The notes beneath the pieces were generated by a model, which was not told where the DNA came from, did not search any database, and was given only the letters and a program-made list of their open reading frames with translations. The translations under genes were made by a program, and so were the position numbers. Shown in pieces: positions 1 to 64,000 of a stretch of 64,000 nucleotides of DNA (position 1 is its first letter; each line of letters opens with the position of its first letter). The stretch is from the NCBI RefSeq assembly GCF_000768685.1, contig NZ_AVPK01000001.1, positions 434,001 through 498,000 on the forward strand, written 5' to 3'. The DNA comes from Knoellia subterranea KCTC 19937. Its GTDB lineage: Bacteria > Actinomycetota > Actinomycetes > Actinomycetales > Dermatophilaceae.

Positions 1-1679
1 CGGGACTCAAGCACGACCCCTCGTGGTTCCGCACGGCCGTGTTCTACGAGGTGCTGGTGCGGGCCTTCGGAGACTCCAACGGGTCGGGTGCCGGAGACTT
101 CCAGGGCGTCATCAACCGGCTCGACTATCTCCAGTGGCTCGGTGTCGACTGCCTGTGGCTGCCGCCGTTCTATGCGAGCCCGTTGCGCGACGGCGGCTAC
201 GACATCGCCGACTACACGCAGGTCCTGCCCGAGTTCGGCACGCTCCCCGACTTCCAGCAGCTCATCACCGAGGCGCACGCGCGCGGCATCCGGATCATCA
301 CCGACTTCGTCATGAACCACACGAGCGACCAGCACCCGTGGTTCCAGGCGTCCCGCTCGGACCCGGACGGCCCCTACGGCGACTTCTACGTCTGGTCCGA
401 CACCGACGACAAATACACCGACGCCCGCATCATCTTCGTCGACACCGAGACGTCGAACTGGACCTTCGACCCCATCCGTCGGCAGTTCTTCTGGCACCGC
501 TTCTTCTCCCACCAGCCGGACCTCAACTTCGAGAATCCGGCCGTGCACGAGGCGATGTTCGAGGTCGTCCGCTTCTGGATGGACATGGGCATCGACGGGT
601 TCCGACTCGACGCCGTGCCCTATCTCTTCGAGGAGGAGGGCCACAACGGCGAGAACCACCCGAAGACGCACGAGTTCCTCGCCCGACTGCGCGCCATGGT
701 CGACGAGGAGTACCCCGGCCGCATCCTCCTCGCCGAGGCGAACCAGCCCCCGCGCGACGTCGTCGACTACTTCGGCACCGAGGAGTCGCCGGAGTGCCAG
801 ATGTGCTTCCACTTCCCCGTCATGCCGATGCTCTACTACGCGCTGCGCGACCAGAAGGCGCAGCCGATCATCGACGTCCTCGCGGCCACCCCCGACATCC
901 CGCCGGGCACGCAGTGGGGCACCTTCCTGCGCAACCACGACGAGCTCACCCTCGAGATGGTGACGCCGGAGCAGCGCGCCGCGATGTACGGCTGGTACGC
1001 CCCCGACCCGCGCATGCGCGCCAACGTCGGCATCCGTCGCCGGCTCGCTCCCCTGCTCGACAACAGCCGCCCCGAGATCGAGCTGATCCACGCGCTCGTG
1101 CTCTCGCTGCCGGGGTCGCCGTGCCTCTATTACGGCGACGAGATCGGCATGGGCGACAACATCTGGCTCACCGACCGCGACGCCGTGCGCACCCCGATGC
1201 AGTGGACGCCGGACCGCAACGCCGGCTTCTCCGAGGCCGACCCGGGCAAGCTCTACCTCCCGATCATCAGCTCGCTCGTCTATCACTACAACGGCGTCAA
1301 CGTCGAGGCGCAGATGGCGACGGGCCACTCGCTGCTGCACTGGGTCCGCGGGATGCTCGGAGTGCGGCGTCTGCACCCGGCGTTCGGGCTCGGCGACTTC
1401 GCGATCGCCCCGACGGACAACCTGTCGATCCTCGCCTACACGCGGTCGCTCGCCGGGAGCCAGGACCAGGCCGGTGAGACGCTGCTCTGCGTCAACAACC
1501 TCTCCGACAAACCCCAGGCCGCAACGGTGCAGCTGCCGGAGTCGCTGGGCGAGAAGGAACTCTTCGACCTCTTCGGCGGAGCGAACTTCCCGTGGATCGC
1601 CGCCGACGGACGCGTCACCTTCACGATGGGCAGCCGCGACTTCTTCTGGCTGCGCATCGGCGAGGAGAGCCGTGGCTGA
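1..1679 (+). CDS. treS: Trehalose synthase / maltose glucosyltransferase TreS (5' end cut by window edge)
   Basis: GH13 enzyme that interconverts trehalose and maltose, feeding maltose to the maltokinase encoded next. The frame is already open at base 3 and reads [20 protein letters not shown], the usual TreS beginning, so only a few dozen N-terminal residues lie outside the window. The GH13 catalytic set is visible: nucleophile Asp in [10 protein letters not shown] (codon near 609), acid/base Glu in LLAEANQPP (near 735) and the third Asp in RNHDE (near 940). The C-terminal beta-domain ends normally at TGA 1677-1679. The stop overlaps the GTG start of the maltokinase, which argues for translational coupling. 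This start-overlap pattern repeats down the operon. Family assignment is firm; the real start cannot be seen. Confidence 0.95.
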
Positions 1680-3210
1680 AATCCTCGATGCGACCCTCAC
1701 GCCGAGCAAGCGGGAGCTCGTCGAGGCGTGGATGGGTTCACAGCGTTGGTATGCCGGCAAGGGCACCTCGCCGGACGTCCGTCGCCTTGCGTCGTGGAGA
1801 CTCGGCGACCCGGCCGGGCAGGTCGGCGTCGAGGTCATGATCGTGGCGGACGTGTCGGGCGCTTCCCCGGTGGTCTACCAGGTGCCGCTCACCTATCGCG
1901 GGGCACCGCTCCCCGGGGCTGAGGACGCGCTCGTCGGGACCATGGAGCATTCCGTCCTCGGGCCGCGGTGGGTCTACGACGCACCCCACGACCCGGTCTA
2001 TACCACTGCGCTCCTCGAATTGATCCAAGGTCGGGTACGAGCCGAATCCAGCTCTGCCAGTGACGAATTCGACGACACCGTGGTTGCGACCGCCGGCCCG
2101 ACCTGGTCCCACGCGGTGACCGTGCGCGGATCGTCAGTGCTCAAGGGCGAGCAGTCGAACACCTCGATCGTCCTCGACTGCGTGTCCGCCGACGGGTCTG
2201 CGCTGCCGGTCATCGTCAAGGTGTTCCGGATGTTGTCAGCTGGCGAGAACCCCGACGTCGTGCTCCAGTCGGCGCTGCGTGCAGCCGGGTCCGAACGCGT
2301 GCCCGCCGTCGTCGGATCCGTTGCAGGACAGTGGCCCGAGCCCGATCCGGCCGCGACCGCGGACGGTGAGACGAACGCGGACGGCGGGCGGACGGCATAC
2401 GGGCACTTCGTCTTTGCCCAGGAGTTCCTGCCCGGCGTCGAGGACGCGTGGCGGGTCGCGCTGCGCGCGGTCCGACTCGGCGAGGACTTCACGGGTCCGG
2501 CGCGCGCCCTCGGGGAGGCCACCGCCGAAGTGCACGCGACCCTCGCGACCGCCCTCGGCACGACGGCCACGAGTCCCGACGTCGCCCGAACCATCGTCGA
2601 CGAGATGCGCGCTCGATATGCCGCGGCCGCCGACGAGGTCCCCGCCCTGCACGACCACGACGCGGCTGTGGCGGCGATCCTTGATGCCGCCCTCGACGTG
2701 AATTGGCCTGCGCTGCAACGGATCCACGGCGACTACCACCTCGGACAGGTGCTGCACACCACCGACGACGGGTGGATGCTGCTCGACTTCGAGGGCGAGC
2801 CGCTGCGGCCCCTCGCCGAGCGCAGCCAGCCCGACCAGTGGATCCGCGACATCGCCGGGATGCTCCGCTCCTTCGACTACGCCGGCGGCGCCGTCGAGCA
2901 CTCCGGCGGCGAGTCCGCGCGGGCGTGGGTGGCGAGCGCGCAACAGGCCTTCCTCGACGGCTATGCCGCGGTGGCTCATGAGGACCCGCGCCGTCGCCCG
3001 GCTCTGCTTGCCGCCTTCGAGCTCGACAAGGCGATGTACGAAGTCGTCTACGAAGTCCGCAACCGTCCGTCGTGGGTCGACATCCCGCTGGCTGCCATCG
3101 AGCGCCTCGCGACGCAGTTCTCGACCCCGCCCGACTCCCCCGCACCGTCCACGACAACGTCCGCACCCGACGCACCCGACGCATCCGCAGCACAGGAGGA
3201 CACCCCGTGA
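1672..3210 (+). CDS. mak: Maltokinase (Mak/Pep2)
   Basis: ATP-dependent kinase making maltose-1-phosphate, the donor used by GlgE to build alpha-1,4-glucan. The chosen GTG start at 1672 gives a 512-residue protein beginning [20 protein letters not shown], and it overlaps the treS stop. The aminoglycoside-phosphotransferase-like kinase core is seen in [11 protein letters not shown] (about residue 352, catalytic-loop Asp) and LLDFEGEP (about residue 373, metal-binding Asp). QRWYAGKG near the N-terminus is typical of the family cap domain. Its last codon overlaps the GTG of glgB, so treS, mak and glgB read as one unit. GlgE itself is not in the window and would be expected upstream. Length and motifs fit the family; no oddity seen. 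Confidence 0.94.
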
Positions 3211-5579
3211 CCCCGACCCCTGCCCACGAAGTCAGCGGTGCCATCAACGCCCTCCTCCAGGGGCGGCACCAACAGCCGCACGACCTCCTCGGCCAGCACC
3301 TCGAGGACGGCGGCCTGCGCATCCGCGCACTGCGTCCCATGGCTGCCGGCGTGCGCGTGCACTTCGCCGACGGCGAGGTGATGTCGCTCGACCACGAGGC
3401 GGAGGGCGTGTGGTCGGCCGTGCGTGAGGGCGCCACGGAGACGATGGACTACCGGCTGCTCGTCAACTGGGGCGACGGCTACGAGCACGTGCAGGACGAC
3501 CCCTATCGCTTCGCTCCAACGCTCGGTGAGATCGACCTGCACCTCGTCGGCGAGGGGCGCCACGAGGAGCTGTGGACGGTGCTCGGGGCACGCGTGCACG
3601 AGTACCCCGGGCCGCTCGGCACCGTGCGCGGGACGTCGTTCGCGGTGTGGGCACCGCGGGCCAAGGCGGTCCGCGTCGTCGGCGACTTCAACGGCTGGGA
3701 CGGTCGCGTCCACCCGATGCGACTCATCGGCAAGAGCGGCGTCTGGGAGCTGTTCATCCCCGAGGTCGGTGCCGGCGCGGTCTACAAGTACGAGATCCGT
3801 GGTGCCGACGACGTCGTCCGCACGAAGGCCGACCCGATGGCCCGGCGCACCGAGGTGCCGCCGCTCACGGGTTCGGTCGTCGACGAGGCCGGGCACGAGT
3901 GGGGCGACTCCGACTGGATGACAGCCCGCGCCGAGGGCAACCCGCACAACGGCCCGATGAGCGTCTACGAAGTGCACCTCGGCTCGTGGCGACAGGGCCT
4001 GTCCTACCGCGAGCTCGCCGAGCATCTCGTGAACTACGTCCTCGACCTCGGGTTCACCCACGTCGAGTTCCTGCCCGTGATGGAGCACCCCTACGGGCCG
4101 TCGTGGGGCTATCAGGTGACCGGCTACTACGCGCCGACGTCGCGCTTCGGGACGCCGGACGACTTCAAGTTCCTCGTCGACACGCTGCACCAGGCCGGGA
4201 TCGGCGTCATCCTCGACTGGGTTCCGGGACACTTCCCCCGCGATGAGTGGGCGCTGGCTCGCTTCGACGGGCTGCCCCTCTATGAGCACCCCGACCCGCG
4301 ACGCGGCGACCAGCCCGACTGGGGCACGCACATCTTCGACTTCGGCCGCCTCGAGGTCCGCAACTTCCTCGTCGCCAACGCCCTCTACTGGCTCGAGGAA
4401 TTCCACGTCGACGGACTGCGCGTCGACGCCGTCGCCTCGATGCTCTATCTCGACTACTCCCGCAACGACGGCGAGTGGCTGCCCAACGTCCACGGCGGAC
4501 GCGAGCACCTCGAGGCGATCGGGCTGCTGCAGGAAACCAACGCCACGGCATACAAAAGGGTCCCCGGCATCGTCACGATCGCCGAGGAATCGACCTCCTG
4601 GCCCGGTGTCACCAAGGCGACGAGCGGCGGCGGCCTCGGGTTCGGGCTGAAGTGGAACATGGGCTGGATGAACGACTCGCTGCGCTATCTCGGCGAGCGG
4701 CCCTACGACCGGCAGCATCATCACGGCCTGCTGACGTTCGCGCTGATGTATGCGTTCAGCGAGAACTACGTCCTGCCGATCAGCCACGACGAGGTCGTCC
4801 ACGGCAAGGGCTCGCTCGTGAACAAGGCGCCTGGCAACCGCCAGGAGCAACTCGCGACCGTGCGGGCCTTCCTCGCCTACATGTGGGCGCACCCCGGCAA
4901 GCAGCTCCTCTTCATGGGCTGCGAGTTCGCCCAGCCGAGCGAGTGGGCCGACGGCAAGTCGCTCGACTGGTGGCTCCTTGACCAGCCCGCGCACTATCGC
5001 GTCCACAACCTCGTCAAGGAGCTCAACCGCGTCTATCGCGGACACCCGGCGCTGTGGTCGCTCGACTCCCAGCCGGCCGGCTTCGAATGGCTCGACGCGG
5101 ACGACAACCGGGGCAACACGTACTCGTTCGTCCGGTTCGAGGACGCCTCGCGGCAGTCGGGCGACGCTGTCGTGTGTGTCGTGAACTTCGGTGGTGACGC
5201 CAAGGAATGGCTGCGCGTCGGTGTGCCCTTCGGCGGCCAGTGGAAGGTCATCCTCGACACCAGCGGCTACGACCAGCACGGCACCCCGAGCCAGGCCGAC
5301 AACATCCTCGACGCCGCGCACGAGGGGTGGAACAACCAGCCCTTCCACGTCACCGTCCGCCTCGCCGGGCTCACCGCGCTCTACCTCGCGCCCGTCGTCG
5401 ATGAATCGGAGCCCGACGCCGCGTCCGAGTCCGAGCTCGAGTCCGACGATCCCGCTCCCAAGGCCGAGTCCGACGAGCCCACTGCCGAGCTCGAGCCCGC
5501 GTCGGAGGCGGTCGCCGAACCGGACACCACAGAGCCAGCGGACGCATCCGCACCCAACCCCGCGAAGGAGACGCCGTGA
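3207..5579 (+). CDS. glgB: 1,4-alpha-glucan branching enzyme GlgB with acidic C-terminal tail
   Basis: GH13 branching enzyme that introduces alpha-1,6 branches in glycogen or the related cytosolic glucan. Start chosen at GTG 3207, which overlaps the maltokinase stop (GTGA) and gives 790 residues. An N-terminal beta-sandwich/CBM48 region precedes the TIM barrel. Catalytic motifs are [10 protein letters not shown] (Asp, about residue 406), IVTIAEES (Glu, about 457) and [10 protein letters not shown] (Asp, about 525). After the normal end of the fold, from about residue 731, a roughly 60-residue tail very rich in Glu, Asp, Ser, Pro and Ala follows. It is low complexity and probably disordered; its role is unknown. 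The stop overlaps the pgm start, continuing the coupled operon. Confidence 0.96.
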
Positions 5580-7240
5580 CGACCTCTCGCGCCGGACAGC
5601 CGGCCCAGCCCTCCGACCTCGTCGACCTCCCCCACCTGGTCACGTCCTACTACGCGCTCAAGCCCGACCCCGACAACATCGACCAGCAGGTCGCCTTCGG
5701 CACGTCCGGTCACCGCGGGTCGTCGCTGAAGACGGCGTTCAACGAGGACCACATCCTCGCGACGACCCAGGCGATCGTCGACTACCGCCGGTCGCAGGGC
5801 TTCGATGGACCGCTCTTCCTCGGGCGTGACACCCACGGCCTCTCCGAGCCGGCGTGGGCATCGGCGCTCGAGGTCCTGGCGGCCAACGACGTCACCGTCC
5901 TCGTCGACTCGGCCGACCGCTACACGCCGACACCTGCGGTGTCGCACGCGATCCTCGTCGCCAATCGCGGCAAGGTCACCGGAGTCGACGGTATGCCGTC
6001 CGGCGCCGGTCTCGCAGACGGCATCGTCGTGACGCCGTCGCACAACCCGCCCTCCGACGGTGGGTTCAAGTACAACCCCCCACACGGCGGTCCGGCCGAC
6101 TCGGATGCGACGAAAACCATTGCGGCGAGGGCCAATGAGCTCATCAAGGGTGGTTTGAAGGACGTCAAGCGGATCCCGTTCGCGCGCGCACGAGCCAGCG
6201 CGACGGCATACGACTTCCTGGGAACGTACGTCGACGACCTGCCCAACGTCGTCGACCTCGCCCGCATCAAGGAAGCGGGGATCCGCATCGGCGCCGACCC
6301 GCTCGGCGGCGCTGCGGTCGACTATTGGGGCGCGATCGCGGAGCGGCACGGCATCGACCTCACCGTCGTCAACCCGCTCGTTGACGCGACGTGGCGGTTC
6401 ATGACGCTCGACTGGGACGAGAAGATCCGGATGGACTGCTCGTCGCCGTCGGCGATGGCGTCGCTCATCGGGCGCAAGGACGAGTACGACATCGCGACCG
6501 GCAACGACGCCGACTCCGACCGTCACGGCATCGTCACGCCCGATGCCGGACTGATGAACCCCAACCACTATCTCGCCGTCGCGATCCAGTACCTCTACGG
6601 TGGCGCGCGACCGCAGTGGCGCGAGGACGGATTCATCGGCAAGACGCTCGTGTCGAGCTCGATGATCGACCGCGTCGCAGCAGACCTCGGTCGTCGGCTC
6701 GTCGAGGTGCCGGTCGGCTTCAAGTGGTTCGTGCCGGGGCTGCTCGACGGCTCCGGACCCTTCGGTGGGGAGGAGTCTGCTGGCGCGTCGTTCCTCCGCA
6801 TGGACGGGTCAGTCTGGACCACGGACAAGGACGGCATCATCCTCGCCCTCCTCGCCTCCGAGATCCTTGCGGCGACGGGCAAGACCCCGAGCGAGCACTA
6901 CGGCGAGCTGACAGCGCGACACGGCACACCGGCATACGCGCGCATTGACGCCGCAGCGAACCGCGAGCAGAAGGCGAAGCTGGCCGCCCTGTCCCCCGCC
7001 GCCGTAACGGCGGAAACCCTTGCGGGAGAACCGATCTCGGCCAAGCTGACCGAAGCACCGGGCAACGGTGCGGCGATCGGCGGACTCAAGGTCGTCACCG
7101 AGTCGGCATGGTTCGCGGCGCGGCCGAGTGGCACCGAGGACGTCTACAAGATCTATGCCGAGAGCTTCAAGGGCGAGGACCATCTCGCCCAGGTGCAGGC
7201 CGAAGCGAAGGACGTGGTCAGCGCTGCGCTCGGGGCCTGA
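5576..7240 (+). CDS. pgm: Phosphoglucomutase (alpha-D-glucose phosphate-specific)
   Basis: Interconverts glucose-1-phosphate and glucose-6-phosphate, linking the glucan operon to central metabolism. GTG start at 5576 overlaps the glgB stop by four bases. The 554-residue length fits the bacterial Pgm family. The signature regions are [10 protein letters not shown] near residue 42, the phosphoserine loop [11 protein letters not shown] (Ser near residue 155), the metal loop [10 protein letters not shown] near 310 and the phosphate-binding [10 protein letters not shown] near 515. It ends only two bases from the stop of the convergent YeiH-type gene, leaving no room for a dedicated terminator between them. 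Confidence 0.96.
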
Positions 7241-7242
7241 CG

Positions 7243-8241
7243 TCAGCCGACGAGGAGGACACCGCCGGTCGCGATGACGGTGACGGTGGCGGTCGACACC
7301 GCGCCGAGGAGCACCGTCCGTCCGCCCAGTCGACGCAGACCCGCGATCCGCACACCCATGCCCAGAGCGAACATGGCCGTGGCGAGCAGCAGCGTCTGAA
7401 CGGTCGCAGCGACGTCGCGTGCGGCCGCCGGCACGTCGAACGACGAGCGGATCGCCACGGCCGCGAGGAAGCCGACGACGAAGAGCGGGACGATCGGCGG
7501 CAAGGTCCCCGTTGCGCCCCGGTCCCGGTTCTGGGTGCGTCGCCACAGGCTGATTCCGGCCATGACGGGCGCGAGCAGCACCACCCGGGCGAGCTTGACC
7601 AGGACGGCCACGGCCAGCGCACCTGAGCCGATGATCCCGCCGGCGGCGACGACCTGGGCCACTTCGTGGATGGAAGCACCGGCGAGCACCCCTCGGGCCT
7701 CCGGTCCGAGCCCGAGCGCAAGGCCGAGCAACGGGGCGAGGCCGATCATCAGGCTGCCGAAGACGACCACCAGGGCCACGCTCCCCGCCACGTCCTCCTC
7801 GTCGGCGTCGATCACCCCATCGACAGCTGCGACGGCGGCCGCTCCGCAGATCGAGAAGCCGCAGGCGATGAGCAACCGCTGAGTCGGCGGCACCCCGAGG
7901 GCCTTGCCCCACGCCAGCGTGAGGACGATGCCGCCAGCCACCACTCCCACCACGACGGCGAGCACACCGGGCCCGAGAGCGAGCACGGCCTGGAGCGGGA
8001 CGGACAGTCCGAGCAGGACGATGCCCCAGCGGAGGACACGACGGGACGCGACGGCCACGCCGGGCGCCAGGGTCGTCGAGACACCCAGCGTGTTCGCCGC
8101 ACCGATGCCGAGCAGGATAGCGACGAGCAGGGTGCTGAGCGCGGGGACGAGGTGGTGCACACCAAGGGCGAGCAGGCCCCCGATGAGGCAGAGGACGAGC
8201 CCGGGTAGGGCCCTGGTGGGTGCAGATGGTGCTGCGGACAT
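7243..8241 (-). CDS. YeiH/UPF0324 family putative sulfate exporter
   Basis: Integral membrane protein of 332 residues, almost entirely hydrophobic, with about ten predicted membrane segments. The pattern LLVAILLGIGAAN, LRWGIVLLGL and LIACGFSICGAAA is characteristic of the YeiH/UPF0324 family, whose members are commonly annotated as putative sulfate exporters; the substrate is not proven. ATG start at 8241. It is divergent from a LysR regulator across about 70 bases, the classic arrangement for a LysR-controlled transporter, so the neighbouring regulator is its likely controller (inference). Confidence 0.85.
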   Translation of the reverse strand: MSAAPSAPTRALPGLVLCLIGGLLALGVHHLVPALSTLLVAILLGIGAANTLGVSTTLAPGVAVASRRVLRWGIVLLGLSVPLQAVLALGPGVLAVVVGVVAGGIVLTLAWGKALGVPPTQRLLIACGFSICGAAAVAAVDGVIDADEEDVAGSVALVVVFGSLMIGLAPLLGLALGLGPEARGVLAGASIHEVAQVVAAGGIIGSGALAVAVLVKLARVVLLAPVMAGISLWRRTQNRDRGATGTLPPIVPLFVVGFLAAVAIRSSFDVPAAARDVAATVQTLLLATAMFALGMGVRIAGLRRLGGRTVLLGAVSTATVTVIATGGVLLVG

Positions 8242-8295
8242 GGTTCCAGCCTCGATGCCCGCGATCGCCCGGAGTAGACCTCAAAACCGCTAAGG

Positions 8296-8316
8296 CCCAT
8301 ATCATCCTGATATGGG
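8296..8316. promoter_or_regulatory. Perfect 9-3-9 inverted repeat over the LysR start: operator and leaderless -10
   Basis: CCCATATCA-TCC-TGATATGGG is a perfect inverted repeat whose right arm contains the ATG of the LysR gene (8312). Within the left part, TATCAT at 8300-8305 fits an actinobacterial -10 (TAnnnT) lying six bases before the ATG, which would give a leaderless mRNA. A LysR protein bound here would block its own transcription and could act on the divergent YeiH promoter. Symmetry and position are observed; binding is inferred. Confidence 0.6.
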
Positions 8317-9217
8317 TGCTCCACGCTGGCCGGACCTCGGCGTCCTCGAACTTCTGACCGCGGTCGGGTCGACGGGCAGTCTCGGGGCGGCCGCCAGGCA
8401 GGTCGGCATGGCCCAACCCAACGCCAGTCGGGCACTACGTGGGCTCGAGCGCGATCTGGGCCTCTCACTCGTCCACCGCAGCCCTCGGGGCTCTCGGCTC
8501 ACGACGCACGGCCTCCTCGTCGTCGAGTGGGCTGCGGCCGTCCTCGAGCCAGCGTTGCGCTTCGGCCTGGCCTGCGATTCGCTCCGGTCCCACGCTCGGG
8601 GTCGGCTGGGTGTGGCCGCGAGTCGCACGATCGCGGAGTATGCCGTGCCGCAATGGCTCTCCACGTTGCGCGAGGAGTCGCCAGAGGTGCAGGTCATGCT
8701 GCACGTCATGAACTCGGCCGAGGTGTGCGACGCCGTGCAGGAGGGCACGAGCGACCTCGGTTTCATCGAGGCACCGCGCGCGCCCCGAGGCCTCCGGTCG
8801 ACGGTGGTGGGCCGCGACCGACTGCTCGTCGTCGTCGCCCCCGCACACCCCTGGGCCCGTCGGCGGCGCCCGCTCACAGCGGCCGAACTCGCCCAGACGC
8901 CGCTCGTGCTGCGCGAACCGGGGTCCGGCACGCGCGAGACTCTGGAGGCCCGCCTCGCTCCGCTGGAGTTGGCGCCACCGGCGCTCGAACTGGGCAGCAA
9001 CGACTCGATCCGCATCTCCGTGGCGTCGGGGGCCGGGGCCACCGTCCTCAGTGAACTGGCCGTGCGTCAGGCCCTCGCGGCCGGCACGCTGGTCGAGGTG
9101 CCCGTGGCCGATCTCGACCTCGAGCGACGCTTCCGGGCCGTGTGGTCCGGGCCTGCCGCAGTGCGCGGACCGGCCAGCGACCTCGTCCGCATCGCACGCG
9201 CCACCGTCACCGCGTAA
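8312..9217 (+). CDS. LysR family transcriptional regulator
   Basis: 301-residue DNA-binding regulator. The N-terminal winged helix-turn-helix is seen around residues 12-65 (LLTAVGSTGSLGAAARQVGM, then SRALRGLERDLGLSLVHR), followed by a LysR substrate-binding fold with RDRLLVVVAPAHPW. No Shine-Dalgarno sequence precedes the ATG, but a -10-like TATCAT lies six bases upstream, consistent with leaderless translation. It is divergent to the YeiH-type exporter and probably regulates it in response to a small effector. It stops at TAA 9215-9217, immediately before the first of two 83-bp repeats. Confidence 0.92.
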   Translation: MGAPRWPDLGVLELLTAVGSTGSLGAAARQVGMAQPNASRALRGLERDLGLSLVHRSPRGSRLTTHGLLVVEWAAAVLEPALRFGLACDSLRSHARGRLGVAASRTIAEYAVPQWLSTLREESPEVQVMLHVMNSAEVCDAVQEGTSDLGFIEAPRAPRGLRSTVVGRDRLLVVVAPAHPWARRRRPLTAAELAQTPLVLREPGSGTRETLEARLAPLELAPPALELGSNDSIRISVASGAGATVLSELAVRQALAAGTLVEVPVADLDLERRFRAVWSGPAAVRGPASDLVRIARATVTA

Positions 9218-9218
9218 T

Positions 9219-9301
9219 GAACCCGGCTCCCGAGCCGCTTCTCATCTCGCGAGCCTCATCGATGCGGCTCGCGAGCACCCACCCGGCTCCCGAGCCGGGT
9301 C
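9219..9301. repeat. Flanking repeat copy A (83 bp) with a 30-bp near-palindrome
   Basis: Starts two bases after the LysR stop. It aligns to the copy at 10307-10389 with ten mismatches in 83 bases, at a constant offset of 1088 bp. It holds CCGGCTCCCGAGCCGG-type small palindromes and a 30-base core with arms CTCGCGAGCC and GGCTCGCGAG around ATCGAT. The core is the exact reverse complement of the core in the other copy. There is no T-tract, so it is not a textbook terminator, though it sits at a 3' end. Confidence 0.85.
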
Positions 9302-9387
9302 GGTTCGCACGCCGCCTCGGCATCCCTCACCCCGCCCTGTGGAGAACTCCGCGGCGCCTTCGACGAATTCGGGCACTCTTGCCCGTC

Positions 9388-10308
9388 ATGAGCACACTGA
9401 CCGGTCCACTCGCCGCCCTCGCGGCCGAGCACCACGGACTCGTGACGGCCGAACTGACTCGTGCCCGACACATTTCGCCATCAGTCGTGGCAGCGGCCCT
9501 GAGATCCGAGGCCCTGCACCGGATCAGGCCCGGCATCTTCGTCGACCATGGGGTGTGGGAGGCAACGCAGACGAGCGACAAGTACACCCTTCTGGTCCGC
9601 GGTGTGATGCTCGGCCACCCCCATTGGTTGGCCTCGCACCATGCCGGACTGGCCCTGCTGGGACTGCCGCTCTTCGGGCTCGACCTGAGTCTGGTCGACG
9701 TCGTCGCAGCGGTCCGAACGAGCAAGAGGCGCCCCGGACTCCACGTGCACGTCGCAACTGCCGAACAGCGGTCCCTCATCACGGACCCGACGATCACCTC
9801 GATCTCCGCCGCAGACGCATGTGTCCTGACGGCGGCCGACCACGGACTGGTGTCCGGCGTCGTCGCCATGGACGCGGCCCTCAAGCGAGGCATGACCACT
9901 GCCACCGCGCTGACGTCAGCCCTGGAGTCGTCCCACACGCGCTATGGCGCGGGACAGGCGCGTGCTGCCATTGCTGCCATCGATCCCCTGTGCGAGTCAC
10001 CCGGGGAGACACGCACACGGCTCATCCTCATGGCCGCCGGACTGGACGTCCGATCCCAGGTGTCACTCAAGGATGCTCGCGGCTTCATCGGGCGGGTGGA
10101 CTTCCTCGTCGGCGACCGGGTCGTGGTCGAGTTCGACGGGGCGGTGAAGTACGAAGGCCTCGAAGGCAAACGAGCCCTCATGGAGGAGAAGCAGCGCGAA
10201 GAACGGTTGCGGGATGCGGGGTTCCGCGTCGTCCGGCTGACCTGGGCCGACCTGAGCAGACCGGATCGGGTGGTGGCACGGGTCAGGGCGCAATTGGCCG
10301 CCGCGTGA
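9388..10308 (+). CDS. DUF559 / AbiEi-type protein with Vsr-like nuclease fold
   Basis: 306-residue protein starting at ATG 9388 (MSTLTGPLAALAAEHHGLVT). The N-terminal 50 residues look like the winged-helix antitoxin domain of type IV AbiEi proteins (HHGLVTAELTRARHISPSVV, then LHRIRPGIFVD). The C-terminus carries a DUF559-like PD-(D/E)XK core: VDFLVGD near residue 236, VVVEFDGAVKYEG near 248-255, then REERLRDAGFRVVRLTW. This architecture is common in actinobacteria, usually as an orphan of unknown function. No toxin partner is adjacent. A GGGCA-CTCT-TGCCC inverted repeat at 9371-9384 lies just before the ATG and could be an operator. The gene is bracketed by two related palindromic repeats, suggesting it moved or duplicated as a unit. 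Confidence 0.8.
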   Translation: MSTLTGPLAALAAEHHGLVTAELTRARHISPSVVAAALRSEALHRIRPGIFVDHGVWEATQTSDKYTLLVRGVMLGHPHWLASHHAGLALLGLPLFGLDLSLVDVVAAVRTSKRRPGLHVHVATAEQRSLITDPTITSISAADACVLTAADHGLVSGVVAMDAALKRGMTTATALTSALESSHTRYGAGQARAAIAAIDPLCESPGETRTRLILMAAGLDVRSQVSLKDARGFIGRVDFLVGDRVVVEFDGAVKYEGLEGKRALMEEKQREERLRDAGFRVVRLTWADLSRPDRVVARVRAQLAAA

Positions 10309-10389
10309 AACCGATTCCCGAGCCGCCCTTCATCTCGCGAGCCGCATCGATGAGGCTCGCGAGCACCGACCCGGCTCCCGAGCCGGATC
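10307..10389. repeat. Flanking repeat copy B (83 bp), core inverted relative to copy A
   Basis: Overlaps the last two bases of the DUF559 stop and ends six bases before the stop of the convergent ATP-grasp gene. The 30-base core reads CTCGCGAGCC-G-CATCGATG-A-GGCTCGCGAG, which is exactly copy A read on the opposite strand, while the flanks align directly. It may serve as a bidirectional 3'-end hairpin; the relation to copy A suggests duplication plus core inversion. Confidence 0.85.
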
Positions 10390-10395
10390 CAGCAG

Positions 10396-11652
10396 TCAGG
10401 CTCCCGACAGTCGATGCTGCTCGTCGGTGAGCCAGAGCTGGAGCAGTCCGCCGAAGTGGCCCTCGAACTTCTCCCACTCGTGCGTCGGGTAGGTCTGGTG
10501 GATCGTCGTCTGGAGCATCTTGCGGAACTCGTCCGAGCCGATCCACTCGTGCACCATCTCGTCGACGTGCGGCAGCGAGGTCGCGCAGAACTCCCAGTAG
10601 CGTTCGCTGTCGAAGTGCTCGTCCGCCAACCCCTGGTAGGCGGTGAGCTTGTCGCGGTAGTCCAGCGACTCATCGTCTGCGACGGCGAACCAGGGGTCCG
10701 TGTCGACCTGGGTCCGCGCGCGACGCCCGGTCACGGTGCAGAACACCGACCACCGCAGCAGCGCCTTCATCGCCCACGGGAAGTAGTAGTGGAGCGACGT
10801 GACAGCGACGTCGGGGCACGCGTTGGCGTAGTCGATCGGATAGACCCCGCCATCCTTGACGAGCATCTCGCAGGAGTTGAACTCCCACCGGAAGAACGCG
10901 TTGACCGTCTGCGCGATCGTGACGACCTCGCGCCCGGTCTCCTCCGCGAGGAAGCCGTGCGCGACGGCATACCGGTTGTGCATCGGCTCGTCGGGCTGGA
11001 ACTTCATCGTCATCGTCTCGGGCCCGATGGTCAGCGAGCGGGCAAACACCTCGAACCCGTCCACGGCCTTCTGGAGGTGCATGAGCATCTCGCCGGAGTC
11101 GTCGTAGGCCTGGTGCAGCGCCTCCCGATCCTTGATCATCGAGACCCCGCGCCACGCACCGCCGTCGAACGGCTTCATGAACATCGGATAGCCGAGCTCG
11201 TCGGCGATCGCGGCAAGGTCGAACTGCTTGTTGTAGCGCCGCGACGTGTAGGCCCAGCGCGCGTTGTCGACGGGGTTCTTGTAGGGCACGAGCACCGTGT
11301 CGGGCACGTGCATCCCGAGCCGCATCAGCGCGCAGTACGCCGAATGCTTCTCCATGGACTGGAAGGTGAACGGGCTGTTGAGCAGATAGACGTCGTCCAT
11401 GAGCGACACCTTCTTGAGCCACTCGCGCGGGTGGTAGTACCAGTGTGCGAGCCGGTCGATGACGAGATCCTGCCGCGGACGGTCGCGCAGGTTGAACGGC
11501 TCGATCGACAGCCGCTCCGTCGTCACCCGATGGTCCGCGCCGTCGGCCGTCCGGATCACCCCGAGTCGTCTGGCCAACGCCTCGAACGCCGTCGGCCAGT
11601 CGTCCTCCGCCCCGAGGAGGAGCCCGATGAGGTGGTCGGTCTTCGGTGCCAT
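10396..11652 (-). CDS. ATP-grasp fold protein of unknown function
   Basis: 418-residue protein; start set at ATG 11652 because a GAAGGGA ribosome site lies upstream and the protein begins MAPKTDHLIGLLLGAEDDWP. The middle shows an ATP-grasp core: a lysine in ELGYPMFMKPFDGGAWRGVS near residue 180, then acidic metal ligands in FNSCEMLVKDGGVYPIDYAN. Substrate is not recognisable; ATP-grasp enzymes ligate a carboxylate to an amine, thiol or similar. It is the distal gene behind two alpha/beta-hydrolases, the nearest of which stops 45 bases before this start; the three probably act together. Could be a peptide-, polyamine- or amino-acid ligase; I do not assign one. Confidence 0.75.
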   Translation of the reverse strand: MAPKTDHLIGLLLGAEDDWPTAFEALARRLGVIRTADGADHRVTTERLSIEPFNLRDRPRQDLVIDRLAHWYYHPREWLKKVSLMDDVYLLNSPFTFQSMEKHSAYCALMRLGMHVPDTVLVPYKNPVDNARWAYTSRRYNKQFDLAAIADELGYPMFMKPFDGGAWRGVSMIKDREALHQAYDDSGEMLMHLQKAVDGFEVFARSLTIGPETMTMKFQPDEPMHNRYAVAHGFLAEETGREVVTIAQTVNAFFRWEFNSCEMLVKDGGVYPIDYANACPDVAVTSLHYYFPWAMKALLRWSVFCTVTGRRARTQVDTDPWFAVADDESLDYRDKLTAYQGLADEHFDSERYWEFCATSLPHVDEMVHEWIGSDEFRKMLQTTIHQTYPTHEWEKFEGHFGGLLQLWLTDEQHRLSGA

Positions 11653-11697
11653 TGGCGATCCCTTCGTTGGGTGGGGTCGGTCGACTCGTGCGATCAC

Positions 11698-12447
11698 TCA
11701 GACAAAGCGTGGGAGATGGTGCGCCAGCTGCTTCTGCCACCACGGCCAGTCGTGGGCGCTGTCGTGCCCCCACACGTCGAGCTCGTGGCGAATTCCCTTC
11801 TGCGCCAGCAGTTCTGCGAACGCTCGCGTCCCCGGCAGCGACCCGGTCGGTGTCACCTCGAACGGCCCCTCCCCCACGACGAGGAGGACGGAGAGTCGGG
11901 AACGGAGCCACTCGAGGTGGTCACCATGCAGACCCGGCACGTATGCCGTGGGGTTGGCGAAGTAGGTCGCGTCGCCGAGGTCGCCCCACGAGTTCCAGGA
12001 CGTCGGGTCGTAGTTGCCCGAGAAGCCCATGGCCAGGGTGGCGATGTCGGCGCGTTGCAACGCGAACTGGACGGCGTGATAGGCGCCGAGTGATGGCCCG
12101 AAGGTGATGAGGTCGAGGTCTCCCCCGCCGGTCTGTTCCGAGATCCATGGGACGACGGCCTGTTCGATCCACGCGTGATAGACGCCGTGCCGTGCCGCTC
12201 GCTCGTCGGTGGGCACGTCGTTGGCGGACCAGGTCCAACCGTCGAGCGAATCCACAGCGAAGACGGTGACCCGTCCGGCGTCGACGAGTGGTCGGATCGC
12301 GTCGAGCAGTCCGCGCCCCTCGAAGTCGGCGGCACTACCGCCCTCGCACGGGAAGGCCAGCAGTGGCCGACCGAAGTGGCCGTGGCGCACCACCCTGAGC
12401 TCGGCGTCGTGGCCGGGCACTCGCAGATGGGCGTCAGCGCGCTGCAT
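11698..12447 (-). CDS. Alpha/beta-hydrolase (esterase-like)
   Basis: 249-residue hydrolase; ATG 12447 chosen because it falls five bases after the stop of the preceding hydrolase gene. The nucleophile elbow is FGPSLGAYHAV (Ser near residue 118), and a late His in WGHDSAHDWPWW can complete a triad. LAFPCEGGSAADFEG near the start resembles the oxyanion-hole strand of the esterase-D/PHB-depolymerase-like group. No signal peptide, so cytoplasmic. Lies between a Fes-like hydrolase and the ATP-grasp gene. Substrate unknown. Confidence 0.78.
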   Translation of the reverse strand: MQRADAHLRVPGHDAELRVVRHGHFGRPLLAFPCEGGSAADFEGRGLLDAIRPLVDAGRVTVFAVDSLDGWTWSANDVPTDERAARHGVYHAWIEQAVVPWISEQTGGGDLDLITFGPSLGAYHAVQFALQRADIATLAMGFSGNYDPTSWNSWGDLGDATYFANPTAYVPGLHGDHLEWLRSRLSVLLVVGEGPFEVTPTGSLPGTRAFAELLAQKGIRHELDVWGHDSAHDWPWWQKQLAHHLPRFV

Positions 12448-12452
12448 GCGCC

Positions 12453-13508
12453 CTATCCTTGCGCCTCTGCCCACACGTCGCGCAACACTTCGACCAGATG
12501 CGGGTCGAGCGCGTCGCGCCACGCGGTGTAGTTGTGGAGGTCCGCGACCTCGGCATACGTCACGTCGTGGCCGGCGCGTTCGAGGGCTGCGGCCATCTGC
12601 CGGTTGTTGCCGGCGTTCTCCTCGAGGGCACCACAGGTCAGCCCGACGCGCAGCGGTCGAGCCGCCTGCGTGGTGTCGAGGACCTCCTGGACCTTGCGTG
12701 AGATCCGCCCGAAGTACTTGAAGCCGCTCTCCTGGTCATCGAGTTCGGCGTGGAAGAACGAGCCCGACTGGGAGAAGACGCCCCCGATCTCGTCCTCGTC
12801 GAGCAGCCCGACCAGCAGGGCCGTCAGACCACCGAGGCTGGCACCCACGACGACGACGCGACCGCGGATCGGCGCACGCTCTGCGATCCGCGAAAAGCCC
12901 TGTCCTGCAATGGTTCTCAGATAGCTCGGCGACCCCGAGTACCACGCATCCCGCAGCACGGGATGCGCCAACGCGACCCGGTGCGGAGGCAACTCCCCCG
13001 AGGCGATCTTGGCCGCCGAGAACTGGGTGATCGAGGCGAGTTGGTCGTACTCGGGCCCGTCGTTGACGAACATCAGCGGCAGCGCCTGCCCCTCGAAACC
13101 CTCCGGCGACCACACCGTCACCGGCACGTCGTCTGCCGTCTCCCCCTCGACCGCCATGGGAGTGAACGACCCGGGAACCGCAGGTGCCTCGAGCCAGGAC
13201 GGGATGGCATACCCCGGCATCTGCATCACGGAACGTGAGCCGAAGGCAGTCTCGACGGTCACGGGGTTGTCCGGGTCGAGGATCGTCTCCGCGGCGATCC
13301 CGTCGGCGACGGGTCGGGTGACGATGAAGCGGTACTCGAGCCGGGCGAGGCCGGGTCGGGGCAGGGCGAGCTCCCAGACGTCGTCCACGCGCGCGAACTC
13401 CCGGGGTCCGGGGATGGCCGGATCGCAGTCGAGCACGACGGACACCACGTCCGCGCCCCCGGCGTCGAACCGGAAGCGGACGTGGTCGTCGAGCAGCTTG
13501 GGCGGCAC
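12453..13508 (-). CDS. Enterochelin-esterase-like (Fes family) alpha/beta-hydrolase
   Basis: 351-residue protein from GTG 13508, one base after the stop of the YbbN-like gene. The N-terminal 130 residues form an immunoglobulin/CBM48-like sandwich (VRFRFDAGGADVVSVVLDCD), followed by the Fes/putative-esterase catalytic domain with elbow VVVGASLGGLTALL near residue 220 and a late His in ADLHNYTAWRDAL. True enterochelin esterases hydrolyse ferric-siderophore esters, but no siderophore genes are nearby, so a different ester or amide is likely. First hydrolase of the trio with the next esterase and the ATP-grasp protein. Confidence 0.8.
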   Translation of the reverse strand: MPPKLLDDHVRFRFDAGGADVVSVVLDCDPAIPGPREFARVDDVWELALPRPGLARLEYRFIVTRPVADGIAAETILDPDNPVTVETAFGSRSVMQMPGYAIPSWLEAPAVPGSFTPMAVEGETADDVPVTVWSPEGFEGQALPLMFVNDGPEYDQLASITQFSAAKIASGELPPHRVALAHPVLRDAWYSGSPSYLRTIAGQGFSRIAERAPIRGRVVVVGASLGGLTALLVGLLDEDEIGGVFSQSGSFFHAELDDQESGFKYFGRISRKVQEVLDTTQAARPLRVGLTCGALEENAGNNRQMAAALERAGHDVTYAEVADLHNYTAWRDALDPHLVEVLRDVWAEAQG

Positions 13509-13509
13509 C

Positions 13510-14508
13510 TCAGAAGAGGGCGTTCATGAGCGCCGTGCGACCCTTGCGCACCCGCTCGTCGTGGTTGCCGACGACGTTGAAGAGGTCGAGCAGGTGGGTG
13601 CGGGCCTTGTCGCGGTCGGCACCCTCGGTCGCCTTGACGGTGTCAATGAGGCGGGTGAACGCATCGGCGACGTGGCCGCCGAGGACGTCGAGGTCCGCGA
13701 CGGCGATCTGCGCGTCGACGTCCTCGGGGGAAGCCGCCGCGGCGGCCCGCACGGCCTGCGCGTCGATGCCGTCGGTCCGCTGCATGAGCCGCACCTGGGC
13801 CAGACCGAGCTCGGCCTCGTGATCCTTGGGGTTGAGTTCCAGAGCCTTCTCGTATGCCGTGACCGCACCTTCGAGGTCGCCGCGGTCGATCGCGTCGTAG
13901 GCCTCCTGGATGAGCGGGGGCAGCGGGGGCATCTCGTCGTCGAAGCCGTCACCCGAACCTGCCGGCGCCGGGCCGAGGTCGACCCGTCCGGTGATGCCGT
14001 TCTGCACGGCGGCCTGGACGAGCTGGTCGAGGACGGTTCGGATCTCCGCATCCTGCGGCAGGCCGGGGAAGAGCGGGACCGGCTGGCCCTGAAGGAGCCC
14101 GAAGGTGACGGGGACGCTGAGCTGGCCGAAGGCCTGCACGATCACCGGCTGGAAGGCCTGGAGGATGCCGGGCGAGGTCTGCACATCGGCGGAGACGACG
14201 AAGAGGCGCCCCTCGAGCTCGGCCGCAACCGCGGCGACGCGCTCGGCGAGACCGACGGTCTGCTGGTGCGCAGAGGACCAGATGACCAGGACCGCTGGCA
14301 CCTGGAGCGTGCGGTTCATGACCTCGGAGAAGGTCGCGTCGGTGACGTCGACGAGCAGCCCTGCAGGCAGACCGGGCGCGGACCCGGAGGGCGCTGGCTG
14401 GGCCGTGGGGCTCGACGGGGACGAGCCGGCCGGGGCGGGTTGCCCTCCGAGGGCGGACAGGTCGATGGCGCCGCGAGCGCCGGAGGGAGGCGTGGGGGTG
14501 GTGCTCAT
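13510..14508 (-). CDS. YbbN/CnoX-like thioredoxin-fold TPR protein without CxxC
   Basis: 332 residues. A Pro/Ala/Ser-rich N-terminus (about 50 residues) precedes a thioredoxin-like domain (VPAVLVIWSSAHQQTVGLAE, residues 70-160) in which the usual CxxC is replaced by SSAHQ. After an acidic linker, tetratricopeptide repeats follow (AYDAIDRGDLEGAVTAYEKALELNPKDHEAE begins near residue 210). This is the layout of YbbN/CnoX co-chaperones, which bind unfolded proteins and hand them to chaperones. Without cysteines a redox role is unlikely. It heads the tightly spaced run leading into the two hydrolases, perhaps only by position. Confidence 0.85.
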   Translation of the reverse strand: MSTTPTPPSGARGAIDLSALGGQPAPAGSSPSSPTAQPAPSGSAPGLPAGLLVDVTDATFSEVMNRTLQVPAVLVIWSSAHQQTVGLAERVAAVAAELEGRLFVVSADVQTSPGILQAFQPVIVQAFGQLSVPVTFGLLQGQPVPLFPGLPQDAEIRTVLDQLVQAAVQNGITGRVDLGPAPAGSGDGFDDEMPPLPPLIQEAYDAIDRGDLEGAVTAYEKALELNPKDHEAELGLAQVRLMQRTDGIDAQAVRAAAAASPEDVDAQIAVADLDVLGGHVADAFTRLIDTVKATEGADRDKARTHLLDLFNVVGNHDERVRKGRTALMNALF

Positions 14509-14530
14509 GTCAGGGATTCTCTCAAAGACG

Positions 14531-14566
14531 GATCCGGCCCCGCGCCGCAGGGCGTGGGGCCGGATC
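14531..14566 (-). terminator. Intrinsic-type terminator after the lipoprotein gene
   Basis: Arms GATCCGGCCCC and GGGGCCGGATC plus five inner pairs (one G-T) give a stem of about 16 bp with a 4-base loop. It lies 18 bases downstream of the lipoprotein stop in that gene's direction and is followed on the minus strand by a short T-rich run (CTTTG). It separates the lipoprotein pair from the YbbN-like gene. Confidence 0.7.
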
Positions 14567-14583
14567 GCCGGTGATGGTTTGGG

Positions 14584-15582
14584 TCACTGGGCGGTGCCGG
14601 ACACCAACTGCTCGTCGGCGGCCACGACGGTCGCCGCGCCCTTGGCGGGGATCACCATGACGATGTTCTCGAGGCTGGTGATCTGCAGCTTCTTGGGGGT
14701 CGTCTTCTTGTTGCCCACCAACTTGGCGTAGGTCGCCGGGATGCCCAGCTCCTTGGCGCCGGCGCTGGCGGTGAAGGTGTCGGCACGCGTGAGCTGGCCG
14801 AAGACGACGCTGCCGCCGTCCTTGAGGCGGAAGGCCACCGTCTCCTTGGGGATGAGGGTGTGCTGCTGGGCGAAGCTCGCCAGGGCACCGAGCGCCTTGA
14901 CCTGTCCGGCGGTGGAGGCCTGCAGGGCCGTGGCGAAGGCGTCCTTCGTCGCGACCGCGGCGTTGGCGACCGGCTTCGGGTAGTTGAGCGCGGCGGCGTA
15001 GGCGCCCAGCCCCTGGTTCGGCGCGAGCGGGGCTCCCGTCTTGTCGTCGGGCTTGACGAGGGGCGCGCCGTTGGCGAGGTCGTCCATGGCGGGGACGCTC
15101 GTGCCCGGGAGCATCGGCACCGAGGCATAGACCTTGAACGGGTCCGCTGCTGCGGTCGACATCAGGACGTGCAGGGTCTGCGTCTTGCTCGCCTCGTCGA
15201 GCGTGCCGACGAGGATCGCCCGCGGCCACGCCTTGCCGCGCGAGATCGAGACGACCTGCGGGTCGCTCGCGCGCTGCAGCGGGTCGGCGTTGCCGACGGT
15301 GCCGAGCTTGGTCGCGGCCTGAGCCTGGGTGAGAGCTGCTCCGGCCAGCACTGCGGACTGCGCCTTGGCTGCGTCGGCGCCCTTGGCTCCGCGCGCGGCA
15401 GCTGCCTCGTCAAGGACGCGGGCGGCGACGTTCTCGGCGCCGTCGATGTTGAGCGGTGCCACGTCGGTGCGCTCGGCCGGAGCGTCGTGGACACCCACGA
15501 TGCTGTTGCCGAGGCCGCAGCCGGTCAGGGTCGCGGCGAGGGCGAAGGCGACGAAGGAAGTGGTGAAGGTCCGGCGGTTCAT
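14584..15582 (-). CDS. Secreted lipoprotein of unknown function
   Basis: 332 residues. A lipoprotein signal is clear: basic start MNRRTFTTSF, hydrophobic stretch, and a lipobox LTGC with Cys at about residue 22. The mature part is Ala-rich with no enzyme motif I recognise; it contains regions such as ISRGKAWPRAILVGT and TFTASAGAKELGIPA. Similar proteins in related actinobacteria are uncharacterised. The ATG overlaps the stop of the preceding membrane-protein gene (ATGA), so the two are co-translated and probably work together at the cell envelope. Confidence 0.75.
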   Translation of the reverse strand: MNRRTFTTSFVAFALAATLTGCGLGNSIVGVHDAPAERTDVAPLNIDGAENVAARVLDEAAAARGAKGADAAKAQSAVLAGAALTQAQAATKLGTVGNADPLQRASDPQVVSISRGKAWPRAILVGTLDEASKTQTLHVLMSTAAADPFKVYASVPMLPGTSVPAMDDLANGAPLVKPDDKTGAPLAPNQGLGAYAAALNYPKPVANAAVATKDAFATALQASTAGQVKALGALASFAQQHTLIPKETVAFRLKDGGSVVFGQLTRADTFTASAGAKELGIPATYAKLVGNKKTTPKKLQITSLENIVMVIPAKGAATVVAADEQLVSGTAQ

Positions 15583-16352
15583 GCGTTCTCCTCCTCGGTG
15601 GAGGACGGGTTCTGGGCGGCCTGGCGGCGCATGGCCCGGGTCTGGGCGAGGCCGTCGGTCGTGGCCGCGGCGCTGCCGTCAGTCGTGGCCGCGGCGCTGC
15701 CGTCGGTCGCGGTGACCTCGGGATCGGACGTCGGGTCGACCGAGCTCGTGGCCGGACGTGCGTGACGCGAGCTCCAGAGGAGGCTCAGGCCGCTCAGGAG
15801 CAGGAACAGGCCCACGAGCGCGGCGATGACGGACTGGACGAACCAGGACTTGCGCTGCCACGTCAGGTCGACCCGCTCGATCTCACCCTTGGAGGCCTGG
15901 GCGATCACGGTCTCGGGAGCGTTGGCCTGCTCGATGGTCATCGAGACGGCTCCCTCACCGGTGTCGGTGTTGCGCCACACGTCCGAGGCTGCGAGCGACG
16001 GCGTCGCCCCCGTGCCGGTCGTCGAGGTCTCGAGCTCCCACGGTCTGGTGCTCACCCCGTCGACGGTGGTGTGGGCCGTCTTGCCGAGCACGGCCTTGGC
16101 GTCCGACGGCGAGGCCGCGGCGAGCCAGACGGTGCCACCCTTCGCGGGCGTGACGGTCACCTTCACGACACCGTCGACCCGGTTGAGGACGGTCTGCGGC
16201 ACGAGCACGGGGTTGGTGCCGGACGCCGCCGTGGAGAAGGTGGCGGTGCCGCTGCCACCGAGGTGGACGGCGTACCAGAGGCCGAAGACGGTGAGCACCA
16301 GCCCGAGGAGGGCGAGGAGCGCACCGACGACCCGCTTGGCGAGGGTGGGCAT
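15579..16352 (-). CDS. Two-TM membrane protein with a large exported domain
   Basis: 257 residues from ATG 16352, with a good AAAGGA ribosome site. One membrane helix lies near residues 9-30 (VVGALLALLGLVLTVFGLWY) and a second near residues 178-200 (VIAALVGLFLLLSGLSLLW), leaving about 145 residues outside the cell and a cytoplasmic tail. The tail contains a near-exact 24-bp tandem repeat giving SAAATTDG twice. No known catalytic motif. It is coupled by a 4-bp overlap to the lipoprotein gene; the pair looks like a two-component envelope unit of unknown role. Confidence 0.72.
   Translation of the reverse strand: MPTLAKRVVGALLALLGLVLTVFGLWYAVHLGGSGTATFSTAASGTNPVLVPQTVLNRVDGVVKVTVTPAKGGTVWLAAASPSDAKAVLGKTAHTTVDGVSTRPWELETSTTGTGATPSLAASDVWRNTDTGEGAVSMTIEQANAPETVIAQASKGEIERVDLTWQRKSWFVQSVIAALVGLFLLLSGLSLLWSSRHARPATSSVDPTSDPEVTATDGSAAATTDGSAAATTDGLAQTRAMRRQAAQNPSSTEEENA
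15652..15699. repeat. 24-bp tandem repeat, two units plus a partial third
   Basis: Units 15652-15675 and 15676-15699 differ at one base; a partial third unit begins at 15700. In frame, it encodes a repeated Ser-Ala-Ala-Ala-Thr-Thr-Asp-Gly segment of the cytoplasmic tail, so copy-number change would alter protein length without a frameshift. Confidence 0.85.
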
Positions 16353-16505
16353 GCAAGGTCCTTTGATCTGGGGACAGGGGACGGACCGAAAGGTCTCATT
16401 TCGGTCACGGACTGCTCTCCACCATGACAAAGGTGGTGGGTCCGAACCAAATCGTCCGGTCCCGGGATCGGCGTCGCGCGGCCGTCACACCGCCACCGAG
16501 TGAGG

Positions 16506-17054
16506 TCAGCCGGGGTGCTCTCGCGCCGGCTCATCGACGTCGTCGACGAAGTCCCCGGCGGCCACCCGCACGGCTCTGAGCAGGGAGAACAGCGCCTCCT
16601 GCTCGCCGTCCCCGAGCATTCCGAGGCCAAACTCGGCACGTTCGAGGTCGGCGGTCGTGGCCTCCATCGCCGCCCGACCGGTGTCGGTGATCACAGCGAA
16701 CGCACCGCGGCGGTCCCGGGGGTTGGCGACGCGCTCGACGAAGCCCTGAGCGGCCAACCGTTGGACGATGTTGGTCGCGCTCGTCGGGTGCACCATGAGG
16801 CGCTCCCCGATGCGACCCATGGACAGTCGCCCCTCCCGACTGAACGCGAGCAGCACGAGAGCCTCGTAGCGGGCAAAGGTGAGCCCGTGACGTCCCGCGA
16901 TCGCGTCGAACTCGGTGAGCAGGACCTGCTGGACTCGCATGATCGACGTCGCAGTGACCATGGGTCCCGCCTGACTGCCCTCACCCCAGCGCGCCCGCCA
17001 GAGGTCCCCGGCACGCGCAATGGGGTCGAAAGGCAGCTTGAGGTCCTTGGGCAC
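16506..17054 (-). CDS. MarR family transcriptional regulator
   Basis: 182 residues from GTG 17054, the most likely start because MPKDLKLPFDPIARAGDLW is a common opening in this family. The winged helix is seen in LTFARYEALVLLAFSREGRLSMGRIGERLMV and the wing in NPRDRRGAFAVITDTG. MarR proteins bind short palindromes and release them on ligand binding. It lies 29 bases downstream of the sugar ABC permease on the same strand, so it may be the last gene of that operon and its regulator, though the gap also allows an independent promoter. Confidence 0.85.
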   Translation of the reverse strand: MPKDLKLPFDPIARAGDLWRARWGEGSQAGPMVTATSIMRVQQVLLTEFDAIAGRHGLTFARYEALVLLAFSREGRLSMGRIGERLMVHPTSATNIVQRLAAQGFVERVANPRDRRGAFAVITDTGRAAMEATTADLERAEFGLGMLGDGEQEALFSLLRAVRVAAGDFVDDVDEPAREHPG

Positions 17055-17083
17055 AGGAGCACCGTAGCCGCCCGGCCCGCTCG

Positions 17084-17887
17084 TCAGTCCTTGACCGCAC
17101 CCTCGAGCATGCCCGCGATGAAGTGGCGCTGGAGGAAGAGATAGACGATGACGACGGGCAGCGCGACGATCGTCGCCCCGGCGGCGAGCAGGGCATAGCC
17201 CTGGGTGTACTGACCGGAGAAGAAGCCCAGACCCAGCGGAGCCGTGCGCAGGGCCTCGTTCGTCGGGATCATCACGAGCGGGATGAGGAACTCGTTCCAC
17301 GTCCACATGAAGGTCAGCACGACGAGCGTGACGATCGCCGGGCGAGCCAAGGGCACGAGGACCTGCCAGAGGATCCGCCCGGTCGACGCACCGTCGAGTC
17401 GAGCCGCCTCGACGAGGGACCGAGGGCTCGAGCGGAAGGCCGCCCGGAGCCAGAACGTCCCGAACGCGACCGACTGCGCGACCTGTGGCAGCGCGATCGC
17501 CCAGAACGTGTCGGTCAGTCCGATCGCCCGCAGGTCGAAGAAGAGCGGGACGACGATGGCCTCCGCCGGCATCATGATGCCGATCAGCATGAGATAGAAC
17601 AGCGCGTCGGCGCCCCGGAACCGCATGGTGCCGAAGGCGAAACCGGCAAGGACGGAGAGGACCGTGCTCACCGTCACGACGAAGGCCGACACGAGCACAC
17701 TCGTGCGCAGGTAGGAGCCGAACCGCCCGATCTCCCAGGCCTGCGTGAGGTTGCCGACACCACCGGGCGCCTCGGCGTCGGGCTGGAGGCCGGCCACGAC
17801 GATGCTCAGGATCGGCCAGATCGCGAAGACCGCGAAGGCGGTGAGGATGACGTAGTTGAGCGTCCGCTCGGACGGGGAGACGCGCAT
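17084..17887 (-). CDS. Carbohydrate ABC transporter permease (MalG type)
   Basis: 267 residues, six membrane helices. The ATG at 17887 overlaps the stop of the partner permease. The cytoplasmic EAA loop that contacts the ATPase is SLVEAARLDGASTGRILWQV, and the C-terminal LQRHFIAGMLEGAVKD is typical of MalG-type permeases. No ATPase gene is in this operon, so a shared MsiK-like ATPase elsewhere is likely, as in many actinobacteria (inference). Works with the adjacent permease and lipoprotein to import an oligosaccharide. Confidence 0.93.
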   Translation of the reverse strand: MRVSPSERTLNYVILTAFAVFAIWPILSIVVAGLQPDAEAPGGVGNLTQAWEIGRFGSYLRTSVLVSAFVVTVSTVLSVLAGFAFGTMRFRGADALFYLMLIGIMMPAEAIVVPLFFDLRAIGLTDTFWAIALPQVAQSVAFGTFWLRAAFRSSPRSLVEAARLDGASTGRILWQVLVPLARPAIVTLVVLTFMWTWNEFLIPLVMIPTNEALRTAPLGLGFFSGQYTQGYALLAAGATIVALPVVIVYLFLQRHFIAGMLEGAVKD

Positions 17888-18783
17888 CAGTCCGCCACCC
17901 TGTCGCCCACGCGCGTGATGACGAAGCTGATCGCGAAGATGATCACCGTGAGGCAGACGCCGATCGTGCACGCGAGGCCGACCTGCCCGAGCTCGAACGC
18001 CTGCCGATAGACCTCATAGCTCGGCACGGTCGTCGTGTGACCGGGACCTCCGGACGTGGTCATGTAGATGAGGTCGAAGGTCTTGAGCGCCGCGATGACC
18101 GTGAGCGTCAGCGCCACCGCGATCTCGCCGCGGACCGACGGCAGGGTCACGGCGAAGAACTCCCGCACGGCGCCGGCCCCGTCGAGCCGCGCCGCTTCAT
18201 AGAGGTCGGGGGGAATGCGCCCCATCCCGGCCAGCAGCAACACCGTGACGAGTCCGCTCTCGAACCAGGTGCCGATGAGGCCGACCGCAGGGAGGGCAAA
18301 GGCGTACTCCCCCAACCAGCCGCGCGTCCACGACTCGAGCCCGATCGAGGTGAGGACGGAGTTGATCGTCCCGTCGGGCGCATAGATCCGACGCCACGCC
18401 ACCGCGATGACGACCATGGCCACCACCTGGGGCAGGAACACGACGGTCCGGAAGAAGCCGAGCCCGCGAACAGACGCCCGGTGGAGGATCGCGGCGAGCA
18501 GCAGGCCGACGACGAGTGGGATCAGCGCGAAGAACACCATGAGCACGAGCGCGTGACCGAAGGAGGCGCGCAGTCGCTCGTCGGTCAACACCTCCTGATA
18601 GTTCGACAGCCCGGCCCACGTCCCCACCGTGAGCCCGTCCCAGTCGAAGAGCGACAGGTGAACGGCGCGCAACAACGGATAGAGGGCGAACACGGCATAC
18701 ACGAGGAAGGCCGGAAGAACGTAGAGGTAACCGATCCGCCGAGGCTCCCCCGGCGGGCCGAGTTGGCGAGGACGGCCGGCCAT
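17887..18783 (-). CDS. Carbohydrate ABC transporter permease (MalF type)
   Basis: 298 residues, start at ATG 18783 overlapping the stop of the binding protein. Membrane helices begin with IGYLYVLPAFLVYAVFALYP; the EAA loop is DLYEAARLDGAGAVREFF. It forms the heteromeric channel with the downstream MalG-type permease. Overlaps of four bases on both sides show tight translational coupling in the order kinase, binding protein, permease, permease. Confidence 0.93.
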   Translation of the reverse strand: MAGRPRQLGPPGEPRRIGYLYVLPAFLVYAVFALYPLLRAVHLSLFDWDGLTVGTWAGLSNYQEVLTDERLRASFGHALVLMVFFALIPLVVGLLLAAILHRASVRGLGFFRTVVFLPQVVAMVVIAVAWRRIYAPDGTINSVLTSIGLESWTRGWLGEYAFALPAVGLIGTWFESGLVTVLLLAGMGRIPPDLYEAARLDGAGAVREFFAVTLPSVRGEIAVALTLTVIAALKTFDLIYMTTSGGPGHTTTVPSYEVYRQAFELGQVGLACTIGVCLTVIIFAISFVITRVGDRVAD

Positions 18784-20144
18784 CACTGACCGGTGAAGTC
18801 GCCGTAGTCCTTCTGCAACGCCTCGAGCGCCTGCTGCGGAGTGACCTTCTTGGCGAGGAGGTCCTGCAACGTGGCGCCGAGCGTGTCGCCCATCGTCGGG
18901 GTCGCCCAGTCGAGGTAGGGCACGAGCCCGTTGTCCTCGGAGACGGTGCCGAACGCCGTGAAGACGTCCGTCGCGAGGGCGTCCGGCGCCTTCTGCGCCG
19001 CGGTCTCGACGACGGGGAGATTGCCGTTGTCGGCGAGAACCTTCATCGCTTCCGGACTCGTGATGAAGTTGATGTATGCCGCGGCGGCGTCCTTGTTCTT
19101 TGCCTTCTGCGTGATGGCGAACGGCAGACCGGAACCACCCGTGGTGACCGCCGTGCCGCCTGCCTCGGGTGCCGGCGGCAGCATGAACTTCACGTCGGTC
19201 TTCATCGCGGCGGACAGGTCGGCCTGGAGCCACGAGCCGGCGATGAGGAAGAGGCCCTGGCCCTTGGTGAAGCCCTGCCACGCCGGGTCGTAGTCCTGAC
19301 CGTTGAAGCCGGAATTGAAGTAGCCCTTGTCGACCCAGTCGACGAGGGCCTGGGCCGCCTTGGTGTTCTCGGGCGTCACCCAGTTGCCGCCGCTCTGGCC
19401 GAAGCCGAGCTTTCGGATGTCGTCGGCCTTCGTGAAGCGGCCCTGCACGACACCGAAGACGTGACCGGCCGGCCACTTCTCGAGGTTGCCCAGGACGAGC
19501 GGCACCTCACCCTTGGACTTCGCGGTGGCGAGCGCCGCGTCGAACTCTGCCCAGGTCTTGGGTGGGTTGATGCCGAGGGTCTTGAGCTTGGCGTCGTTGT
19601 AGAAGATGCCGACGACCTCACCCACCTGCGGCATGCCGAAGAGCGAACCCGAGCCGAAGGTCTTGCCGTCGGGCGAGTACGACGCCACGTTGCGGACGGA
19701 CTGCGGATAACGCTTGTCCCAGCCGTAGGCCACGGCATAGGGGTCGAGGTTGACCAACTGGTTGGCCTTGACGAACTCACCCATCTGCGACCGCGTGTTG
19801 TTGGCCTGGACGACGTCGGGGGCGTCGGCTCCCGTGAGGGCCAGACGCAGCGTCTTCACAAGATCGTCGAACGATCGCGAGACGCGCTTGATCGTGATGT
19901 TGGGGTACTTCTTCTGGAACTCGGCGTTGAGGGTCGACATCTGCTTCTCCTGCCCGCCGCGCACCTCCTGGTCCCAGACCGTGAGGGTGACGTCGCCGAG
20001 TGCCGCGGCGTCCGTCTTGACCGCGCCGGGTGCGGGGGCGCTCGACTCGTCGGTCGTGGAACTCGAGCCTCCGGGTGCACAGGCACTGAGGGCGAGGGCG
20101 GCACCGAGGCCCAGGCCGACCAGGCTGCGACGGATGTGAATCAT
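18783..20144 (-). CDS. Sugar ABC transporter substrate-binding lipoprotein
   Basis: 453 residues from ATG 20144, with GGAGACACC before it. Lipoprotein signal with lipobox LSAC (Cys near residue 21), then a Ser/Thr-rich linker and an extracellular solute-binding fold (family 1): VTLTVWDQEVRGGQEKQM and YPNITIKRVSRSFDDLVKTL near the start, AAYINFITSPEAMKVLADNG near the end. It captures the sugar outside the membrane and delivers it to the two permeases. Linkage to a PfkB kinase and a divergent GH4 enzyme suggests a disaccharide or glycoside as ligand, but the ligand is not visible in the sequence. Confidence 0.93.
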   Translation of the reverse strand: MIHIRRSLVGLGLGAALALSACAPGGSSSTTDESSAPAPGAVKTDAAALGDVTLTVWDQEVRGGQEKQMSTLNAEFQKKYPNITIKRVSRSFDDLVKTLRLALTGADAPDVVQANNTRSQMGEFVKANQLVNLDPYAVAYGWDKRYPQSVRNVASYSPDGKTFGSGSLFGMPQVGEVVGIFYNDAKLKTLGINPPKTWAEFDAALATAKSKGEVPLVLGNLEKWPAGHVFGVVQGRFTKADDIRKLGFGQSGGNWVTPENTKAAQALVDWVDKGYFNSGFNGQDYDPAWQGFTKGQGLFLIAGSWLQADLSAAMKTDVKFMLPPAPEAGGTAVTTGGSGLPFAITQKAKNKDAAAAYINFITSPEAMKVLADNGNLPVVETAAQKAPDALATDVFTAFGTVSEDNGLVPYLDWATPTMGDTLGATLQDLLAKKVTPQQALEALQKDYGDFTGQ

Positions 20145-21319
20145 GGTGTCTCCTCGATGGGTGGGGCAGGGTCGTGGTTCGGGCCGGGCTGAACTCCCGG
20201 GGCCTGGGCGTCGGACAGCTTGGCGATCGTGGCGGCGGCCCGCCGGACGGCCCCGGGCGGCACTTCGGCGACGAGCTCGTCGAGGAAGGCGAAACGGCGC
20301 TGCACCGACCGCGCCGCGGCATTGGTGGTCGGTTGGCTCCGGACCCGTTGCCACCAGTCGGCAAGGTCGCCCCACCCGGGTGCTGCGAGCGACCCCCCGA
20401 ACTCCTGCACGGCCAGACTCGAGCACAGCGTCGCGAAGTTCATCCGTTCGAGCAGCGGCCAGCCGGCCAGGCTGCCGACGAGGATCCCTGCGTCGAAGAC
20501 GTCGCCGGCTCCGGTCGGGTCGATCGCATCGACGCGCAACGCGGGGACCGATGCCTCCTCCCCCGTGGCCGAGTCGATGGCGACGGCGCCGTCGCGCCCA
20601 TTGGTGACGACCGCGAGTGGCACGAAGTCGGCCAGCGCGTAGAGCGCGTCGTGGGCGGAGTCGGTCCGGGTGTAGGCCATCGCCTCCGCCGCGTTGGGCA
20701 TGAAGGCGTGGCAGTGCGTGAGCTGGTCGAGGACGCTCGGAGACCACTCTCCGGTGGGGTCCCACCCGACGTCGGCGAAGAGCAGGGCACCGTCGGCGGC
20801 GGCCTGTTCGACCCATTGGCGTTCGACGTGGCCCTCGCCGAGGGGACGGTCCGCGTCGAGGTCGAGCATCACCGACCGGGCACGCGGGGCTGCTCCGATC
20901 ATCTCCGTCGCCGACTCGGGCGCGTCGTGGCCGTGGGTGATCATCCGACGGTCCCCGCCGACCGAGACCGACACGGTCACGGGCGTGTGCCAGTGCGGGT
21001 AGCGCCGCGAGCGCGAGAGGTCGACGCGTTCCTGCTCCTCGAGTGAGCGCCAGCAGAACTCGCCGTAGTCGTCGTCGCCGAACGCCGCACCCAGCGACGT
21101 CCGGAGGCCGAGGCGGGCAGCCGCGACGGCGAGGTTGGCGATGCCGCCGGGACACGAACCCATCCCCTCGGCCCAGACCTCCGTGCCGCTCTTGGGCATG
21201 GTCGAGAGGCCGGTGAAGATGATGTCGAGGAAGACGGTTCCCTGGACGAAGACATCCACGACCGGATCGTCGGCTCGGCGCAGCGCCGCGAGCGGGTCGA
21301 AGGCGTGGTCCACCGTCAC
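20141..21319 (-). CDS. PfkB family carbohydrate kinase
   Basis: Ribokinase-fold sugar kinase. The GTG at 21319, preceded by GATGACGAG, gives 392 residues; an ATG at 21349 is an alternative. Signatures are GSCPGGIANLAVAAARLG near residue 60 and the anion-hole/catalytic motif DAIDPTGAGDVFDAGI near residue 270. The C-terminus has an extra Ala/Arg-rich stretch after the fold. It is the first gene of the sugar-importer operon (its stop overlaps the binding-protein ATG), so it probably phosphorylates the imported sugar. The divergent gene encodes a phospho-glycosidase that needs such a phosphorylated substrate. Confidence 0.9.
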   Translation of the reverse strand: MTVDHAFDPLAALRRADDPVVDVFVQGTVFLDIIFTGLSTMPKSGTEVWAEGMGSCPGGIANLAVAAARLGLRTSLGAAFGDDDYGEFCWRSLEEQERVDLSRSRRYPHWHTPVTVSVSVGGDRRMITHGHDAPESATEMIGAAPRARSVMLDLDADRPLGEGHVERQWVEQAAADGALLFADVGWDPTGEWSPSVLDQLTHCHAFMPNAAEAMAYTRTDSAHDALYALADFVPLAVVTNGRDGAVAIDSATGEEASVPALRVDAIDPTGAGDVFDAGILVGSLAGWPLLERMNFATLCSSLAVQEFGGSLAAPGWGDLADWWQRVRSQPTTNAAARSVQRRFAFLDELVAEVPPGAVRRAAATIAKLSDAQAPGVQPGPNHDPAPPIEETP

Positions 21320-21413
21320 CTCGTCATCGTGTCCCGGCCGTGCTCGCATCGCAAGGACATCGGAGCCGAGTTGCTACGTTGACGGCTGTGGACGACGGCG
21401 GCGGAGGCTCGCG

Positions 21414-22751
21414 ATGAAGTTGACGATTCTGGGTGGCGGCGGCTTCCGGGTCCCGCTCGTCCACGGCGCCCTGTTGCGCGACACCTCCGAGCGACGAGTC
21501 ACCGAGGTCGTCCTCCACGATCTCGACAGTTCACGACTGCGGTCCATCGAGGCAGTCCTCACCCAGGCTGCGCAGGGTCATCCGCACGCGCCTCGCGTCA
21601 CCGCGACGACCGATCTCGACGACGCCCTGCGTGGGGCGGACTTCGTCTTCTCCGCCATCCGGGTGGGTGGACTCGTCGGCCGCACTCTCGACGAGCGTGT
21701 CGCCCTGGACCTCGGCGTCCTCGGTCAGGAGACCACGGGTCCGGGCGGACTCGCCTACGCGCTGCGCACCGTGCCGGTGGCGCTCGACATCGCTCGGCGC
21801 ACGCGTGAACTCGCCCCCGACGCATGGTTCATCAACTTCACCAATCCGGCGGGCATCGTCACCGAGGCCATGCAGTCGGTGCTGGGCGACCGGGTCATCG
21901 GCATCTGCGACTCGCCCATTGCGTTGGCACGCAGGGCAATTGACGCGCTCGGGCTCGATCAGGACGCCACTGCCATCGACTACGTCGGGCTCAACCACCT
22001 CGGCTGGCTCCGGGGGCTGAGGGTCGACGGCACCGACCGCCTTCCCGAGCTGCTCGCCGACCCGACGCGACTCACGACGCTCGAGGAGGGACGGCTGTTC
22101 GGGTCCGACTGGATCGGCTCGCTCGGTGCCATCCCGAACGAGTACCTCTATTACTACTACTTCTCGCGCGAGGCCCGTGAGGCGATCACGGCCGCGCCGC
22201 AGACCCGCGGCGAGTTCCTCCGCGACCAGCAGGACGCCTTCTTCCGGCACGTCGCTGACCACCCCGAGGGCGCCGAGGCGGAGTGGCGCCGGGTTCGTGA
22301 GGAGCGCGACGCGACCTACATGCGCGAGGCCCGCGCGGAGGACGAGGAGCGGGACGAGGCGGACATTGCCGGCGGCGGCTACGAGGGTGTGGCCCTCGCG
22401 ATCATGGCCGCCATCAGCCGGGGCGAGACGGCGTCGATGATCCTCAACGTCCGTGGTGGATCCGCACTTCCGGGTATGCCGGACGCCGCGGTTGTCGAGA
22501 TCCCGTGCGTTGTCGACGGTGACGGTCCGCATGCGGTGCCCGCGGCGCCCGTCACGGGTCACATGCTCGGTCTGATGCAGCAGGTCAAGGCGGTCGAGCA
22601 GCTCACCATCGAGGCCGCGACGACCGGCTCGGTCGCGACCGCCGTCACGGCATTCGCCCTCCACCCCCTCGTGGATTCCGTGTCGACGGCCAGGGCCCTG
22701 GTCGAGGGCTACCGCCGAGCGCACCCGGAGCTCGCCGCACTCTTCTCCTGA
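21414..22751 (+). CDS. GH4 family 6-phospho-beta-glucosidase-like enzyme
   Basis: 445 residues from ATG 21414, with GGAGG eight bases upstream. The N-terminal Rossmann motif LGGGGFRVPLVHGALL binds NAD+, which GH4 enzymes use in an oxidation-elimination mechanism. NFTNPAGIVTEAM near residue 140 and GICDSP near 162 (Cys as metal ligand), with NHLGWLRG near 195, are family signatures. The closest label is 6-phospho-beta-glucosidase, though GH4 also contains alpha-specific and non-phosphorylated-substrate members. It is divergent from the PfkB/ABC operon over about 95 bases, implying shared control. There is no PTS nearby, so the phosphate must come from the kinase. Confidence 0.9.
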   Translation: MKLTILGGGGFRVPLVHGALLRDTSERRVTEVVLHDLDSSRLRSIEAVLTQAAQGHPHAPRVTATTDLDDALRGADFVFSAIRVGGLVGRTLDERVALDLGVLGQETTGPGGLAYALRTVPVALDIARRTRELAPDAWFINFTNPAGIVTEAMQSVLGDRVIGICDSPIALARRAIDALGLDQDATAIDYVGLNHLGWLRGLRVDGTDRLPELLADPTRLTTLEEGRLFGSDWIGSLGAIPNEYLYYYYFSREAREAITAAPQTRGEFLRDQQDAFFRHVADHPEGAEAEWRRVREERDATYMREARAEDEERDEADIAGGGYEGVALAIMAAISRGETASMILNVRGGSALPGMPDAAVVEIPCVVDGDGPHAVPAAPVTGHMLGLMQQVKAVEQLTIEAATTGSVATAVTAFALHPLVDSVSTARALVEGYRRAHPELAALFS

Positions 22752-22788
22752 CTCCCCGCTCTCCTGACTCCTGCCGCGCGACCGGCGC

Positions 22789-23508
22789 TCACGTGTGGAC
22801 GACCTCGCCGTCGTCGAGTTCGATGACGCGGTCGGCCCGCTCGGCTGCCTCGGGATCGTGGGTCGTCATGATGACGATCGCCCCGCCGTCGGCCTTGGCG
22901 CGCAGAAGGCCCAGCACCCGCTCGCGGTTGTCGTGGTCGAGTTCGCTCGTGGGTTCGTCGGCGAGCAGCACGGTGGCATCCAGTGCGAGGCCGCGCGCGA
23001 CCGCGGCACGCTGCTGCTGCCCACCACTGAGCTCCTCGACGAGGTGCGAGCCGGACTCCCCCAGCCCGACGGAGGCGAGCGCATCCTGCGCGCGGCTGGC
23101 GGCCGCATCCGCGGGGACTCGGCGGGCTCGCAGGGGTGCCAGGACGTTCTCGTAGGCGGTGAGGATGCTCGCCAAACCGTTGCCCTGAGGGATGATCGCG
23201 ACGGCCGAGGGGTCGGGTCCATGACCGTTCTGGCCCAGTGCGACGGATCCTCCGGCAAAGGGGACGATGCCGCCGATCGCGTTGATGAGGGTGGTCTTGC
23301 CGGCGCCGGAGTGCCCGGTGATCGCGACGAACTCCCCCGCGCTGGCCGTGAGCGACACGCCCTTGAGGGCCGTGACGTCGCCGTAGTTCACGACGACCTC
23401 GCGGACGACGACCTCGCGGACGACCACCTCGTGCACATCGGTCGCGCCCGGTGACGTCGCCGCGCGCCCCACGCCATCCGCGTGACCGCGCTCAGAGTGC
23501 TTGCCCAT
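22789..23508 (-). CDS. ABC transporter ATPase (MacB/LolD type), second of pair
   Basis: 239 residues. ATG 23508 has an excellent GGAGGAGA site and lies inside the end of the previous ATPase gene (17-bp overlap). Walker A is GHSGAGKTTL, the ABC signature LSGGQQQRAAVARGLAL, and Walker B ATVLLADEPTSELD. A curious N-terminal run VVVREVVVREVVVNYG arises from a 15-bp tandem repeat just before the first beta-strand. It powers, with the companion ATPase, the large FtsX-type permease encoded upstream. Confidence 0.92.
   Translation of the reverse strand: MGKHSERGHADGVGRAATSPGATDVHEVVVREVVVREVVVNYGDVTALKGVSLTASAGEFVAITGHSGAGKTTLINAIGGIVPFAGGSVALGQNGHGPDPSAVAIIPQGNGLASILTAYENVLAPLRARRVPADAAASRAQDALASVGLGESGSHLVEELSGGQQQRAAVARGLALDATVLLADEPTSELDHDNRERVLGLLRAKADGGAIVIMTTHDPEAAERADRVIELDDGEVVHT
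23386..23430. repeat. 15-bp tandem repeat in an ABC ATPase N-terminus
   Basis: GCGGACGACGACCTC at 23401-23415, a one-mismatch copy at 23416-23430 and a degenerate copy just before. In frame it encodes repeated Val-Val-Val-Arg-Glu. Copy-number change would keep the frame. Confidence 0.8.
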
Positions 23509-24346
23509 CGGTCTCCTCCTCGAGTTCGTCACGGACGAGGATCCAGCCCTGCTCCGACTCCACGAGACGCACCAGCGTCCCCGGAGTGAGCGTCGCCAGG
23601 ACGTGCGGCGGCAGCGGCACGGAGCCGTCCGCCGACACGACGGCGAACTCCTCACCCTCACGCCCCTCGGCTCCCACCCGGCCATCGCGGATGGTGACGG
23701 TGCGCGGCATGCGTGCCGCAACGTCCGGGTCGTGGGTCACGACGATGATCGTCGTTCCCCATTCGCGGTTGATGGCGGACAGGGTCTGCAGGACCTGGTC
23801 GCGGGCCTCGTGGTCGAGCTGGCTGGTCGGCTCGTCGCCGAGCAGAAGGCCCGGCCGGGTCGACACCGCGACCGCCAGCGCCCCCCGCTGGAGTTCACCG
23901 GGGGTGAGCGACGTGAGTGACGCATCGGCACGCTCGCGCAGTCCGACGAGGTCGAGCACGTCGTCGACGGGGACGACGTCCGACGACTTGGCGACGGATC
24001 CCTGCGCGAACGCGACGTTCTCACGGATGGTCTTGTGCGGGATGAGATTGCGGGCCGCCCCCTGCAACACGATGCCGACGTCGCGCCCTCGCAGGCTGTC
24101 CAGGTCCGCCTCCGACATCCGGGACAACTCGTGGTCACCGATGCGGATCCGTCCGGCGCTCGGGCGCAGGAGACCACCGAACAGTGTGAGCAGCGTCGAC
24201 TTGCCGGCTCCTGAGGGACCGAGGAGGGCGACCATCTCACCGGCCGCCACCGAGAGGTCGACACCGGCGAGCGCCGCGACGTCGTGGTGCTCGGCTCGAT
24301 AGATGTGGACGAGCCCTGCGGTCATGACGGGAAGACCGTTCACCAT
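23492..24346 (-). CDS. ABC transporter ATPase, first of pair, with C-terminal extension
   Basis: 284 residues from ATG 24346, overlapping the permease stop; an alternative start is ATG 24325. Walker A is GPSGAGKSTLL, the signature region LTPGELQRGALAVAV is a variant of LSGGQ, and Walker B is GLLLGDEPTSQLDHEA. About 50 residues follow the usual ATPase end (AVVSADGSVPLPPHVLATL and onward); they may be a regulatory or docking domain. It pairs with the second ATPase, giving a possible heterodimer in which this subunit has the degenerate signature. Confidence 0.9.
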   Translation of the reverse strand: MVNGLPVMTAGLVHIYRAEHHDVAALAGVDLSVAAGEMVALLGPSGAGKSTLLTLFGGLLRPSAGRIRIGDHELSRMSEADLDSLRGRDVGIVLQGAARNLIPHKTIRENVAFAQGSVAKSSDVVPVDDVLDLVGLRERADASLTSLTPGELQRGALAVAVSTRPGLLLGDEPTSQLDHEARDQVLQTLSAINREWGTTIIVVTHDPDVAARMPRTVTIRDGRVGAEGREGEEFAVVSADGSVPLPPHVLATLTPGTLVRLVESEQGWILVRDELEEETDGQAL

Positions 24347-27300
24347 GCCTCCCTCAGACGATCGGTGTCCCCTCGTCGCGCGGCTCGCAGGGCCAGAACC
24401 GAGGCCACGACGGTCAGGGCGAGGACACAGGCCAGCCAGGCCAGACCCATGACGAGCCACGCGGGGGTCAGGTCGAGTGCCGGCACCGGCGCGGGGGTGT
24501 CGAACAGCGGGATGAGGGGCATGGCGAGCACCGCGCCGGCCACCCCGCAGGCGGCACCGACCACAGCCGCGAGCAGGACCGGTGCCAGGGACTCGCGGAC
24601 CGCGGCTCGCCTGAGGTCCCGGCCCGAGACGCCGGCGACGCGCAGCGCCGCGATGTCGCGGGTCACGACACGACCGGTCGTCATCGAGACGACGACGAGC
24701 ATGACAGCCGCCAGCAGCAACGAGAGGACGGCCGTGAAGAGACCGAGGAGCAGTCCCCAACCCGTTGCCGACTCGTCCAGGAGCCTCTTGTCCTCGGCCA
24801 GGGAGCGAACGGACAGGACCTCAATCCCCCTGTCACGCAATGCCTTCTGGGCTCCATCGACTCCGCCGGGGAACTGGCTGTCGATCCACACCTCCATGGA
24901 GCCGGTGGCCGGCAGGCGTCCGCCCAGACGCAGCATGAGGTCGAGGTTGACGAGGGCTCCCCGGTTGCCGACATAGGGCAGAGCCGGGACCTGCTGCACA
25001 CCGGTCGCGGGGGTCGTGCGACCGGCGAGGCTCTGGATGTCGAACTTCTCCACGGTCCCGCCGCTCGGCACGCGTCCGGAGAGCACGGCCGGGGTGAGTT
25101 CGGGGGCATCGGCGCGGCTCACCGCCGCGTTCCGTCCGGTGTTGGAGAAGGTGAGGCGGAGTCCACCGGACGGCGCGGCAGCCAGGGCGATGCTGTCGAC
25201 CAACGGTTCCACGTTCTCCATGGGCAATCCCGTCGCGGGATCGATGACCACGCCACCTGATCCGCCACTCGGGCTGGTTGCCTCGCCCCGGGGCTCCAAC
25301 CACCCCTTGGGGTCGTCGATCCCGAGGCTCTTGCCATCGAGGGCGAAGCCCGAGAGGTCGAGGGTGCCCTTGACCGCGTCGATCTCGAGGCCCTGCGCCA
25401 ACTGGACCCAGACCGACTGGAGCCGACAGGTCTGCGGGCACAGGACGGGCGCCGTGAGCGTGATCGTGCCCTTGCCCTGAGCGGGAAGCGCGCCGATGTC
25501 TCTCGTCAGCACCTCACCTGAAGGCGTTGTGACGGTGATGCCCACCCGCAGTGCCCGACTCGGGTCGGCGAGGGGCTCCCAGGCGCCGACCCATCCCTGG
25601 GGTGCGGGGCCGAAGCCCACACCGACGCCGCTCAGGTCGTAGGCGGCCCTGGCCGTGAGCCGGTCGCCCTCGAGGATGAGCGGCTGCTGGTCGGGGAGGG
25701 CGATGGCGTCGAGGTCGAGGGCGGCCTGCGCCGGTGGCGCATAGGCGATGCGGCGCAACTGCTCGGGTCGCGCAGCGAGCGTCGTCGTGGAGTCCGGGTC
25801 ACGCTGGCGGACGAATCCCACCGGCATCGCGTGCTCACGCTGCCCCGCGGGCAACTGGTCCACCACCCGCGCCACCGCGGTCGGGTCCTTGCTCCCGACG
25901 CGCAGTGCGCCGAAGGCACCGACCGTCAGCTCGGCACGGTTCTCCCGGTTGCGATCCGCCACCGAGACCGCGTTCGCGGCGAACACGACGAGGGCCGACA
26001 CCGCGGTGACGACGAGCAGCACGTGCCGAGTCGTGGGTCGCCGGGCGATGGCCAGACCAGCCAAGGCAGAACCGAGGCCACCGGAGGCGAGGGAGCGCTG
26101 ACCGATCCGCGTCGCCACGACGACCACGAGGACGCCGAGCAGCGCACCTGCCGCCAGGGCAAGAAGCGTCGGAGTGAGGATCGCCATCGGCCCCGAGACC
26201 TGCCCGGTGACGATTCCGACGACCCCGACCGCAGCGAGGACGAGCAGGATGACGTCACCGAGGCGCAGGGTCCGAGCGGCCGTGGCCGGCGGAACGCGCC
26301 GCAGCAGCGAGGCGATGGGTTCGCGCAGAACCGGCCGCGCGGCGGCATACACGACAGCGAGCGAAGCGAGTCCCGCGACCAGCGCCGCAACGGGAACCTG
26401 CCACCCGAACTCGAACGGCACGCCGGGCGGAAGGATGAACCGCCGCACGAGTTCGCTCAACCCGACGGCCAGCACCACACCGAGCGGCAGACCCAGCAGC
26501 ACGGTGAATCCGAGTTCGGCCATGACGAGGCGGCGGCTCGCGTCCCGGCTGCGACCACGAAGACGGGACACGGCGATCTCGGGCCGACGCTGCGCCACGG
26601 CGGCACCGGCGACGAGGACCAGAACGGCCAACGCCACCGCGACGAGCTGGGCGATGAGCAGCGGCACGAGTTGTCGCACGAGCGACTGGCCCTTGTCGAC
26701 GTTGGCCGCGATCGTGGGCAGCGGACTGTCGACGCTGGCGTCGGTCGGCGGACGGATGGCCGCGACTGCCGCACCGGCCCGGGACAACGAGTCGAGGGTG
26801 ATCGTCGAGGTCTTGAGCGGGTAGTCGACGGACAGTTGCGCGTTGGACCAGCCCGCGACGAGGCCGTCGGGCGCCACGATGAAGTCGTCGATGCCCGGCA
26901 CGAGGTCGCCGAACTCGAGGAGCTTGCCCGACTTGCCCTGCACCTCGGTCCGCAGCCAGTAGTCCGGGTCGTCCTTGGCCTCGTAGATACCCGAGACCGT
27001 GTATGCCGTCGGGGCCGCCTCGGGGCGCGTCACCTCGAGCCGGTGGCCGACCGTCCACCCCCAGGCCTTCGCGTCCGGAGCCGACACCAGGATGTCGTCC
27101 TTGTCGGCCGGGCAGGCGCCCGTGGAGATCGTCAGGTGGTCACAGACCTCGTCCCTGGCGACAAGTCGCACGGGTGACGGCTTCTTGCCCGGCGTGGGCA
27201 CGACCGACGATTCCGCCGTCGTCATGGCCAGGCCGGCGTCATAGAACGTCGACAGGTTCGCCGGCATCGCCTGCTCGACCGACTCGGCGGTCAGGGTCGG

Positions 27301-27492
27301 GTCCTGCGTCCTGCTCGCGAGCACCGACAACTTGAGGTCGGCGGCCTCCATCCGTCCGAGGGTGGCCCGCAGGAGCGCCTGGTCAATCGAGCGCGAGAAC
27401 AAGGGCGCGAAGGCCGCACAGGTGGCGACGAGCGCCGAGATGAGGACGAGGACGAGAGACTGACCGCCGCGGTAGCGAATGGCCTTCCACAT
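24340..27492 (-). CDS. Large FtsX/MacB-type ABC transporter permease
   Basis: 1050 residues from ATG 27492 (MWKAIRYRGGQSLVLVLISA). One N-terminal membrane helix, a roughly 260-residue exported domain, then a membrane block with FtsX-type helices and the arginine-rich loop (QRRPEIAVSRLRGRSRDASR). A second long exported segment and a C-terminal FtsX block (VVTRDIAALRVAGVSGRDLRRA) follow. Such permeases use mechanotransmission to move lipoproteins, peptides or antibiotics rather than forming classic import channels. Operon order is permease, ATPase, ATPase with overlaps. Substrate unknown; no peptide precursor is visible next door. Confidence 0.88.
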   Translation of the reverse strand: MWKAIRYRGGQSLVLVLISALVATCAAFAPLFSRSIDQALLRATLGRMEAADLKLSVLASRTQDPTLTAESVEQAMPANLSTFYDAGLAMTTAESSVVPTPGKKPSPVRLVARDEVCDHLTISTGACPADKDDILVSAPDAKAWGWTVGHRLEVTRPEAAPTAYTVSGIYEAKDDPDYWLRTEVQGKSGKLLEFGDLVPGIDDFIVAPDGLVAGWSNAQLSVDYPLKTSTITLDSLSRAGAAVAAIRPPTDASVDSPLPTIAANVDKGQSLVRQLVPLLIAQLVAVALAVLVLVAGAAVAQRRPEIAVSRLRGRSRDASRRLVMAELGFTVLLGLPLGVVLAVGLSELVRRFILPPGVPFEFGWQVPVAALVAGLASLAVVYAAARPVLREPIASLLRRVPPATAARTLRLGDVILLVLAAVGVVGIVTGQVSGPMAILTPTLLALAAGALLGVLVVVVATRIGQRSLASGGLGSALAGLAIARRPTTRHVLLVVTAVSALVVFAANAVSVADRNRENRAELTVGAFGALRVGSKDPTAVARVVDQLPAGQREHAMPVGFVRQRDPDSTTTLAARPEQLRRIAYAPPAQAALDLDAIALPDQQPLILEGDRLTARAAYDLSGVGVGFGPAPQGWVGAWEPLADPSRALRVGITVTTPSGEVLTRDIGALPAQGKGTITLTAPVLCPQTCRLQSVWVQLAQGLEIDAVKGTLDLSGFALDGKSLGIDDPKGWLEPRGEATSPSGGSGGVVIDPATGLPMENVEPLVDSIALAAAPSGGLRLTFSNTGRNAAVSRADAPELTPAVLSGRVPSGGTVEKFDIQSLAGRTTPATGVQQVPALPYVGNRGALVNLDLMLRLGGRLPATGSMEVWIDSQFPGGVDGAQKALRDRGIEVLSVRSLAEDKRLLDESATGWGLLLGLFTAVLSLLLAAVMLVVVSMTTGRVVTRDIAALRVAGVSGRDLRRAAVRESLAPVLLAAVVGAACGVAGAVLAMPLIPLFDTPAPVPALDLTPAWLVMGLAWLACVLALTVVASVLALRAARRGDTDRLREAW

Positions 27493-27616
27493 GCGATGAG
27501 ATCCCCTGACTGTGTGTCGTCCGGTCGGCGTCGCGCCCGACCCGGTAGGGCCGAACCGTGCCACGCTAGCCACGAGTCACTCGACGAGGTGGCCCTCCGA
27601 ACGACCGTGATGCTTT

Positions 27617-27631
27617 CGCAACATGGTTGCG
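27617..27631. promoter_or_regulatory. Palindrome CGCAAC-ATG-GTTGCG upstream of the ABC exporter
   Basis: A perfect 6-3-6 inverted repeat in the 147-base gap between the exporter start (27492) and the thiamine-binding protein stop (27640). Its size suits a dimeric repressor operator for the exporter operon. No regulator gene lies adjacent, so the binding protein is unknown. Confidence 0.4.
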
Positions 27632-27639
27632 CTGGGCAA

Positions 27640-27942
27640 TCAGTCCTCGGCAAGAACTTTCTCGAGTCGCTCGAGCTTGCCGTCGAGTTCGCCGGTCCGT
27701 CCGGGGCGGATGTCGGCCTTGAGGACGAGCCCCACCCGGGGCCCGTGCGCGGCGACGGCGTCGACGCAGGCCTTGACCACGGCCATGCACTCGTCCCACT
27801 CACCCTCGATGGTCGTGAACATCGCGTCGGTGCGGTGGGGCAGGCCGCTCTCCCGGACGATGCGCACGGCATCGGCGACGGCCCCGGTCACCCCTCCCTG
27901 CTCGTCGGCGACGGACGGGGACACGGAGAAGGCGATCAGCAT
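27640..27942 (-). CDS. Thiamine-binding protein (MTH1187/YqgV family)
   Basis: 100 residues from ATG 27942 (MLIAFSVSPSVADEQGGVTG). Small ferredoxin-like fold protein: LPHRTDAMFTTIEGEWDECM and PRVGLVLKADIRPGRTGEL are typical of the DUF77/UPF0045 family, members of which bind thiamine or related pyrimidines and are thought to buffer the free vitamin. Single-domain version. Downstream on the same strand lies the exporter, with a 147-base gap, so co-transcription is uncertain. Confidence 0.82.
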   Translation of the reverse strand: MLIAFSVSPSVADEQGGVTGAVADAVRIVRESGLPHRTDAMFTTIEGEWDECMAVVKACVDAVAAHGPRVGLVLKADIRPGRTGELDGKLERLEKVLAED

Positions 27943-27988
27943 GCACGACACCGTATGCCGTCCGCCCACCTCCCGTGGACCCGCTTCC

Positions 27989-29667
27989 TCAGGCGAGGTG
28001 CTGGTGGACGAGCGGGACCACGGCGGCGCCCTCACCGCTCGCCGACGCGACGCGCTTCATCGACCCGCACCGGATGTCGCCGGCGACGAAGACCCCGGGC
28101 ACGGTCGTCGCGTAGGGGGCAGGAGGGCGACCGCCCTGCCACGACTGCCAGGGGGTGTCGGCACCCGACAGCACGAACCCGAGATCGTCACGCGCGACCT
28201 CCGGAGGCAACCAGTGGCAGGTCGGCTGGGCACCGAGGAGGAGATAGAGGCCGGCCGCCTCGACACGCTCGTCGACCCCTGCCTCGGTGTCACGCAGCGA
28301 CAGCCACTCCAGGTGCCCCTCTCCCCCGCCGTCGGTGACGATTGTGTGCGGACGCACGGAGATCCGCGGGTTTCCCTCGATCTCCCGGATGAGGTAGTTC
28401 GACATCGTCTCGGCCAGCCCGTCGCGTCGCACGACGATCGTCACGTGCCGCGCGAACCGGGACAGGTGGACCGCAGCCTGTCCGGCACTGTTGCCGCCGC
28501 CGACGACGAAGACGTCCTTGTGCTTGACCTCGCGCGAGGTGCTCGCCGCGGCACCGTAGTTGACTCCGCGACCGACGAGGGCCTCGAGAGGTTCGACGTC
28601 GAGACGTCGGTAGTCGACCCCGGTGGCGATGAGGATGGCGCGCCCCCGCACCGTGTCGTCCCCGAGCTGGACGACGTGGGATCCGTCAGGACCACCGCCG
28701 ATGCTCAGCCCCGTGACCTCCTGTCCGGCGAGGAAGCGCGCCCCGAACCGGACGGCCTGCGTCCTCGCGCGCAGCGCCAGCCGCATTCCGGAGATCCCGC
28801 GCGGGAAGCCGAGGTAGTTGCGGATCATCGAGCTCGTTCCGGCCTGACCGCCCACCGGCCCCTGGTCGATGATCAGGGTGTCGAGGCCCTCGGACGCGGC
28901 ATAGACCGCGGCACCCAGCCCGGCCGGCCCGGCCCGGCCCCGACGATGACGAGGTCGCAGATGGCGTCGGGGCCGATGTCGGTCGGCCGGCCGTAGAGGG
29001 CGGCTCCGAGATCGGCGTTGGTGGGTCGGGACGCGACTTCCCCGTAGGGCCCCTGCAGGACCGGAAGCTCGGCGTCGGGACCAAGGGCTGCGAGGATCTC
29101 GATGCCGGCCGGACTGTCCGACCGGTGCACGGTGTTGGGCAGACCCATCCGGTCGAGGAAGTCGCGAATGCGCGTGAGATCCGGTGACGGCTCGTCCGCG
29201 ATGATCCGCGTGCCGTCGATCTCGGAGATGCTCACCGACTGCGCCCAGTCCGAGAGGGTCTCGGAGATCGCGACGTGGAACTCCTCGTCCCTCGGCCCCT
29301 GGGGCAGCATGAGATAGAGGTCGAGGCGTCCCTCGGCAAGGCTCTCGCGCAGCCGAGGGACGGAACCACGGAACCGTTCGGACGGGACATAGACGAGACG
29401 TCGAGCCGTCGGCATGAACTTCTGGAACTTGGCGAGCAGGTGGGTCGCCTTCTCCCCTCCGGCGAAGTACTCACAGGCCGCGAGTGCAACCGGCCGACTG
29501 CCCGACTTGAGGTCGGTGAGCACCGCGATGGCCTCGTCCATGGTCGTCGGCGCGACGATCTCGTAGTCCACCGAGTAGCGCTGGGTCAGGACGTCGACCA
29601 TGGCCTGCCGATACTCGGCACCGAGGACCAGGATGACGGGGGTCGGACGGGCTCCGGGAGATGTCAC
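27989..29667 (-). pseudogene. Fused receiver-like / thioredoxin-reductase-like flavoprotein, frameshifted
   Basis: Two frames read as one protein of about 560 residues. The first part (GTG 29667 to about 28941) holds a receiver-like domain starting PVILVLGAEYRQAMVDVL, a thioredoxin-like domain, and the start of the FAD domain, CDLVIVGAGP. The second part (about 28925 to 27989) continues GLGAAVYAASEGLDTLIIDQ, GGQAGTSSMIRNYLGFPRG and the NADPH motif VFVVGGGNSAGQAA. An extra GGCCC in a run at 28926-28940 breaks the frame inside the FAD GxGxxG loop; removing five bases restores GAGPAGLGAAVYAA. The reductase part lacks the catalytic CxxC. The receiver lacks the usual acidic cluster. Divergent from the Crp/Fnr gene. 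Could be real decay, phase variation or a sequence error. Confidence 0.85.
28926..28940. repeat. Pentanucleotide run (GGCCC)x3 that breaks the frame
   Basis: Three tandem GGCCC units; two units would keep the FAD-binding motif in frame. A run of this kind is prone to slipped-strand changes in the cell and to sequencing or assembly error. Confidence 0.9.
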
Positions 29668-29734
29668 CCCTCCACCGTAGGGGTGATGAAGCCGTCTGGA
29701 CACGGAGTTGGTGCCCGGCTGGTTCACTGGGGAG

Positions 29735-30427
29735 ATGGAGTGGCCCCTGCTGGCTTCGCTCGCGCCCGAACAACGCACCGAACTGCTCTCGCGCACCACC
29801 ATTCGCGATGTCGTGCGCGGACAGTTCGTCGTCCGTGAGGGTGAGCCGTCGGACAGCTTCCACCTCATCGAGGAGGGGCACTTGGCGGTGCGCGTCTCCA
29901 CCGCGGACGGAGACACGGCGACCCTCAACGTGCTCGGGCCGGGCGACTCGTTCGGTGAGCTCTCCCTCCTGCGCGACGACGCCCCAACCCGTTCGGCGAG
30001 CGTCGTGGCCCTCGAACGGTCCCGGACCCGCGCCCTGTCGGCGGCCGACTTCGCCGGGTTCCGACGCGACCATCACGGCGCCGAGCACCTGCTCCTGCAA
30101 CTCCTCGGGCAGCGGGTGGAAGAGCTGTCGACCCGCCTCGTCGAGGTCATGTACGACGACCTGGGACGGCGGGTCGAGCGTCGCCTCCGCGACCTTGTCG
30201 CTGCCTACGCCACTGGCGACGACGGGCCGGTCGAGATTCCCCTGACGCAGGAGGATCTCGCCGAGATCGTCGGGGCCACGCGTCCCAGCACGAACCAGGC
30301 CCTGCACGACCTCGCGGCCCGGGGTGTCGTCCACCTCGGGCGCGGCCGGATCTCGGTCCTCGATCCCAGCAGCCTGGACGGCGCGCGGCCAGCCGGTGTC
30401 GCGCGCCGTCCAGGGGTCACACGCTGA
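29735..30427 (+). CDS. Crp/Fnr family transcriptional regulator
   Basis: 230 residues from ATG 29735 (MEWPLLASLAPEQRTELL); GTG 29711 is an alternative start. The N-terminal cyclic-nucleotide-binding fold includes LIEEGHLAVRV and LGPGDSFGELSLLRDDAPTR (residues 30-90), a long dimer helix, and a Crp-type winged helix (LTQEDLAEIVGATRPSTNQALHDL near 180-205). No Fnr cysteines, so not an iron-sulfur sensor. It is divergent from the flavoprotein gene and overlaps by 11 bases, tail to tail, with an MFS protein that also carries a cyclic-nucleotide domain. The three probably form one functional neighbourhood. Confidence 0.88.
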   Translation: MEWPLLASLAPEQRTELLSRTTIRDVVRGQFVVREGEPSDSFHLIEEGHLAVRVSTADGDTATLNVLGPGDSFGELSLLRDDAPTRSASVVALERSRTRALSAADFAGFRRDHHGAEHLLLQLLGQRVEELSTRLVEVMYDDLGRRVERRLRDLVAAYATGDDGPVEIPLTQEDLAEIVGATRPSTNQALHDLAARGVVHLGRGRISVLDPSSLDGARPAGVARRPGVTR

Positions 30428-32101
30428 GTCGGCGCGCGACGATCTCGTCGGCAGCGCGACGCGACTCGCCGGTGCCGCTCACGGCTCCCAGGAAATCGTC
30501 ACGGTCCAGGCAGATGAGTTCGGTCGGCTCCACGGTCGTGACGGTCGCCGTCCGCGGCACGTCGCGGACCAGGCCGATCTCGCCGAAGAAGTCGCCGGGA
30601 CCTTCGTTCCGAACGGTCTCCCCCGCGGCCGTCACCTCGACCGAGCCGGACACGATGACATAGAAGCGGTCGGATTCCTCGCCCTCTGTCACGACGACGG
30701 TGCCGGCCGGCAGCGTCAGCCGTTCAACCTTGCGAGCGAGTGCTTCGAGCGTGGGTGCCGACAGCGGCGCGAAGATCCCGATGGACCGCAGCAGGCGGAA
30801 GTGCTCCGGCTCGGTCAGTCGACCGTCGAGCCGCCGCATCCGGCCGAGGATCGACACCGTGTAGGCGGCGACGACGATGCCCACCGCGGCGACGGACTGG
30901 CGGAAACCCAGGGTGTGGATGAGGAAGGGCGCGATGGCCGCTCCCAGCGCCATCGACCCGATGAGGAAGCTCTCGACCGCCCCGTAGACCCGGGAGATGG
31001 CCTGCTCCGGGGCCAGCCGCTGCGGGATCGTCTCCAGCCCGAGGTTGACCCAGGGGTCCGACAGGCCGATGAGGACGAGCGCCCCGATGATGACGACGGG
31101 TGAGGGATAGGTGGCCATGAGGATCATCGGCAGCGACCAGCCGAGAACCCCGATCGCCATGTCCTGGCCGAGGCGCCCCTTGCCGACACGGGTCAGGACG
31201 ACGGCACCGCCGACGACCGTGGCAACCCCCATCACGGCGTCGAGGAAGCCCACACCCTGTGGCCCGGTCCTGAGCAGGTCGACGGCGATGATGATCATGA
31301 AGACGCTGAGGTTGCCCCAGACGAATCCCTGAGCGCCGGCCAGCACCGAGGTGACCCGCAGGTCGCGATCGCGCCAGACGGTGGTGAAGCCGAAGATGAG
31401 TTCGCGACCGAACCCGCCCGAGGGGGCATCGTCCTCGTCCGCGCCGTCCGGTCCCTCGATGTCGTCCGTCGCCGACCCCGGCTCGTCCGGGGTCGTGCCG
31501 GGCATCCTGATCGTGGCCACCAAGGTCGCCGACCACAGGAACGTCGCGACGTTGACGAGGAACACGACCCAGATCTCCGTCGTGCCGACGAGGATCGCCC
31601 CGAGGGCCGGTCCGGCGAACACCGCGACGTTCTCGAGGTTCGAGGCCACGGCGTTCGAGGCGGTGAGCTCGTCCGGCCGGTTGACGAGTCGTGGGATGAG
31701 CCCGGCCTGCGCCGGCCGGAACGGCGCCCCGACCATGGCTGCCACGACGCCGATGACATAGACGGCGGCCGCCGGGCCGTCCGTGGCGACGATGACGGCG
31801 GCGGCCGTGACGAGGGTGGCCCTGATGAGATCGATGGTGATCATGAAGGTGCGCCGCGGCACCTTGTCGGCGATGACGGCACCCAGAGGTCCGGCGAGGG
31901 CGACAGCCACCCACCTCGTCGCGGTGAAGGCCCCCACGGCCCGCCGTGCAGATAGGCCCAGACCGTGAGTGCCGTCCCGTAGGCCCAGTCGCCGATGACG
32001 GACGTGAAGAAGGCCAGCTGGACTCGGCGGAGGTTGCGATTCGCGAGCACCCGACGCAGGGAGCTGCGCTCGCTCTCGACCTGATCGGCGATCGTCGTCA
32101 T
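30417..32101 (-). pseudogene. MFS transporter with C-terminal cyclic-nucleotide-binding domain, frameshifted in TM1
   Basis: The true start is ATG 32101 (MTTIADQVESERSSLRRVLA). The frame runs into the first membrane helix, VQLAFFTSVIGDWAYGTALT, and is lost near 31940-31946. Restoring one C in the CCC run (GGCCCG to GGCCCCG) gives GGAVGAFTATRWVAVAL and a continuous protein of about 560 residues. The rest has 11 further helices and then a cyclic-nucleotide-binding domain (LPAGTVVVTEGEESDRFYVI, GPGDFFGEIGLVRDVPRTAT). The second cytoplasmic half contains an acidic insert (DDIEGPDGADEDDAPSG). The MFS-cNMP fusion suggests nucleotide-gated transport. If the deletion is real the gene is dead or starts internally without TM1. 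Confidence 0.82.
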
Positions 32102-32174
32102 GACCGGACCGTAGGAGGCACCCGCTTCCCCGTCTGTTCGCTGGCCGACACAACGCGACGAGGCGCTGCCGCCC

Positions 32175-33119
32175 TCACTCCCGCGAGGAGCCGCCCGTGA
32201 CGCGCTCGACGACCTGGCCGGCCGCGGCATACACGTCGGTTTCGCCGGAAGCGACTGCGGACGACAGGTCCCCCGGGACGAGACCACCCTCCGCACCGAG
32301 CCGCCGGCGCAGCTCGGCCAGCGCGATGGCCTCGATCTCGGCCTCCGCCCGGCGCCGCCGCCGCGCCCGGAGCTCACCCGACTCGGCGAGCCAATCCCGA
32401 TGTGCGACAAGCGAATCCACAAGCTCCGGTATGCCGTCCCCTCGGCTCGCGACGGTCCTCACCACGGGGGTGCGCCAGTCCACGGAGCGCTCCCGGTTGC
32501 CGAGCTGGATCATGTGTCGCAGGTCGCGAACGGTGTCATCGGCTCCGTCGCGATCAGCCTTGTTGACGACGAAGACGTCGCCGATCTCGAGGATGCCGGC
32601 CTTGGCCGCCTGGATCCCGTCGCCCATTCCCGGGGCGACGATGACGACGGTCGTGTCGGCCCTCGCGGCCACCTCGACCTCCGACTGCCCGACGCCAACC
32701 GTCTCGACGAGGATGACGTCGAAGCCCGCAGCGTCGAGGACGCGCAGCGCCTGGGGGGTGGCGAAGGACAGACCACCCAGGTGGCCGCGGGACGCGACGG
32801 ATCGGATGAACACGCCGGGGTCGGTGGCGTGGTGCTCCATCCGGATCCGGTCACCGAGCAGGGCACCGCCGGAGAAGGGCGACGACGGGTCGACGGCGAG
32901 GACGGCGACGCGCTGGTCGCTAGCGCGCAACGCCGAGATGAGGGCAGCAGTGGTGGTCGACTTGCCCACCCCCGGCGAACCGGTCAGCCCGACGACGTGG
33001 GCGTGCCCGGCGTGCGGTGCGAGTGCGGCCATCACCTCGGGAAGGGCCGGGTGTCCGTCCTCGACAAGTGAGATGAGCCGGGCCACCGCACGCGAACGCC
33101 CCTCCCTCGCGTGGGCCAC
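32175..33119 (-). CDS. meaB: MeaB/ArgK family GTPase chaperone of B12-dependent mutase
   Basis: G3E-type GTPase that loads adenosylcobalamin into methylmalonyl- or ethylmalonyl-CoA mutase and protects it from inactivation. P-loop GLTGSPGVGKSTTTAALI, switch region VAVLAVDPSSPFSGGALLGDR, then ETVGVGQSEVEVA and base-recognition VVNKADRDGADD. The start is uncertain: GTG 33119 gives 314 residues, close to the family length, while in-frame GTGs at 33230 and 33236 would overlap the thiolase gene. No clear ribosome site at either, so coupling to the thiolase stop at 33187 is possible. Fits the mutase at 50.6 kb and the adenosyltransferase at 54.2 kb. Confidence 0.9.
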   Translation of the reverse strand: MAHAREGRSRAVARLISLVEDGHPALPEVMAALAPHAGHAHVVGLTGSPGVGKSTTTAALISALRASDQRVAVLAVDPSSPFSGGALLGDRIRMEHHATDPGVFIRSVASRGHLGGLSFATPQALRVLDAAGFDVILVETVGVGQSEVEVAARADTTVVIVAPGMGDGIQAAKAGILEIGDVFVVNKADRDGADDTVRDLRHMIQLGNRERSVDWRTPVVRTVASRGDGIPELVDSLVAHRDWLAESGELRARRRRRAEAEIEAIALAELRRRLGAEGGLVPGDLSSAVASGETDVYAAAGQVVERVTGGSSRE

Positions 33120-33186
33120 GAGGGAGGGGACGTCGACGGTGCGTGGTGAGGTCGCGATGGCGCGAGACCCTGGGTGCGAGAAGGAC

Positions 33187-34401
33187 TCAGGCGGACGGGA
33201 CGGTGATGAGGAGGGCGTCGCCCTGCCCACCGCCACCGCAGAGGGCGGCCGCGCCGGTGCCACCGCCACGACGCTTGAGCTCGTGAGCGAGGGTCAGCAC
33301 GACGCGGGCGCCGGACATGCCGAGCGGGTGACCCATGGCGATGGCGCCACCGTTGGGGTTGACCCTGTCCTCGTCGAGACCGAGCTCCTTGGCCGAGGCC
33401 AGTCCGACGGCGGCGAACGCCTCGTTGATCTCCACGACGTCGAGGTCGGCCGGGTCGATGCCGGCTCGCTCGCACGCCTTCTTGATGGCGTTGGCGGGCT
33501 GGCTCTGGAGGCTCGAGTCCGGACCGGCCACGACACCGTGGGCGCCGATCTCGGCGAGCCACTCGAGGCCCAGCGCCTCGGCCTTCGACTTCTTCATCAC
33601 GACCACGGCGCAGGCACCGTCGGAGATCTGCGAGGCGGAGCCCGCCGTGATCGTGCCCTCCTTGGAGAAGGCGGGGCGCAGTCCACCGAGGGACTCGGCC
33701 GTCGTGTCGGCGCGGATGCCCTCGTCCTCCTTGAACTCGATCGGGTCACCCTTGCGCTGCGGGATGGAGACCGGGACGACCTCGTCGTCGAAGAGGCCGT
33801 CCTTCCAGGCGCGGGCGGCCTGCTGGTGGCTGCGCGCCGCGAAGGTGTCCTGCTCCTCGCGGGTGAACGCCTTCTCGTCGACGTTGTTGGCCTCGGTCAG
33901 CGAACCCATGGCCTGGTTCGTGAGGATGTCGTAGAGGCCGTCGTAGGCCATCGAGTCCTGGAGGTTCACGTCGCCGTACTTGAAGCCGTCGCGGCTCTTG
34001 GGCAGCAGGTGCGGGGCGTTGGTCATGGACTCCTGGCCACCGGCCACCACGACGTCGAACTCGCCGGCGCGCACCAGCTGGTCGGCCAGCGCGATGGCGT
34101 CGATGCCCGACAGGCACACCTTGTTGACGGTGAGCGCGGGGACGCTCATGGGAATGCCGGCCTTGACGGCGGCCTGGCGAGCGGGAATCTGGCCCTCGCC
34201 CGCGGTCAGGACCTGACCCATGATGACGTAGTCGACGTCCTCGGGCTTGACGCCGGACTTCTCGAGGGCGCCCTTGATCGCGACACCACCGAGGTCGGAG
34301 CCGCTGAAGCCCTTGAGGCTGCCGCTCATGCGTCCCATCGGGGTACGAGCCCCGGCAACGATGACAGTGGGGTCGGTGTTCGGGGTCGAGGCGGTGCTCA
34401 C
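33187..34401 (-). CDS. Acetyl-CoA C-acetyltransferase (thiolase)
   Basis: 404 residues from GTG 34401, preceded by a strong GGAGG nine bases upstream. Condenses two acetyl-CoA to acetoacetyl-CoA or cleaves 3-ketoacyl-CoA. Active-site Cys in [14 protein letters not shown] near residue 90; [18 protein letters not shown] (near 320), [19 protein letters not shown] (His near 355) and the final [12 protein letters not shown] (Cys near 390) complete the thiolase signatures. It is divergent from the epimerase/ccr genes, and acetoacetyl-CoA is the entry metabolite of the ethylmalonyl-CoA pathway, so this is its likely first enzyme. Confidence 0.94.
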
Positions 34402-34557
34402 TGCGTGAATCCTCCAACGTCGGTGTCGGGCGATGTGCCCACGGCTGCTCATGATGCTACGCACTTGCACGCGAGGCTCCCACCCCCGCTGTGACGGACA
34501 TCCCGTAGGTGTCGATCAACACACCGCTGAGGCCTGCCCGAGGGCCATCTCGCTCCC

Positions 34558-34563
34558 TAGGCT
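34558..34563 (+). promoter_or_regulatory. -10-like element TAGGCT for a leaderless epimerase mRNA
   Basis: TAGGCT ends seven bases before the ATG at 34571 and no Shine-Dalgarno sequence is present between them. This matches the TAnnnT-6/7-start spacing also seen before the LysR, nucS and sugar-transferase genes of this window. Confidence 0.45.
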
Positions 34564-34570
34564 TCGGGTC

Positions 34571-35017
34571 ATGACTGAGCCATCCCTGTCGATCCTCTTC
34601 ACCGCGATCGACCATGTCGGCGTCGCCGTGCCCGATCTCGACGAGGCGATCGCCTTCTATCGCGACACCTACGGCATGACCCTTGCCCATGAGGAAGTCA
34701 ACGAGGAGCAGGGTGTGCGCGAGGCGATGATGGCCGTCGGCGCCTCCGGCTCCCACATCCAGCTTCTGGCCCCGCTCTCCCCCGAGTCGACGATCGCGAA
34801 GTTCCTCGACCGCTCCGGCCCCGGGGTGCAGCAGGTCGCCTACCGCGTCGAGGACATCGACGCCGTGAGCGCGACCCTGCGCGAGCGCGGTCTCCGACTC
34901 CTCTACGACGTGCCCAAGCGCGGCACCTCCAACAGCCGCGTCAACTTCATCCACCCCAAGGACGCCGGCGGCATCCTCGTCGAGCTCGTCGAGCCCTCCA
35001 CCGACTCCACTCACTGA
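34571..35017 (+). CDS. mce: Methylmalonyl-CoA (ethylmalonyl-CoA) epimerase
   Basis: 148-residue glyoxalase-fold enzyme. Begins MTEPSLSILFTAIDHVGVAV; the metal-binding residues are His in IDHVGVAV, His in GSHIQLLAPL and Glu in GILVELVEP, and INFIHPKDAGG-type sequence (VNFIHPKDAGGIL) is diagnostic of this epimerase. It interconverts the two C2 epimers of methylmalonyl-CoA and often ethylmalonyl-CoA, as needed between Ccr and the B12 mutase. It sits 65 bases before ccrA on the same strand, probably in one transcript, with a leaderless-type start. Confidence 0.94.
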   Translation: MTEPSLSILFTAIDHVGVAVPDLDEAIAFYRDTYGMTLAHEEVNEEQGVREAMMAVGASGSHIQLLAPLSPESTIAKFLDRSGPGVQQVAYRVEDIDAVSATLRERGLRLLYDVPKRGTSNSRVNFIHPKDAGGILVELVEPSTDSTH

Positions 35018-35081
35018 CCCACAGCAGCACCGATCCGCATCATCTGACCTGTCACACCCAGATCAAGGAGCACCACCTCTC

Positions 35082-36422
35082 ATGGACCAGATCCGCGACG
35101 CCATCCTCAGCGGCGACCGTACCGAGGAGACCTACGCGAACCTCTCCATCCCTGCGACCTATCGGGCCGCGACCGTCCACAAGGACGAGGTGGACATGTT
35201 CGAGGGGCTCGCCTCCCGCGACAAGGACCCCCGCAAGTCGCTCCACATCGACGACGTCCCGGTCCCCGAGCTCGCCCCCGGCGAGGCCCTCGTCGCCGTC
35301 ATGGCGAGCGCGATCAACTACAACACCGTGTGGACCTCGATCTTCGAGCCGGTCTCGACGTTCGGCTTCCTCGAGCGCTACGGCCGCACGTCCGAGTACG
35401 CCAAGCGCCACGATCTGCCGTACCACATCGTCGGCTCCGACCTCGCCGGCGTCGTTCTCCGCACCGGCCCCGGCGTCGGCAAGTGGAAGCCCGGCCAGGA
35501 GGTCGTCGCCCACTGCCTCTCCGTCGAGCTCGAGGACGCCGAGGGTCACAACGACACGATGCTCGACCCGCAGCAGCGGATCTGGGGCTTCGAGACGAAC
35601 TTCGGCGGTCTTGCCGAGCTCGCCATCGTCAAGGCCAACCAGCTCATGCCCAAGCCGACCCACCTGTCGTGGGAGGAGGCGGCGTCGCCCGGTCTGGTGA
35701 ACAGCACGGCATACCGGCAGTTGATCTCCAAGAACGGTGCGGCCCTCAAGCTCGGTGACCGCGTCCTCATCTGGGGCGCCTCGGGCGGCCTCGGCTCCTA
35801 CGCGACGCAGATGGCGCTGGCCGCCGGCGCGACGCCCATCTGTGTCGTGTCCTCCCCCGAGAAGGCGCAGATCTGCCGCGACATGGGCGCAGAGCTGATC
35901 ATCGACCGCAACGCCGAGGGCTACAAGTTCTGGAACGACGACAACACCGAGCAGAACCCCAAGGAGTGGCAGCGCCTGGGCAAGAAGATCCGTGAGCTCA
36001 CGGGCGGGCACGACGTCGACATCGTCTTCGAGCACCCGGGCCGTGAGACCTTCGGCGCGTCCGTCTACGTCGCGCGCAAGGGCGGCACCATCGTCACGTG
36101 CGCCTCGACCTCGGGCTACATGCACGAGTACGACAACCGCTATCTCTGGATGAACCTCAAGAACATCCTGTCGTCGCACTTCGCGAACTACCGCGAGGCG
36201 TGGGAGGCCAACGCGCTCATCGACCGCGGTCTCATCCACCCGACGCTGTCCAAGACCTACACGCTCGACGAGGTCGGCCAGGCGGCACTCGACGTCCACA
36301 AGAACGCCCACCAGGGCAAGGTCGGCGTCCTCACGCTGTCCCCGGAGCCCGGCCTGGGCGTGAGCGACCCGGAGAAGCGCGCGAAGTACGAGGCGGAGAT
36401 CAACCGCTTCCGCGACGCCTGA
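35082..36422 (+). CDS. ccrA: Crotonyl-CoA carboxylase/reductase
   Basis: 446 residues; ATG 35082 has AAGGAG upstream. NADPH-dependent enzyme of the medium-chain dehydrogenase/reductase superfamily that reductively carboxylates crotonyl-CoA to ethylmalonyl-CoA, the defining step of the ethylmalonyl-CoA pathway and also a supplier of polyketide extender units. The catalytic-domain region includes ASAINYNTVWTSIFEPVSTF and YHIVGSDLAGVVLRTG. The nucleotide-binding motif is VLIWGASGGLGSYATQMA (about residues 228-245), and the CoA/CO2 region includes DIVFEHPGRETFGASVYVAR. Length and motifs fit Ccr and distinguish it from ordinary quinone reductases. Confidence 0.96.
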   Translation: MDQIRDAILSGDRTEETYANLSIPATYRAATVHKDEVDMFEGLASRDKDPRKSLHIDDVPVPELAPGEALVAVMASAINYNTVWTSIFEPVSTFGFLERYGRTSEYAKRHDLPYHIVGSDLAGVVLRTGPGVGKWKPGQEVVAHCLSVELEDAEGHNDTMLDPQQRIWGFETNFGGLAELAIVKANQLMPKPTHLSWEEAASPGLVNSTAYRQLISKNGAALKLGDRVLIWGASGGLGSYATQMALAAGATPICVVSSPEKAQICRDMGAELIIDRNAEGYKFWNDDNTEQNPKEWQRLGKKIRELTGGHDVDIVFEHPGRETFGASVYVARKGGTIVTCASTSGYMHEYDNRYLWMNLKNILSSHFANYREAWEANALIDRGLIHPTLSKTYTLDEVGQAALDVHKNAHQGKVGVLTLSPEPGLGVSDPEKRAKYEAEINRFRDA

Positions 36423-36427
36423 GAAGT

Positions 36428-36507
36428 AACGACTTATTGCCCGTTCGCGCGCAGTCCTGCGGACCCTCACCGGTTCCGGGTCCCGCGCGAACGGGCAATA
36501 AGTCGTT
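36428..36507. terminator. 24-bp perfect inverted repeat between convergent genes (bidirectional terminator-like)
   Basis: Arms 36428-36451 and 36484-36507 are exact reverse complements (starting AACGACTTATTGCCC), separated by a 32-base loop. It begins six bases after the ccrA stop and ends seven bases before the stop of the opposing transporter gene. It fills the whole gap, so it most likely ends transcription from both sides, although there is no long T-tract. Confidence 0.75.
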
Positions 36508-36513
36508 CAGGGA

Positions 36514-37857
36514 CTACTGGTGGCGCTGGCGGGGGATGATGACCTCGTCCACGAGGAGCAGCACCGCGGCGGCGACGGGGATGGCCAGCAGCGCGCCGAG
36601 CACTCCGAGGAGCGTGCCGCCGGCGAGCGCCGCGACCACCGTCATGGCGCCGGGCACCGAGACAGTGCGTTGCATGATGCGCGGCGCGATCACGTAATTC
36701 TCCACCTGCTGATAGATCAGGTAGTAGATCCCCGCGATGATCGCGGTCCTCGGCTCGTGGAAGAACGCGACGAGACACACGATCGCGGCACCCAGGGTGG
36801 CACCCACCATGGGGATGAGCCCGAGGAAGCCGACGACCACGGCGAGCACCGCCGCGTAGGGGATGTCGAGCACGGTCATCATGACGTAGCTGAGGACGGC
36901 GTTGACGGACGCGATCGCCACCTGGCCGATGGCGTAGGAGCCCGTTCGCCGCATGATCTCCTCGCTCAGTTCGGAGACCCGGTTGCGGCGGCTTGCGGGA
37001 ACCATGGCGTATGCCGTCCGCTTCATGGTCGGGAGCGACGCGAGGAAATACAGCGTGAGGATGAGGATCGTGAAGGCCTGGAAGACGCCGTTCGCCACGG
37101 CGCGACCCGCCCCGAGGACTCCACCGAGGACGGAGCTGATGAACGACTGGTCGGTGATCCGCTTGTTGAACTCCTCCTGGATCTTGTCGACCGCGTCATA
37201 GTTCCGGTCGAGCTCCTGAACCCACTTCGACTGGAGGATCCGGTCGAGGTAGGTGGGTGCCTGCGCCACGAGGTCGGTCCCCTGCGAGATGACCGGCGGG
37301 AAGACGAGCAGTCCGAGGAGCACGAAGACGACGATGAGTCCGGCGAAGACGATCCCGACCGAGAGTGACCGCTTGAGCCCCCGCTGACCGAGCCACTCGA
37401 CCAACGGGTTGAGGGCCAGCGTGAGGAAGAGGGCGACGATGAGGATCATGATGGTCGTCGCCAGTCGTCCCAGCGAGTGCCACAGACCGATGGCCACGAG
37501 CGCACCGAGTGCACCGACGAAGCCGAGGTAGAACGGCGAGTGCCGGTTCATCGGACGGCCCATCTTGCCGAACTGCGTCTGGCCGGTGGAGTCGTCGGTC
37601 GATTCCGCGACCCGCACTCCCGCCGCGGCGCCGGCGGCCGCACCTGCTGCGGCGGCACCCTCGACGTCGGGACGATCGCGTTCACCCTCGGGTGTCGACG
37701 CCGCCTCTCCGTCGCCGTCGAGCAGATCCTGGATCAGGCTCCGCTCCAGGTGCTCGTCCTGATGGCGGATGCGGTTGCTCTCGCGCAGTGCAGCACGCTG
37801 GCGGGTGCGGTAGTCCCGCCAGTTGCGCACCGAGTTCTTGCCCCAGCTCAGGTTCAC
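36514..37857 (-). CDS. AI-2E (PerM) family transporter
   Basis: 447 residues from GTG 37857 with GGAGG close upstream. A charged N-terminal cytoplasmic region of about 100 residues (RNWRDYRTRQRAALRESNRI, then an Ala/Gly-rich stretch) precedes eight predicted membrane helices and the central amphipathic region (DRILQSKWVQELDRNYDAVD). The C-terminal helices include FLGLIPMVGATLGAAIVCLV. PerM/AI-2E family proteins export small molecules or ions; despite the name most do not handle autoinducer-2. The long N-terminal extension is variable in the family. Confidence 0.88.
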   Translation of the reverse strand: MNLSWGKNSVRNWRDYRTRQRAALRESNRIRHQDEHLERSLIQDLLDGDGEAASTPEGERDRPDVEGAAAAGAAAGAAAGVRVAESTDDSTGQTQFGKMGRPMNRHSPFYLGFVGALGALVAIGLWHSLGRLATTIMILIVALFLTLALNPLVEWLGQRGLKRSLSVGIVFAGLIVVFVLLGLLVFPPVISQGTDLVAQAPTYLDRILQSKWVQELDRNYDAVDKIQEEFNKRITDQSFISSVLGGVLGAGRAVANGVFQAFTILILTLYFLASLPTMKRTAYAMVPASRRNRVSELSEEIMRRTGSYAIGQVAIASVNAVLSYVMMTVLDIPYAAVLAVVVGFLGLIPMVGATLGAAIVCLVAFFHEPRTAIIAGIYYLIYQQVENYVIAPRIMQRTVSVPGAMTVVAALAGGTLLGVLGALLAIPVAAAVLLLVDEVIIPRQRHQ

Positions 37858-37899
37858 GTCGCCTCCTCGATCGGCAGCCTAACTGCGCGACCGCACGGG

Positions 37900-38199
37900 T
37901 CAGCGGAACGCGCCGCGCGGCGGACGACGTTCCCGGGCCGTCCAGCAGGGAGTGTGCCAGTGCCGACGGTCCCCCACGCCTCCGACTCCCTCGTCGGGCC
38001 AGGCCACGACGTGCGGCGTGCCCGGCCAGATGTCCTGCTCGCACCCGGGGCAGAGGTAGGTCCGGTCGGACGACGCCCCGGTGAGCCGACGAACGGTCCA
38101 GCGCTGGCCGGCATACATCTCGGTTGTCGTCAGTCCGGCACCGAGACGACCGAGCGCGAGGGGGACGTCGTCGCGGCGGCGACGGTTGGCTCGGGGCAT
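37900..38199 (-). CDS. Small Cys/His/Trp-rich actinobacterial protein (often labelled ATP/GTP-binding)
   Basis: 99 residues from ATG 38199 (MPRANRRRRDDVPLALGRLG). Contains CPGCEQDIWPGTPHVVAWPD and RRHWHTPCWTARERR: a zinc-ribbon-like CxxC...H...C arrangement with a conserved HW-HT-CW block. Orthologues in actinobacteria carry an ATP/GTP-binding label without proof. The N-terminus overlaps the end of the sigma-factor gene by 70 bases in another frame, so the two are linked in transcription. Function unknown; a small metal-binding adaptor is plausible. Confidence 0.7.
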   Translation of the reverse strand: MPRANRRRRDDVPLALGRLGAGLTTTEMYAGQRWTVRRLTGASSDRTYLCPGCEQDIWPGTPHVVAWPDEGVGGVGDRRHWHTPCWTARERRPPRGAFR

Positions 38200-38714
38200 G
38201 GCACCAGTGTGCCTTCCATCGTGGCGCGCAACCGTTCGCGGGCTCGGTGCGCGGTCACGCGCACGGAGACGGCGCTGCACTTCAGAACCTCGGCGATGGC
38301 CGCGTCGGGCAGGTCCTCGAGATGACGCAGGACCATGACGGCCCGCTCGCGCGGCGGCAGCGCGAGGAGAAGTCGCCGAACGTGGTCTCGATCGGCGACC
38401 CCTGACTCCACGGACGGTCCGCCCGTGACCCGATCAGCCGTCACGACGTCGTGCGAGACCACTTCCGACGAACTGCGCCGCCTGCGACGACTGAGGAAGG
38501 TGTTGACCATGAGCTGACGAACGTAGGCGTCGGGCGCGGACGCCCGCTCGACCTTGGACCACGAGACCAGCAGCTTGGCCACGCTGTCCTGGACGAGGTC
38601 CTCGGCGTCCTGACGATGTCCGGTCAGGGAGAGCGCGATCGCCATGAGGCGCGGCAGGGCCACGTCGAGATAGGCCTCGGCGGCCGGTGAGACGAGCGGG
38701 CGCCCGATCCCCAT
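38130..38714 (-). CDS. ECF/SigE-like RNA polymerase sigma factor
   Basis: 194 residues from ATG 38714. Region 2 is seen in ALPRLMAIALSLTGHRQDAE and DAYVRQLMVNTFLSRRRR (residues 17-80); region 4 in LLALPPRERAVMVLRHLEDL and KCSAVSVRVTAHRARERLRA (residues 115-165). A Ser/Val-rich tail follows. It starts three bases after the stop of a single-pass membrane protein, reversed from the usual sigma-then-anti-sigma order. A target promoter is not evident in the window. Confidence 0.9.
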   Translation of the reverse strand: MGIGRPLVSPAAEAYLDVALPRLMAIALSLTGHRQDAEDLVQDSVAKLLVSWSKVERASAPDAYVRQLMVNTFLSRRRRRSSSEVVSHDVVTADRVTGGPSVESGVADRDHVRRLLLALPPRERAVMVLRHLEDLPDAAIAEVLKCSAVSVRVTAHRARERLRATMEGTLVPCPEPTVAAATTSPSRSVVSVPD

Positions 38715-38717
38715 GTC

Positions 38718-40205
38718 TCAGCGCCCCTCTGCCGCGGGCAGACGCGAGGCCTTGAGCTTCGCGACGATCTCGTCGGAGAGCCGGATCGCCGTCTGGGTCG
38801 CCGCCGTCCCGTCACCCGCTTCGTCCATGACCACGGCGACGATGACGTCACCGACGCGCTGAGCAGCGAGGTACTGAACGAGTCCCCCACCGTTCGTGTG
38901 CTTCGAGAGCCACGTGGAGTCACTGTCGCGTCCTGCCCAGGGCAGGCGGTCGTACGGACCGTGGAACCGACACGTCATCCGGTCGTCCTGGAGCGCACTG
39001 AACATCGCAGGGCCTGTCCCCCGGGCCCACCCGGACACGGTGATGTGCAGGGCGCTGTCCCCACCCAGACCCCTGCCCGTGTAGGCCATCCGCGAAACCT
39101 GTGCCACAGCATTCGGGGCCGTGTCCATACCCGTCGGGTCATCGACGGTGGCCGGGTCGCAGGCGTGGACACCCATCACCGGTGCTGCGTTGGTCGTTCG
39201 CAGAGGCTCGCCGTGGAAGACGAAACCTGCCGGCATGGACGACTCCTCCGGGAAGACGTCTCCGAAGTCATACGTGTTGATATCTGTCACCGTGGGACCG
39301 GCCTCGGCACCGATCGCCGACGCCGCGTTCGGAGGTGTGGCGCTCTTGCCCAGCGCCTGCCCCAGCGCGGGTGGGTAGCCCATCGTCACCAGCCTGTGCG
39401 ACGCGGTTGACACGATGGACAGTGCCGTGGCCGAGGCGTCGGAGAGGGTCGTCCCCCGACCGGATCCGTAAACGAGCAGATCGCCCACACGGACGACCGC
39501 CAGAGCCGTGTGCGGTGAGGCGGTCTGATCGGCCGGGGACTGGAAGAGTGCACTGTCCTCGCCACCACCCCTGAAATCCGCGACGGCCTTGAGCCCATGG
39601 GCGGGCAGGCACGGTCCACGTCCCGTCATGAAGTCCCGGAACGCGTCGGCTCCGGTGCCGGTGGTGAAGCCGACAGTGGTCAACTCGCCACCGTTCTTCA
39701 GACCCGTGGGGTCACCCGAGCCCGTGTAGTCCCAACGCGACCAGGCCACTGAGGTCCGCCGCTCGACGGAGTCGTCGAACTGGGTGCAGGTTCCGGCCAA
39801 CCGGAGCGGAAGGATGGGTTCGGTGGCGTCGGTGCTCACCCGGCCGTTTGGGGCGAGGGTGAGTCCCTGCGGAGTGGCGGTTGTCTCGAGACCGTCGGGG
39901 AAACCGTAGGCCTGGTTGCCTGCGCCCGCCGTGGCGAGATCGGACCACTGCCCCCCATTCGCCTGGCTCACCTTCGTGGCCTGTCCGCCGCTCAGCCATC
40001 CGTCGGAGAGGCTGGCTGCGCCGGCGACCAGTCCGAGTGTGGCCACAGCGGACACCGCCGCGGTCCCGAGCCGTCGACGGCGGCGGATGCGATGCGCCTT
40101 CGCTATGGCTCGGTCGCGCACAGCACCGAGGTCGTCATGCCCGTTCGCGCGCGCGCCAGCGAAGGCGCTGTCCAGCAGCGCGTCCAGGTCGTCGTCGATG
40201 CTCAT
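38718..40205 (-). CDS. Single-pass membrane protein with large exported domain, upstream of sigma factor
   Basis: 495 residues from ATG 40205. A cytoplasmic N-terminus of 45 residues (MSIDDDLDALLDSAFAGARA...) ends in an Arg cluster, followed by one membrane helix near residues 47-66 and about 425 exported residues without a motif I know. The exported part has several Cys (GTCTQFDDS, GPCLPAHG, HACDPATVDD, MTCRFHG) that could form disulfides. By position it may be an anti-sigma factor or sensor for the sigma encoded three bases downstream; the short cytoplasmic helix is about the size of a sigma-binding segment. No zinc-binding HxxxCxxC is present, so it is not a classic ZAS protein. Confidence 0.75.
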   Translation of the reverse strand: MSIDDDLDALLDSAFAGARANGHDDLGAVRDRAIAKAHRIRRRRRLGTAAVSAVATLGLVAGAASLSDGWLSGGQATKVSQANGGQWSDLATAGAGNQAYGFPDGLETTATPQGLTLAPNGRVSTDATEPILPLRLAGTCTQFDDSVERRTSVAWSRWDYTGSGDPTGLKNGGELTTVGFTTGTGADAFRDFMTGRGPCLPAHGLKAVADFRGGGEDSALFQSPADQTASPHTALAVVRVGDLLVYGSGRGTTLSDASATALSIVSTASHRLVTMGYPPALGQALGKSATPPNAASAIGAEAGPTVTDINTYDFGDVFPEESSMPAGFVFHGEPLRTTNAAPVMGVHACDPATVDDPTGMDTAPNAVAQVSRMAYTGRGLGGDSALHITVSGWARGTGPAMFSALQDDRMTCRFHGPYDRLPWAGRDSDSTWLSKHTNGGGLVQYLAAQRVGDVIVAVVMDEAGDGTAATQTAIRLSDEIVAKLKASRLPAAEGR

Positions 40206-40284
40206 GTCACTCTCCTGATGGGGCGCGGCTGGCCCCCTGCGACCAGCCACTCACACGGAATGACGCGGCGAGCGCCCCTCAACG

Positions 40285-42744
40285 TTACGTGCGGACGCGC
40301 TCGCTCGTCGGGTCGTAGAGCGGTCGCAGCGACACGGTGGCCGGGTGGAGCGTGCCGGCGATGTCGACCTCCCAGGCCCCCTCGTCGAGCCAGGCCTTCG
40401 TCACGGGGGCGCTGTGGGCGACGGAGGCGATGCCCACGGCGCCGACGAGAGTCCACCCATAGGAGGCCGACCGCACGTCACCGACCGGCACGCCGTCCCG
40501 GAGCAGCACCTCGGCGCCGAACATCAGCGGCTCGGGATCCTCCAGCAATACCTGGACGAGTCGGTCGTGGCGCGGATTGGCGCGCTCGGTGAGGACTGCC
40601 TCGCGACCGATGAAGTCGGTGTCGATGTCGACCGCGAAGCCGAGCCCCGCCATCCCGACGGTGTCCGTGTTGTCGATGTCGTGCCCGTAGTCGCGGTAGG
40701 CCTTTTCGAGACGCAGCGAACCGAGCGCTCGGAGCCCGACAGGACGGAGCCCGTATGCCGTGCCGCGCTCGCGCAGTGCCGTCCAGACCGCGCCCGTCCG
40801 GTCCCGAGGAAGGTAGAGCTCGTAGCCGAGCTCGCCGACATAGGTGATCCGCACGCAGAGCACCTCGACGCCGGCGACGGTGATCGTGCGAGCCGTCCGG
40901 AACGGGAACGCCTCGGTGGACAGGTCGGCATCGGTGAGTTCGGCGAGGAGGTCACGTGACAAGGGACCCTGGACGTTGAGCTGTCCGGTCGCCTCGGTGA
41001 CGTCCGTGATGGTGACGTCGGCGTCGCCGATCTGCCGACGCAACCACGCCAGTGTGTGTCCGTGGGCCGTGTCGGACGCCACGACGAGGAAGTCGTTCTC
41101 TCCGCGCTTGGTCACGGTGAGGTCGGCCTCGATGCCACCGTCCGGCCCGAGCCACTGCGTGTAGGTGATCCGATCGACCTCGTCGTCGACGTGCCCGGCG
41201 CTCACCCGCTCGAGGACAGCGCCCGCGTCGGCACCGCCTACCTCGAACGTCGCCATGAACGACATGTCGATGAGTCCGACGGCCTCGCGCACGGCACGGT
41301 GCTCGGCCTCCCAGGCGTCGAACCAGGGCTGGCGGCCCCAGGACGGGGTGACGTGCGGCGTCTGTCCGTCACCGGCATACCAATCGGCGCTCTCCCAGCC
41401 GGAGACGTCCCGGAGGTACGCGCCGGCGGCGACCATCTCGCTGTGGACCGGCGAGACGAACGCTCCACGGCCGGTGACGAGTTCGATGCCGGGGGTGTGC
41501 GCGGCATACGTCTTGCCGAGTACCTCGGTCACGCGGTCGCGGCGGTAGTCGCGCTGCAGCTGGTGCGGCATGAACCGCGCGACGTCGATGCCAGTGACGT
41601 CGACATCAGGTCGACCGGACGAAATCCATTGTGCGACAACGCGTCCGAGCCCGCCGCTGCTGAGGATGCCGACGGAGTTGAGGCCGGCAGCGACGAAGTA
41701 GCCCTGGAGGTTGGGCGCCTCACCGACGGCCGGCAGCCGGTCCGGCGTGAACGACTCCGGGCCGCAGAAGAAGGTCCGCACACCGGCCTCGAGAGTGATC
41801 GGCACCCGCGACATGGCGGCCTCGAGCGCCGGCGCCATGCGCTCCCAGTCCGGAGGGATCGTGCCGAACGAGAAGTCGTCGGGGATGCCATCGAGGTTCC
41901 ACGCGGCGGCCTCCGGCTCGAAGAGGCCGACCATCATGCCGCCGCCCTCCTCGCGGTAGTAGCCGTAGTTCGCGGGGTCCTCGAAGACGGGGCCGTTCGG
42001 GTCGAGCCCCTCGATCGTGTCGGTGATGAGGTAGTAGTGTTCGGCCGCTTGGTTGGGGATGACGACGCCGTGCCGCTCCCCCAACTGGCGTGCCCACATG
42101 CCAGTGCAGTTGACGACGACCTCGCACTCGATGTCGCCGGCACTCGTGCGCAGGCCGGTGACGCGGGGCAGGGCGCCGTCCGGGCGAGTGATGACGTCGC
42201 CTGCCGTGACGCCCTCGACGATCCGGACGCCTCGGGTGCGCGCTCCACGGGCGAGGGACATCGTGAGGTCGACCGGGTTGACGCGACCGTCCCCCGGGAC
42301 GTGGAAGCCGGCGATGAGCCCGTCCATCGTCGCGTGGGGGAAGAGGTCGGCCATCTCGGCGACGCCGATCTCCTCGACGTCGAGCCCCAGGCGGCGTTGG
42401 AACGCCGCGACCCGGCGATACTCCTCGAGGCGGTCGGTGTCCCCCACGGCCTCGACAAGCCCGACGGGACGGAAGCCGGTCGACAACCCGGTCTCGGCCT
42501 CGAGCCGCGCGAAGAGGTCACGTGAGTAGAGCCGGATGCCGGTCAGCGTCTCGCTCGTCGTGCCGAAGCAGGTCATCAGGCCGGCGGCGTGCCAGGTCGT
42601 GCCGCTCGTGAGCCGGTCGCGCTCGAGGAGCACGACGTCGGTCACTCCCTCATGGGCGAGGTGGTACGCGATCGAGGTGCCGATGACCCCGCCGCCGATG
42701 ATGACGACACGGGCCCGATCCGGGAGCTGCTGCGCTGCACTCAC
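40285..42744 (-). CDS. FAD-dependent oxidoreductase fused to GcvT (dimethylglycine/sarcosine oxidase type)
   Basis: 819 residues from GTG 42744. The N-terminal D-amino-acid-oxidase fold has RVVIIGGGVIGTSIAYHLAH and the SGTTWHAAGL motif, whose His carries covalent FAD in dimethylglycine and sarcosine dehydrogenases. The C-terminal half (from about residue 430) is an aminomethyltransferase/GcvT fold that binds tetrahydrofolate: EAVGLIDMSFMATFEVGGAD, VRITYVGELGYELYLP, LRPVGLRALGSLRLEKAYRD. It oxidises an N-methylglycine derivative and passes the one-carbon unit to folate. The exact substrate (dimethylglycine or sarcosine) is not decided by the sequence. Stands alone in transcription. Confidence 0.9.
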   Translation of the reverse strand: MSAAQQLPDRARVVIIGGGVIGTSIAYHLAHEGVTDVVLLERDRLTSGTTWHAAGLMTCFGTTSETLTGIRLYSRDLFARLEAETGLSTGFRPVGLVEAVGDTDRLEEYRRVAAFQRRLGLDVEEIGVAEMADLFPHATMDGLIAGFHVPGDGRVNPVDLTMSLARGARTRGVRIVEGVTAGDVITRPDGALPRVTGLRTSAGDIECEVVVNCTGMWARQLGERHGVVIPNQAAEHYYLITDTIEGLDPNGPVFEDPANYGYYREEGGGMMVGLFEPEAAAWNLDGIPDDFSFGTIPPDWERMAPALEAAMSRVPITLEAGVRTFFCGPESFTPDRLPAVGEAPNLQGYFVAAGLNSVGILSSGGLGRVVAQWISSGRPDVDVTGIDVARFMPHQLQRDYRRDRVTEVLGKTYAAHTPGIELVTGRGAFVSPVHSEMVAAGAYLRDVSGWESADWYAGDGQTPHVTPSWGRQPWFDAWEAEHRAVREAVGLIDMSFMATFEVGGADAGAVLERVSAGHVDDEVDRITYTQWLGPDGGIEADLTVTKRGENDFLVVASDTAHGHTLAWLRRQIGDADVTITDVTEATGQLNVQGPLSRDLLAELTDADLSTEAFPFRTARTITVAGVEVLCVRITYVGELGYELYLPRDRTGAVWTALRERGTAYGLRPVGLRALGSLRLEKAYRDYGHDIDNTDTVGMAGLGFAVDIDTDFIGREAVLTERANPRHDRLVQVLLEDPEPLMFGAEVLLRDGVPVGDVRSASYGWTLVGAVGIASVAHSAPVTKAWLDEGAWEVDIAGTLHPATVSLRPLYDPTSERVRT

Positions 42745-42771
42745 ACGCGGAGGCTACCCACGCCCCGGTCC

Positions 42772-42857
42772 CCTTTTACGGGGCACCCGTAAACAGGTCC
42801 CGAGCAAGGGAACAGTTCCCTTGCTCGGGACGCGTTGAGCGGGTGCCCCGTAAAAGG
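42772..42857. repeat. Nested double palindrome (18-bp outer arms, 17-bp inner arms)
   Basis: Outer arms 42772-42789 and 42840-42857 (CCTTTTACGGGGCACCCG and complement) are perfect. Nested inside, 42797-42813 and 42815-42831 (GTCCCGAGCAAGGGAAC and complement) form a nearly spacer-free palindrome centred on one base. It lies 38 bases after the lipase stop and 28 bases before the start of the oxidoreductase gene. Extended as DNA it could make a large cruciform; as RNA, a long hairpin ending the lipase transcript. Confidence 0.8.
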
Positions 42858-42894
42858 TGAGGCGGGTGAGGCAGGGGGCCGTCAGGATCTGAGC

Positions 42895-44237
42895 TCAGGA
42901 GGCCGGTGGGACGAGCACCTCGGGAGCGAGCGAGTTGCCCGCGGCGATCCACCCGCAGCTGCTCGGCGCGGTCCGACCTGCGAAGCGCTCATTCAGCCAG
43001 GCGATGCCCACGGGTGCCCACGTCGCCGTCGCGACGGTGTGGCTGAGCAGGTCGTACTGCGTGTACGAGACCTTCGAGTTGCCGGTGGCGCAGCACTGCC
43101 GCAACAGCGAACGCACATCGCCCGCGACCATGACACCGTCACCGCCGCCGATCCCGGCCTTGGGCAGGGTTCCTTCGGTGAATCCACCGACACCCTGTGC
43201 GACGTACAGCGGGATCGTCGGTGTGGCCTGCTGTCCGAGGTTGACCTGGTTGGCGAACTCGACGTACTCCGGGATGGAGTTCGGGTTGGCGTACGCCGGC
43301 TTGAGGATCTGCTGGTACGTCAGGCCGGGGTACTGGCCCAGGACGTTGACGATGGAGGCGTCCTGCATCTTGTCCACGAGACTCGCACCATAGGAGTTCG
43401 TGTACTTCTTGATGTCGAAGTCGTAGGCGCGGGCGAGTCCGGTGAGGGCCAAGGGGGCGATACCGGCCCACACGAGGCTGCCGCTGACGTACTTGAGGTT
43501 GGTCGACGGCTTGACGAGCAGACCGCCGGAGGCCGCACCAACAAGCCTGGCGTTGACCTCGGGGGCGTAGCTCGGGGCGAGGGCTGCTGCCCAGTTCGTC
43601 GCGATGGCGCCACCGGAGTAACCGAGCATCCCGAATCGCGTGGAGGAGGTCAGACCGGTAGCACTCGACCGGGTGGCTGCCCGGATCGAGTCCAGCGTCA
43701 TGCGCCCGTACTCGGGCCCAAGCCCGGCGGCGAAGTTCGCCGTCGGGCCCTGGGTGTCCGCGACGACGACGGTGTAGCCCGCGAGCAGCAAGGGCTTGAC
43801 GAAGAGCGCCTCCGCGGTGTTGATGACGCCACCGAGCGAGACGTTGCCGGCGATGGACCGCGACGGCGAGTCCTCGGGGTTGAGCGAGTCGTAGAACGAG
43901 TTGTAGGCCACCGCCCGTGAGGGGTCGACACCCGTGAGCGGCTTGAGGATGCTCGTCACGTTGGCCACTGCCTCACCGCGGGCGTTGGTGGAGCGGTAGA
44001 GGAGCTGCACCGCCGGCACCGGCGTCGGCAGGCCCGAGACGCTGTACGTCATCGTGCGCGTTGCCAGCACGGTGCCCGGCGCCAGCGACGCCAGCGGTGT
44101 CGATCCCGAGTATGTGTAGAACGGGTCCGTCGACGTCGCAGCCGCGCCCCACCCGACCCGGTCAGACTCAGGGATGCTGCAAGGAATGCTGCCGCCGTGA
44201 CCGCAACACCGGCACGGGGAAAAGCGCGACTCAACAT
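42895..44237 (-). pseudogene. Secreted lipase (LIP family), frameshifted just after the signal peptide
   Basis: ATG 44237 has a good AAGGAG site and encodes a signal peptide (MLSRAFPRAGVAVTAAAFLA ... LTGSGGA). The mature enzyme, however, continues in another frame from about 44150, starting ATSTDPFYTYSGSTPLASLA. Adding one base in GGGGCGCGG (44141-44150) joins them as GGAAAATSTDPF, about 447 residues in all. The mature part has the serine elbow RFGMLGYSGGAIATNWAA and resembles the secretory triacylglycerol lipase family (PF03583). The exact match of signal and mature part at the junction argues for a recent single-base loss or a sequence error. Isolated gene, followed by a large nested palindrome. 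Confidence 0.85.
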
Positions 44238-44380
44238 ACGAGGGACTCCTTCGTCTCCAGAGGTGAGGGGCAGCCACCGGTACGAACGCGCCGCCTGCTA
44301 CCGCCGAGTAGGTTAGGGCCTACCCACCCCGGAGGTCCGGGTCAACGTGATGGTTCACCCCGTGGGCCGAACCGGCGTCA

Positions 44381-46159
44381 TCAGGAGTATGTGCGGAAGC
44401 CGCGCCCCGTCTTGCGCCCCAGGTAGCCCGCCGTCACGAGGTGCTCGAGCAGCGGCGCGGGAGCAAACCCGGGCTCGCGGAACTCGAGGTAGAGCTCCCG
44501 CTGGATGGCCAGCGCCACGTCGAGCCCGACCACATCGAGCAGCTCGAACGGACCCATCGGCAGGCCACAGCCCGTCTTCATGGCCGTGTCGATGTCGTCG
44601 GCCGTGGCGTAGTTCGCCGACAGCATCTTCACCGCGTCGTTGAGGTACGGGAAGAGCAGCGCGTTGACGATGAAGCCCGAGCGGTCGCCACACGTCACGG
44701 CCTGCTTCTCGATGCGGCCGCAGAGGTCCTGGACCGTGGCGACGACGTCGGGTGCGGTCGAGATGGTGTGGACGACCTCGACCAGACGCATGACCGCGGC
44801 CGGGTTGAAGAAGTGCATGCCGATGACGTCGGCCGGACGACCGGTCACCGAGGCAATGTCGACGACGGGGAGGCTCGAGGTCGTCGTCGCGAGAATGGCA
44901 CCCGGGCGGCAGATCTCGTCAAGGTTCTCGAAGAGGGCCTGCTTCACGGCGAGGTCCTCAACGACCGCCTCGACGACGAGGTCCACCTTCGCGAGGACGT
45001 CGAGGGACGTCGACCCCGTGAGCCGACCCACGGCCGCATCGCGGTCCGCCGCCTCGAGCTTGCCGCGCTGGACGGCCTTCTCGAGCGACTTCTCGACGCC
45101 GGCGCGGACGCCGTCAACCTTGGCCTGGCTGCGGGTCACGTAGGTGACGTCGAAGCCCGCCTTGGCGAACACCTCGACGATCCCGGTCGCCATCGTCCCG
45201 GAGCCGACGACACCGACGGTGCGCACCTCGCGCACGGCTACCCCGGACTCCCCCGCGGTCCCCGGCGTCAGCGCGTCGGCGACGACCTCGGGACTGGACG
45301 GGCCGGCATACGTATAGAAACCACGGCCGCTCTTGCGGCCCTTGAGACCCGCGCTCACCATCTGCTTGATGATCGGGCTCGGCGCGTGGAGACGGTCGCG
45401 CCCCTGCTTGTACATCGTGTCGAGGATCTCGTATGCCGTGTCGAGACCGATGAGGTCCATGAGCGCGAGCGGGCCCATCGGGTAGCCGCAGCCGAGCTTC
45501 ATCGCGGCGTCGATATCCTCACGGGTCGCGTAGCGCGACTCGTACATCGACACGGCGTGGTTGAGGTAGCCGAAGAGCAGCGCGTTGGCGATGAACCCGG
45601 CCTTGTCACCGACGACGACGGGCTTCTTGTCGAGCCGCTCCGCGAGCGCCTTGACATCCTCGAAGACGCCGTCCTCGGTGACGACGGTCTTGATGACCTC
45701 GACGAACTGGAGCACCGGCGCCGGGTTGAAGAAGTGCATGCCGACGACGCGCTTGGGGTTGCTCGTCGCAACCGCGATCTCGGTGACGGGGAGCGAGGAC
45801 GTGTTCGTTGCGAGGATGGCGTCGGGCGCGACGACCTTGTCGAGGTGGCCGAGGATGTCCTTCTTGAGCTCGAGGTGCTCGGGGACGGCCTCGACGACGA
45901 GCTCGCACTCGGCCATGTCGTCGTATGACGTCGTGTAGGTCACGTGGCCGTGCAGGGCGTCGTAGGCCTCCTGCGTGATCTTGCCGCGGTCGAGCGCTCG
46001 ACCGGTCGACTTGGTCAGGAAGCCGCGACCGCGCTCGACACCCTCGTCGTTGACCTCCATGGCGACGACGTCGACGCCGTTGCGGGCGAAGACCTCGACG
46101 ATGCCGGCGCCCATCGTGCCGAGACCGACCACACCAACCCTGCTGAACTCACGAGACAT
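44381..46159 (-). CDS. Double 3-hydroxyacyl-CoA dehydrogenase (two full fused copies)
   Basis: 592 residues made of two complete 3-hydroxyacyl-CoA dehydrogenase units. The first (residues 1-290) has VGVVGLGTMGAGIVEVFARN, the catalytic region VVGMHFFNPAPVLQFVEVIK, and a C-terminal domain. The second (about 310-592) has VGVVGSGTMATGIVEVFAKA, VIGMHFFNPAAVMRLVEVVH and its own C-terminal domain. Both retain the glycine-rich NAD loop and the catalytic His in MHFFNP. It oxidises 3-hydroxyacyl-CoA, for example 3-hydroxybutyryl-CoA. A shorter homologue lies directly upstream on the same strand, implying a tandem duplication. Confidence 0.93.
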   Translation of the reverse strand: MSREFSRVGVVGLGTMGAGIVEVFARNGVDVVAMEVNDEGVERGRGFLTKSTGRALDRGKITQEAYDALHGHVTYTTSYDDMAECELVVEAVPEHLELKKDILGHLDKVVAPDAILATNTSSLPVTEIAVATSNPKRVVGMHFFNPAPVLQFVEVIKTVVTEDGVFEDVKALAERLDKKPVVVGDKAGFIANALLFGYLNHAVSMYESRYATREDIDAAMKLGCGYPMGPLALMDLIGLDTAYEILDTMYKQGRDRLHAPSPIIKQMVSAGLKGRKSGRGFYTYAGPSSPEVVADALTPGTAGESGVAVREVRTVGVVGSGTMATGIVEVFAKAGFDVTYVTRSQAKVDGVRAGVEKSLEKAVQRGKLEAADRDAAVGRLTGSTSLDVLAKVDLVVEAVVEDLAVKQALFENLDEICRPGAILATTTSSLPVVDIASVTGRPADVIGMHFFNPAAVMRLVEVVHTISTAPDVVATVQDLCGRIEKQAVTCGDRSGFIVNALLFPYLNDAVKMLSANYATADDIDTAMKTGCGLPMGPFELLDVVGLDVALAIQRELYLEFREPGFAPAPLLEHLVTAGYLGRKTGRGFRTYS

Positions 46160-46286
46160 GCTCGTGAGTGTGGCAGACCACAGTGGTCGCCTGCTCTCGC
46201 GGGTGACCCATCACTCGAACACAACGACGCCGGTATGCCGGGTGCGCCCCTCCCACACCCGGCTCACCGACCGGCCCGGCCACTTC

Positions 46287-46326
46287 TTGCGCTGCTGGGA
46301 CGCGCGTACGCGTCCCAGCAGCGCAA
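46287..46326. terminator. Hairpin 1 of a paired set: 18-bp stem, CGTA loop
   Basis: Arms 46287-46304 (TTGCGCTGCTGGGACGCG) and 46309-46326 are exact complements around a CGTA loop. It is a diverged copy of the hairpin at 46345-46394, with stem changes matched on both arms. It lies downstream of the single 3-hydroxyacyl-CoA dehydrogenase gene and upstream of the double one, where it probably acts as a terminator or RNA end. Confidence 0.75.
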
Positions 46327-46344
46327 TGAGTCGAGCGTGGTTCC

Positions 46345-46394
46345 ACTTCTTGCGCTGGTGGGACACGCGTACGTGTCCCACCAGCGCAAGAAGT
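46345..46394. terminator. Hairpin 2 of a paired set: 23-bp perfect stem, CGTA loop
   Basis: Arms 46345-46367 and 46372-46394 (ACTTCTTGCGCTGGTGGGACACG and complement) form a perfect 23-bp stem around CGTA. It ends five bases from the stop of the dehydrogenase gene at 46400, the correct place for a 3'-end structure of that gene. Confidence 0.78.
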
Positions 46395-46399
46395 CGGGG

Positions 46400-47569
46400 T
46401 CAGGCGTAGGTGAGGAAGCCCTTGCCGGTCTTGCGACCGAGCTCGCCCTTCTCGACGAGCTGGACCAGGGTCTCGGCCGGGGTCCAGCCCTCGTGGCCGA
46501 ACTCCTGGACGAGCTCACGCTGGATGGCGAGCGACACGTCGAGGCCGACGACGTCGAGCAGGGCGAACGGTCCCATCGGGTAGCCGTAGGTCGAGGTGAC
46601 GGCCTCGTCGACCTGCTCGACCGTGGCCCTGCCCGACTCGACGAGCTTCACGGCGTCGTTGAGGTAGGGGAAGAGCAGCGCGTTGACGATGAAGCCGGAG
46701 CGGTCGGAGCAGCTGACGGCCACCTTGCCGGTCCGGTCGCACAGGTCCTTGACCGTGGCGAGCACGTCGGCAGCAGTGCCGTTCTCACCTGTCGTGCGGA
46801 CGATCTCGACGAGCTTCATGACCGTCGCCGGGTTGAAGAAGTGCATGCCGACGACGTCCTGCGGTCGGCCGGTCTCGGCAGCGAGATCGGTGATCGGCAT
46901 GGAGCTCGTCGTGGTCGCGAGGATCGCGCCGGCCTTGGTGATGCGGTCGAGGTCGCGGAAGAGCTGCTTCTTGAGCTCGAGGTCCTCGGCGATGGCCTCG
47001 ACGACGAGGTCCACGTCGGCGAGCGCCTCGCGCTCGGTCGCGCCGGCGATGCGGGCGAGCGTCGCGTCGGCGTCCTCCTGGGTGGCGCGGCCCTTGTCGA
47101 TGGCGCGTGCGAAGTTCTTGGTGACGAGTGCCGAGACGCCGTCGACCTTCTCCTGCGAGCGGCCGATGACCACGACGTCGAAGCCGTTCTTGGCGAAGAC
47201 CTCGACGATGCCCGAGGCCATCGTGCCGGTGCCGACGACGCCCACGGTCGCGACCGGGCGCAGCGCCACGTCCTCGGTGCCCTTGGCGTCCGTGTCCTCG
47301 GTGCTGTCGAACTCGCGCAGGATCGGGCGCGGCTCGTGCAGCGGGTCGCCGGTGGCCGCGAACTGCGTCTCGAGGGCCGAGATGACGGCGTCGACACCCT
47401 TGGCGTCGATCACCGCGAGGGGGCCCTGGGGCAGGCCACAGCCGAAGCGCATGCCATTGTCGATGTCCTCGCGAGAGGCGTATCCCTCCTCGTGCATGCG
47501 TGCCGCGTGGTTGAGGTACGGCAGGACGAGGCTGTCCGCGATCTGGGCAGGCGAGGAGTTCTCAGTCAT
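46400..47569 (-). CDS. 3-hydroxyacyl-CoA dehydrogenase with truncated first unit
   Basis: 389 residues from ATG 47569. The first 95 residues correspond only to the C-terminal domain of a first dehydrogenase unit (SLVLPYLNHAARMHEEGYAS, FGCGLPQGPLAVIDAKGVDA). A full second unit then follows (VGVVGTGTMASGIVEVFAKN, VVGMHFFNPATVMKLVEIVR, and C-terminal domain to the end). The order of domains matches the neighbouring double enzyme minus its first NAD-binding domain. Only 106 bases separate this start from nucS, so no missing domain is hidden upstream. It likely acts on a different chain length than its neighbour (inference). Confidence 0.9.
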   Translation of the reverse strand: MTENSSPAQIADSLVLPYLNHAARMHEEGYASREDIDNGMRFGCGLPQGPLAVIDAKGVDAVISALETQFAATGDPLHEPRPILREFDSTEDTDAKGTEDVALRPVATVGVVGTGTMASGIVEVFAKNGFDVVVIGRSQEKVDGVSALVTKNFARAIDKGRATQEDADATLARIAGATEREALADVDLVVEAIAEDLELKKQLFRDLDRITKAGAILATTTSSMPITDLAAETGRPQDVVGMHFFNPATVMKLVEIVRTTGENGTAADVLATVKDLCDRTGKVAVSCSDRSGFIVNALLFPYLNDAVKLVESGRATVEQVDEAVTSTYGYPMGPFALLDVVGLDVSLAIQRELVQEFGHEGWTPAETLVQLVEKGELGRKTGKGFLTYA

Positions 47570-47663
47570 GGCGACGAGTGTTCCGGCTTCCGTTACTCCT
47601 GAGTAGGCCTTCGGGGCGTGATGGTCCCCACGCAGTGACGATGGCCACGCCACCCGCCCCCGT

Positions 47664-47669
47664 TAGGGT
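47664..47669 (+). promoter_or_regulatory. -10-like TAGGGT for a leaderless nucS mRNA
   Basis: TAGGGT lies six bases before the GTG start of nucS and there is no ribosome site in between, so transcription probably starts at or next to the start codon. Confidence 0.45.
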
Positions 47670-47675
47670 GTCCCG

Positions 47676-48371
47676 GTGCGAGTGGTGATTGCGAAGTGCA
47701 GCGTCGACTACGACGGTCGGCTCACGGCCCATCTCCCCCTGGCGACCCGCCTGCTCATGGTCAAGGCGGACGGCTCGGTCCTCATCCACTCCGACGGCGG
47801 GTCCTACAAACCGCTCAACTGGATGTCACCGCCGTGCGCCATGGCCGAGGTCGACCCCGAAGAGGCCGAGGCCGACGAGGGCGTCACCGCCGTGTGGGTC
47901 GTCCAGCACGCCAAGTCCGAGGACCGGCTCCGGGTGAAGCTCCACGAGATCCACAGCGACACGAGCCACGACCTCGGTGTCGACCCCGGACTCGTCAAGG
48001 ACGGTGTCGAGGCGCACCTCCAGAAGCTCCTCGCCGAGCACATCACCACCCTCGGCGACGGCTGGACGCTCACCCGCCGCGAATACATGACGCCCATCGG
48101 CCCGGTCGACATCCTCTGCAAGGACGCGTCGGGTGCGACGGTTGCCGTCGAGATCAAGCGACGCGGCGAGATCGACGGCGTCGAGCAGCTCACCCGCTAC
48201 CTCGAGCTCATGAACCGCGACCCCCACCTCGCCCCGGTGACGGGCATCTTCGCCGCGCAGCAGATCAAGCCGCAGGCGCGCACGCTCGCCGAGGACCGCG
48301 GCATACGCTGCGTCGTTCTCGACTACGACGAGCTCAAGGGCATCGACAACAGCGAACACCGCCTGTTCTGA
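47676..48371 (+). CDS. nucS: Endonuclease NucS (EndoMS) for non-canonical mismatch repair
   Basis: 231 residues from GTG 47676. NucS cuts both strands at mismatches and substitutes for the missing MutS-MutL system of actinobacteria. The N-terminal DNA-binding half begins [20 protein letters not shown]; the nuclease half has [17 protein letters not shown] and [20 protein letters not shown], giving the Asp and Glu-x-Lys residues of the RecB-like active site. The C-terminal SEHRLF is the short hydrophobic end used to contact the sliding clamp. Divergent from the dehydrogenase, convergent with the phosphatase gene. Nothing unusual. Confidence 0.95.
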
Positions 48372-48386
48372 CGGGCGCTCGATCCG

Positions 48387-49010
48387 TCACACAACCGAGC
48401 GGTCGGCACTCCCCGGCCAGCACACGACAGTGACGTCGTCCGCGTCGATGCTGATCTCCGCGACGGCGCAGTTGGGCAGGAACCGCTGTGCCGCGAGGTC
48501 ATTGCGCACGTTGCGCCCCATCCGCGGGATCGCGAACGACATGACACCGCCATGGCTGAAGACGAGAATCGTCTCGCCCCGGTGCTGGTCGGAGATCTCC
48601 TCGAGCGCACCCCGGTAGCGCGTCAGGACGTCGGCCCCGCTCTCACCGCCGGGGATGAAGGTGCCGAGGTGGCCGGCCTTCCACGCCTCGAAGACGCCAA
48701 GCAGTTCGGGGTCGTCGTGGTCGCGTCCGGCCAGCGCACCGACGGAGAACTCCTCGAGCCCGTCGATGACGCGGGACTCGACTCCCAGGGCCTCGGCGGC
48801 GATGGTCCCCGACTCGACAGCGCGCTGCAGGCTGCTCGTGTAGACCGCTGCGACATTGCGTGAGCGCAGCGTCGTCGCGAGCTCGCTCACCTGCGCCCTG
48901 CCCTTGTCGGTGAGCCAACCACCGTCGTCGGACAGCACCTTGGCGTGCGGGTAGTCCGCGTCGCCGTGCCGGGCCACGAGCAGGATTGCGGGACAGAACA
49001 GATCGCTCAC
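48387..49010 (-). CDS. Histidine phosphatase family protein
   Basis: 207 residues; GTG 49010 chosen because the fold begins directly after (SDLFCPAILLVARHGDADYP). The catalytic RHG is in VARHGDADYP, the second His in LVFSHGGVMSFA, and the conserved acid in LEEFSVGALAGRDHDDPE. This superfamily removes phosphate from sugars, cofactors or proteins; the substrate cannot be read from sequence. Head-to-head with the acetyltransferase gene at about 140 bases. Confidence 0.88.
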   Translation of the reverse strand: MSDLFCPAILLVARHGDADYPHAKVLSDDGGWLTDKGRAQVSELATTLRSRNVAAVYTSSLQRAVESGTIAAEALGVESRVIDGLEEFSVGALAGRDHDDPELLGVFEAWKAGHLGTFIPGGESGADVLTRYRGALEEISDQHRGETILVFSHGGVMSFAIPRMGRNVRNDLAAQRFLPNCAVAEISIDADDVTVVCWPGSADRSVV

Positions 49011-49150
49011 TCCCCCACCTTGGCACGTGGTCCTGACGGTCCGCAGGTATGCCGGCCGCTCGCCTCCCGTCCCCAACTCGCCAATTCCTCCCCTCCGGCA
49101 CACGACAAACCGGTCGACACCCCGCTGGCGCGACTGGTTGGCTGGCGGAC

Positions 49151-50425
49151 GTGACCGACGACCTCGACTTCGCCACCCTCGACCTCGACGACGAGAGCCC
49201 CGAGGCGCGCGCCCGGGTCCGCGGGTGGGTGGAAGCGATGCACCGGTCCTTCCACCTGTCGAGCCCGACCGAGGAGCACCTCGAGAAGTGGGCCGCCGTT
49301 CAACGCCTCGACCACGCCGTCCAGCGTGGCGCGTGGGAGCGTCCTGCGCTTCCCCTGGCCAGCCCGATCCCCGTCGCGACCTTCGGGTACTTCGACAAGG
49401 TGCTCAACACAGGCTCTTCGATGCTGCCCGTGCGGATGATCTCGGACGTCACCGTCTCCCCCACCCACCGCCGTCGCGGACTGATGCGTCGCCTCATGAC
49501 CGACCATCTCGACGAAGCCGTGCGCGACGGACTCCCGATTGCGGTGCTCACGGCCTCCGAGGGCGCGATCTACCAGCGCTTCGGGTTCGGCGTCGCGACG
49601 ACGGAGCAGTCAGTTCGCATCGACACCTCCGCGAAGTTCCGCCTGCGCCGGCCCGTCGACGACGGCGGACGGATCGTCCTCCTCGAGGTGGGCGAGGCCT
49701 GGGAACTGGTGCGGACGGCATACGGGAAGTTCCACGAGGCGACCAGAGGCAGCCTGGAGCGACCGGCGTTCTATGAGACGTGGCTGCGTGGCTACGACTG
49801 GGATGAGCAGAGCGAGGACCGCGCGCAGCGCCTCGCCGTGCGGCTCGATGCGGACGGCGAGCCCGACGGGTTCGTCGCCTGGAAGGTCAAGGGGGTCAAG
49901 GATGCCTTCGAGGTGCAGGTTGCAGACCTCATCGGCGTGACACCCGAGGCGCGAATCGCGTTGTGGCAGTTCGTCGCCGACATCGACCTCGCCACAGCCG
50001 CCGTCGCCCGCACGCCAAACCTTGATCCCCTGCCGTTGGCTCTCGTGGATCACCGCGTCGTGCAGGTCACCGGGCGCCCGGATCACGTGTGGGTTCGCAT
50101 CCTCGACGTCCCGGCCGCGCTGTCGGCCCGGCCTTGGTTTGCCGACGACGTCCTTCTCGTCCGCGTCCACGACCCACTCGGCCACGCCGACGGCACGTTC
50201 GAGATCGCGGCAGCCGACTGACGCGCGGAGGTGACCACAGCCGATGACGCAGACACGGCCGACGTGGAGCTGGACGTCGAGACGCTCGGGTCGCTCTACC
50301 TCGGCGGGACCGCGGTCGGCGATCTCGTCGACGCCGGCCGCATCACCGGCTCGGCCGACTCACTCGCCCGCTTCTCAGCGCTCACCGACGGCGGCCCCAC
50401 GCCTCGCTGCGCCACCCACTTCTGA
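49151..50425 (+). pseudogene. Eis-like GNAT acetyltransferase split by an in-frame TGA
   Basis: GTG 49151 begins TDDLDFATLDLDDESPEARA. The N-terminal GNAT domain has the acetyl-CoA loop VSPTHRRRGLMRRLMTDHL (about residues 98-116), followed by a second GNAT-like domain and part of the sterol-carrier-like C-terminal domain. A TGA at 50219-50221 stops the frame after FEIAAAD. The same frame then continues to 50425 with ADVELDVETLGSLYLGGTAV and ends CATHF, the usual end of Eis-family proteins, whose C-terminal carboxylate serves as catalytic base. As read, the protein (about 356 residues) lacks its catalytic terminus. One base change would explain it; sequencing error cannot be excluded. Confidence 0.85.
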
Positions 50426-50441
50426 CCCGTCCGCTAGCGAC

Positions 50442-50532
50442 TCAACCTTCCCGCCCGAAGGGGCTTTCTCTCACTTCGCTTGGTCACGGCGATCAAGCGA
50501 AGTGAGAAGAACCCACTTCCGGCGGGAAAGTT
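50442..50532. terminator. Nested inverted repeats between convergent genes
   Basis: Outer arms 50442-50459 and 50515-50532 (18 bp, two mismatches) and perfect inner arms 50468-50481 and 50493-50506 (TCTCACTTCGCTTG and complement). It occupies the gap between the stop of the acetyltransferase remnant (50425) and that of the opposing mutase gene (50560), so a two-way terminator is the natural reading. Confidence 0.7.
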
Positions 50533-50559
50533 GGGACAGACGGTCAGCCGGGGGCGACG

Positions 50560-52650
50560 TCAGGCGGGGGCGGCGGCGGTCAGGCGGGAGTCGCGGATGA
50601 CGTCGACGAAGCGGCCCATGATGTCGTTGAGCCCGAAGTCCTTGGGGGTGAACACCTCGGCCACGCCGATCGACTTGAGTTTCGCCGCGTCGGACTCGGG
50701 GATGATTCCACCGACGATGACCGGGATGTCGCCGGCGCCGGCCTCCTTCAGCCGCTCGAGGACCTCGGGCACGAGCTCCATGTGCGAGCCCGACAGGATC
50801 GAGATGCCGACGAGGTGGACGTCCTCGGAGACCGCCGCAGCGACGATCTGCTCGGGCGTCAGTCGGATGCCCTGGTAGATCACCTCGAAGCCGGCGTCGC
50901 GAGCGCGCACCGCGATCTGCTCGGCGCCGTTGGAGTGTCCGTCGAGGCCGGGCTTGCCGACGAGGACGCGCAGCTTCTCGCCGAGTTCGTCGCCCAGCTC
51001 GGCCACGCGCGTGCGCACGGCGGACAGCTCGGCACCGGCAGCGCCACCCGTGAGGCCCACCGAACCCGTGACACCGGTCGGCGCACGGAACTCACCGAAC
51101 ACCTCACGCAGGGCCTGGGCCCACTCCCCCGTCGTCACCTCGGCGCGAGCACACTCGAGCGAGGCCTCCATGAGGTTCTCATCGGTCGTCGCGACCTCGC
51201 GCAGGCGAGCCAGAGCCGCTGCCGCACGGTCGCGCCGCTCCGGGTCGGCGTCACGGTTTTCGCGCCACTCGCGCACGGCAGCGGCCGCAGCCGCTTCCAC
51301 ACCGGGGTCGACGGTCTGGATGGCCGTGTCGAGGTCGGCGGTGAGCGGGTTGGGCTCGGTCGTCTCGAACTTGTTGACGCCGACGATGATGTCCTCGCCC
51401 GCCTCGATCCGCTGACGGCGCAGGGCGTGCGACGCGACGAGCGCCGACTTCATGTAACCGCTCTCGACCGCGGCGACAGCGCCACCGAGGGACTGGACAC
51501 GGTCGATCTCGGCCTTGGCGCCGGCGACGAGCTCGGCGACCTTGGCCTCGACCACGGTCGAGCCGGCGAAGAGGTCGTCGTACTCCAGCAGGTCCGACTC
51601 GAACGCGAGCACCTGCTGCATGCGCAGCGACCACTGCTGGTCCCACGGACGCGGTAGGCCGAGCGCCTCGTTCCACGCCGGCAGCTGCACGGCGCGCGCG
51701 CGAGCGTCCTTGGACAGCGTGACGGCGAGCATCTCGAGGACGATGCGCTGGACGTTGTTCTCGGGCTGGGCCTCGGTCAGGCCGAGCGAGTTGACCTGGA
51801 CGCCGTAGCGGAAGCGCCGCTGCTTGGCGTCCGTGACGCCGTAGCGCTCACGGGTCAACTCGTCCCACAGCTCGACGAAGGCGCGCATCTTGCACATCTC
51901 CTCGACGAACCGGACACCGGCGTTGACGAAGAACGAGATGCGGGCGACGACCTCGCCGAAGCGCTCCTCGGGCACCTGCCCGGCGTCGCGCACGGCGTCG
52001 AGCACGGCGATCGCCGTGGACATCGCGTAGGCGATCTCCTGCACGGGCGTCGCGCCGGCCTCCTGCAGGTGGTAGCTGCAGATGTTGATCGGGTTCCACT
52101 TGGGGATGTCGGCGACGGTGTAGCTCACCATGTCGGTGATGAGCCGCAGGGAGGGTGCCGGAGCGAAGACGTAGGTCCCGCGCGACAGGTACTCCTTGAT
52201 GATGTCGTTCTGCGTCGTGCCCGCGAGCGCACGGACGACCTCGGCCGGGTCCTCGCCAGCGGCCTGCGCCTGCTCCTCGGCCGCGACCTGGTACATCGCG
52301 AGCAGCCACATGGCCGTCGCGTTGATCGTCATCGAGGTGTTCATCTGCCCGAGCGGGATCTGGTCGAACAGCGCGCGCATGTCACCGATGTGCGAGATCG
52401 GGACGCCCACCTTGCCGACCTCACCGCGCGCGAGGACGTGGTCGGGGTCGTAGCCCGTCTGGGTGGGCAGGTCGAAGGCCACGGACAGGCCCGTCTGGCC
52501 CTTGTCGAGGTTGCGCCGGTAGAGCGCGTTCGACGCAGCGGCACTGGAGTGGCCGGCATACGTGCGCATCACCCACGGGCGGTCGCGCTCCGGACGGGAG
52601 GGAGCGGCGGCGGACGAGGTTGCCGGTGCGGCAGAACGGTCTTCGGGCAT
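50560..52650 (-). CDS. B12-dependent acyl-CoA mutase, ethylmalonyl-CoA mutase (MeaA) type
   Basis: 696 residues from ATG 52650. The N-terminal catalytic barrel has GQTGLSVAFDLPTQTGYDPD, GQMNTSMTINATAMWLLAMY and TQNDIIKEYLSRGTYVFAPA (residues 60-190). The C-terminal cobalamin-binding domain has KPGLDGHSNGAEQIAVRA (base-off His in DGHSNG) and SILSGSHMELVPEVLE. One chain carrying both halves with no GTPase inserted fits Ecm/MeaA rather than fused IcmF. With Ccr, epimerase, MeaB and a cobalamin adenosyltransferase in the same window, ethylmalonyl-CoA to methylsuccinyl-CoA is the likely reaction; methylmalonyl-CoA specificity remains possible. Confidence 0.88.
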   Translation of the reverse strand: MPEDRSAAPATSSAAAPSRPERDRPWVMRTYAGHSSAAASNALYRRNLDKGQTGLSVAFDLPTQTGYDPDHVLARGEVGKVGVPISHIGDMRALFDQIPLGQMNTSMTINATAMWLLAMYQVAAEEQAQAAGEDPAEVVRALAGTTQNDIIKEYLSRGTYVFAPAPSLRLITDMVSYTVADIPKWNPINICSYHLQEAGATPVQEIAYAMSTAIAVLDAVRDAGQVPEERFGEVVARISFFVNAGVRFVEEMCKMRAFVELWDELTRERYGVTDAKQRRFRYGVQVNSLGLTEAQPENNVQRIVLEMLAVTLSKDARARAVQLPAWNEALGLPRPWDQQWSLRMQQVLAFESDLLEYDDLFAGSTVVEAKVAELVAGAKAEIDRVQSLGGAVAAVESGYMKSALVASHALRRQRIEAGEDIIVGVNKFETTEPNPLTADLDTAIQTVDPGVEAAAAAAVREWRENRDADPERRDRAAAALARLREVATTDENLMEASLECARAEVTTGEWAQALREVFGEFRAPTGVTGSVGLTGGAAGAELSAVRTRVAELGDELGEKLRVLVGKPGLDGHSNGAEQIAVRARDAGFEVIYQGIRLTPEQIVAAAVSEDVHLVGISILSGSHMELVPEVLERLKEAGAGDIPVIVGGIIPESDAAKLKSIGVAEVFTPKDFGLNDIMGRFVDVIRDSRLTAAAPA

Positions 52651-52708
52651 GGGTTCAACGCTACGCGGCGCCCACCAGCGCAAACAGGTACTCAGGCGGT
52701 GAGAGTGC

Positions 52709-53758
52709 TCACGCAGCAGCGGCCCGGCGTGCCGGCGAGATGAGGTCGATCAGCCGCTCCACGGGCCCTCGCCCGATCCAGCGCGCCCACGCCCACGCGG
52801 TGACGATGCTCATGACGATGAAGCCGCCGAACACCAGCCAGCCACCCTCCGGGAATCGCGGGATGACGGGCACGAGCAGCGCCACGTGAGCGACGTATAG
52901 CGACAGGGCTACCTGCCCCACGAGAGCCAGCGCGCCCAGCACGGGCCGACCGGAATCGCGTCGCCTCCCAGCGATGTCGGCCGACATGACCAGCCCGTAT
53001 GCCGCGAGCGCCAGTCCGTTCTCCTGCGCCTGATCGGTGAAGTCACCGGAGAAGACGACCGGGTGCCCCACCAGTTCGGCGGCGAAGCTCGCCCACAGCA
53101 GGGCCACACCACCCATGAGGCACCACCACGTGGTCCGCTCGTCATCCAGGCCGCGCCGTGCCAGCACGGCACCGATGAGGAAGAGCGGCAGCAAGGTGAG
53201 GACCCGGTAGTGCGTGGTGGTCACGAGCCACTGGACGAGTGGATTCGCCGCCCACTCCGCGGTCGTGGCGGCACCACCGGCGACTCCTCCAGCCGCAGCC
53301 GTCACCCCCTCGATGACGTACGGCCCGGCCACGAACAGCACGGCTGCGATGCCGAGAAGCCATCGGCTCTCGAGGACGAGCAAGGGAGTCCCGACGATGA
53401 CCAGGAGACCGAGGATGTGCAGGATCACGGCCACCCAGTGATCGAGCTGCTCGAGGCCGACACCCAGCAGGATGAGCGCGGCTCCGCGGACCAGTGCCCG
53501 ACCCACGCCACGCAAGGCCGTCCCCCGCGGGAAGACCAAGCCCGCCGCGACGCCCATGACGAGGGCGAACAGCGGGGAGGCGAGGTCGTTGACCTGAAGC
53601 AGCACGAACGTGGCCGTCTCCGAGAGCCGCGAGCTGATGAACGGCAGGGCGTGCGCGACGACCATCGCGACGACGGCCAGCCCACGCGCCGCGTCCAGAC
53701 CGACGATCCGGCGGGGCGCGACGACCGTCGAGGCGGCGTCCGTTGCGGCTGCTGTCAC
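52709..53758 (-). CDS. Multi-pass membrane acyltransferase-like protein (DUF418/heparan N-acetyltransferase-like)
   Basis: 349 residues from GTG 53758, about nine membrane helices. The opening RIVGLDAARGLAVVAMVVAH and the PLFALVMGVAAGLVFPRGTA segment are typical of the YeiB/DUF1624 group, and RWIGRGPVERLIDLISPARR at the end resembles the DUF418 tail. Related proteins move acetyl groups across the membrane, but activity here is not shown. It starts 19 bases from the stop of the STAS gene on the same strand and may be co-transcribed with it. Confidence 0.78.
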   Translation of the reverse strand: MTAAATDAASTVVAPRRIVGLDAARGLAVVAMVVAHALPFISSRLSETATFVLLQVNDLASPLFALVMGVAAGLVFPRGTALRGVGRALVRGAALILLGVGLEQLDHWVAVILHILGLLVIVGTPLLVLESRWLLGIAAVLFVAGPYVIEGVTAAAGGVAGGAATTAEWAANPLVQWLVTTTHYRVLTLLPLFLIGAVLARRGLDDERTTWWCLMGGVALLWASFAAELVGHPVVFSGDFTDQAQENGLALAAYGLVMSADIAGRRRDSGRPVLGALALVGQVALSLYVAHVALLVPVIPRFPEGGWLVFGGFIVMSIVTAWAWARWIGRGPVERLIDLISPARRAAAA

Positions 53759-53776
53759 AGGAGACAGCGTGACAGG

Positions 53777-54130
53777 TCAGCCGACGGCGGAGGTGACGTT
53801 GGGGTCGCTGGGCCCGACGACGTGCGCGAGGCGGGCCCGGCGCAGCAGCCGATGCGTGCGCGGGTCGGCGTCGACGATGCAGAACGCCCGCGACCCGCGA
53901 CGTGCCCGACGGAGGCACTCGACGATGACACCGAAGCCCGTGGCGTCCCCGATCTCGCACTCGGCGAGGTCGAGGAGGAGGTCGTCGTGGCCGTCATCGA
54001 CGATGCGGTGAAGCACCATCCGCAGGTCCGGCACTGAGTGGAAGTCGAGACGCCCGCGGAGCGCGACGTGATGGCCGGACGAGTCACGGTGCTCGTCCAG
54101 CGTGACGATCGTGTGTCGACGGTGATCCAC
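53777..54130 (-). CDS. STAS domain protein (anti-sigma-factor-antagonist-like)
   Basis: 117 residues; GTG 54130 has a perfect AAGGAGG site. The STAS fold is seen in HVALRGRLDFHSVPDLRMVL and LLLDLAECEIGDATGFGVIV. The usual phosphorylated Ser of SpoIIAA-type antagonists (DSSG) is replaced by Thr in DATG, still phosphorylatable. Such proteins sequester anti-sigma kinases to free stress sigma factors. No kinase or sigma-B-like gene is adjacent. Divergent from the adenosyltransferase across 100 bases. Confidence 0.85.
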   Translation of the reverse strand: MDHRRHTIVTLDEHRDSSGHHVALRGRLDFHSVPDLRMVLHRIVDDGHDDLLLDLAECEIGDATGFGVIVECLRRARRGSRAFCIVDADPRTHRLLRRARLAHVVGPSDPNVTSAVG

Positions 54131-54230
54131 GGTCGCCTCCTTCCGTTGGCGACCATTGAACGTGATGCACCCCACAGACCGGGCATGCTCCGGGTAAAGA
54201 ATCGGCAAAGGTGTCTGGCAGGCTCGGTCC

Positions 54231-54896
54231 ATGGTCAACCTCACCCGCATCTACACCCGCACCGGAGACGACGGCACCACCGGCCTCGGCGACTTCAGCC
54301 GCACGAGCAAGACCGACCCTCGCCTGGCGGCCTACGCGGACGTCAACGAGGCCAACGCCGTCATCGGTGTCGTCCTCGCGACCGGTGAGCTGACCGACGA
54401 CGTCCGCGCCATCCTCGGGCGCGTCCAGAACGACCTGTTCGACGTCGGCGCCGACCTGTCCACCCCCCTGCTCGAGAACCCCGAGTACCCGCCCCTGCGC
54501 GTCCAGCAGGAGTGGATCGACGAGCTCGAGTGCGACTGCGACACCCAGAACGCCAAGCTCGAGAAGCTCCGCTCGTTCATCCTCCCGGGCGGCACCGTCG
54601 CCGCCGCCCACCTGCACCAGGCGACCACCGTCGTCCGTCGCGCCGAACGCACGACCTGGGCCGCGATCGAGACCCACGGAACGGACATGGGCACGACGAA
54701 GGGTGAGGGCGGGGTCAACCCCAGCGCCGCGGCATACCTCAATCGTCTGTCGGATCTGCTCTTCATCCTCGCGCGGGTCGCCAACCTCGACGCAGGTGGT
54801 GACGTCCTCTGGAAGCCCGGGGGCGGGCGCGCCGAGGCTCCAGCCAAGAAGGGCCGAGCCACCCGGCCGGACGACCCGGCGACCGACGACGACTGA
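54231..54896 (+). CDS. Cob(I)alamin adenosyltransferase, PduO type
   Basis: 221 residues from ATG 54231. Transfers adenosyl from ATP to cob(I)alamin to make coenzyme B12 for the mutase. The ATP loop is IYTRTGDDGTTGLGDFSRTS (residues 7-26), with FILPGGTVAAAHLHQATTVV and RRAERTTW further on, and LNRLSDLLFILARVAN near the end, all PduO hallmarks. A Lys/Arg/Asp-rich tail follows the fold. It is separated from the mutase gene by 1.6 kb, so linkage is by pathway rather than operon. Confidence 0.94.
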   Translation: MVNLTRIYTRTGDDGTTGLGDFSRTSKTDPRLAAYADVNEANAVIGVVLATGELTDDVRAILGRVQNDLFDVGADLSTPLLENPEYPPLRVQQEWIDELECDCDTQNAKLEKLRSFILPGGTVAAAHLHQATTVVRRAERTTWAAIETHGTDMGTTKGEGGVNPSAAAYLNRLSDLLFILARVANLDAGGDVLWKPGGGRAEAPAKKGRATRPDDPATDDD

Positions 54897-54905
54897 ACGC
54901 CGCCC

Positions 54906-55334
54906 TCAGGCGACGTTGACGTTGAAGCCGGGCGGCGAGCTCTCGAGCCACGCCCGCAACGACGTGTATGCCGCAGGGCTCATCGCGAGTTCGTAGTCTC
55001 CCGACCGCGACCGACCACTCACGCACACTGCGTCCCCGGGCAAACCCGGCACCGCCTCGTCGAGCCGACGGGGGGCCCCGAAGTCGAGGTCGTGCCGGAG
55101 CCACGAGTGGTCGGGACGGAACGAGGGACCGACGACCGAGAACCAGTCGAGTCGATCCCCCGCGATGCGCGCCAGGCCGAGCCGCCAGCGGCGGTCACCC
55201 GTGTTGATCGCGCAGATCATGAGCGGCTGTCCGCCCGAGATCCACCGGCGGCGCAGCCACACGAACACGATGCTGGCCACCACAAGCGCGAGCGCCACCA
55301 CGAGCACGAGCTCAATGGTGGCGATCGGCGTCAT
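54906..55334 (-). CDS. DUF2550 membrane protein
   Basis: 142 residues from ATG 55334. One N-terminal membrane helix (IELVLVVALALVVASIVFVW), then a soluble domain with WRLGLARIAGDRLDWFSVVG and SGDYELAMSPAAYTSLRAWL. DUF2550 genes lie after atpC in many actinobacteria, as here (19 bases after the atpC stop). Function unknown; position suggests a link to ATP synthase assembly or simply conserved gene order. Confidence 0.88.
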   Translation of the reverse strand: MTPIATIELVLVVALALVVASIVFVWLRRRWISGGQPLMICAINTGDRRWRLGLARIAGDRLDWFSVVGPSFRPDHSWLRHDLDFGAPRRLDEAVPGLPGDAVCVSGRSRSGDYELAMSPAAYTSLRAWLESSPPGFNVNVA

Positions 55335-55353
55335 GACATGCTCCGCCGTGGAC

Positions 55354-55623
55354 TCAGTTGCCCAGACCGGAGGCGTCGACGGCCTCCGCGAGGATCGTCA
55401 CGCGGTCGTGGTCGACCGAGAGGAAGCCACCGTCGATGGTGGCGGTGCGTACGCCGCCCTCACCGTGGATCTTGATCTCACCCTCGACGAGAACGCCGAG
55501 AAGGGGCGTGTGGCCCGGCAGGATGCCGAGTTCCCCATCGATGGAGCGGGCACTCACCTGGCTCGCCTCGCCCTCCCAGACCTTGCGGTCCGCGGCGACG
55601 AGTTCGACCTGCAGCTGGCTCAC
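55354..55623 (-). CDS. atpC: ATP synthase F1 subunit epsilon
   Basis: 89 residues from GTG 55623 (MSQLQVELVAADRKVWEGEA). It contains only the N-terminal beta-sandwich of epsilon, with LGILPGHTPLLGVLVEGEIK; the C-terminal two-helix region that inhibits ATP hydrolysis in longer homologues is shortened to a few residues. This length is common in actinobacteria. It is separated from atpD by 120 bases holding a strong hairpin, unlike the tight spacing in the rest of the operon. Confidence 0.92.
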   Translation of the reverse strand: MSQLQVELVAADRKVWEGEASQVSARSIDGELGILPGHTPLLGVLVEGEIKIHGEGGVRTATIDGGFLSVDHDRVTILAEAVDASGLGN

Positions 55624-55693
55624 GTGTTCCTCCGGGAAGTGGTGTGGGTGTGAAGTCTAGCGGCGCTGGCTGGGAACACCTGCGCCGTATGAC

Positions 55694-55727
55694 GCAGGGC
55701 CGATACCGCTCGCGGCATCGGCCCTGC
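55694..55727 (-). other. Strong hairpin between atpD and atpC
   Basis: Arms 55694-55704 and 55717-55727 (GCAGGGCCGAT and complement) form an 11-bp stem with a 12-base loop, 17 bases after the atpD stop. It could attenuate transcription or protect the atpD 3' end, lowering atpC relative to atpD. No T-tract follows. Confidence 0.65.
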
Positions 55728-55743
55728 GATCAACGGTTGTTGC

Positions 55744-58121
<2,378 letters not shown>

Positions 58122-58218
58122 AGGTTTCCGCCTTCCTTGGTGTCTGGTGCTGCGTTGCCAACAAAACTTCGGGTATGCCGCGTGGTCGCCTTCGCGACCG
58201 GCTGCCCCGCCGCCGGAT

Positions 58219-58234
58219 GGTCACCGAGGTGACC
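58219..58234. other. Small palindrome in the atpA-atpG gap
   Basis: GGTCACC-GA-GGTGACC within a 127-base gap that also holds a GGTCGC-CTTC-GCGACC hairpin just upstream. These may stabilise or process the polycistronic mRNA between atpA and atpG; no promoter is evident. Confidence 0.4.
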
Positions 58235-58248
58235 ACCCGGCATGCGGG

Positions 58249-59886
58249 TCAGCGCTTCTGCTTGACGATCTGCTCCTGGGCCGAGTCCAGAGCGTCGTCG
58301 CCGCTCTCGGTCTCGTCGCCGACCGGGACGTTCTCCTTGTTGGAGGGCTCGAAGCCCTTCTTGAAGGAGTCGATCTCGGCCTTGAGGGCCTCTTCGGTCG
58401 AGTCCTCGAACTTGCCCGTCTCACGGATGGCGGCGAGGAGGTCGGCCTTGCTGCGACGCAGGTGGCCGAGGAACTCGGACTCGAAGCGACGGATGTCCTC
58501 GACCTCGATGTCGTCGAGCTGACCGGTGGTCCCGGCCCACACGGAGACGACCTGCTCCTCGACGGGGAACGGCGCCGACTGCGACTGCTTGAGGAGCTCG
58601 ACGAGGCGAGCACCCTTGGCGAGCTGCGCCTTGGACGCGGCGTCGAGGTCGGAGGCGAACATCGCGAAGGCCTCGAGCGCGCGGAACTGGGCGAGGTCGA
58701 GCTTCAGACGACCGGAGACCGACTTCATGGCCTTGGTCTGTGCCGCACCACCGACTCGGGAGACCGAGACACCCACATCGACCGCGGGGCGGACGTTGGA
58801 GTTGAACAGGTCGGCCTGCAGGTAGATCTGGCCGTCGGTGATGGAGATGACGTTGGTCGGGATGTACGCCGAGACGTCACCGGCCTTCGTCTCGATGATG
58901 GGGAGGCCGGTCATCGAGCCCGCACCGAGCTCGTCGTTGAGCTTGGCGCAACGCTCGAGCAGACGGGAGTGCAGGTAGAAGACGTCGCCCGGGTAGGCCT
59001 CGCGGCCCGGCGGGCGGCGGAGGAGGAGGGAGACGGCGCGGTAGGCCTCGGCCTGCTTGGACAGGTCGTCGAAGACGATGAGGACGTGCTTGCCCTGGTA
59101 CATCCAGTGCTGACCGATGGCCGAGCCGGTGTAGGGGGCGAGGTACTTGAAGCCGGCGCTGTCGGACGCGGGGGCGGCGACGATGGTGGTGTACTCCATC
59201 GCGCCGGCCTCCTCGAGGGTGCCGCGGACCGACGCGATCGTCGAGCCCTTCTGACCGATGGCGACGTAGATGCAGCGGACCTGCTTGTTCGGGTCGCCCG
59301 TCTCCCAGAACTCCTTCTGGTTGATGATCGTGTCGATCGCGACCGTGGTCTTGCCGGTCTGGCGGTCACCGATGATGAGCTGGCGCTGGCCACGGCCGAT
59401 CGGCGTCATGGCGTCGACGGCCTTGAGGCCGGTCTGCAGCGGCTCGTGGACCGACTTGCGCTGGACGACGGAGGGAGCCTGGAGCTCGAGCGCACGACGC
59501 TCGTCGCTCTGGATGTCGCCGAGACCGTCGATCGGGTTGCCGAGCGGGTCGACGACGCGGCCGAGGAAGTTGTCACCCACGGGGACCGAGAGGACCTCGC
59601 CGGTGCGCTTGACCTGCTGACCCTCCTCGATCTTGGAGAAGTCACCGAGCACGACGACACCGATGTCGTGGACGTCGAGGTTGAGCGCGAGGCCCAGCGT
59701 GCCGTCCTCGAACTCGAGCAGCTCGTTGGTCATGGCCGAGGGCAGGCCCTCGACGTGGGCGATGCCGTCACCGGCGTCGCTGACTCGGCCGACCTCTTCG
59801 CGGGAGGCCGCGCCGGGCTCGTAGGACTGGACGTAGGTGTCCAGCGCGTCCCGGATCTCCTCCGGACGGATCGAGAGCTCCGTCAT
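58249..59886 (-). CDS. atpA: ATP synthase F1 subunit alpha
   Basis: 545 residues from ATG 59886 ([20 protein letters not shown]). The regulatory nucleotide site is seen in [37 protein letters not shown] and [20 protein letters not shown] are typical. A charged C-terminal extension of about 30 residues ([20 protein letters not shown]-like, ending IVKQKR) goes beyond the E. coli protein, as in other actinobacteria. Confidence 0.97.
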
Positions 59887-59908
59887 GTGATCTCTTCTCC
59901 TCAGGTAC

Positions 59909-59926
59909 CGGCCCCCGGTGGGGCCG
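59909..59926. other. GC-rich hairpin in the atpH-atpA gap
   Basis: CGGCCCC-CGGT-GGGGCCG, a 7-bp stem with a four-base loop, 23 bases upstream of the atpA start. It may affect processing or translation of atpA within the operon. Confidence 0.45.
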
Positions 59927-59990
59927 AAGTGTGTGGGCTGTCGTGCTTGTTCAGATGTGGTCGAGCTCGAGAGCCCGGTATGCCGTGTGG

Positions 59991-60799
59991 TCAGCCGGCG
60001 AGGTCGCGCCGCACCGTGTCGAGGCGGCGAACGACGGTCCCGTCGACGACTTCGTCGCCGACCTGGACCCGGATCCCGCCGACGATGCCCTTGTCGAGCA
60101 CGATCTGCAGGGTGACCTTCTTGCCGTAGATCGAACGCAGAGCCGACGCGAGTCGCGACTGCTGCCGCTCGTCGAGCGGAACCGCGGTCGTGACCAGGGC
60201 CTTGAGCTCGTCGCGACGCTCGGTCGCGAGCTTGAGGTAGGACTCGAGCACGCGGTCGAGGCGACGACCTCGCGGCACGAGCACGGCCCGCTCCGCGAGG
60301 CGGATCGTTTCGGGCTGGGCCTTGCCCTCGAGCAGCTTGCGGACGACACCGGCCTTGCCCTCGGCATCGGTGTTGCGGCTGCTCAGGGTGTCGCGGAGCT
60401 CGGCGTCGGCGGCAATGATCCGCTCGAAGCGGAACAGCTCGTCCTCGACCGTGTCGACCCGCTCGGCCTTCTCGGCGTTCGCCAGGAGGGCGCGCACCGC
60501 AAGGGACTCGAGAGTGTCGCCGAAGTCGCCCTCGGACGACCAGCGCTGCGCGACGACCTCACCCATGAGGGTGTTGGCCGACTCGCTCACCTTGCCGCCG
60601 AAGATGCGGTCGGCGAGGCCGCGCTTGGCCTCACCCTCACGCGACGGATCGGCGAATGCGCGACGCAGCGACGCGTCGCCCTCGATGGTGCCGGCGATCG
60701 CGAACAGCTCCTCAGCGAGAGCCCCGCGGTCGACGCCGTCGAGAGCCAGGGCGAGGGCCTTGTCGGCCGCCGCCCGTGCTCCGCGGGACGAACCAGCCA

Positions 60800-60800
<1 letters not shown>
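59991..60800 (-). CDS. atpH: ATP synthase F1 subunit delta
   Basis: 269 residues from ATG 60800. Peripheral-stalk subunit joining F1 to subunit b. The N-terminal domain ([40 protein letters not shown]) and the C-terminal [20 protein letters not shown] and [20 protein letters not shown]-type strand ([19 protein letters not shown]) are typical. Longer than the E. coli protein but not a b-delta fusion as in mycobacteria, because a separate atpF precedes it. The ATG overlaps the atpF stop. Confidence 0.95.
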
Positions 60801-61471
<671 letters not shown>

Positions 61472-61512
61472 CTAGTGCTTCGTGCCGGATCGGTGTGAGT
61501 GAGCCTCTGGGA

Positions 61513-61713
61513 TCAGAGGAAGAAGAGCACCAGGCCGAAGATCGCGAGCGCCTCGGCGAGCGCGAAGCCAAGGATGGCGATCGGCTGCAGGAGGTTGCGG
61601 GCCTCCGGCTGACGTGCGACGCCATTGATGTAGGCGGCGAAGATCAGGCCGACGGCGATGGCCGGGCCGATGGTCGCGAGGCCGTAACCGACGAGCGAGA
61701 GGTTGCCTTCCAC
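61513..61713 (-). CDS. atpE: ATP synthase F0 subunit c
   Basis: 66 residues from GTG 61713. Two membrane helices joined by the polar loop ARQPEARN. The proton-binding carboxylate is Glu near residue 54 in [15 protein letters not shown]. There is no sodium-type ligand pattern, so proton coupling is expected. This is the very short c-subunit typical of actinobacteria. Confidence 0.96.
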
Positions 61714-61826
61714 GATGATTCCTCTTTCGTGTTTCTGGGGGTCCCACGCGGCGTGTGCCGGGCGGAAGTTCGGTGTGTTTCGAGTGGGTATGAAGTTGTG
61801 GTGGAGCGTTCAGAGGGCCGAGTGAC

Positions 61827-62642
61827 TCAGTGGTCGTCGGCCAGCGCGCCGGCGATGTAGCTCGCCGAGAGCAGGGTGAAGACGTAGGCCTGGAGGAACT
61901 GGACCAGTGCCTCGAAGACGAACATGACCGCAGCCATGATGAACGTCGGGACGGAGAGCAGTTTGAAGACGACTCCCTGGGTGAGGAAGTAGGCGCCCGC
62001 GCTCACGAAGAGCACAATGAGCATGTGGCCGGCGAACATGTTGCCGAAGAGTCGCAGGGCCAGCGTGAGCGGGCGGGTGATGAAGTAGGTGATCAACTCG
62101 AGGAAGAAGATCGCCGGCTTGATCCAGCCCGGGAGGCCGTCGGGGACCATGTGGGCGAAGTAGCCCTTGACGCCGTGCTTCTTGATGCCGATCCAGTGGT
62201 AGACGACGTAGACGACGAGGACCAGCGCGATCGGGAAGCCGATCTTGCCCATCGTCGGGTTCATGACCGGCGGGATGATGCCCATCCAGTTGTTCAGCAG
62301 GATCAGGGAGAAGAGGCTGAACAGCAGCGGCACGAACTTGAGGAAGTGCTTCGTGCCGATCATGTCGCGGGCGATGCCGTTGCGCGCGAAGTTGTAGAAG
62401 CCCTCCATGAGCCACTGGCCCTTGGACGGGACGATCGCCGCGTTCTTGGACAGCGCGATCATCGCGATGCTCAGGACGATGACGGAGACGCCACCCCACA
62501 CCATCTGCTCGGTGATGGCCCACTGCCCGTCACCAATGAGCGGGAGCCAGAAGATGTCCGGGCTCGGGGTGTGGAACTCACCACCGCCCTCTTCGGCGAC
62601 GACGGCGGTCGTGGTCCCTGCAGCCAGCGCAGTCAGGATCAC
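61827..62642 (-). CDS. atpB: ATP synthase F0 subunit a
   Basis: 271 residues from GTG 62642, with GGAGAACC upstream. Membrane subunit forming the proton half-channels. The essential Arg is in TLALRLFGNMFAGHMLIVLF (near residue 195), and the last helices have ALVQFLQAYVFTLLSASYIA. The exported N-terminus includes FHTPSPDIFWLP. First of the eight structural genes, after atpI- and atpZ-like genes. Confidence 0.95.
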   Translation of the reverse strand: MILTALAAGTTTAVVAEEGGGEFHTPSPDIFWLPLIGDGQWAITEQMVWGGVSVIVLSIAMIALSKNAAIVPSKGQWLMEGFYNFARNGIARDMIGTKHFLKFVPLLFSLFSLILLNNWMGIIPPVMNPTMGKIGFPIALVLVVYVVYHWIGIKKHGVKGYFAHMVPDGLPGWIKPAIFFLELITYFITRPLTLALRLFGNMFAGHMLIVLFVSAGAYFLTQGVVFKLLSVPTFIMAAVMFVFEALVQFLQAYVFTLLSASYIAGALADDH

Positions 62643-62727
62643 AGGTGGTTCTCCTCGTTCATGGTGATGGCGGCACCCTGCAATCGCGGCTCGTGCGCGA
62701 GTCGCTTGCGGCCGTTGGTCAGGGGCG

Positions 62728-63000
62728 TCACGACGTACCGTACCGGAGCCAGATGGTGTACAGCGACAGTGCCATCCCGGCCAGGATCCCGAGCACCACG
62801 ATGAAGCCGGTGCCGAGAAGCTTGTCGAGTCCGAAACCGATCGCGCCGAAGACAGCGGGGCCGGTGATGAGGTAGGCGATGACGGTCGCACCGAGGGCGT
62901 CGGCACGCGCGGTGGCGCTGGGCTTCTCGGGGTCGTCGTGCCAGGTCGAGAACGGCTCGTGGCCCTCGACACCCCTGGGGATCTTGCGCTCGTCGCTCAT
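62728..63000 (-). CDS. AtpZ/AtpI family small membrane protein
   Basis: 90 residues from ATG 63000. Two membrane helices (ATVIAYLITGPAVFGAIGFG and GFIVVLGILAGMALSLYTIW) with the short cytoplasmic start DERKIPRGVEGHEPFSTWHD. Proteins of this kind assist F0 assembly or magnesium supply to ATP synthase. Its ATG overlaps the stop of the preceding gene, and it lies 85 bases before atpB. Confidence 0.85.
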   Translation of the reverse strand: MSDERKIPRGVEGHEPFSTWHDDPEKPSATARADALGATVIAYLITGPAVFGAIGFGLDKLLGTGFIVVLGILAGMALSLYTIWLRYGTS

Positions 63001-63443
63001 GACCGCACTCCCCCGTCGAGCGAACCGGGGTGGATCTCGTGGCGCGCGCGGACGTAGCCCGCGATCTGGCCGACCTGCATGAGGACGGTCTGCACGATGG
63101 CCGACAGGGCGAACGAGCGCCCGTCCAGCCAGTCCACACCGCGCAGCGCAAGCACGATGGCCACGATGACGATGAGCTGCCCGAGGTAGACGACGCCCGC
63201 TCCCGCCATCGACGTCGCGGCCGGTCCCATGACCACCGCGGTGATGCCGAGGAGCCCCACGATGAGGACCACGAAGACGGTCGCGGCACCCGCGAGAGCC
63301 GAGAGCGCACCGCGCTCACCGGCATACGCCCAGAAGATTCCGGCCAACACCGGAAGGGCGATCATCCCGGGGACGAGAGCACCGCGCAGCATCATCCGGA
63401 CCGGGGTCCGTGGCGCGCGATTCGTGGTCACTGGGCTCTCCAT
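62997..63443 (-). CDS. ATP synthase protein I-like membrane protein
   Basis: 148 residues from ATG 63443 with four predicted membrane helices (LPVLAGIFWAYAGERGALSA, FVVLIVGLLGITAVVMGPAA, VYLGQLIVIVAIVLALRGVD and a C-terminal one). Position at the head of the atp operon and topology match actinobacterial AtpI-like proteins, thought to help assemble the c-ring. A perfect CRP-type palindrome lies 18 bases upstream of its start. Confidence 0.82.
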   Translation of the reverse strand: MESPVTTNRAPRTPVRMMLRGALVPGMIALPVLAGIFWAYAGERGALSALAGAATVFVVLIVGLLGITAVVMGPAATSMAGAGVVYLGQLIVIVAIVLALRGVDWLDGRSFALSAIVQTVLMQVGQIAGYVRARHEIHPGSLDGGVRS

Positions 63444-63460
63444 CGAGGTCGTTCCGGGTG

Positions 63461-63480
63461 CTTGTGAAAACTATCACAAG
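63461..63480. promoter_or_regulatory. CRP/GlxR-type site over the atp operon promoter
   Basis: CTTGTGA-AAACTA-TCACAAG is a perfect inverted repeat matching the TGTGA-N6-TCACA consensus for CRP-family regulators. On the minus strand it contains TGATAGTTT, an extended -10-like element with TTGTCC 18 bases upstream, so a bound regulator would cover the atp promoter. It also lies 78 bases before the sugar-transferase start. Sequence match is direct; the binding protein is inferred. Confidence 0.7.
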
Positions 63481-63544
63481 CGTCCGGACGGGGACAAATG
63501 GGCACTCCCCGATGGGCGTCCCCGAGGGCGGCACCGGGTCCGCA

Positions 63545-63550
63545 TACACT
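63545..63550 (+). promoter_or_regulatory. -10-like TACACT for a leaderless sugar-transferase mRNA
   Basis: TACACT ends seven bases before the ATG at 63558, with no ribosome site between, the same layout as at the LysR, epimerase and nucS starts. Confidence 0.4.
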
Positions 63551-63557
63551 CACGGCC

Positions 63558-64000
63558 ATGAGACAGCGGCTCCTCGTCGGCATGGCCTGCGCAGACGCCG
63601 CACTCCTCTTCATTGCCTTCGTCATCGGGACTTACGTGCAGTTCGGGGGCCACCCGTTCGGCGATGAGGTCTTCATCGACACCCAGGCACGCGGGCTGCT
63701 CCAGATCCTGCTCATCTGCCTTGGCGGGTCACTCGTGGGCAGCGCCCTCGTGGCCGCGGTGATGCCGCACGGACCGCCCCGCCCGACCTACAGCCGCGGC
63801 TCGCTCGGTGCGCTCTTTGCCTTCTTCGTGATCACGGCCGTCATCGTGCTCGTCCGTCCGTACTACTCGCGGCCGCAGCTCTTCACGACCCTCGTCGTCT
63901 GGATCGTCCTCGTGCTGCTGTTGCGTGCGGCGCTGCGACTGCGCCCGTGGACCGAGCGCCTCGTGATCGTCACGAACTCCGACGCCATCGTGCGCGCGCT
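63558..64000 (+). CDS. Probable polyprenyl-phosphate sugar transferase, N-terminal part (cut by window edge)
   Basis: ATG 63558 opens MRQRLLVGMACADAALLFIA, and the frame stays open to the end (147 codons seen). Four to five membrane helices are visible, with conserved-looking loops FGDEVFIDTQARGLLQ and VRPYYSRPQLFTTLVVW, followed by ERLVIVTNSDAIVRA, which resembles the start of the Rossmann-like domain in initiating glycosyl-phosphotransferases of exopolysaccharide synthesis. The catalytic C-terminal domain lies outside the window, so this stays tentative; another polytopic transferase is possible. Divergent from the atp operon. Confidence 0.45.
   Translation, partial: MRQRLLVGMACADAALLFIAFVIGTYVQFGGHPFGDEVFIDTQARGLLQILLICLGGSLVGSALVAAVMPHGPPRPTYSRGSLGALFAFFVITAVIVLVRPYYSRPQLFTTLVVWIVLVLLLRAALRLRPWTERLVIVTNSDAIVRA

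Follow-up and report, generated by a model that had tools for sequence, protein, structure and literature searches.

An asymmetric octamer abundant in a Gram-positive actinobacterial family is a probable DNA-uptake sequence

Introduction

The USS of Haemophilus influenzae and other Pasteurellaceae is described as a short asymmetric core that occurs about once per kb, is neutral in orientation and regularly spaced, and forms close pairs of opposite orientation (PMC1626085). The same account notes that it is favoured in non-coding DNA, has flanking segments spaced by about one helical turn and varies between subclades, and describes the DUS of Neisseria as being without flanking motifs (PMC1626085). 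In the Neisseriaceae, DUS reach thousands of copies and several dialects follow the clades of a single family; one genome is reported to carry two dialects in roughly equal number, and some genomes are DUS-free (PMC3630211). Neisseria recognises its DUS through ComP, a minor type IV pilin (PMC4906244). In Micrococcus luteus, a member of the Actinomycetota, ComEA/ComEC and the tad loci are reported to be essential for natural transformation (PMC12849477). Another kind of high-copy octamer, HIP1 (GCGATCGC) of cyanobacteria, is palindromic and has been tied to methyltransferases.

To our knowledge, self-DNA uptake tags are so far known only from two Gram-negative families. Among the open-access matches listed, no uptake sequence in actinobacteria is described in titles or the starts of abstracts, the matches for the octamer studied here, GTATGCCG, are unrelated by title, and the literature matches listed for five genera of the family contain no report of natural transformation.

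Results

Abundance and sharpness of the octamer

The window, which is the whole 64-kb stretch of DNA that was analysed, contains 38 exact copies of GTATGCCG (19 on the plus and 19 on the minus strand), the first at 1749 and the last ending at 63327, while 100 dinucleotide shuffles of it gave a mean of 0.76 and a maximum of 4. The heptamer GTATGCC occurs 39 times. A first-pass annotation of the window had reported the same octamer, strand and heptamer counts, and our exact recount reproduced them. The copies are listed below as exact matches, with genes assigned by our own gene caller, no annotation being used.

1749..1756, plus, genic, sense, Tyr-Ala frame
2393..2400, minus, genic, antisense, Ala-Tyr frame
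4546..4553, minus, GlgB-like gene, antisense
5991..5998, plus, phosphoglucomutase-like gene, sense, Met-Pro frame
6204..6211, minus, phosphoglucomutase-like gene, antisense
6930..6937, minus, phosphoglucomutase-like gene, antisense
8638..8645, plus, genic, sense
10965..10972, minus, genic, sense
11941..11948, plus, genic, antisense
12551..12558, minus, genic, sense
13852..13859, plus, genic, antisense
18693..18700, minus, genic, sense
19074..19081, plus, genic, antisense
22474..22481, plus, genic, sense, Met-Pro frame
26343..26350, minus, genic, sense
27001..27008, plus, genic, antisense
27953..27960, plus, intergenic, with extended flank TCCGCCCACCT
32225..32232, minus, MeaB-like gene, sense
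32429..32436, plus, MeaB-like gene, antisense
35707..35714, minus, genic, antisense
37009..37016, plus, genic, antisense
38109..38116, minus, intergenic
40753..40760, plus, gene with FAD-oxidoreductase and GCV_T domains, antisense
41373..41380, minus, gene with FAD-oxidoreductase and GCV_T domains, sense
41502..41509, minus, gene with FAD-oxidoreductase and GCV_T domains, sense
45304..45311, minus, 3-hydroxyacyl-CoA dehydrogenase-like gene, sense
45431..45438, plus, 3-hydroxyacyl-CoA dehydrogenase-like gene, antisense
46233..46240, plus, intergenic
48299..48306, minus, genic, antisense
49047..49054, plus, intergenic, most of extended flank present
49716..49723, minus, genic, antisense
52554..52561, minus, methylmalonyl-CoA mutase-like gene, at its start, sense
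52997..53004, plus, genic, antisense
54730..54737, minus, cobalamin adenosyltransferase-like gene, antisense
54966..54973, plus, genic, antisense
58173..58180, plus, intergenic, directly downstream of ATP synthase alpha gene, upstream flank A-rich
59978..59985, plus, intergenic, directly upstream of ATP synthase alpha gene
63320..63327, minus, genic, sense

The over-representation claimed in that annotation holds at larger scale. The whole genome (3.57 Mb) carries 2,444 copies, 1,233 on the plus and 1,211 on the minus strand, against 54 (22 and 32) of the reversed word used as control, and in 458 kb we counted 289 copies where a third-order Markov model expects 13.2. The excess is sharp: 15 of the 24 one-letter variants were under expectation in these 458 kb, and the highest ratio among them was 2.0, compared with 22 for GTATGCCG itself. 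Like the DUS and USS, GTATGCCG is thus an asymmetric short word in excess at about 1 per kb.

The word is not a by-product of codon use

The first-pass annotation had placed copies in different reading frames and in at least five intergenic gaps, and had judged a codon habit insufficient as an explanation. By our gene calls, 32 of the 38 window copies are genic, divided into 12 sense Tyr-Ala, 16 antisense Ala-Tyr, 2 sense Met-Pro and 2 in another antisense frame, and six are intergenic (27953, 38109, 46233, 49047, 58173 and 59978). A codon-pair or amino-acid habit (Tyr-Ala) would fit the observation that two reading frames hold 187 of 214 genic copies. However, synonymous shuffling leaves only 21.5 of these 214, and intergenic DNA of the same genome is about twice as dense in GTATGCCG as genic DNA (1.07/kb vs 0.55/kb), with the highest density, 2.34/kb, in gaps between convergent genes. 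Moreover, the rare codon TAT is favoured only inside the word context, where TAT:TAC is 105:9 as against 502:1,932 overall, and the pattern is not seen in 139 genomes from 19 other families within the order. Codon habit is refuted by the shuffling and the intergenic density, its remaining probability being negligible, and the earlier judgement stands. Two outcomes which the annotation had set as refutations, a count at or below the third-order Markov expectation (assessed on 458 kb) and codon-pair use with no intergenic copies, were both checked and neither was seen. Of 16 further genome-and-word sets, many of which are small, only 11 had a higher density in intergenic than in coding DNA.

Strand neutrality, spacing and flanks

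No strand bias was detected in 21 stretches (chi2 10.7), and the pooled copies of 81 genomes divide into 84,296 forward and 84,411 reverse; the test covers stretches and genome totals. This bears on the possibility that GTATGCCG is a Chi-like or chromosome-segregation (KOPS-like) octamer. Chi is indeed an octamer in excess, but motifs of the Chi/KOPS type are polar with replication, and such polarity was rejected here because no examined stretch has a strand bias; nor do the dialects described below and the loss of the word within a genus fit this explanation, which we regard as very improbable. Of the three candidates that the first-pass annotation offered without preferring one, the chromosome-organisation motif is disfavoured for this reason; the DNA-uptake-type word is well supported.

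Spacing of GTATGCCG was more regular than random, with a variance/mean of 0.54 (P 1.5e-4) over 88 5-kb bins with GC of at least 0.66, and of 0.72 (P 0.019) over all 96 bins. The eight low-GC bins held 7 sites where about 27 were expected (P 6e-6), the GC threshold having been set after a first look; judged from GC and, by eye, from gene content, these bins may be acquired DNA. Among neighbours at most 60 bp apart, 13 pairs lie on opposite strands, compared with about 5.7 expected, and none on the same strand; some of these pairs form inverted repeats.

Around the core there are weaker flanks, A-rich 8-11 bases upstream, with T right after the core and T about 10 bases beyond. In the window's own genus the positions are A at -8, T at +8 and T at +18, a spacing of roughly a helical turn. 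Coding copies keep the flank, T at +18 being found in 39/106 vs 9/102 (P 1.2e-6, uncorrected, one of 13 positions of which 4 had P <0.05). Outside the window's genus, the only one in which it is strong, the extended flank is weak.

Distribution, dialects and conservation in the family

Our family sample comprises 149 genomes, which we infer to be Dermatophilaceae in the GTDB sense. In it, 81 genomes are word-rich, and none of the 139 genomes from the 19 other families of the order is. Three genera carry GGATGCCG in place of GTATGCCG, namely g17 (2/2 genomes), g26 (1/1) and g44 (4/4, 2 of them mixed), all 4/4 genomes of genus g20 carry GTATGCGG, and two genera carry an unrelated word, CGAAGGGGG. 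Two dialects occur at once in 2 genomes. As with DUS and USS, the dialects of the family track phylogeny, here on a ComEC tree of 29 rows in which 14/26 inner branches are well supported and 8 open.

Two further dialect assignments were rejected. GTACGCCG exceeds expectation 4- to 6-fold in G040, G048, G102, G023 and G024, but was not accepted because this excess is small and, where checked, mostly coding (28/31 in G040, 23/27 in G048). Four word-rich genomes from g12 and g18 have 428-476 copies of GTATGCGG, not far from the 511 copies in G093; since the reversed control is also high in those four genomes (271-461, vs 88 in G093), the GTATGCGG dialect was limited to g20.

Between congeners, GTATGCCG is kept at 108/145 aligned sites (74%), compared with 24.6% of control octamers, and its one-letter variants are not in excess in the window's genus (310 vs 325.8 expected); the word is therefore still maintained there. 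Both observations speak against a relic, that is, an ancestral uptake word now decaying neutrally. Some genomes do have the intermediate counts that decay would leave, such as G104 with 404 copies, in which one-letter variants exceed expectation (41 vs 27.7 in 40 kb). Overall, we consider a relic improbable.

The remaining alternative is that an orphan methyltransferase or a methylation-linked repair system recognises GTATGCCG, as in HIP1, and that the word was multiplied by repair bias or by selection for epigenetic marking. HIP1 is likewise an octamer of very high copy number linked to methyltransferases, both strands of GTATGCCG contain adenines, and recognition specificities can change from one relative to another. 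Nevertheless, HIP1 is palindromic whereas GTATGCCG is not self-complementary, and a methylation or defence site alone does not predict dialects, helical-turn flanks, inverted pairs, regular spacing or the low number of sites in low-GC DNA. We therefore hold this explanation to be unlikely.

Uptake machinery and search for a receptor

Homologues of uptake genes are nearly universal in the family sample (ComEC in 145/149 genomes, ComEA in 144/149, T2SSE ATPases in 148/149). They do not predict the word, because they are equally common in word-poor genomes, and presence or absence of ComEA, ComEC, T2SSE ATPases, PilM or Tad genes does not separate word-rich from word-poor genomes. In G006, G086 and G091, all of them word-poor, no T2SSE match passed the cut-off; G029, G033, G034 and G085, which have fragmented assemblies, are without a ComEC or ComEA match, yet the word is present. 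An apparent loss of ComEA in G009 and G010 was rejected, since tblastn covers ComEA in one frame and the short calls are start-site errors. PilM marks the type IVa pilus on which Neisseria and Haemophilus rely; it (PilM_2) is absent from this genome and present in 5/149 genomes of the family.

In 12 word-bearing and 8 word-poor genomes we compared the gene content of the com locus and of one Tad locus, and no word-linked pilus gene or receptor was found in these loci. The most skewed clusters were 24 (6/12 vs 1/8), 25 (1/12 vs 6/8) and 22 (8/12 vs 2/8), which by eye resemble a membrane pyrophosphatase, a methyltransferase-like protein and an acyltransferase, respectively. The skew of clusters 24 and 25 is partly an artefact, as both lie where the fetched stretches end.

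Discussion

Together with its weaker flanks, GTATGCCG is in our assessment quite probably a DNA-uptake sequence of a Gram-positive family, a function suggested by analogy: its density, strand neutrality, spacing, pairs, flanks and conservation are, by comparison, signatures of the uptake sequences of Neisseria and Haemophilus. As such, GTATGCCG would be a self-recognition tag that cells undergoing natural transformation read on double-stranded DNA at their surface. Tagged DNA would be bound there by a receptor with sequence specificity, probably one of the minor pilins of a Flp/Tad-type pilus, and handed to ComEA and ComEC. It would enter the chromosome by recombination more often than DNA without the tag, and matching sites would therefore spread on both strands to about 1 per 1.5 kb and then be kept. 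When receptor specificity shifts, the genome would follow, giving the dialects GGATGCCG and GTATGCGG or the different word CGAAGGGGG, and where specificity is lost, the word would decay.

We further favour, with less assurance, the view that self-DNA uptake evolved independently in this actinobacterial family, which is mostly without a type IVa pilus, through a receptor linked to the Flp/Tad pilus. Its specificity would have drifted by single letters (GTATGCCG, GGATGCCG, GTATGCGG), arriving at GGATGCCG on two separate branches, while one group would have switched to the unrelated CGAAGGGGG. If so, this would be a third case, with a different phylum, envelope and pilus, and uptake specificity would be a repeatable outcome of evolution. 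Drift by single letters and replacement of the word would therefore make the family a natural experiment in the co-evolution of receptor and genome, with a set of dialects available for tracking a receptor. Many of its genera would also be predicted to be transformable when donor DNA carries the right word, which would help their genetics.

Compared with known systems, GTATGCCG shares with HIP1 the octamer length and very high copy number genome-wide, but differs in being asymmetric and in having dialects, flanks and inverted pairs. With Micrococcus luteus the family shares homologues of ComEA, ComEC and tad, whereas the main text of PMC12849477 uses none of the terms 'uptake sequence', 'sequence-specific' and 'receptor'. 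The sequence is unrelated to both uptake words, GTATGCCG matching neither the GCCGTCTGAA-like nor the AAGTGCGGT-like words of Neisseria DUS and Pasteurellaceae USS. In contrast to Neisseria, no counterpart of ComP was found in the one Tad locus and the com locus compared across the 20 genomes; in contrast to USS, the host is a high-GC Gram-positive without a detected PilM-type type IVa pilus gene in this genome, the core has 8 rather than 9 bases, and flanks lie on both sides. Nevertheless, GTATGCCG resembles the DUS of Neisseriaceae in copy number, in family dialects that follow clades, in genomes with two dialects and in word-poor family members, and it resembles USS in core density, lack of orientation, regularity, opposite pairs, non-coding preference, flanks and variants.

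Copy number and sharpness of the word

The first-pass annotation had counted 38 copies of the octamer GTATGCCG in the window, 19 on each strand, and 39 copies of its core heptamer GTATGCC. Our recount returned the same figures, while 100 dinucleotide shuffles of the window held 0.76 octamers on average and 4 at most. In the whole genome (3.57 Mb, the window being G000:C1:434001-498000), we found 1,233 forward and 1,211 reverse copies, compared with 22 and 32 of a control, the same word read backwards. The excess also held against a third-order Markov model, with 289 copies observed and 13.2 expected in a 458-kb sample of this genome, which comprised the window and 20 further stretches. Under that model and in the same sample, 15 of the 24 one-letter variants fell under expectation and nine over, the largest excess ratio being 2.0 (21 versus 10.5 expected); under a second-order model, all 24 summed to 310 versus 325.8 expected. 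Thus, GTATGCCG is a sharp word.

Placement relative to genes and conservation

It had also been claimed that a codon habit would not suffice to explain the word. With gene boundaries from our own codon-usage gene caller rather than annotation (424 genes, 85% coding, 458 kb), 214 copies were genic, 72 intergenic and 3 on boundaries, giving densities of 0.55 per kb within genes and 1.07 per kb between them. Synonymous shuffling within genes left a mean of 21.5 copies (maximum 38 in 50 shuffles) versus the 214 real ones. Moreover, the TAT:TAC ratio for tyrosine was 105:9 inside G_GCCG versus 502:1,932 overall. The claim therefore stands, and codon habit as the source of GTATGCCG is ruled out by the shuffling and the skew in the word context. 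Between genes, the density was 2.34 per kb in convergent, 1.51 in divergent and 1.03 in tandem arrangements. When the window was compared with eight congeners (81-86% identity in aligned parts), its GTATGCCG sites were intact in 108 of 145 aligned positions, whereas control octamers, 12 to 60 bases away and in the same codon phase, were intact in 24.6%.

Strand, spacing and inverted pairs

No strand bias of GTATGCCG was detected over 21 stretches of the genome (chi2 10.7). Counts per 5-kb bin were evener than Poisson (variance/mean 0.72, 96 bins, P 0.019; 493 kb) and rose with GC across these bins (Spearman 0.34, P 8e-4). With a GC threshold of 0.66, which was chosen after a first look at the data, the ratio was 0.54 in the 88 bins at or above it (P 1.5e-4), and the 8 bins below it held 7 copies versus about 27 expected (P 6e-6). 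The four longest gaps free of the word had GC of 0.61, 0.63 and 0.67, below average, and 0.69, which is ordinary; two of the three lower-GC gaps reach the end of their sampled stretch. Inspection by eye placed polysaccharide-type genes in one of the three lower-GC gaps and a transposase-like gene in another. Separately, two fragmentary T2SSE matches were seen at G000:C1:413745 and C1:428092, about 5-20 kb ahead of the window; about 12 kb beyond them are 10 kb without GTATGCCG and what looks by eye like a transposase gene (L104:545-1606).

Among neighbouring copies at most 60 bp apart, 13 pairs were on opposite strands (about 5.7 expected) and none on the same strand. Five of the 13 lie in convergent-gene gaps, several of these five as near-perfect hairpins.

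Extended motif around the core

The 72 intergenic copies are A-rich from -11 to -8 and read T-S-Y-G-C-T-C-R-C-C-T 3' of the core. Since hairpin partners add to this flank signal, we compared coding copies with Tyr-Ala-G contexts lacking the word, at 13 flank positions and with uncorrected P values. Four positions differed between the 106 coding copies and the 102 controls: T at +18 (39 versus 9, P 1.2e-6), T at +8 (41 versus 15, P 1.5e-4), G at +11 (27 versus 12, P 0.013) and A at -8 (27 versus 13, P 0.023); no significant difference from controls was found at the remaining nine. Congeners share A at -8 and T at +8 and +18, in sequences that are partly orthologous and hence non-independent. 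T at +8 recurred in five of six sets from other genera, including all three other-dialect sets; C is favoured at this position in the sixth set, which pools five genera, and the other flanks were weak in all six.

Range and dialects in the family

We surveyed 149 genomes (53 genera) of the family, taken to be Dermatophilaceae in the GTDB sense. Of these, 81 (30 genera) were word-rich, with at least 150 GTATGCCG per Mb, 53 (21 genera) were word-poor, with fewer than 40, and 15 were intermediate. Copies in the word-rich genomes totalled 84,296 forward and 84,411 reverse. None of 139 genomes from 19 other families of the order was enriched, the highest count being 167 versus 184 for the reversed control. 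Mobilicoccus massiliensis and Dermacoccus abyssi were both word-poor, and Ornithinimicrobium cerasi had 12 copies in 21.6 kb.

Another dialect was present in eight of the 15 intermediate genomes: GGATGCCG in G016, G064, G103 and G118 (3,619-4,480 copies), and GTATGCGG in G020, G066, G093 and G112 (511-1,204 copies; reversed control 87-107). The word-poor genome G026 also carries the GGATGCCG dialect (3,949 copies), versus 241-1,336 copies in genomes without it. Two genomes are mixed, G044 with 2,195 GGATGCCG and 1,217 GTATGCCG, and G079 with 2,099 and 1,189. A 29-row tree of ComEC, which need not match the species tree and does not resolve 8 of its 26 inner branches, places GGATGCCG on two separate branches and word-rich congeners next to word-poor ones (G099/G125, G025/G069). 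In genus g2, two genomes held more GGATGCCG (G001, 1,336; G134, 1,210) than seven sampled congeners (614-949); because g2 lies near the GGATGCCG genus g44 in this tree, the excess is perhaps a decaying or weak dialect.

Other over-represented words

An unrelated 9-mer, CGAAGGGGG, occurred 46 times versus 2.6 expected in 80 kb from two genomes of genera g37 and g38 (stretches L124 and L125 of G037; L178 and L179 of G038). Copies are located in genes in several frames, between genes, and as inverted pairs. Its one-letter variants occurred about as often as expected, apart from those changed in either of the last two letters, which numbered 6 to 8 versus 1.5 to 2.0 expected. CGAAGGGGG is possibly the uptake word of these two genera. 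We judged no word comparable in 23 other word-poor or intermediate genomes scanned over 35-70 kb each; the strongest there, GAGGACGA in G069 (48 versus 7.6), has an excess that is common to its neighbours.

Further words were noted in passing. GTACGCCG was 4- to 6-fold over in L126-L127 (G040), L180-L181 (G048), L166-L169 (G023, G024) and L195 (G102), with mostly coding copies where checked, and may reflect a codon habit or a weak dialect. GGAGCCGG and GGAGGCGG were each about 5-fold over in 40 kb of G006 (L182-L183). CTGTGGACG occurred 10 times, 9 of them intergenic, in stretches L116, L117, L212 and L232 of G001; by its resemblance, this may be a DnaA-box cluster.

Uptake machinery

ComEC was found in 145 of the 149 family genomes, ComEA in 144, T2SSE ATPases in 148 (146 above cut-off) and PilM in five; PilM was absent from the K. 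subterranea genome. ComEC and ComEA were both missing from four genomes, each a fragmented assembly that contains GTATGCCG. The Tad ATPase gene of K. subterranea is at G000:C28:101554. Its Tad locus has genes for two T2SSF proteins, two sortases and a small protein with DUF4244, which we take for a putative Flp pilin by its position; TadE and Tad matches were weak, under Pfam cut-offs. The sortase genes lie between the TadC-like and Flp-like genes:

L196:12310-12765, sortase gene (Pfam Sortase)
L196:13201-13635, sortase gene (Pfam Sortase)

Transformation of Micrococcus luteus requires its ComEA, ComEC and tad loci, according to PMC12849477. None of ComEC, ComEA, T2SSE and PilM over the 149 genomes, and no gene of one Tad locus and the com locus compared in 20 genomes, split word-rich from word-poor genomes, so no receptor was pinpointed among them. 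In two word-poor genomes ComEC looked irregular, sequencing error being possible in both: it is split over two frames in G069 (L229), and in G049 (L233) the match covers residues 264-796 only, with ComEA about 29 kb off.

Comparison with known uptake sequences

PMC1626085 describes the Haemophilus USS and Neisseria DUS as occurring about once per kb, without orientation bias and spaced more evenly than random, with close opposite pairs and a preference for non-coding DNA. GTATGCCG in the K. subterranea genome shares all of these features. About one helical turn separates its core from the upstream A and from the downstream T, a spacing that the same paper describes for the Haemophilus USS. By these signatures, GTATGCCG is a putative uptake sequence, and judged by sequence and pilus type it belongs to neither known kind. 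Uptake sequences are so far known from only two families, the Pasteurellaceae and the Neisseriaceae, as stated in PMC12616744, and no actinobacterial one was among the papers listed in searches of the open-access literature. PMC3630211 reports for the Neisseriaceae several dialects, one genome in which two of them coexist, and members of the family that lack any; the family of K. subterranea likewise has several dialects, two-dialect genomes and word-poor genomes.
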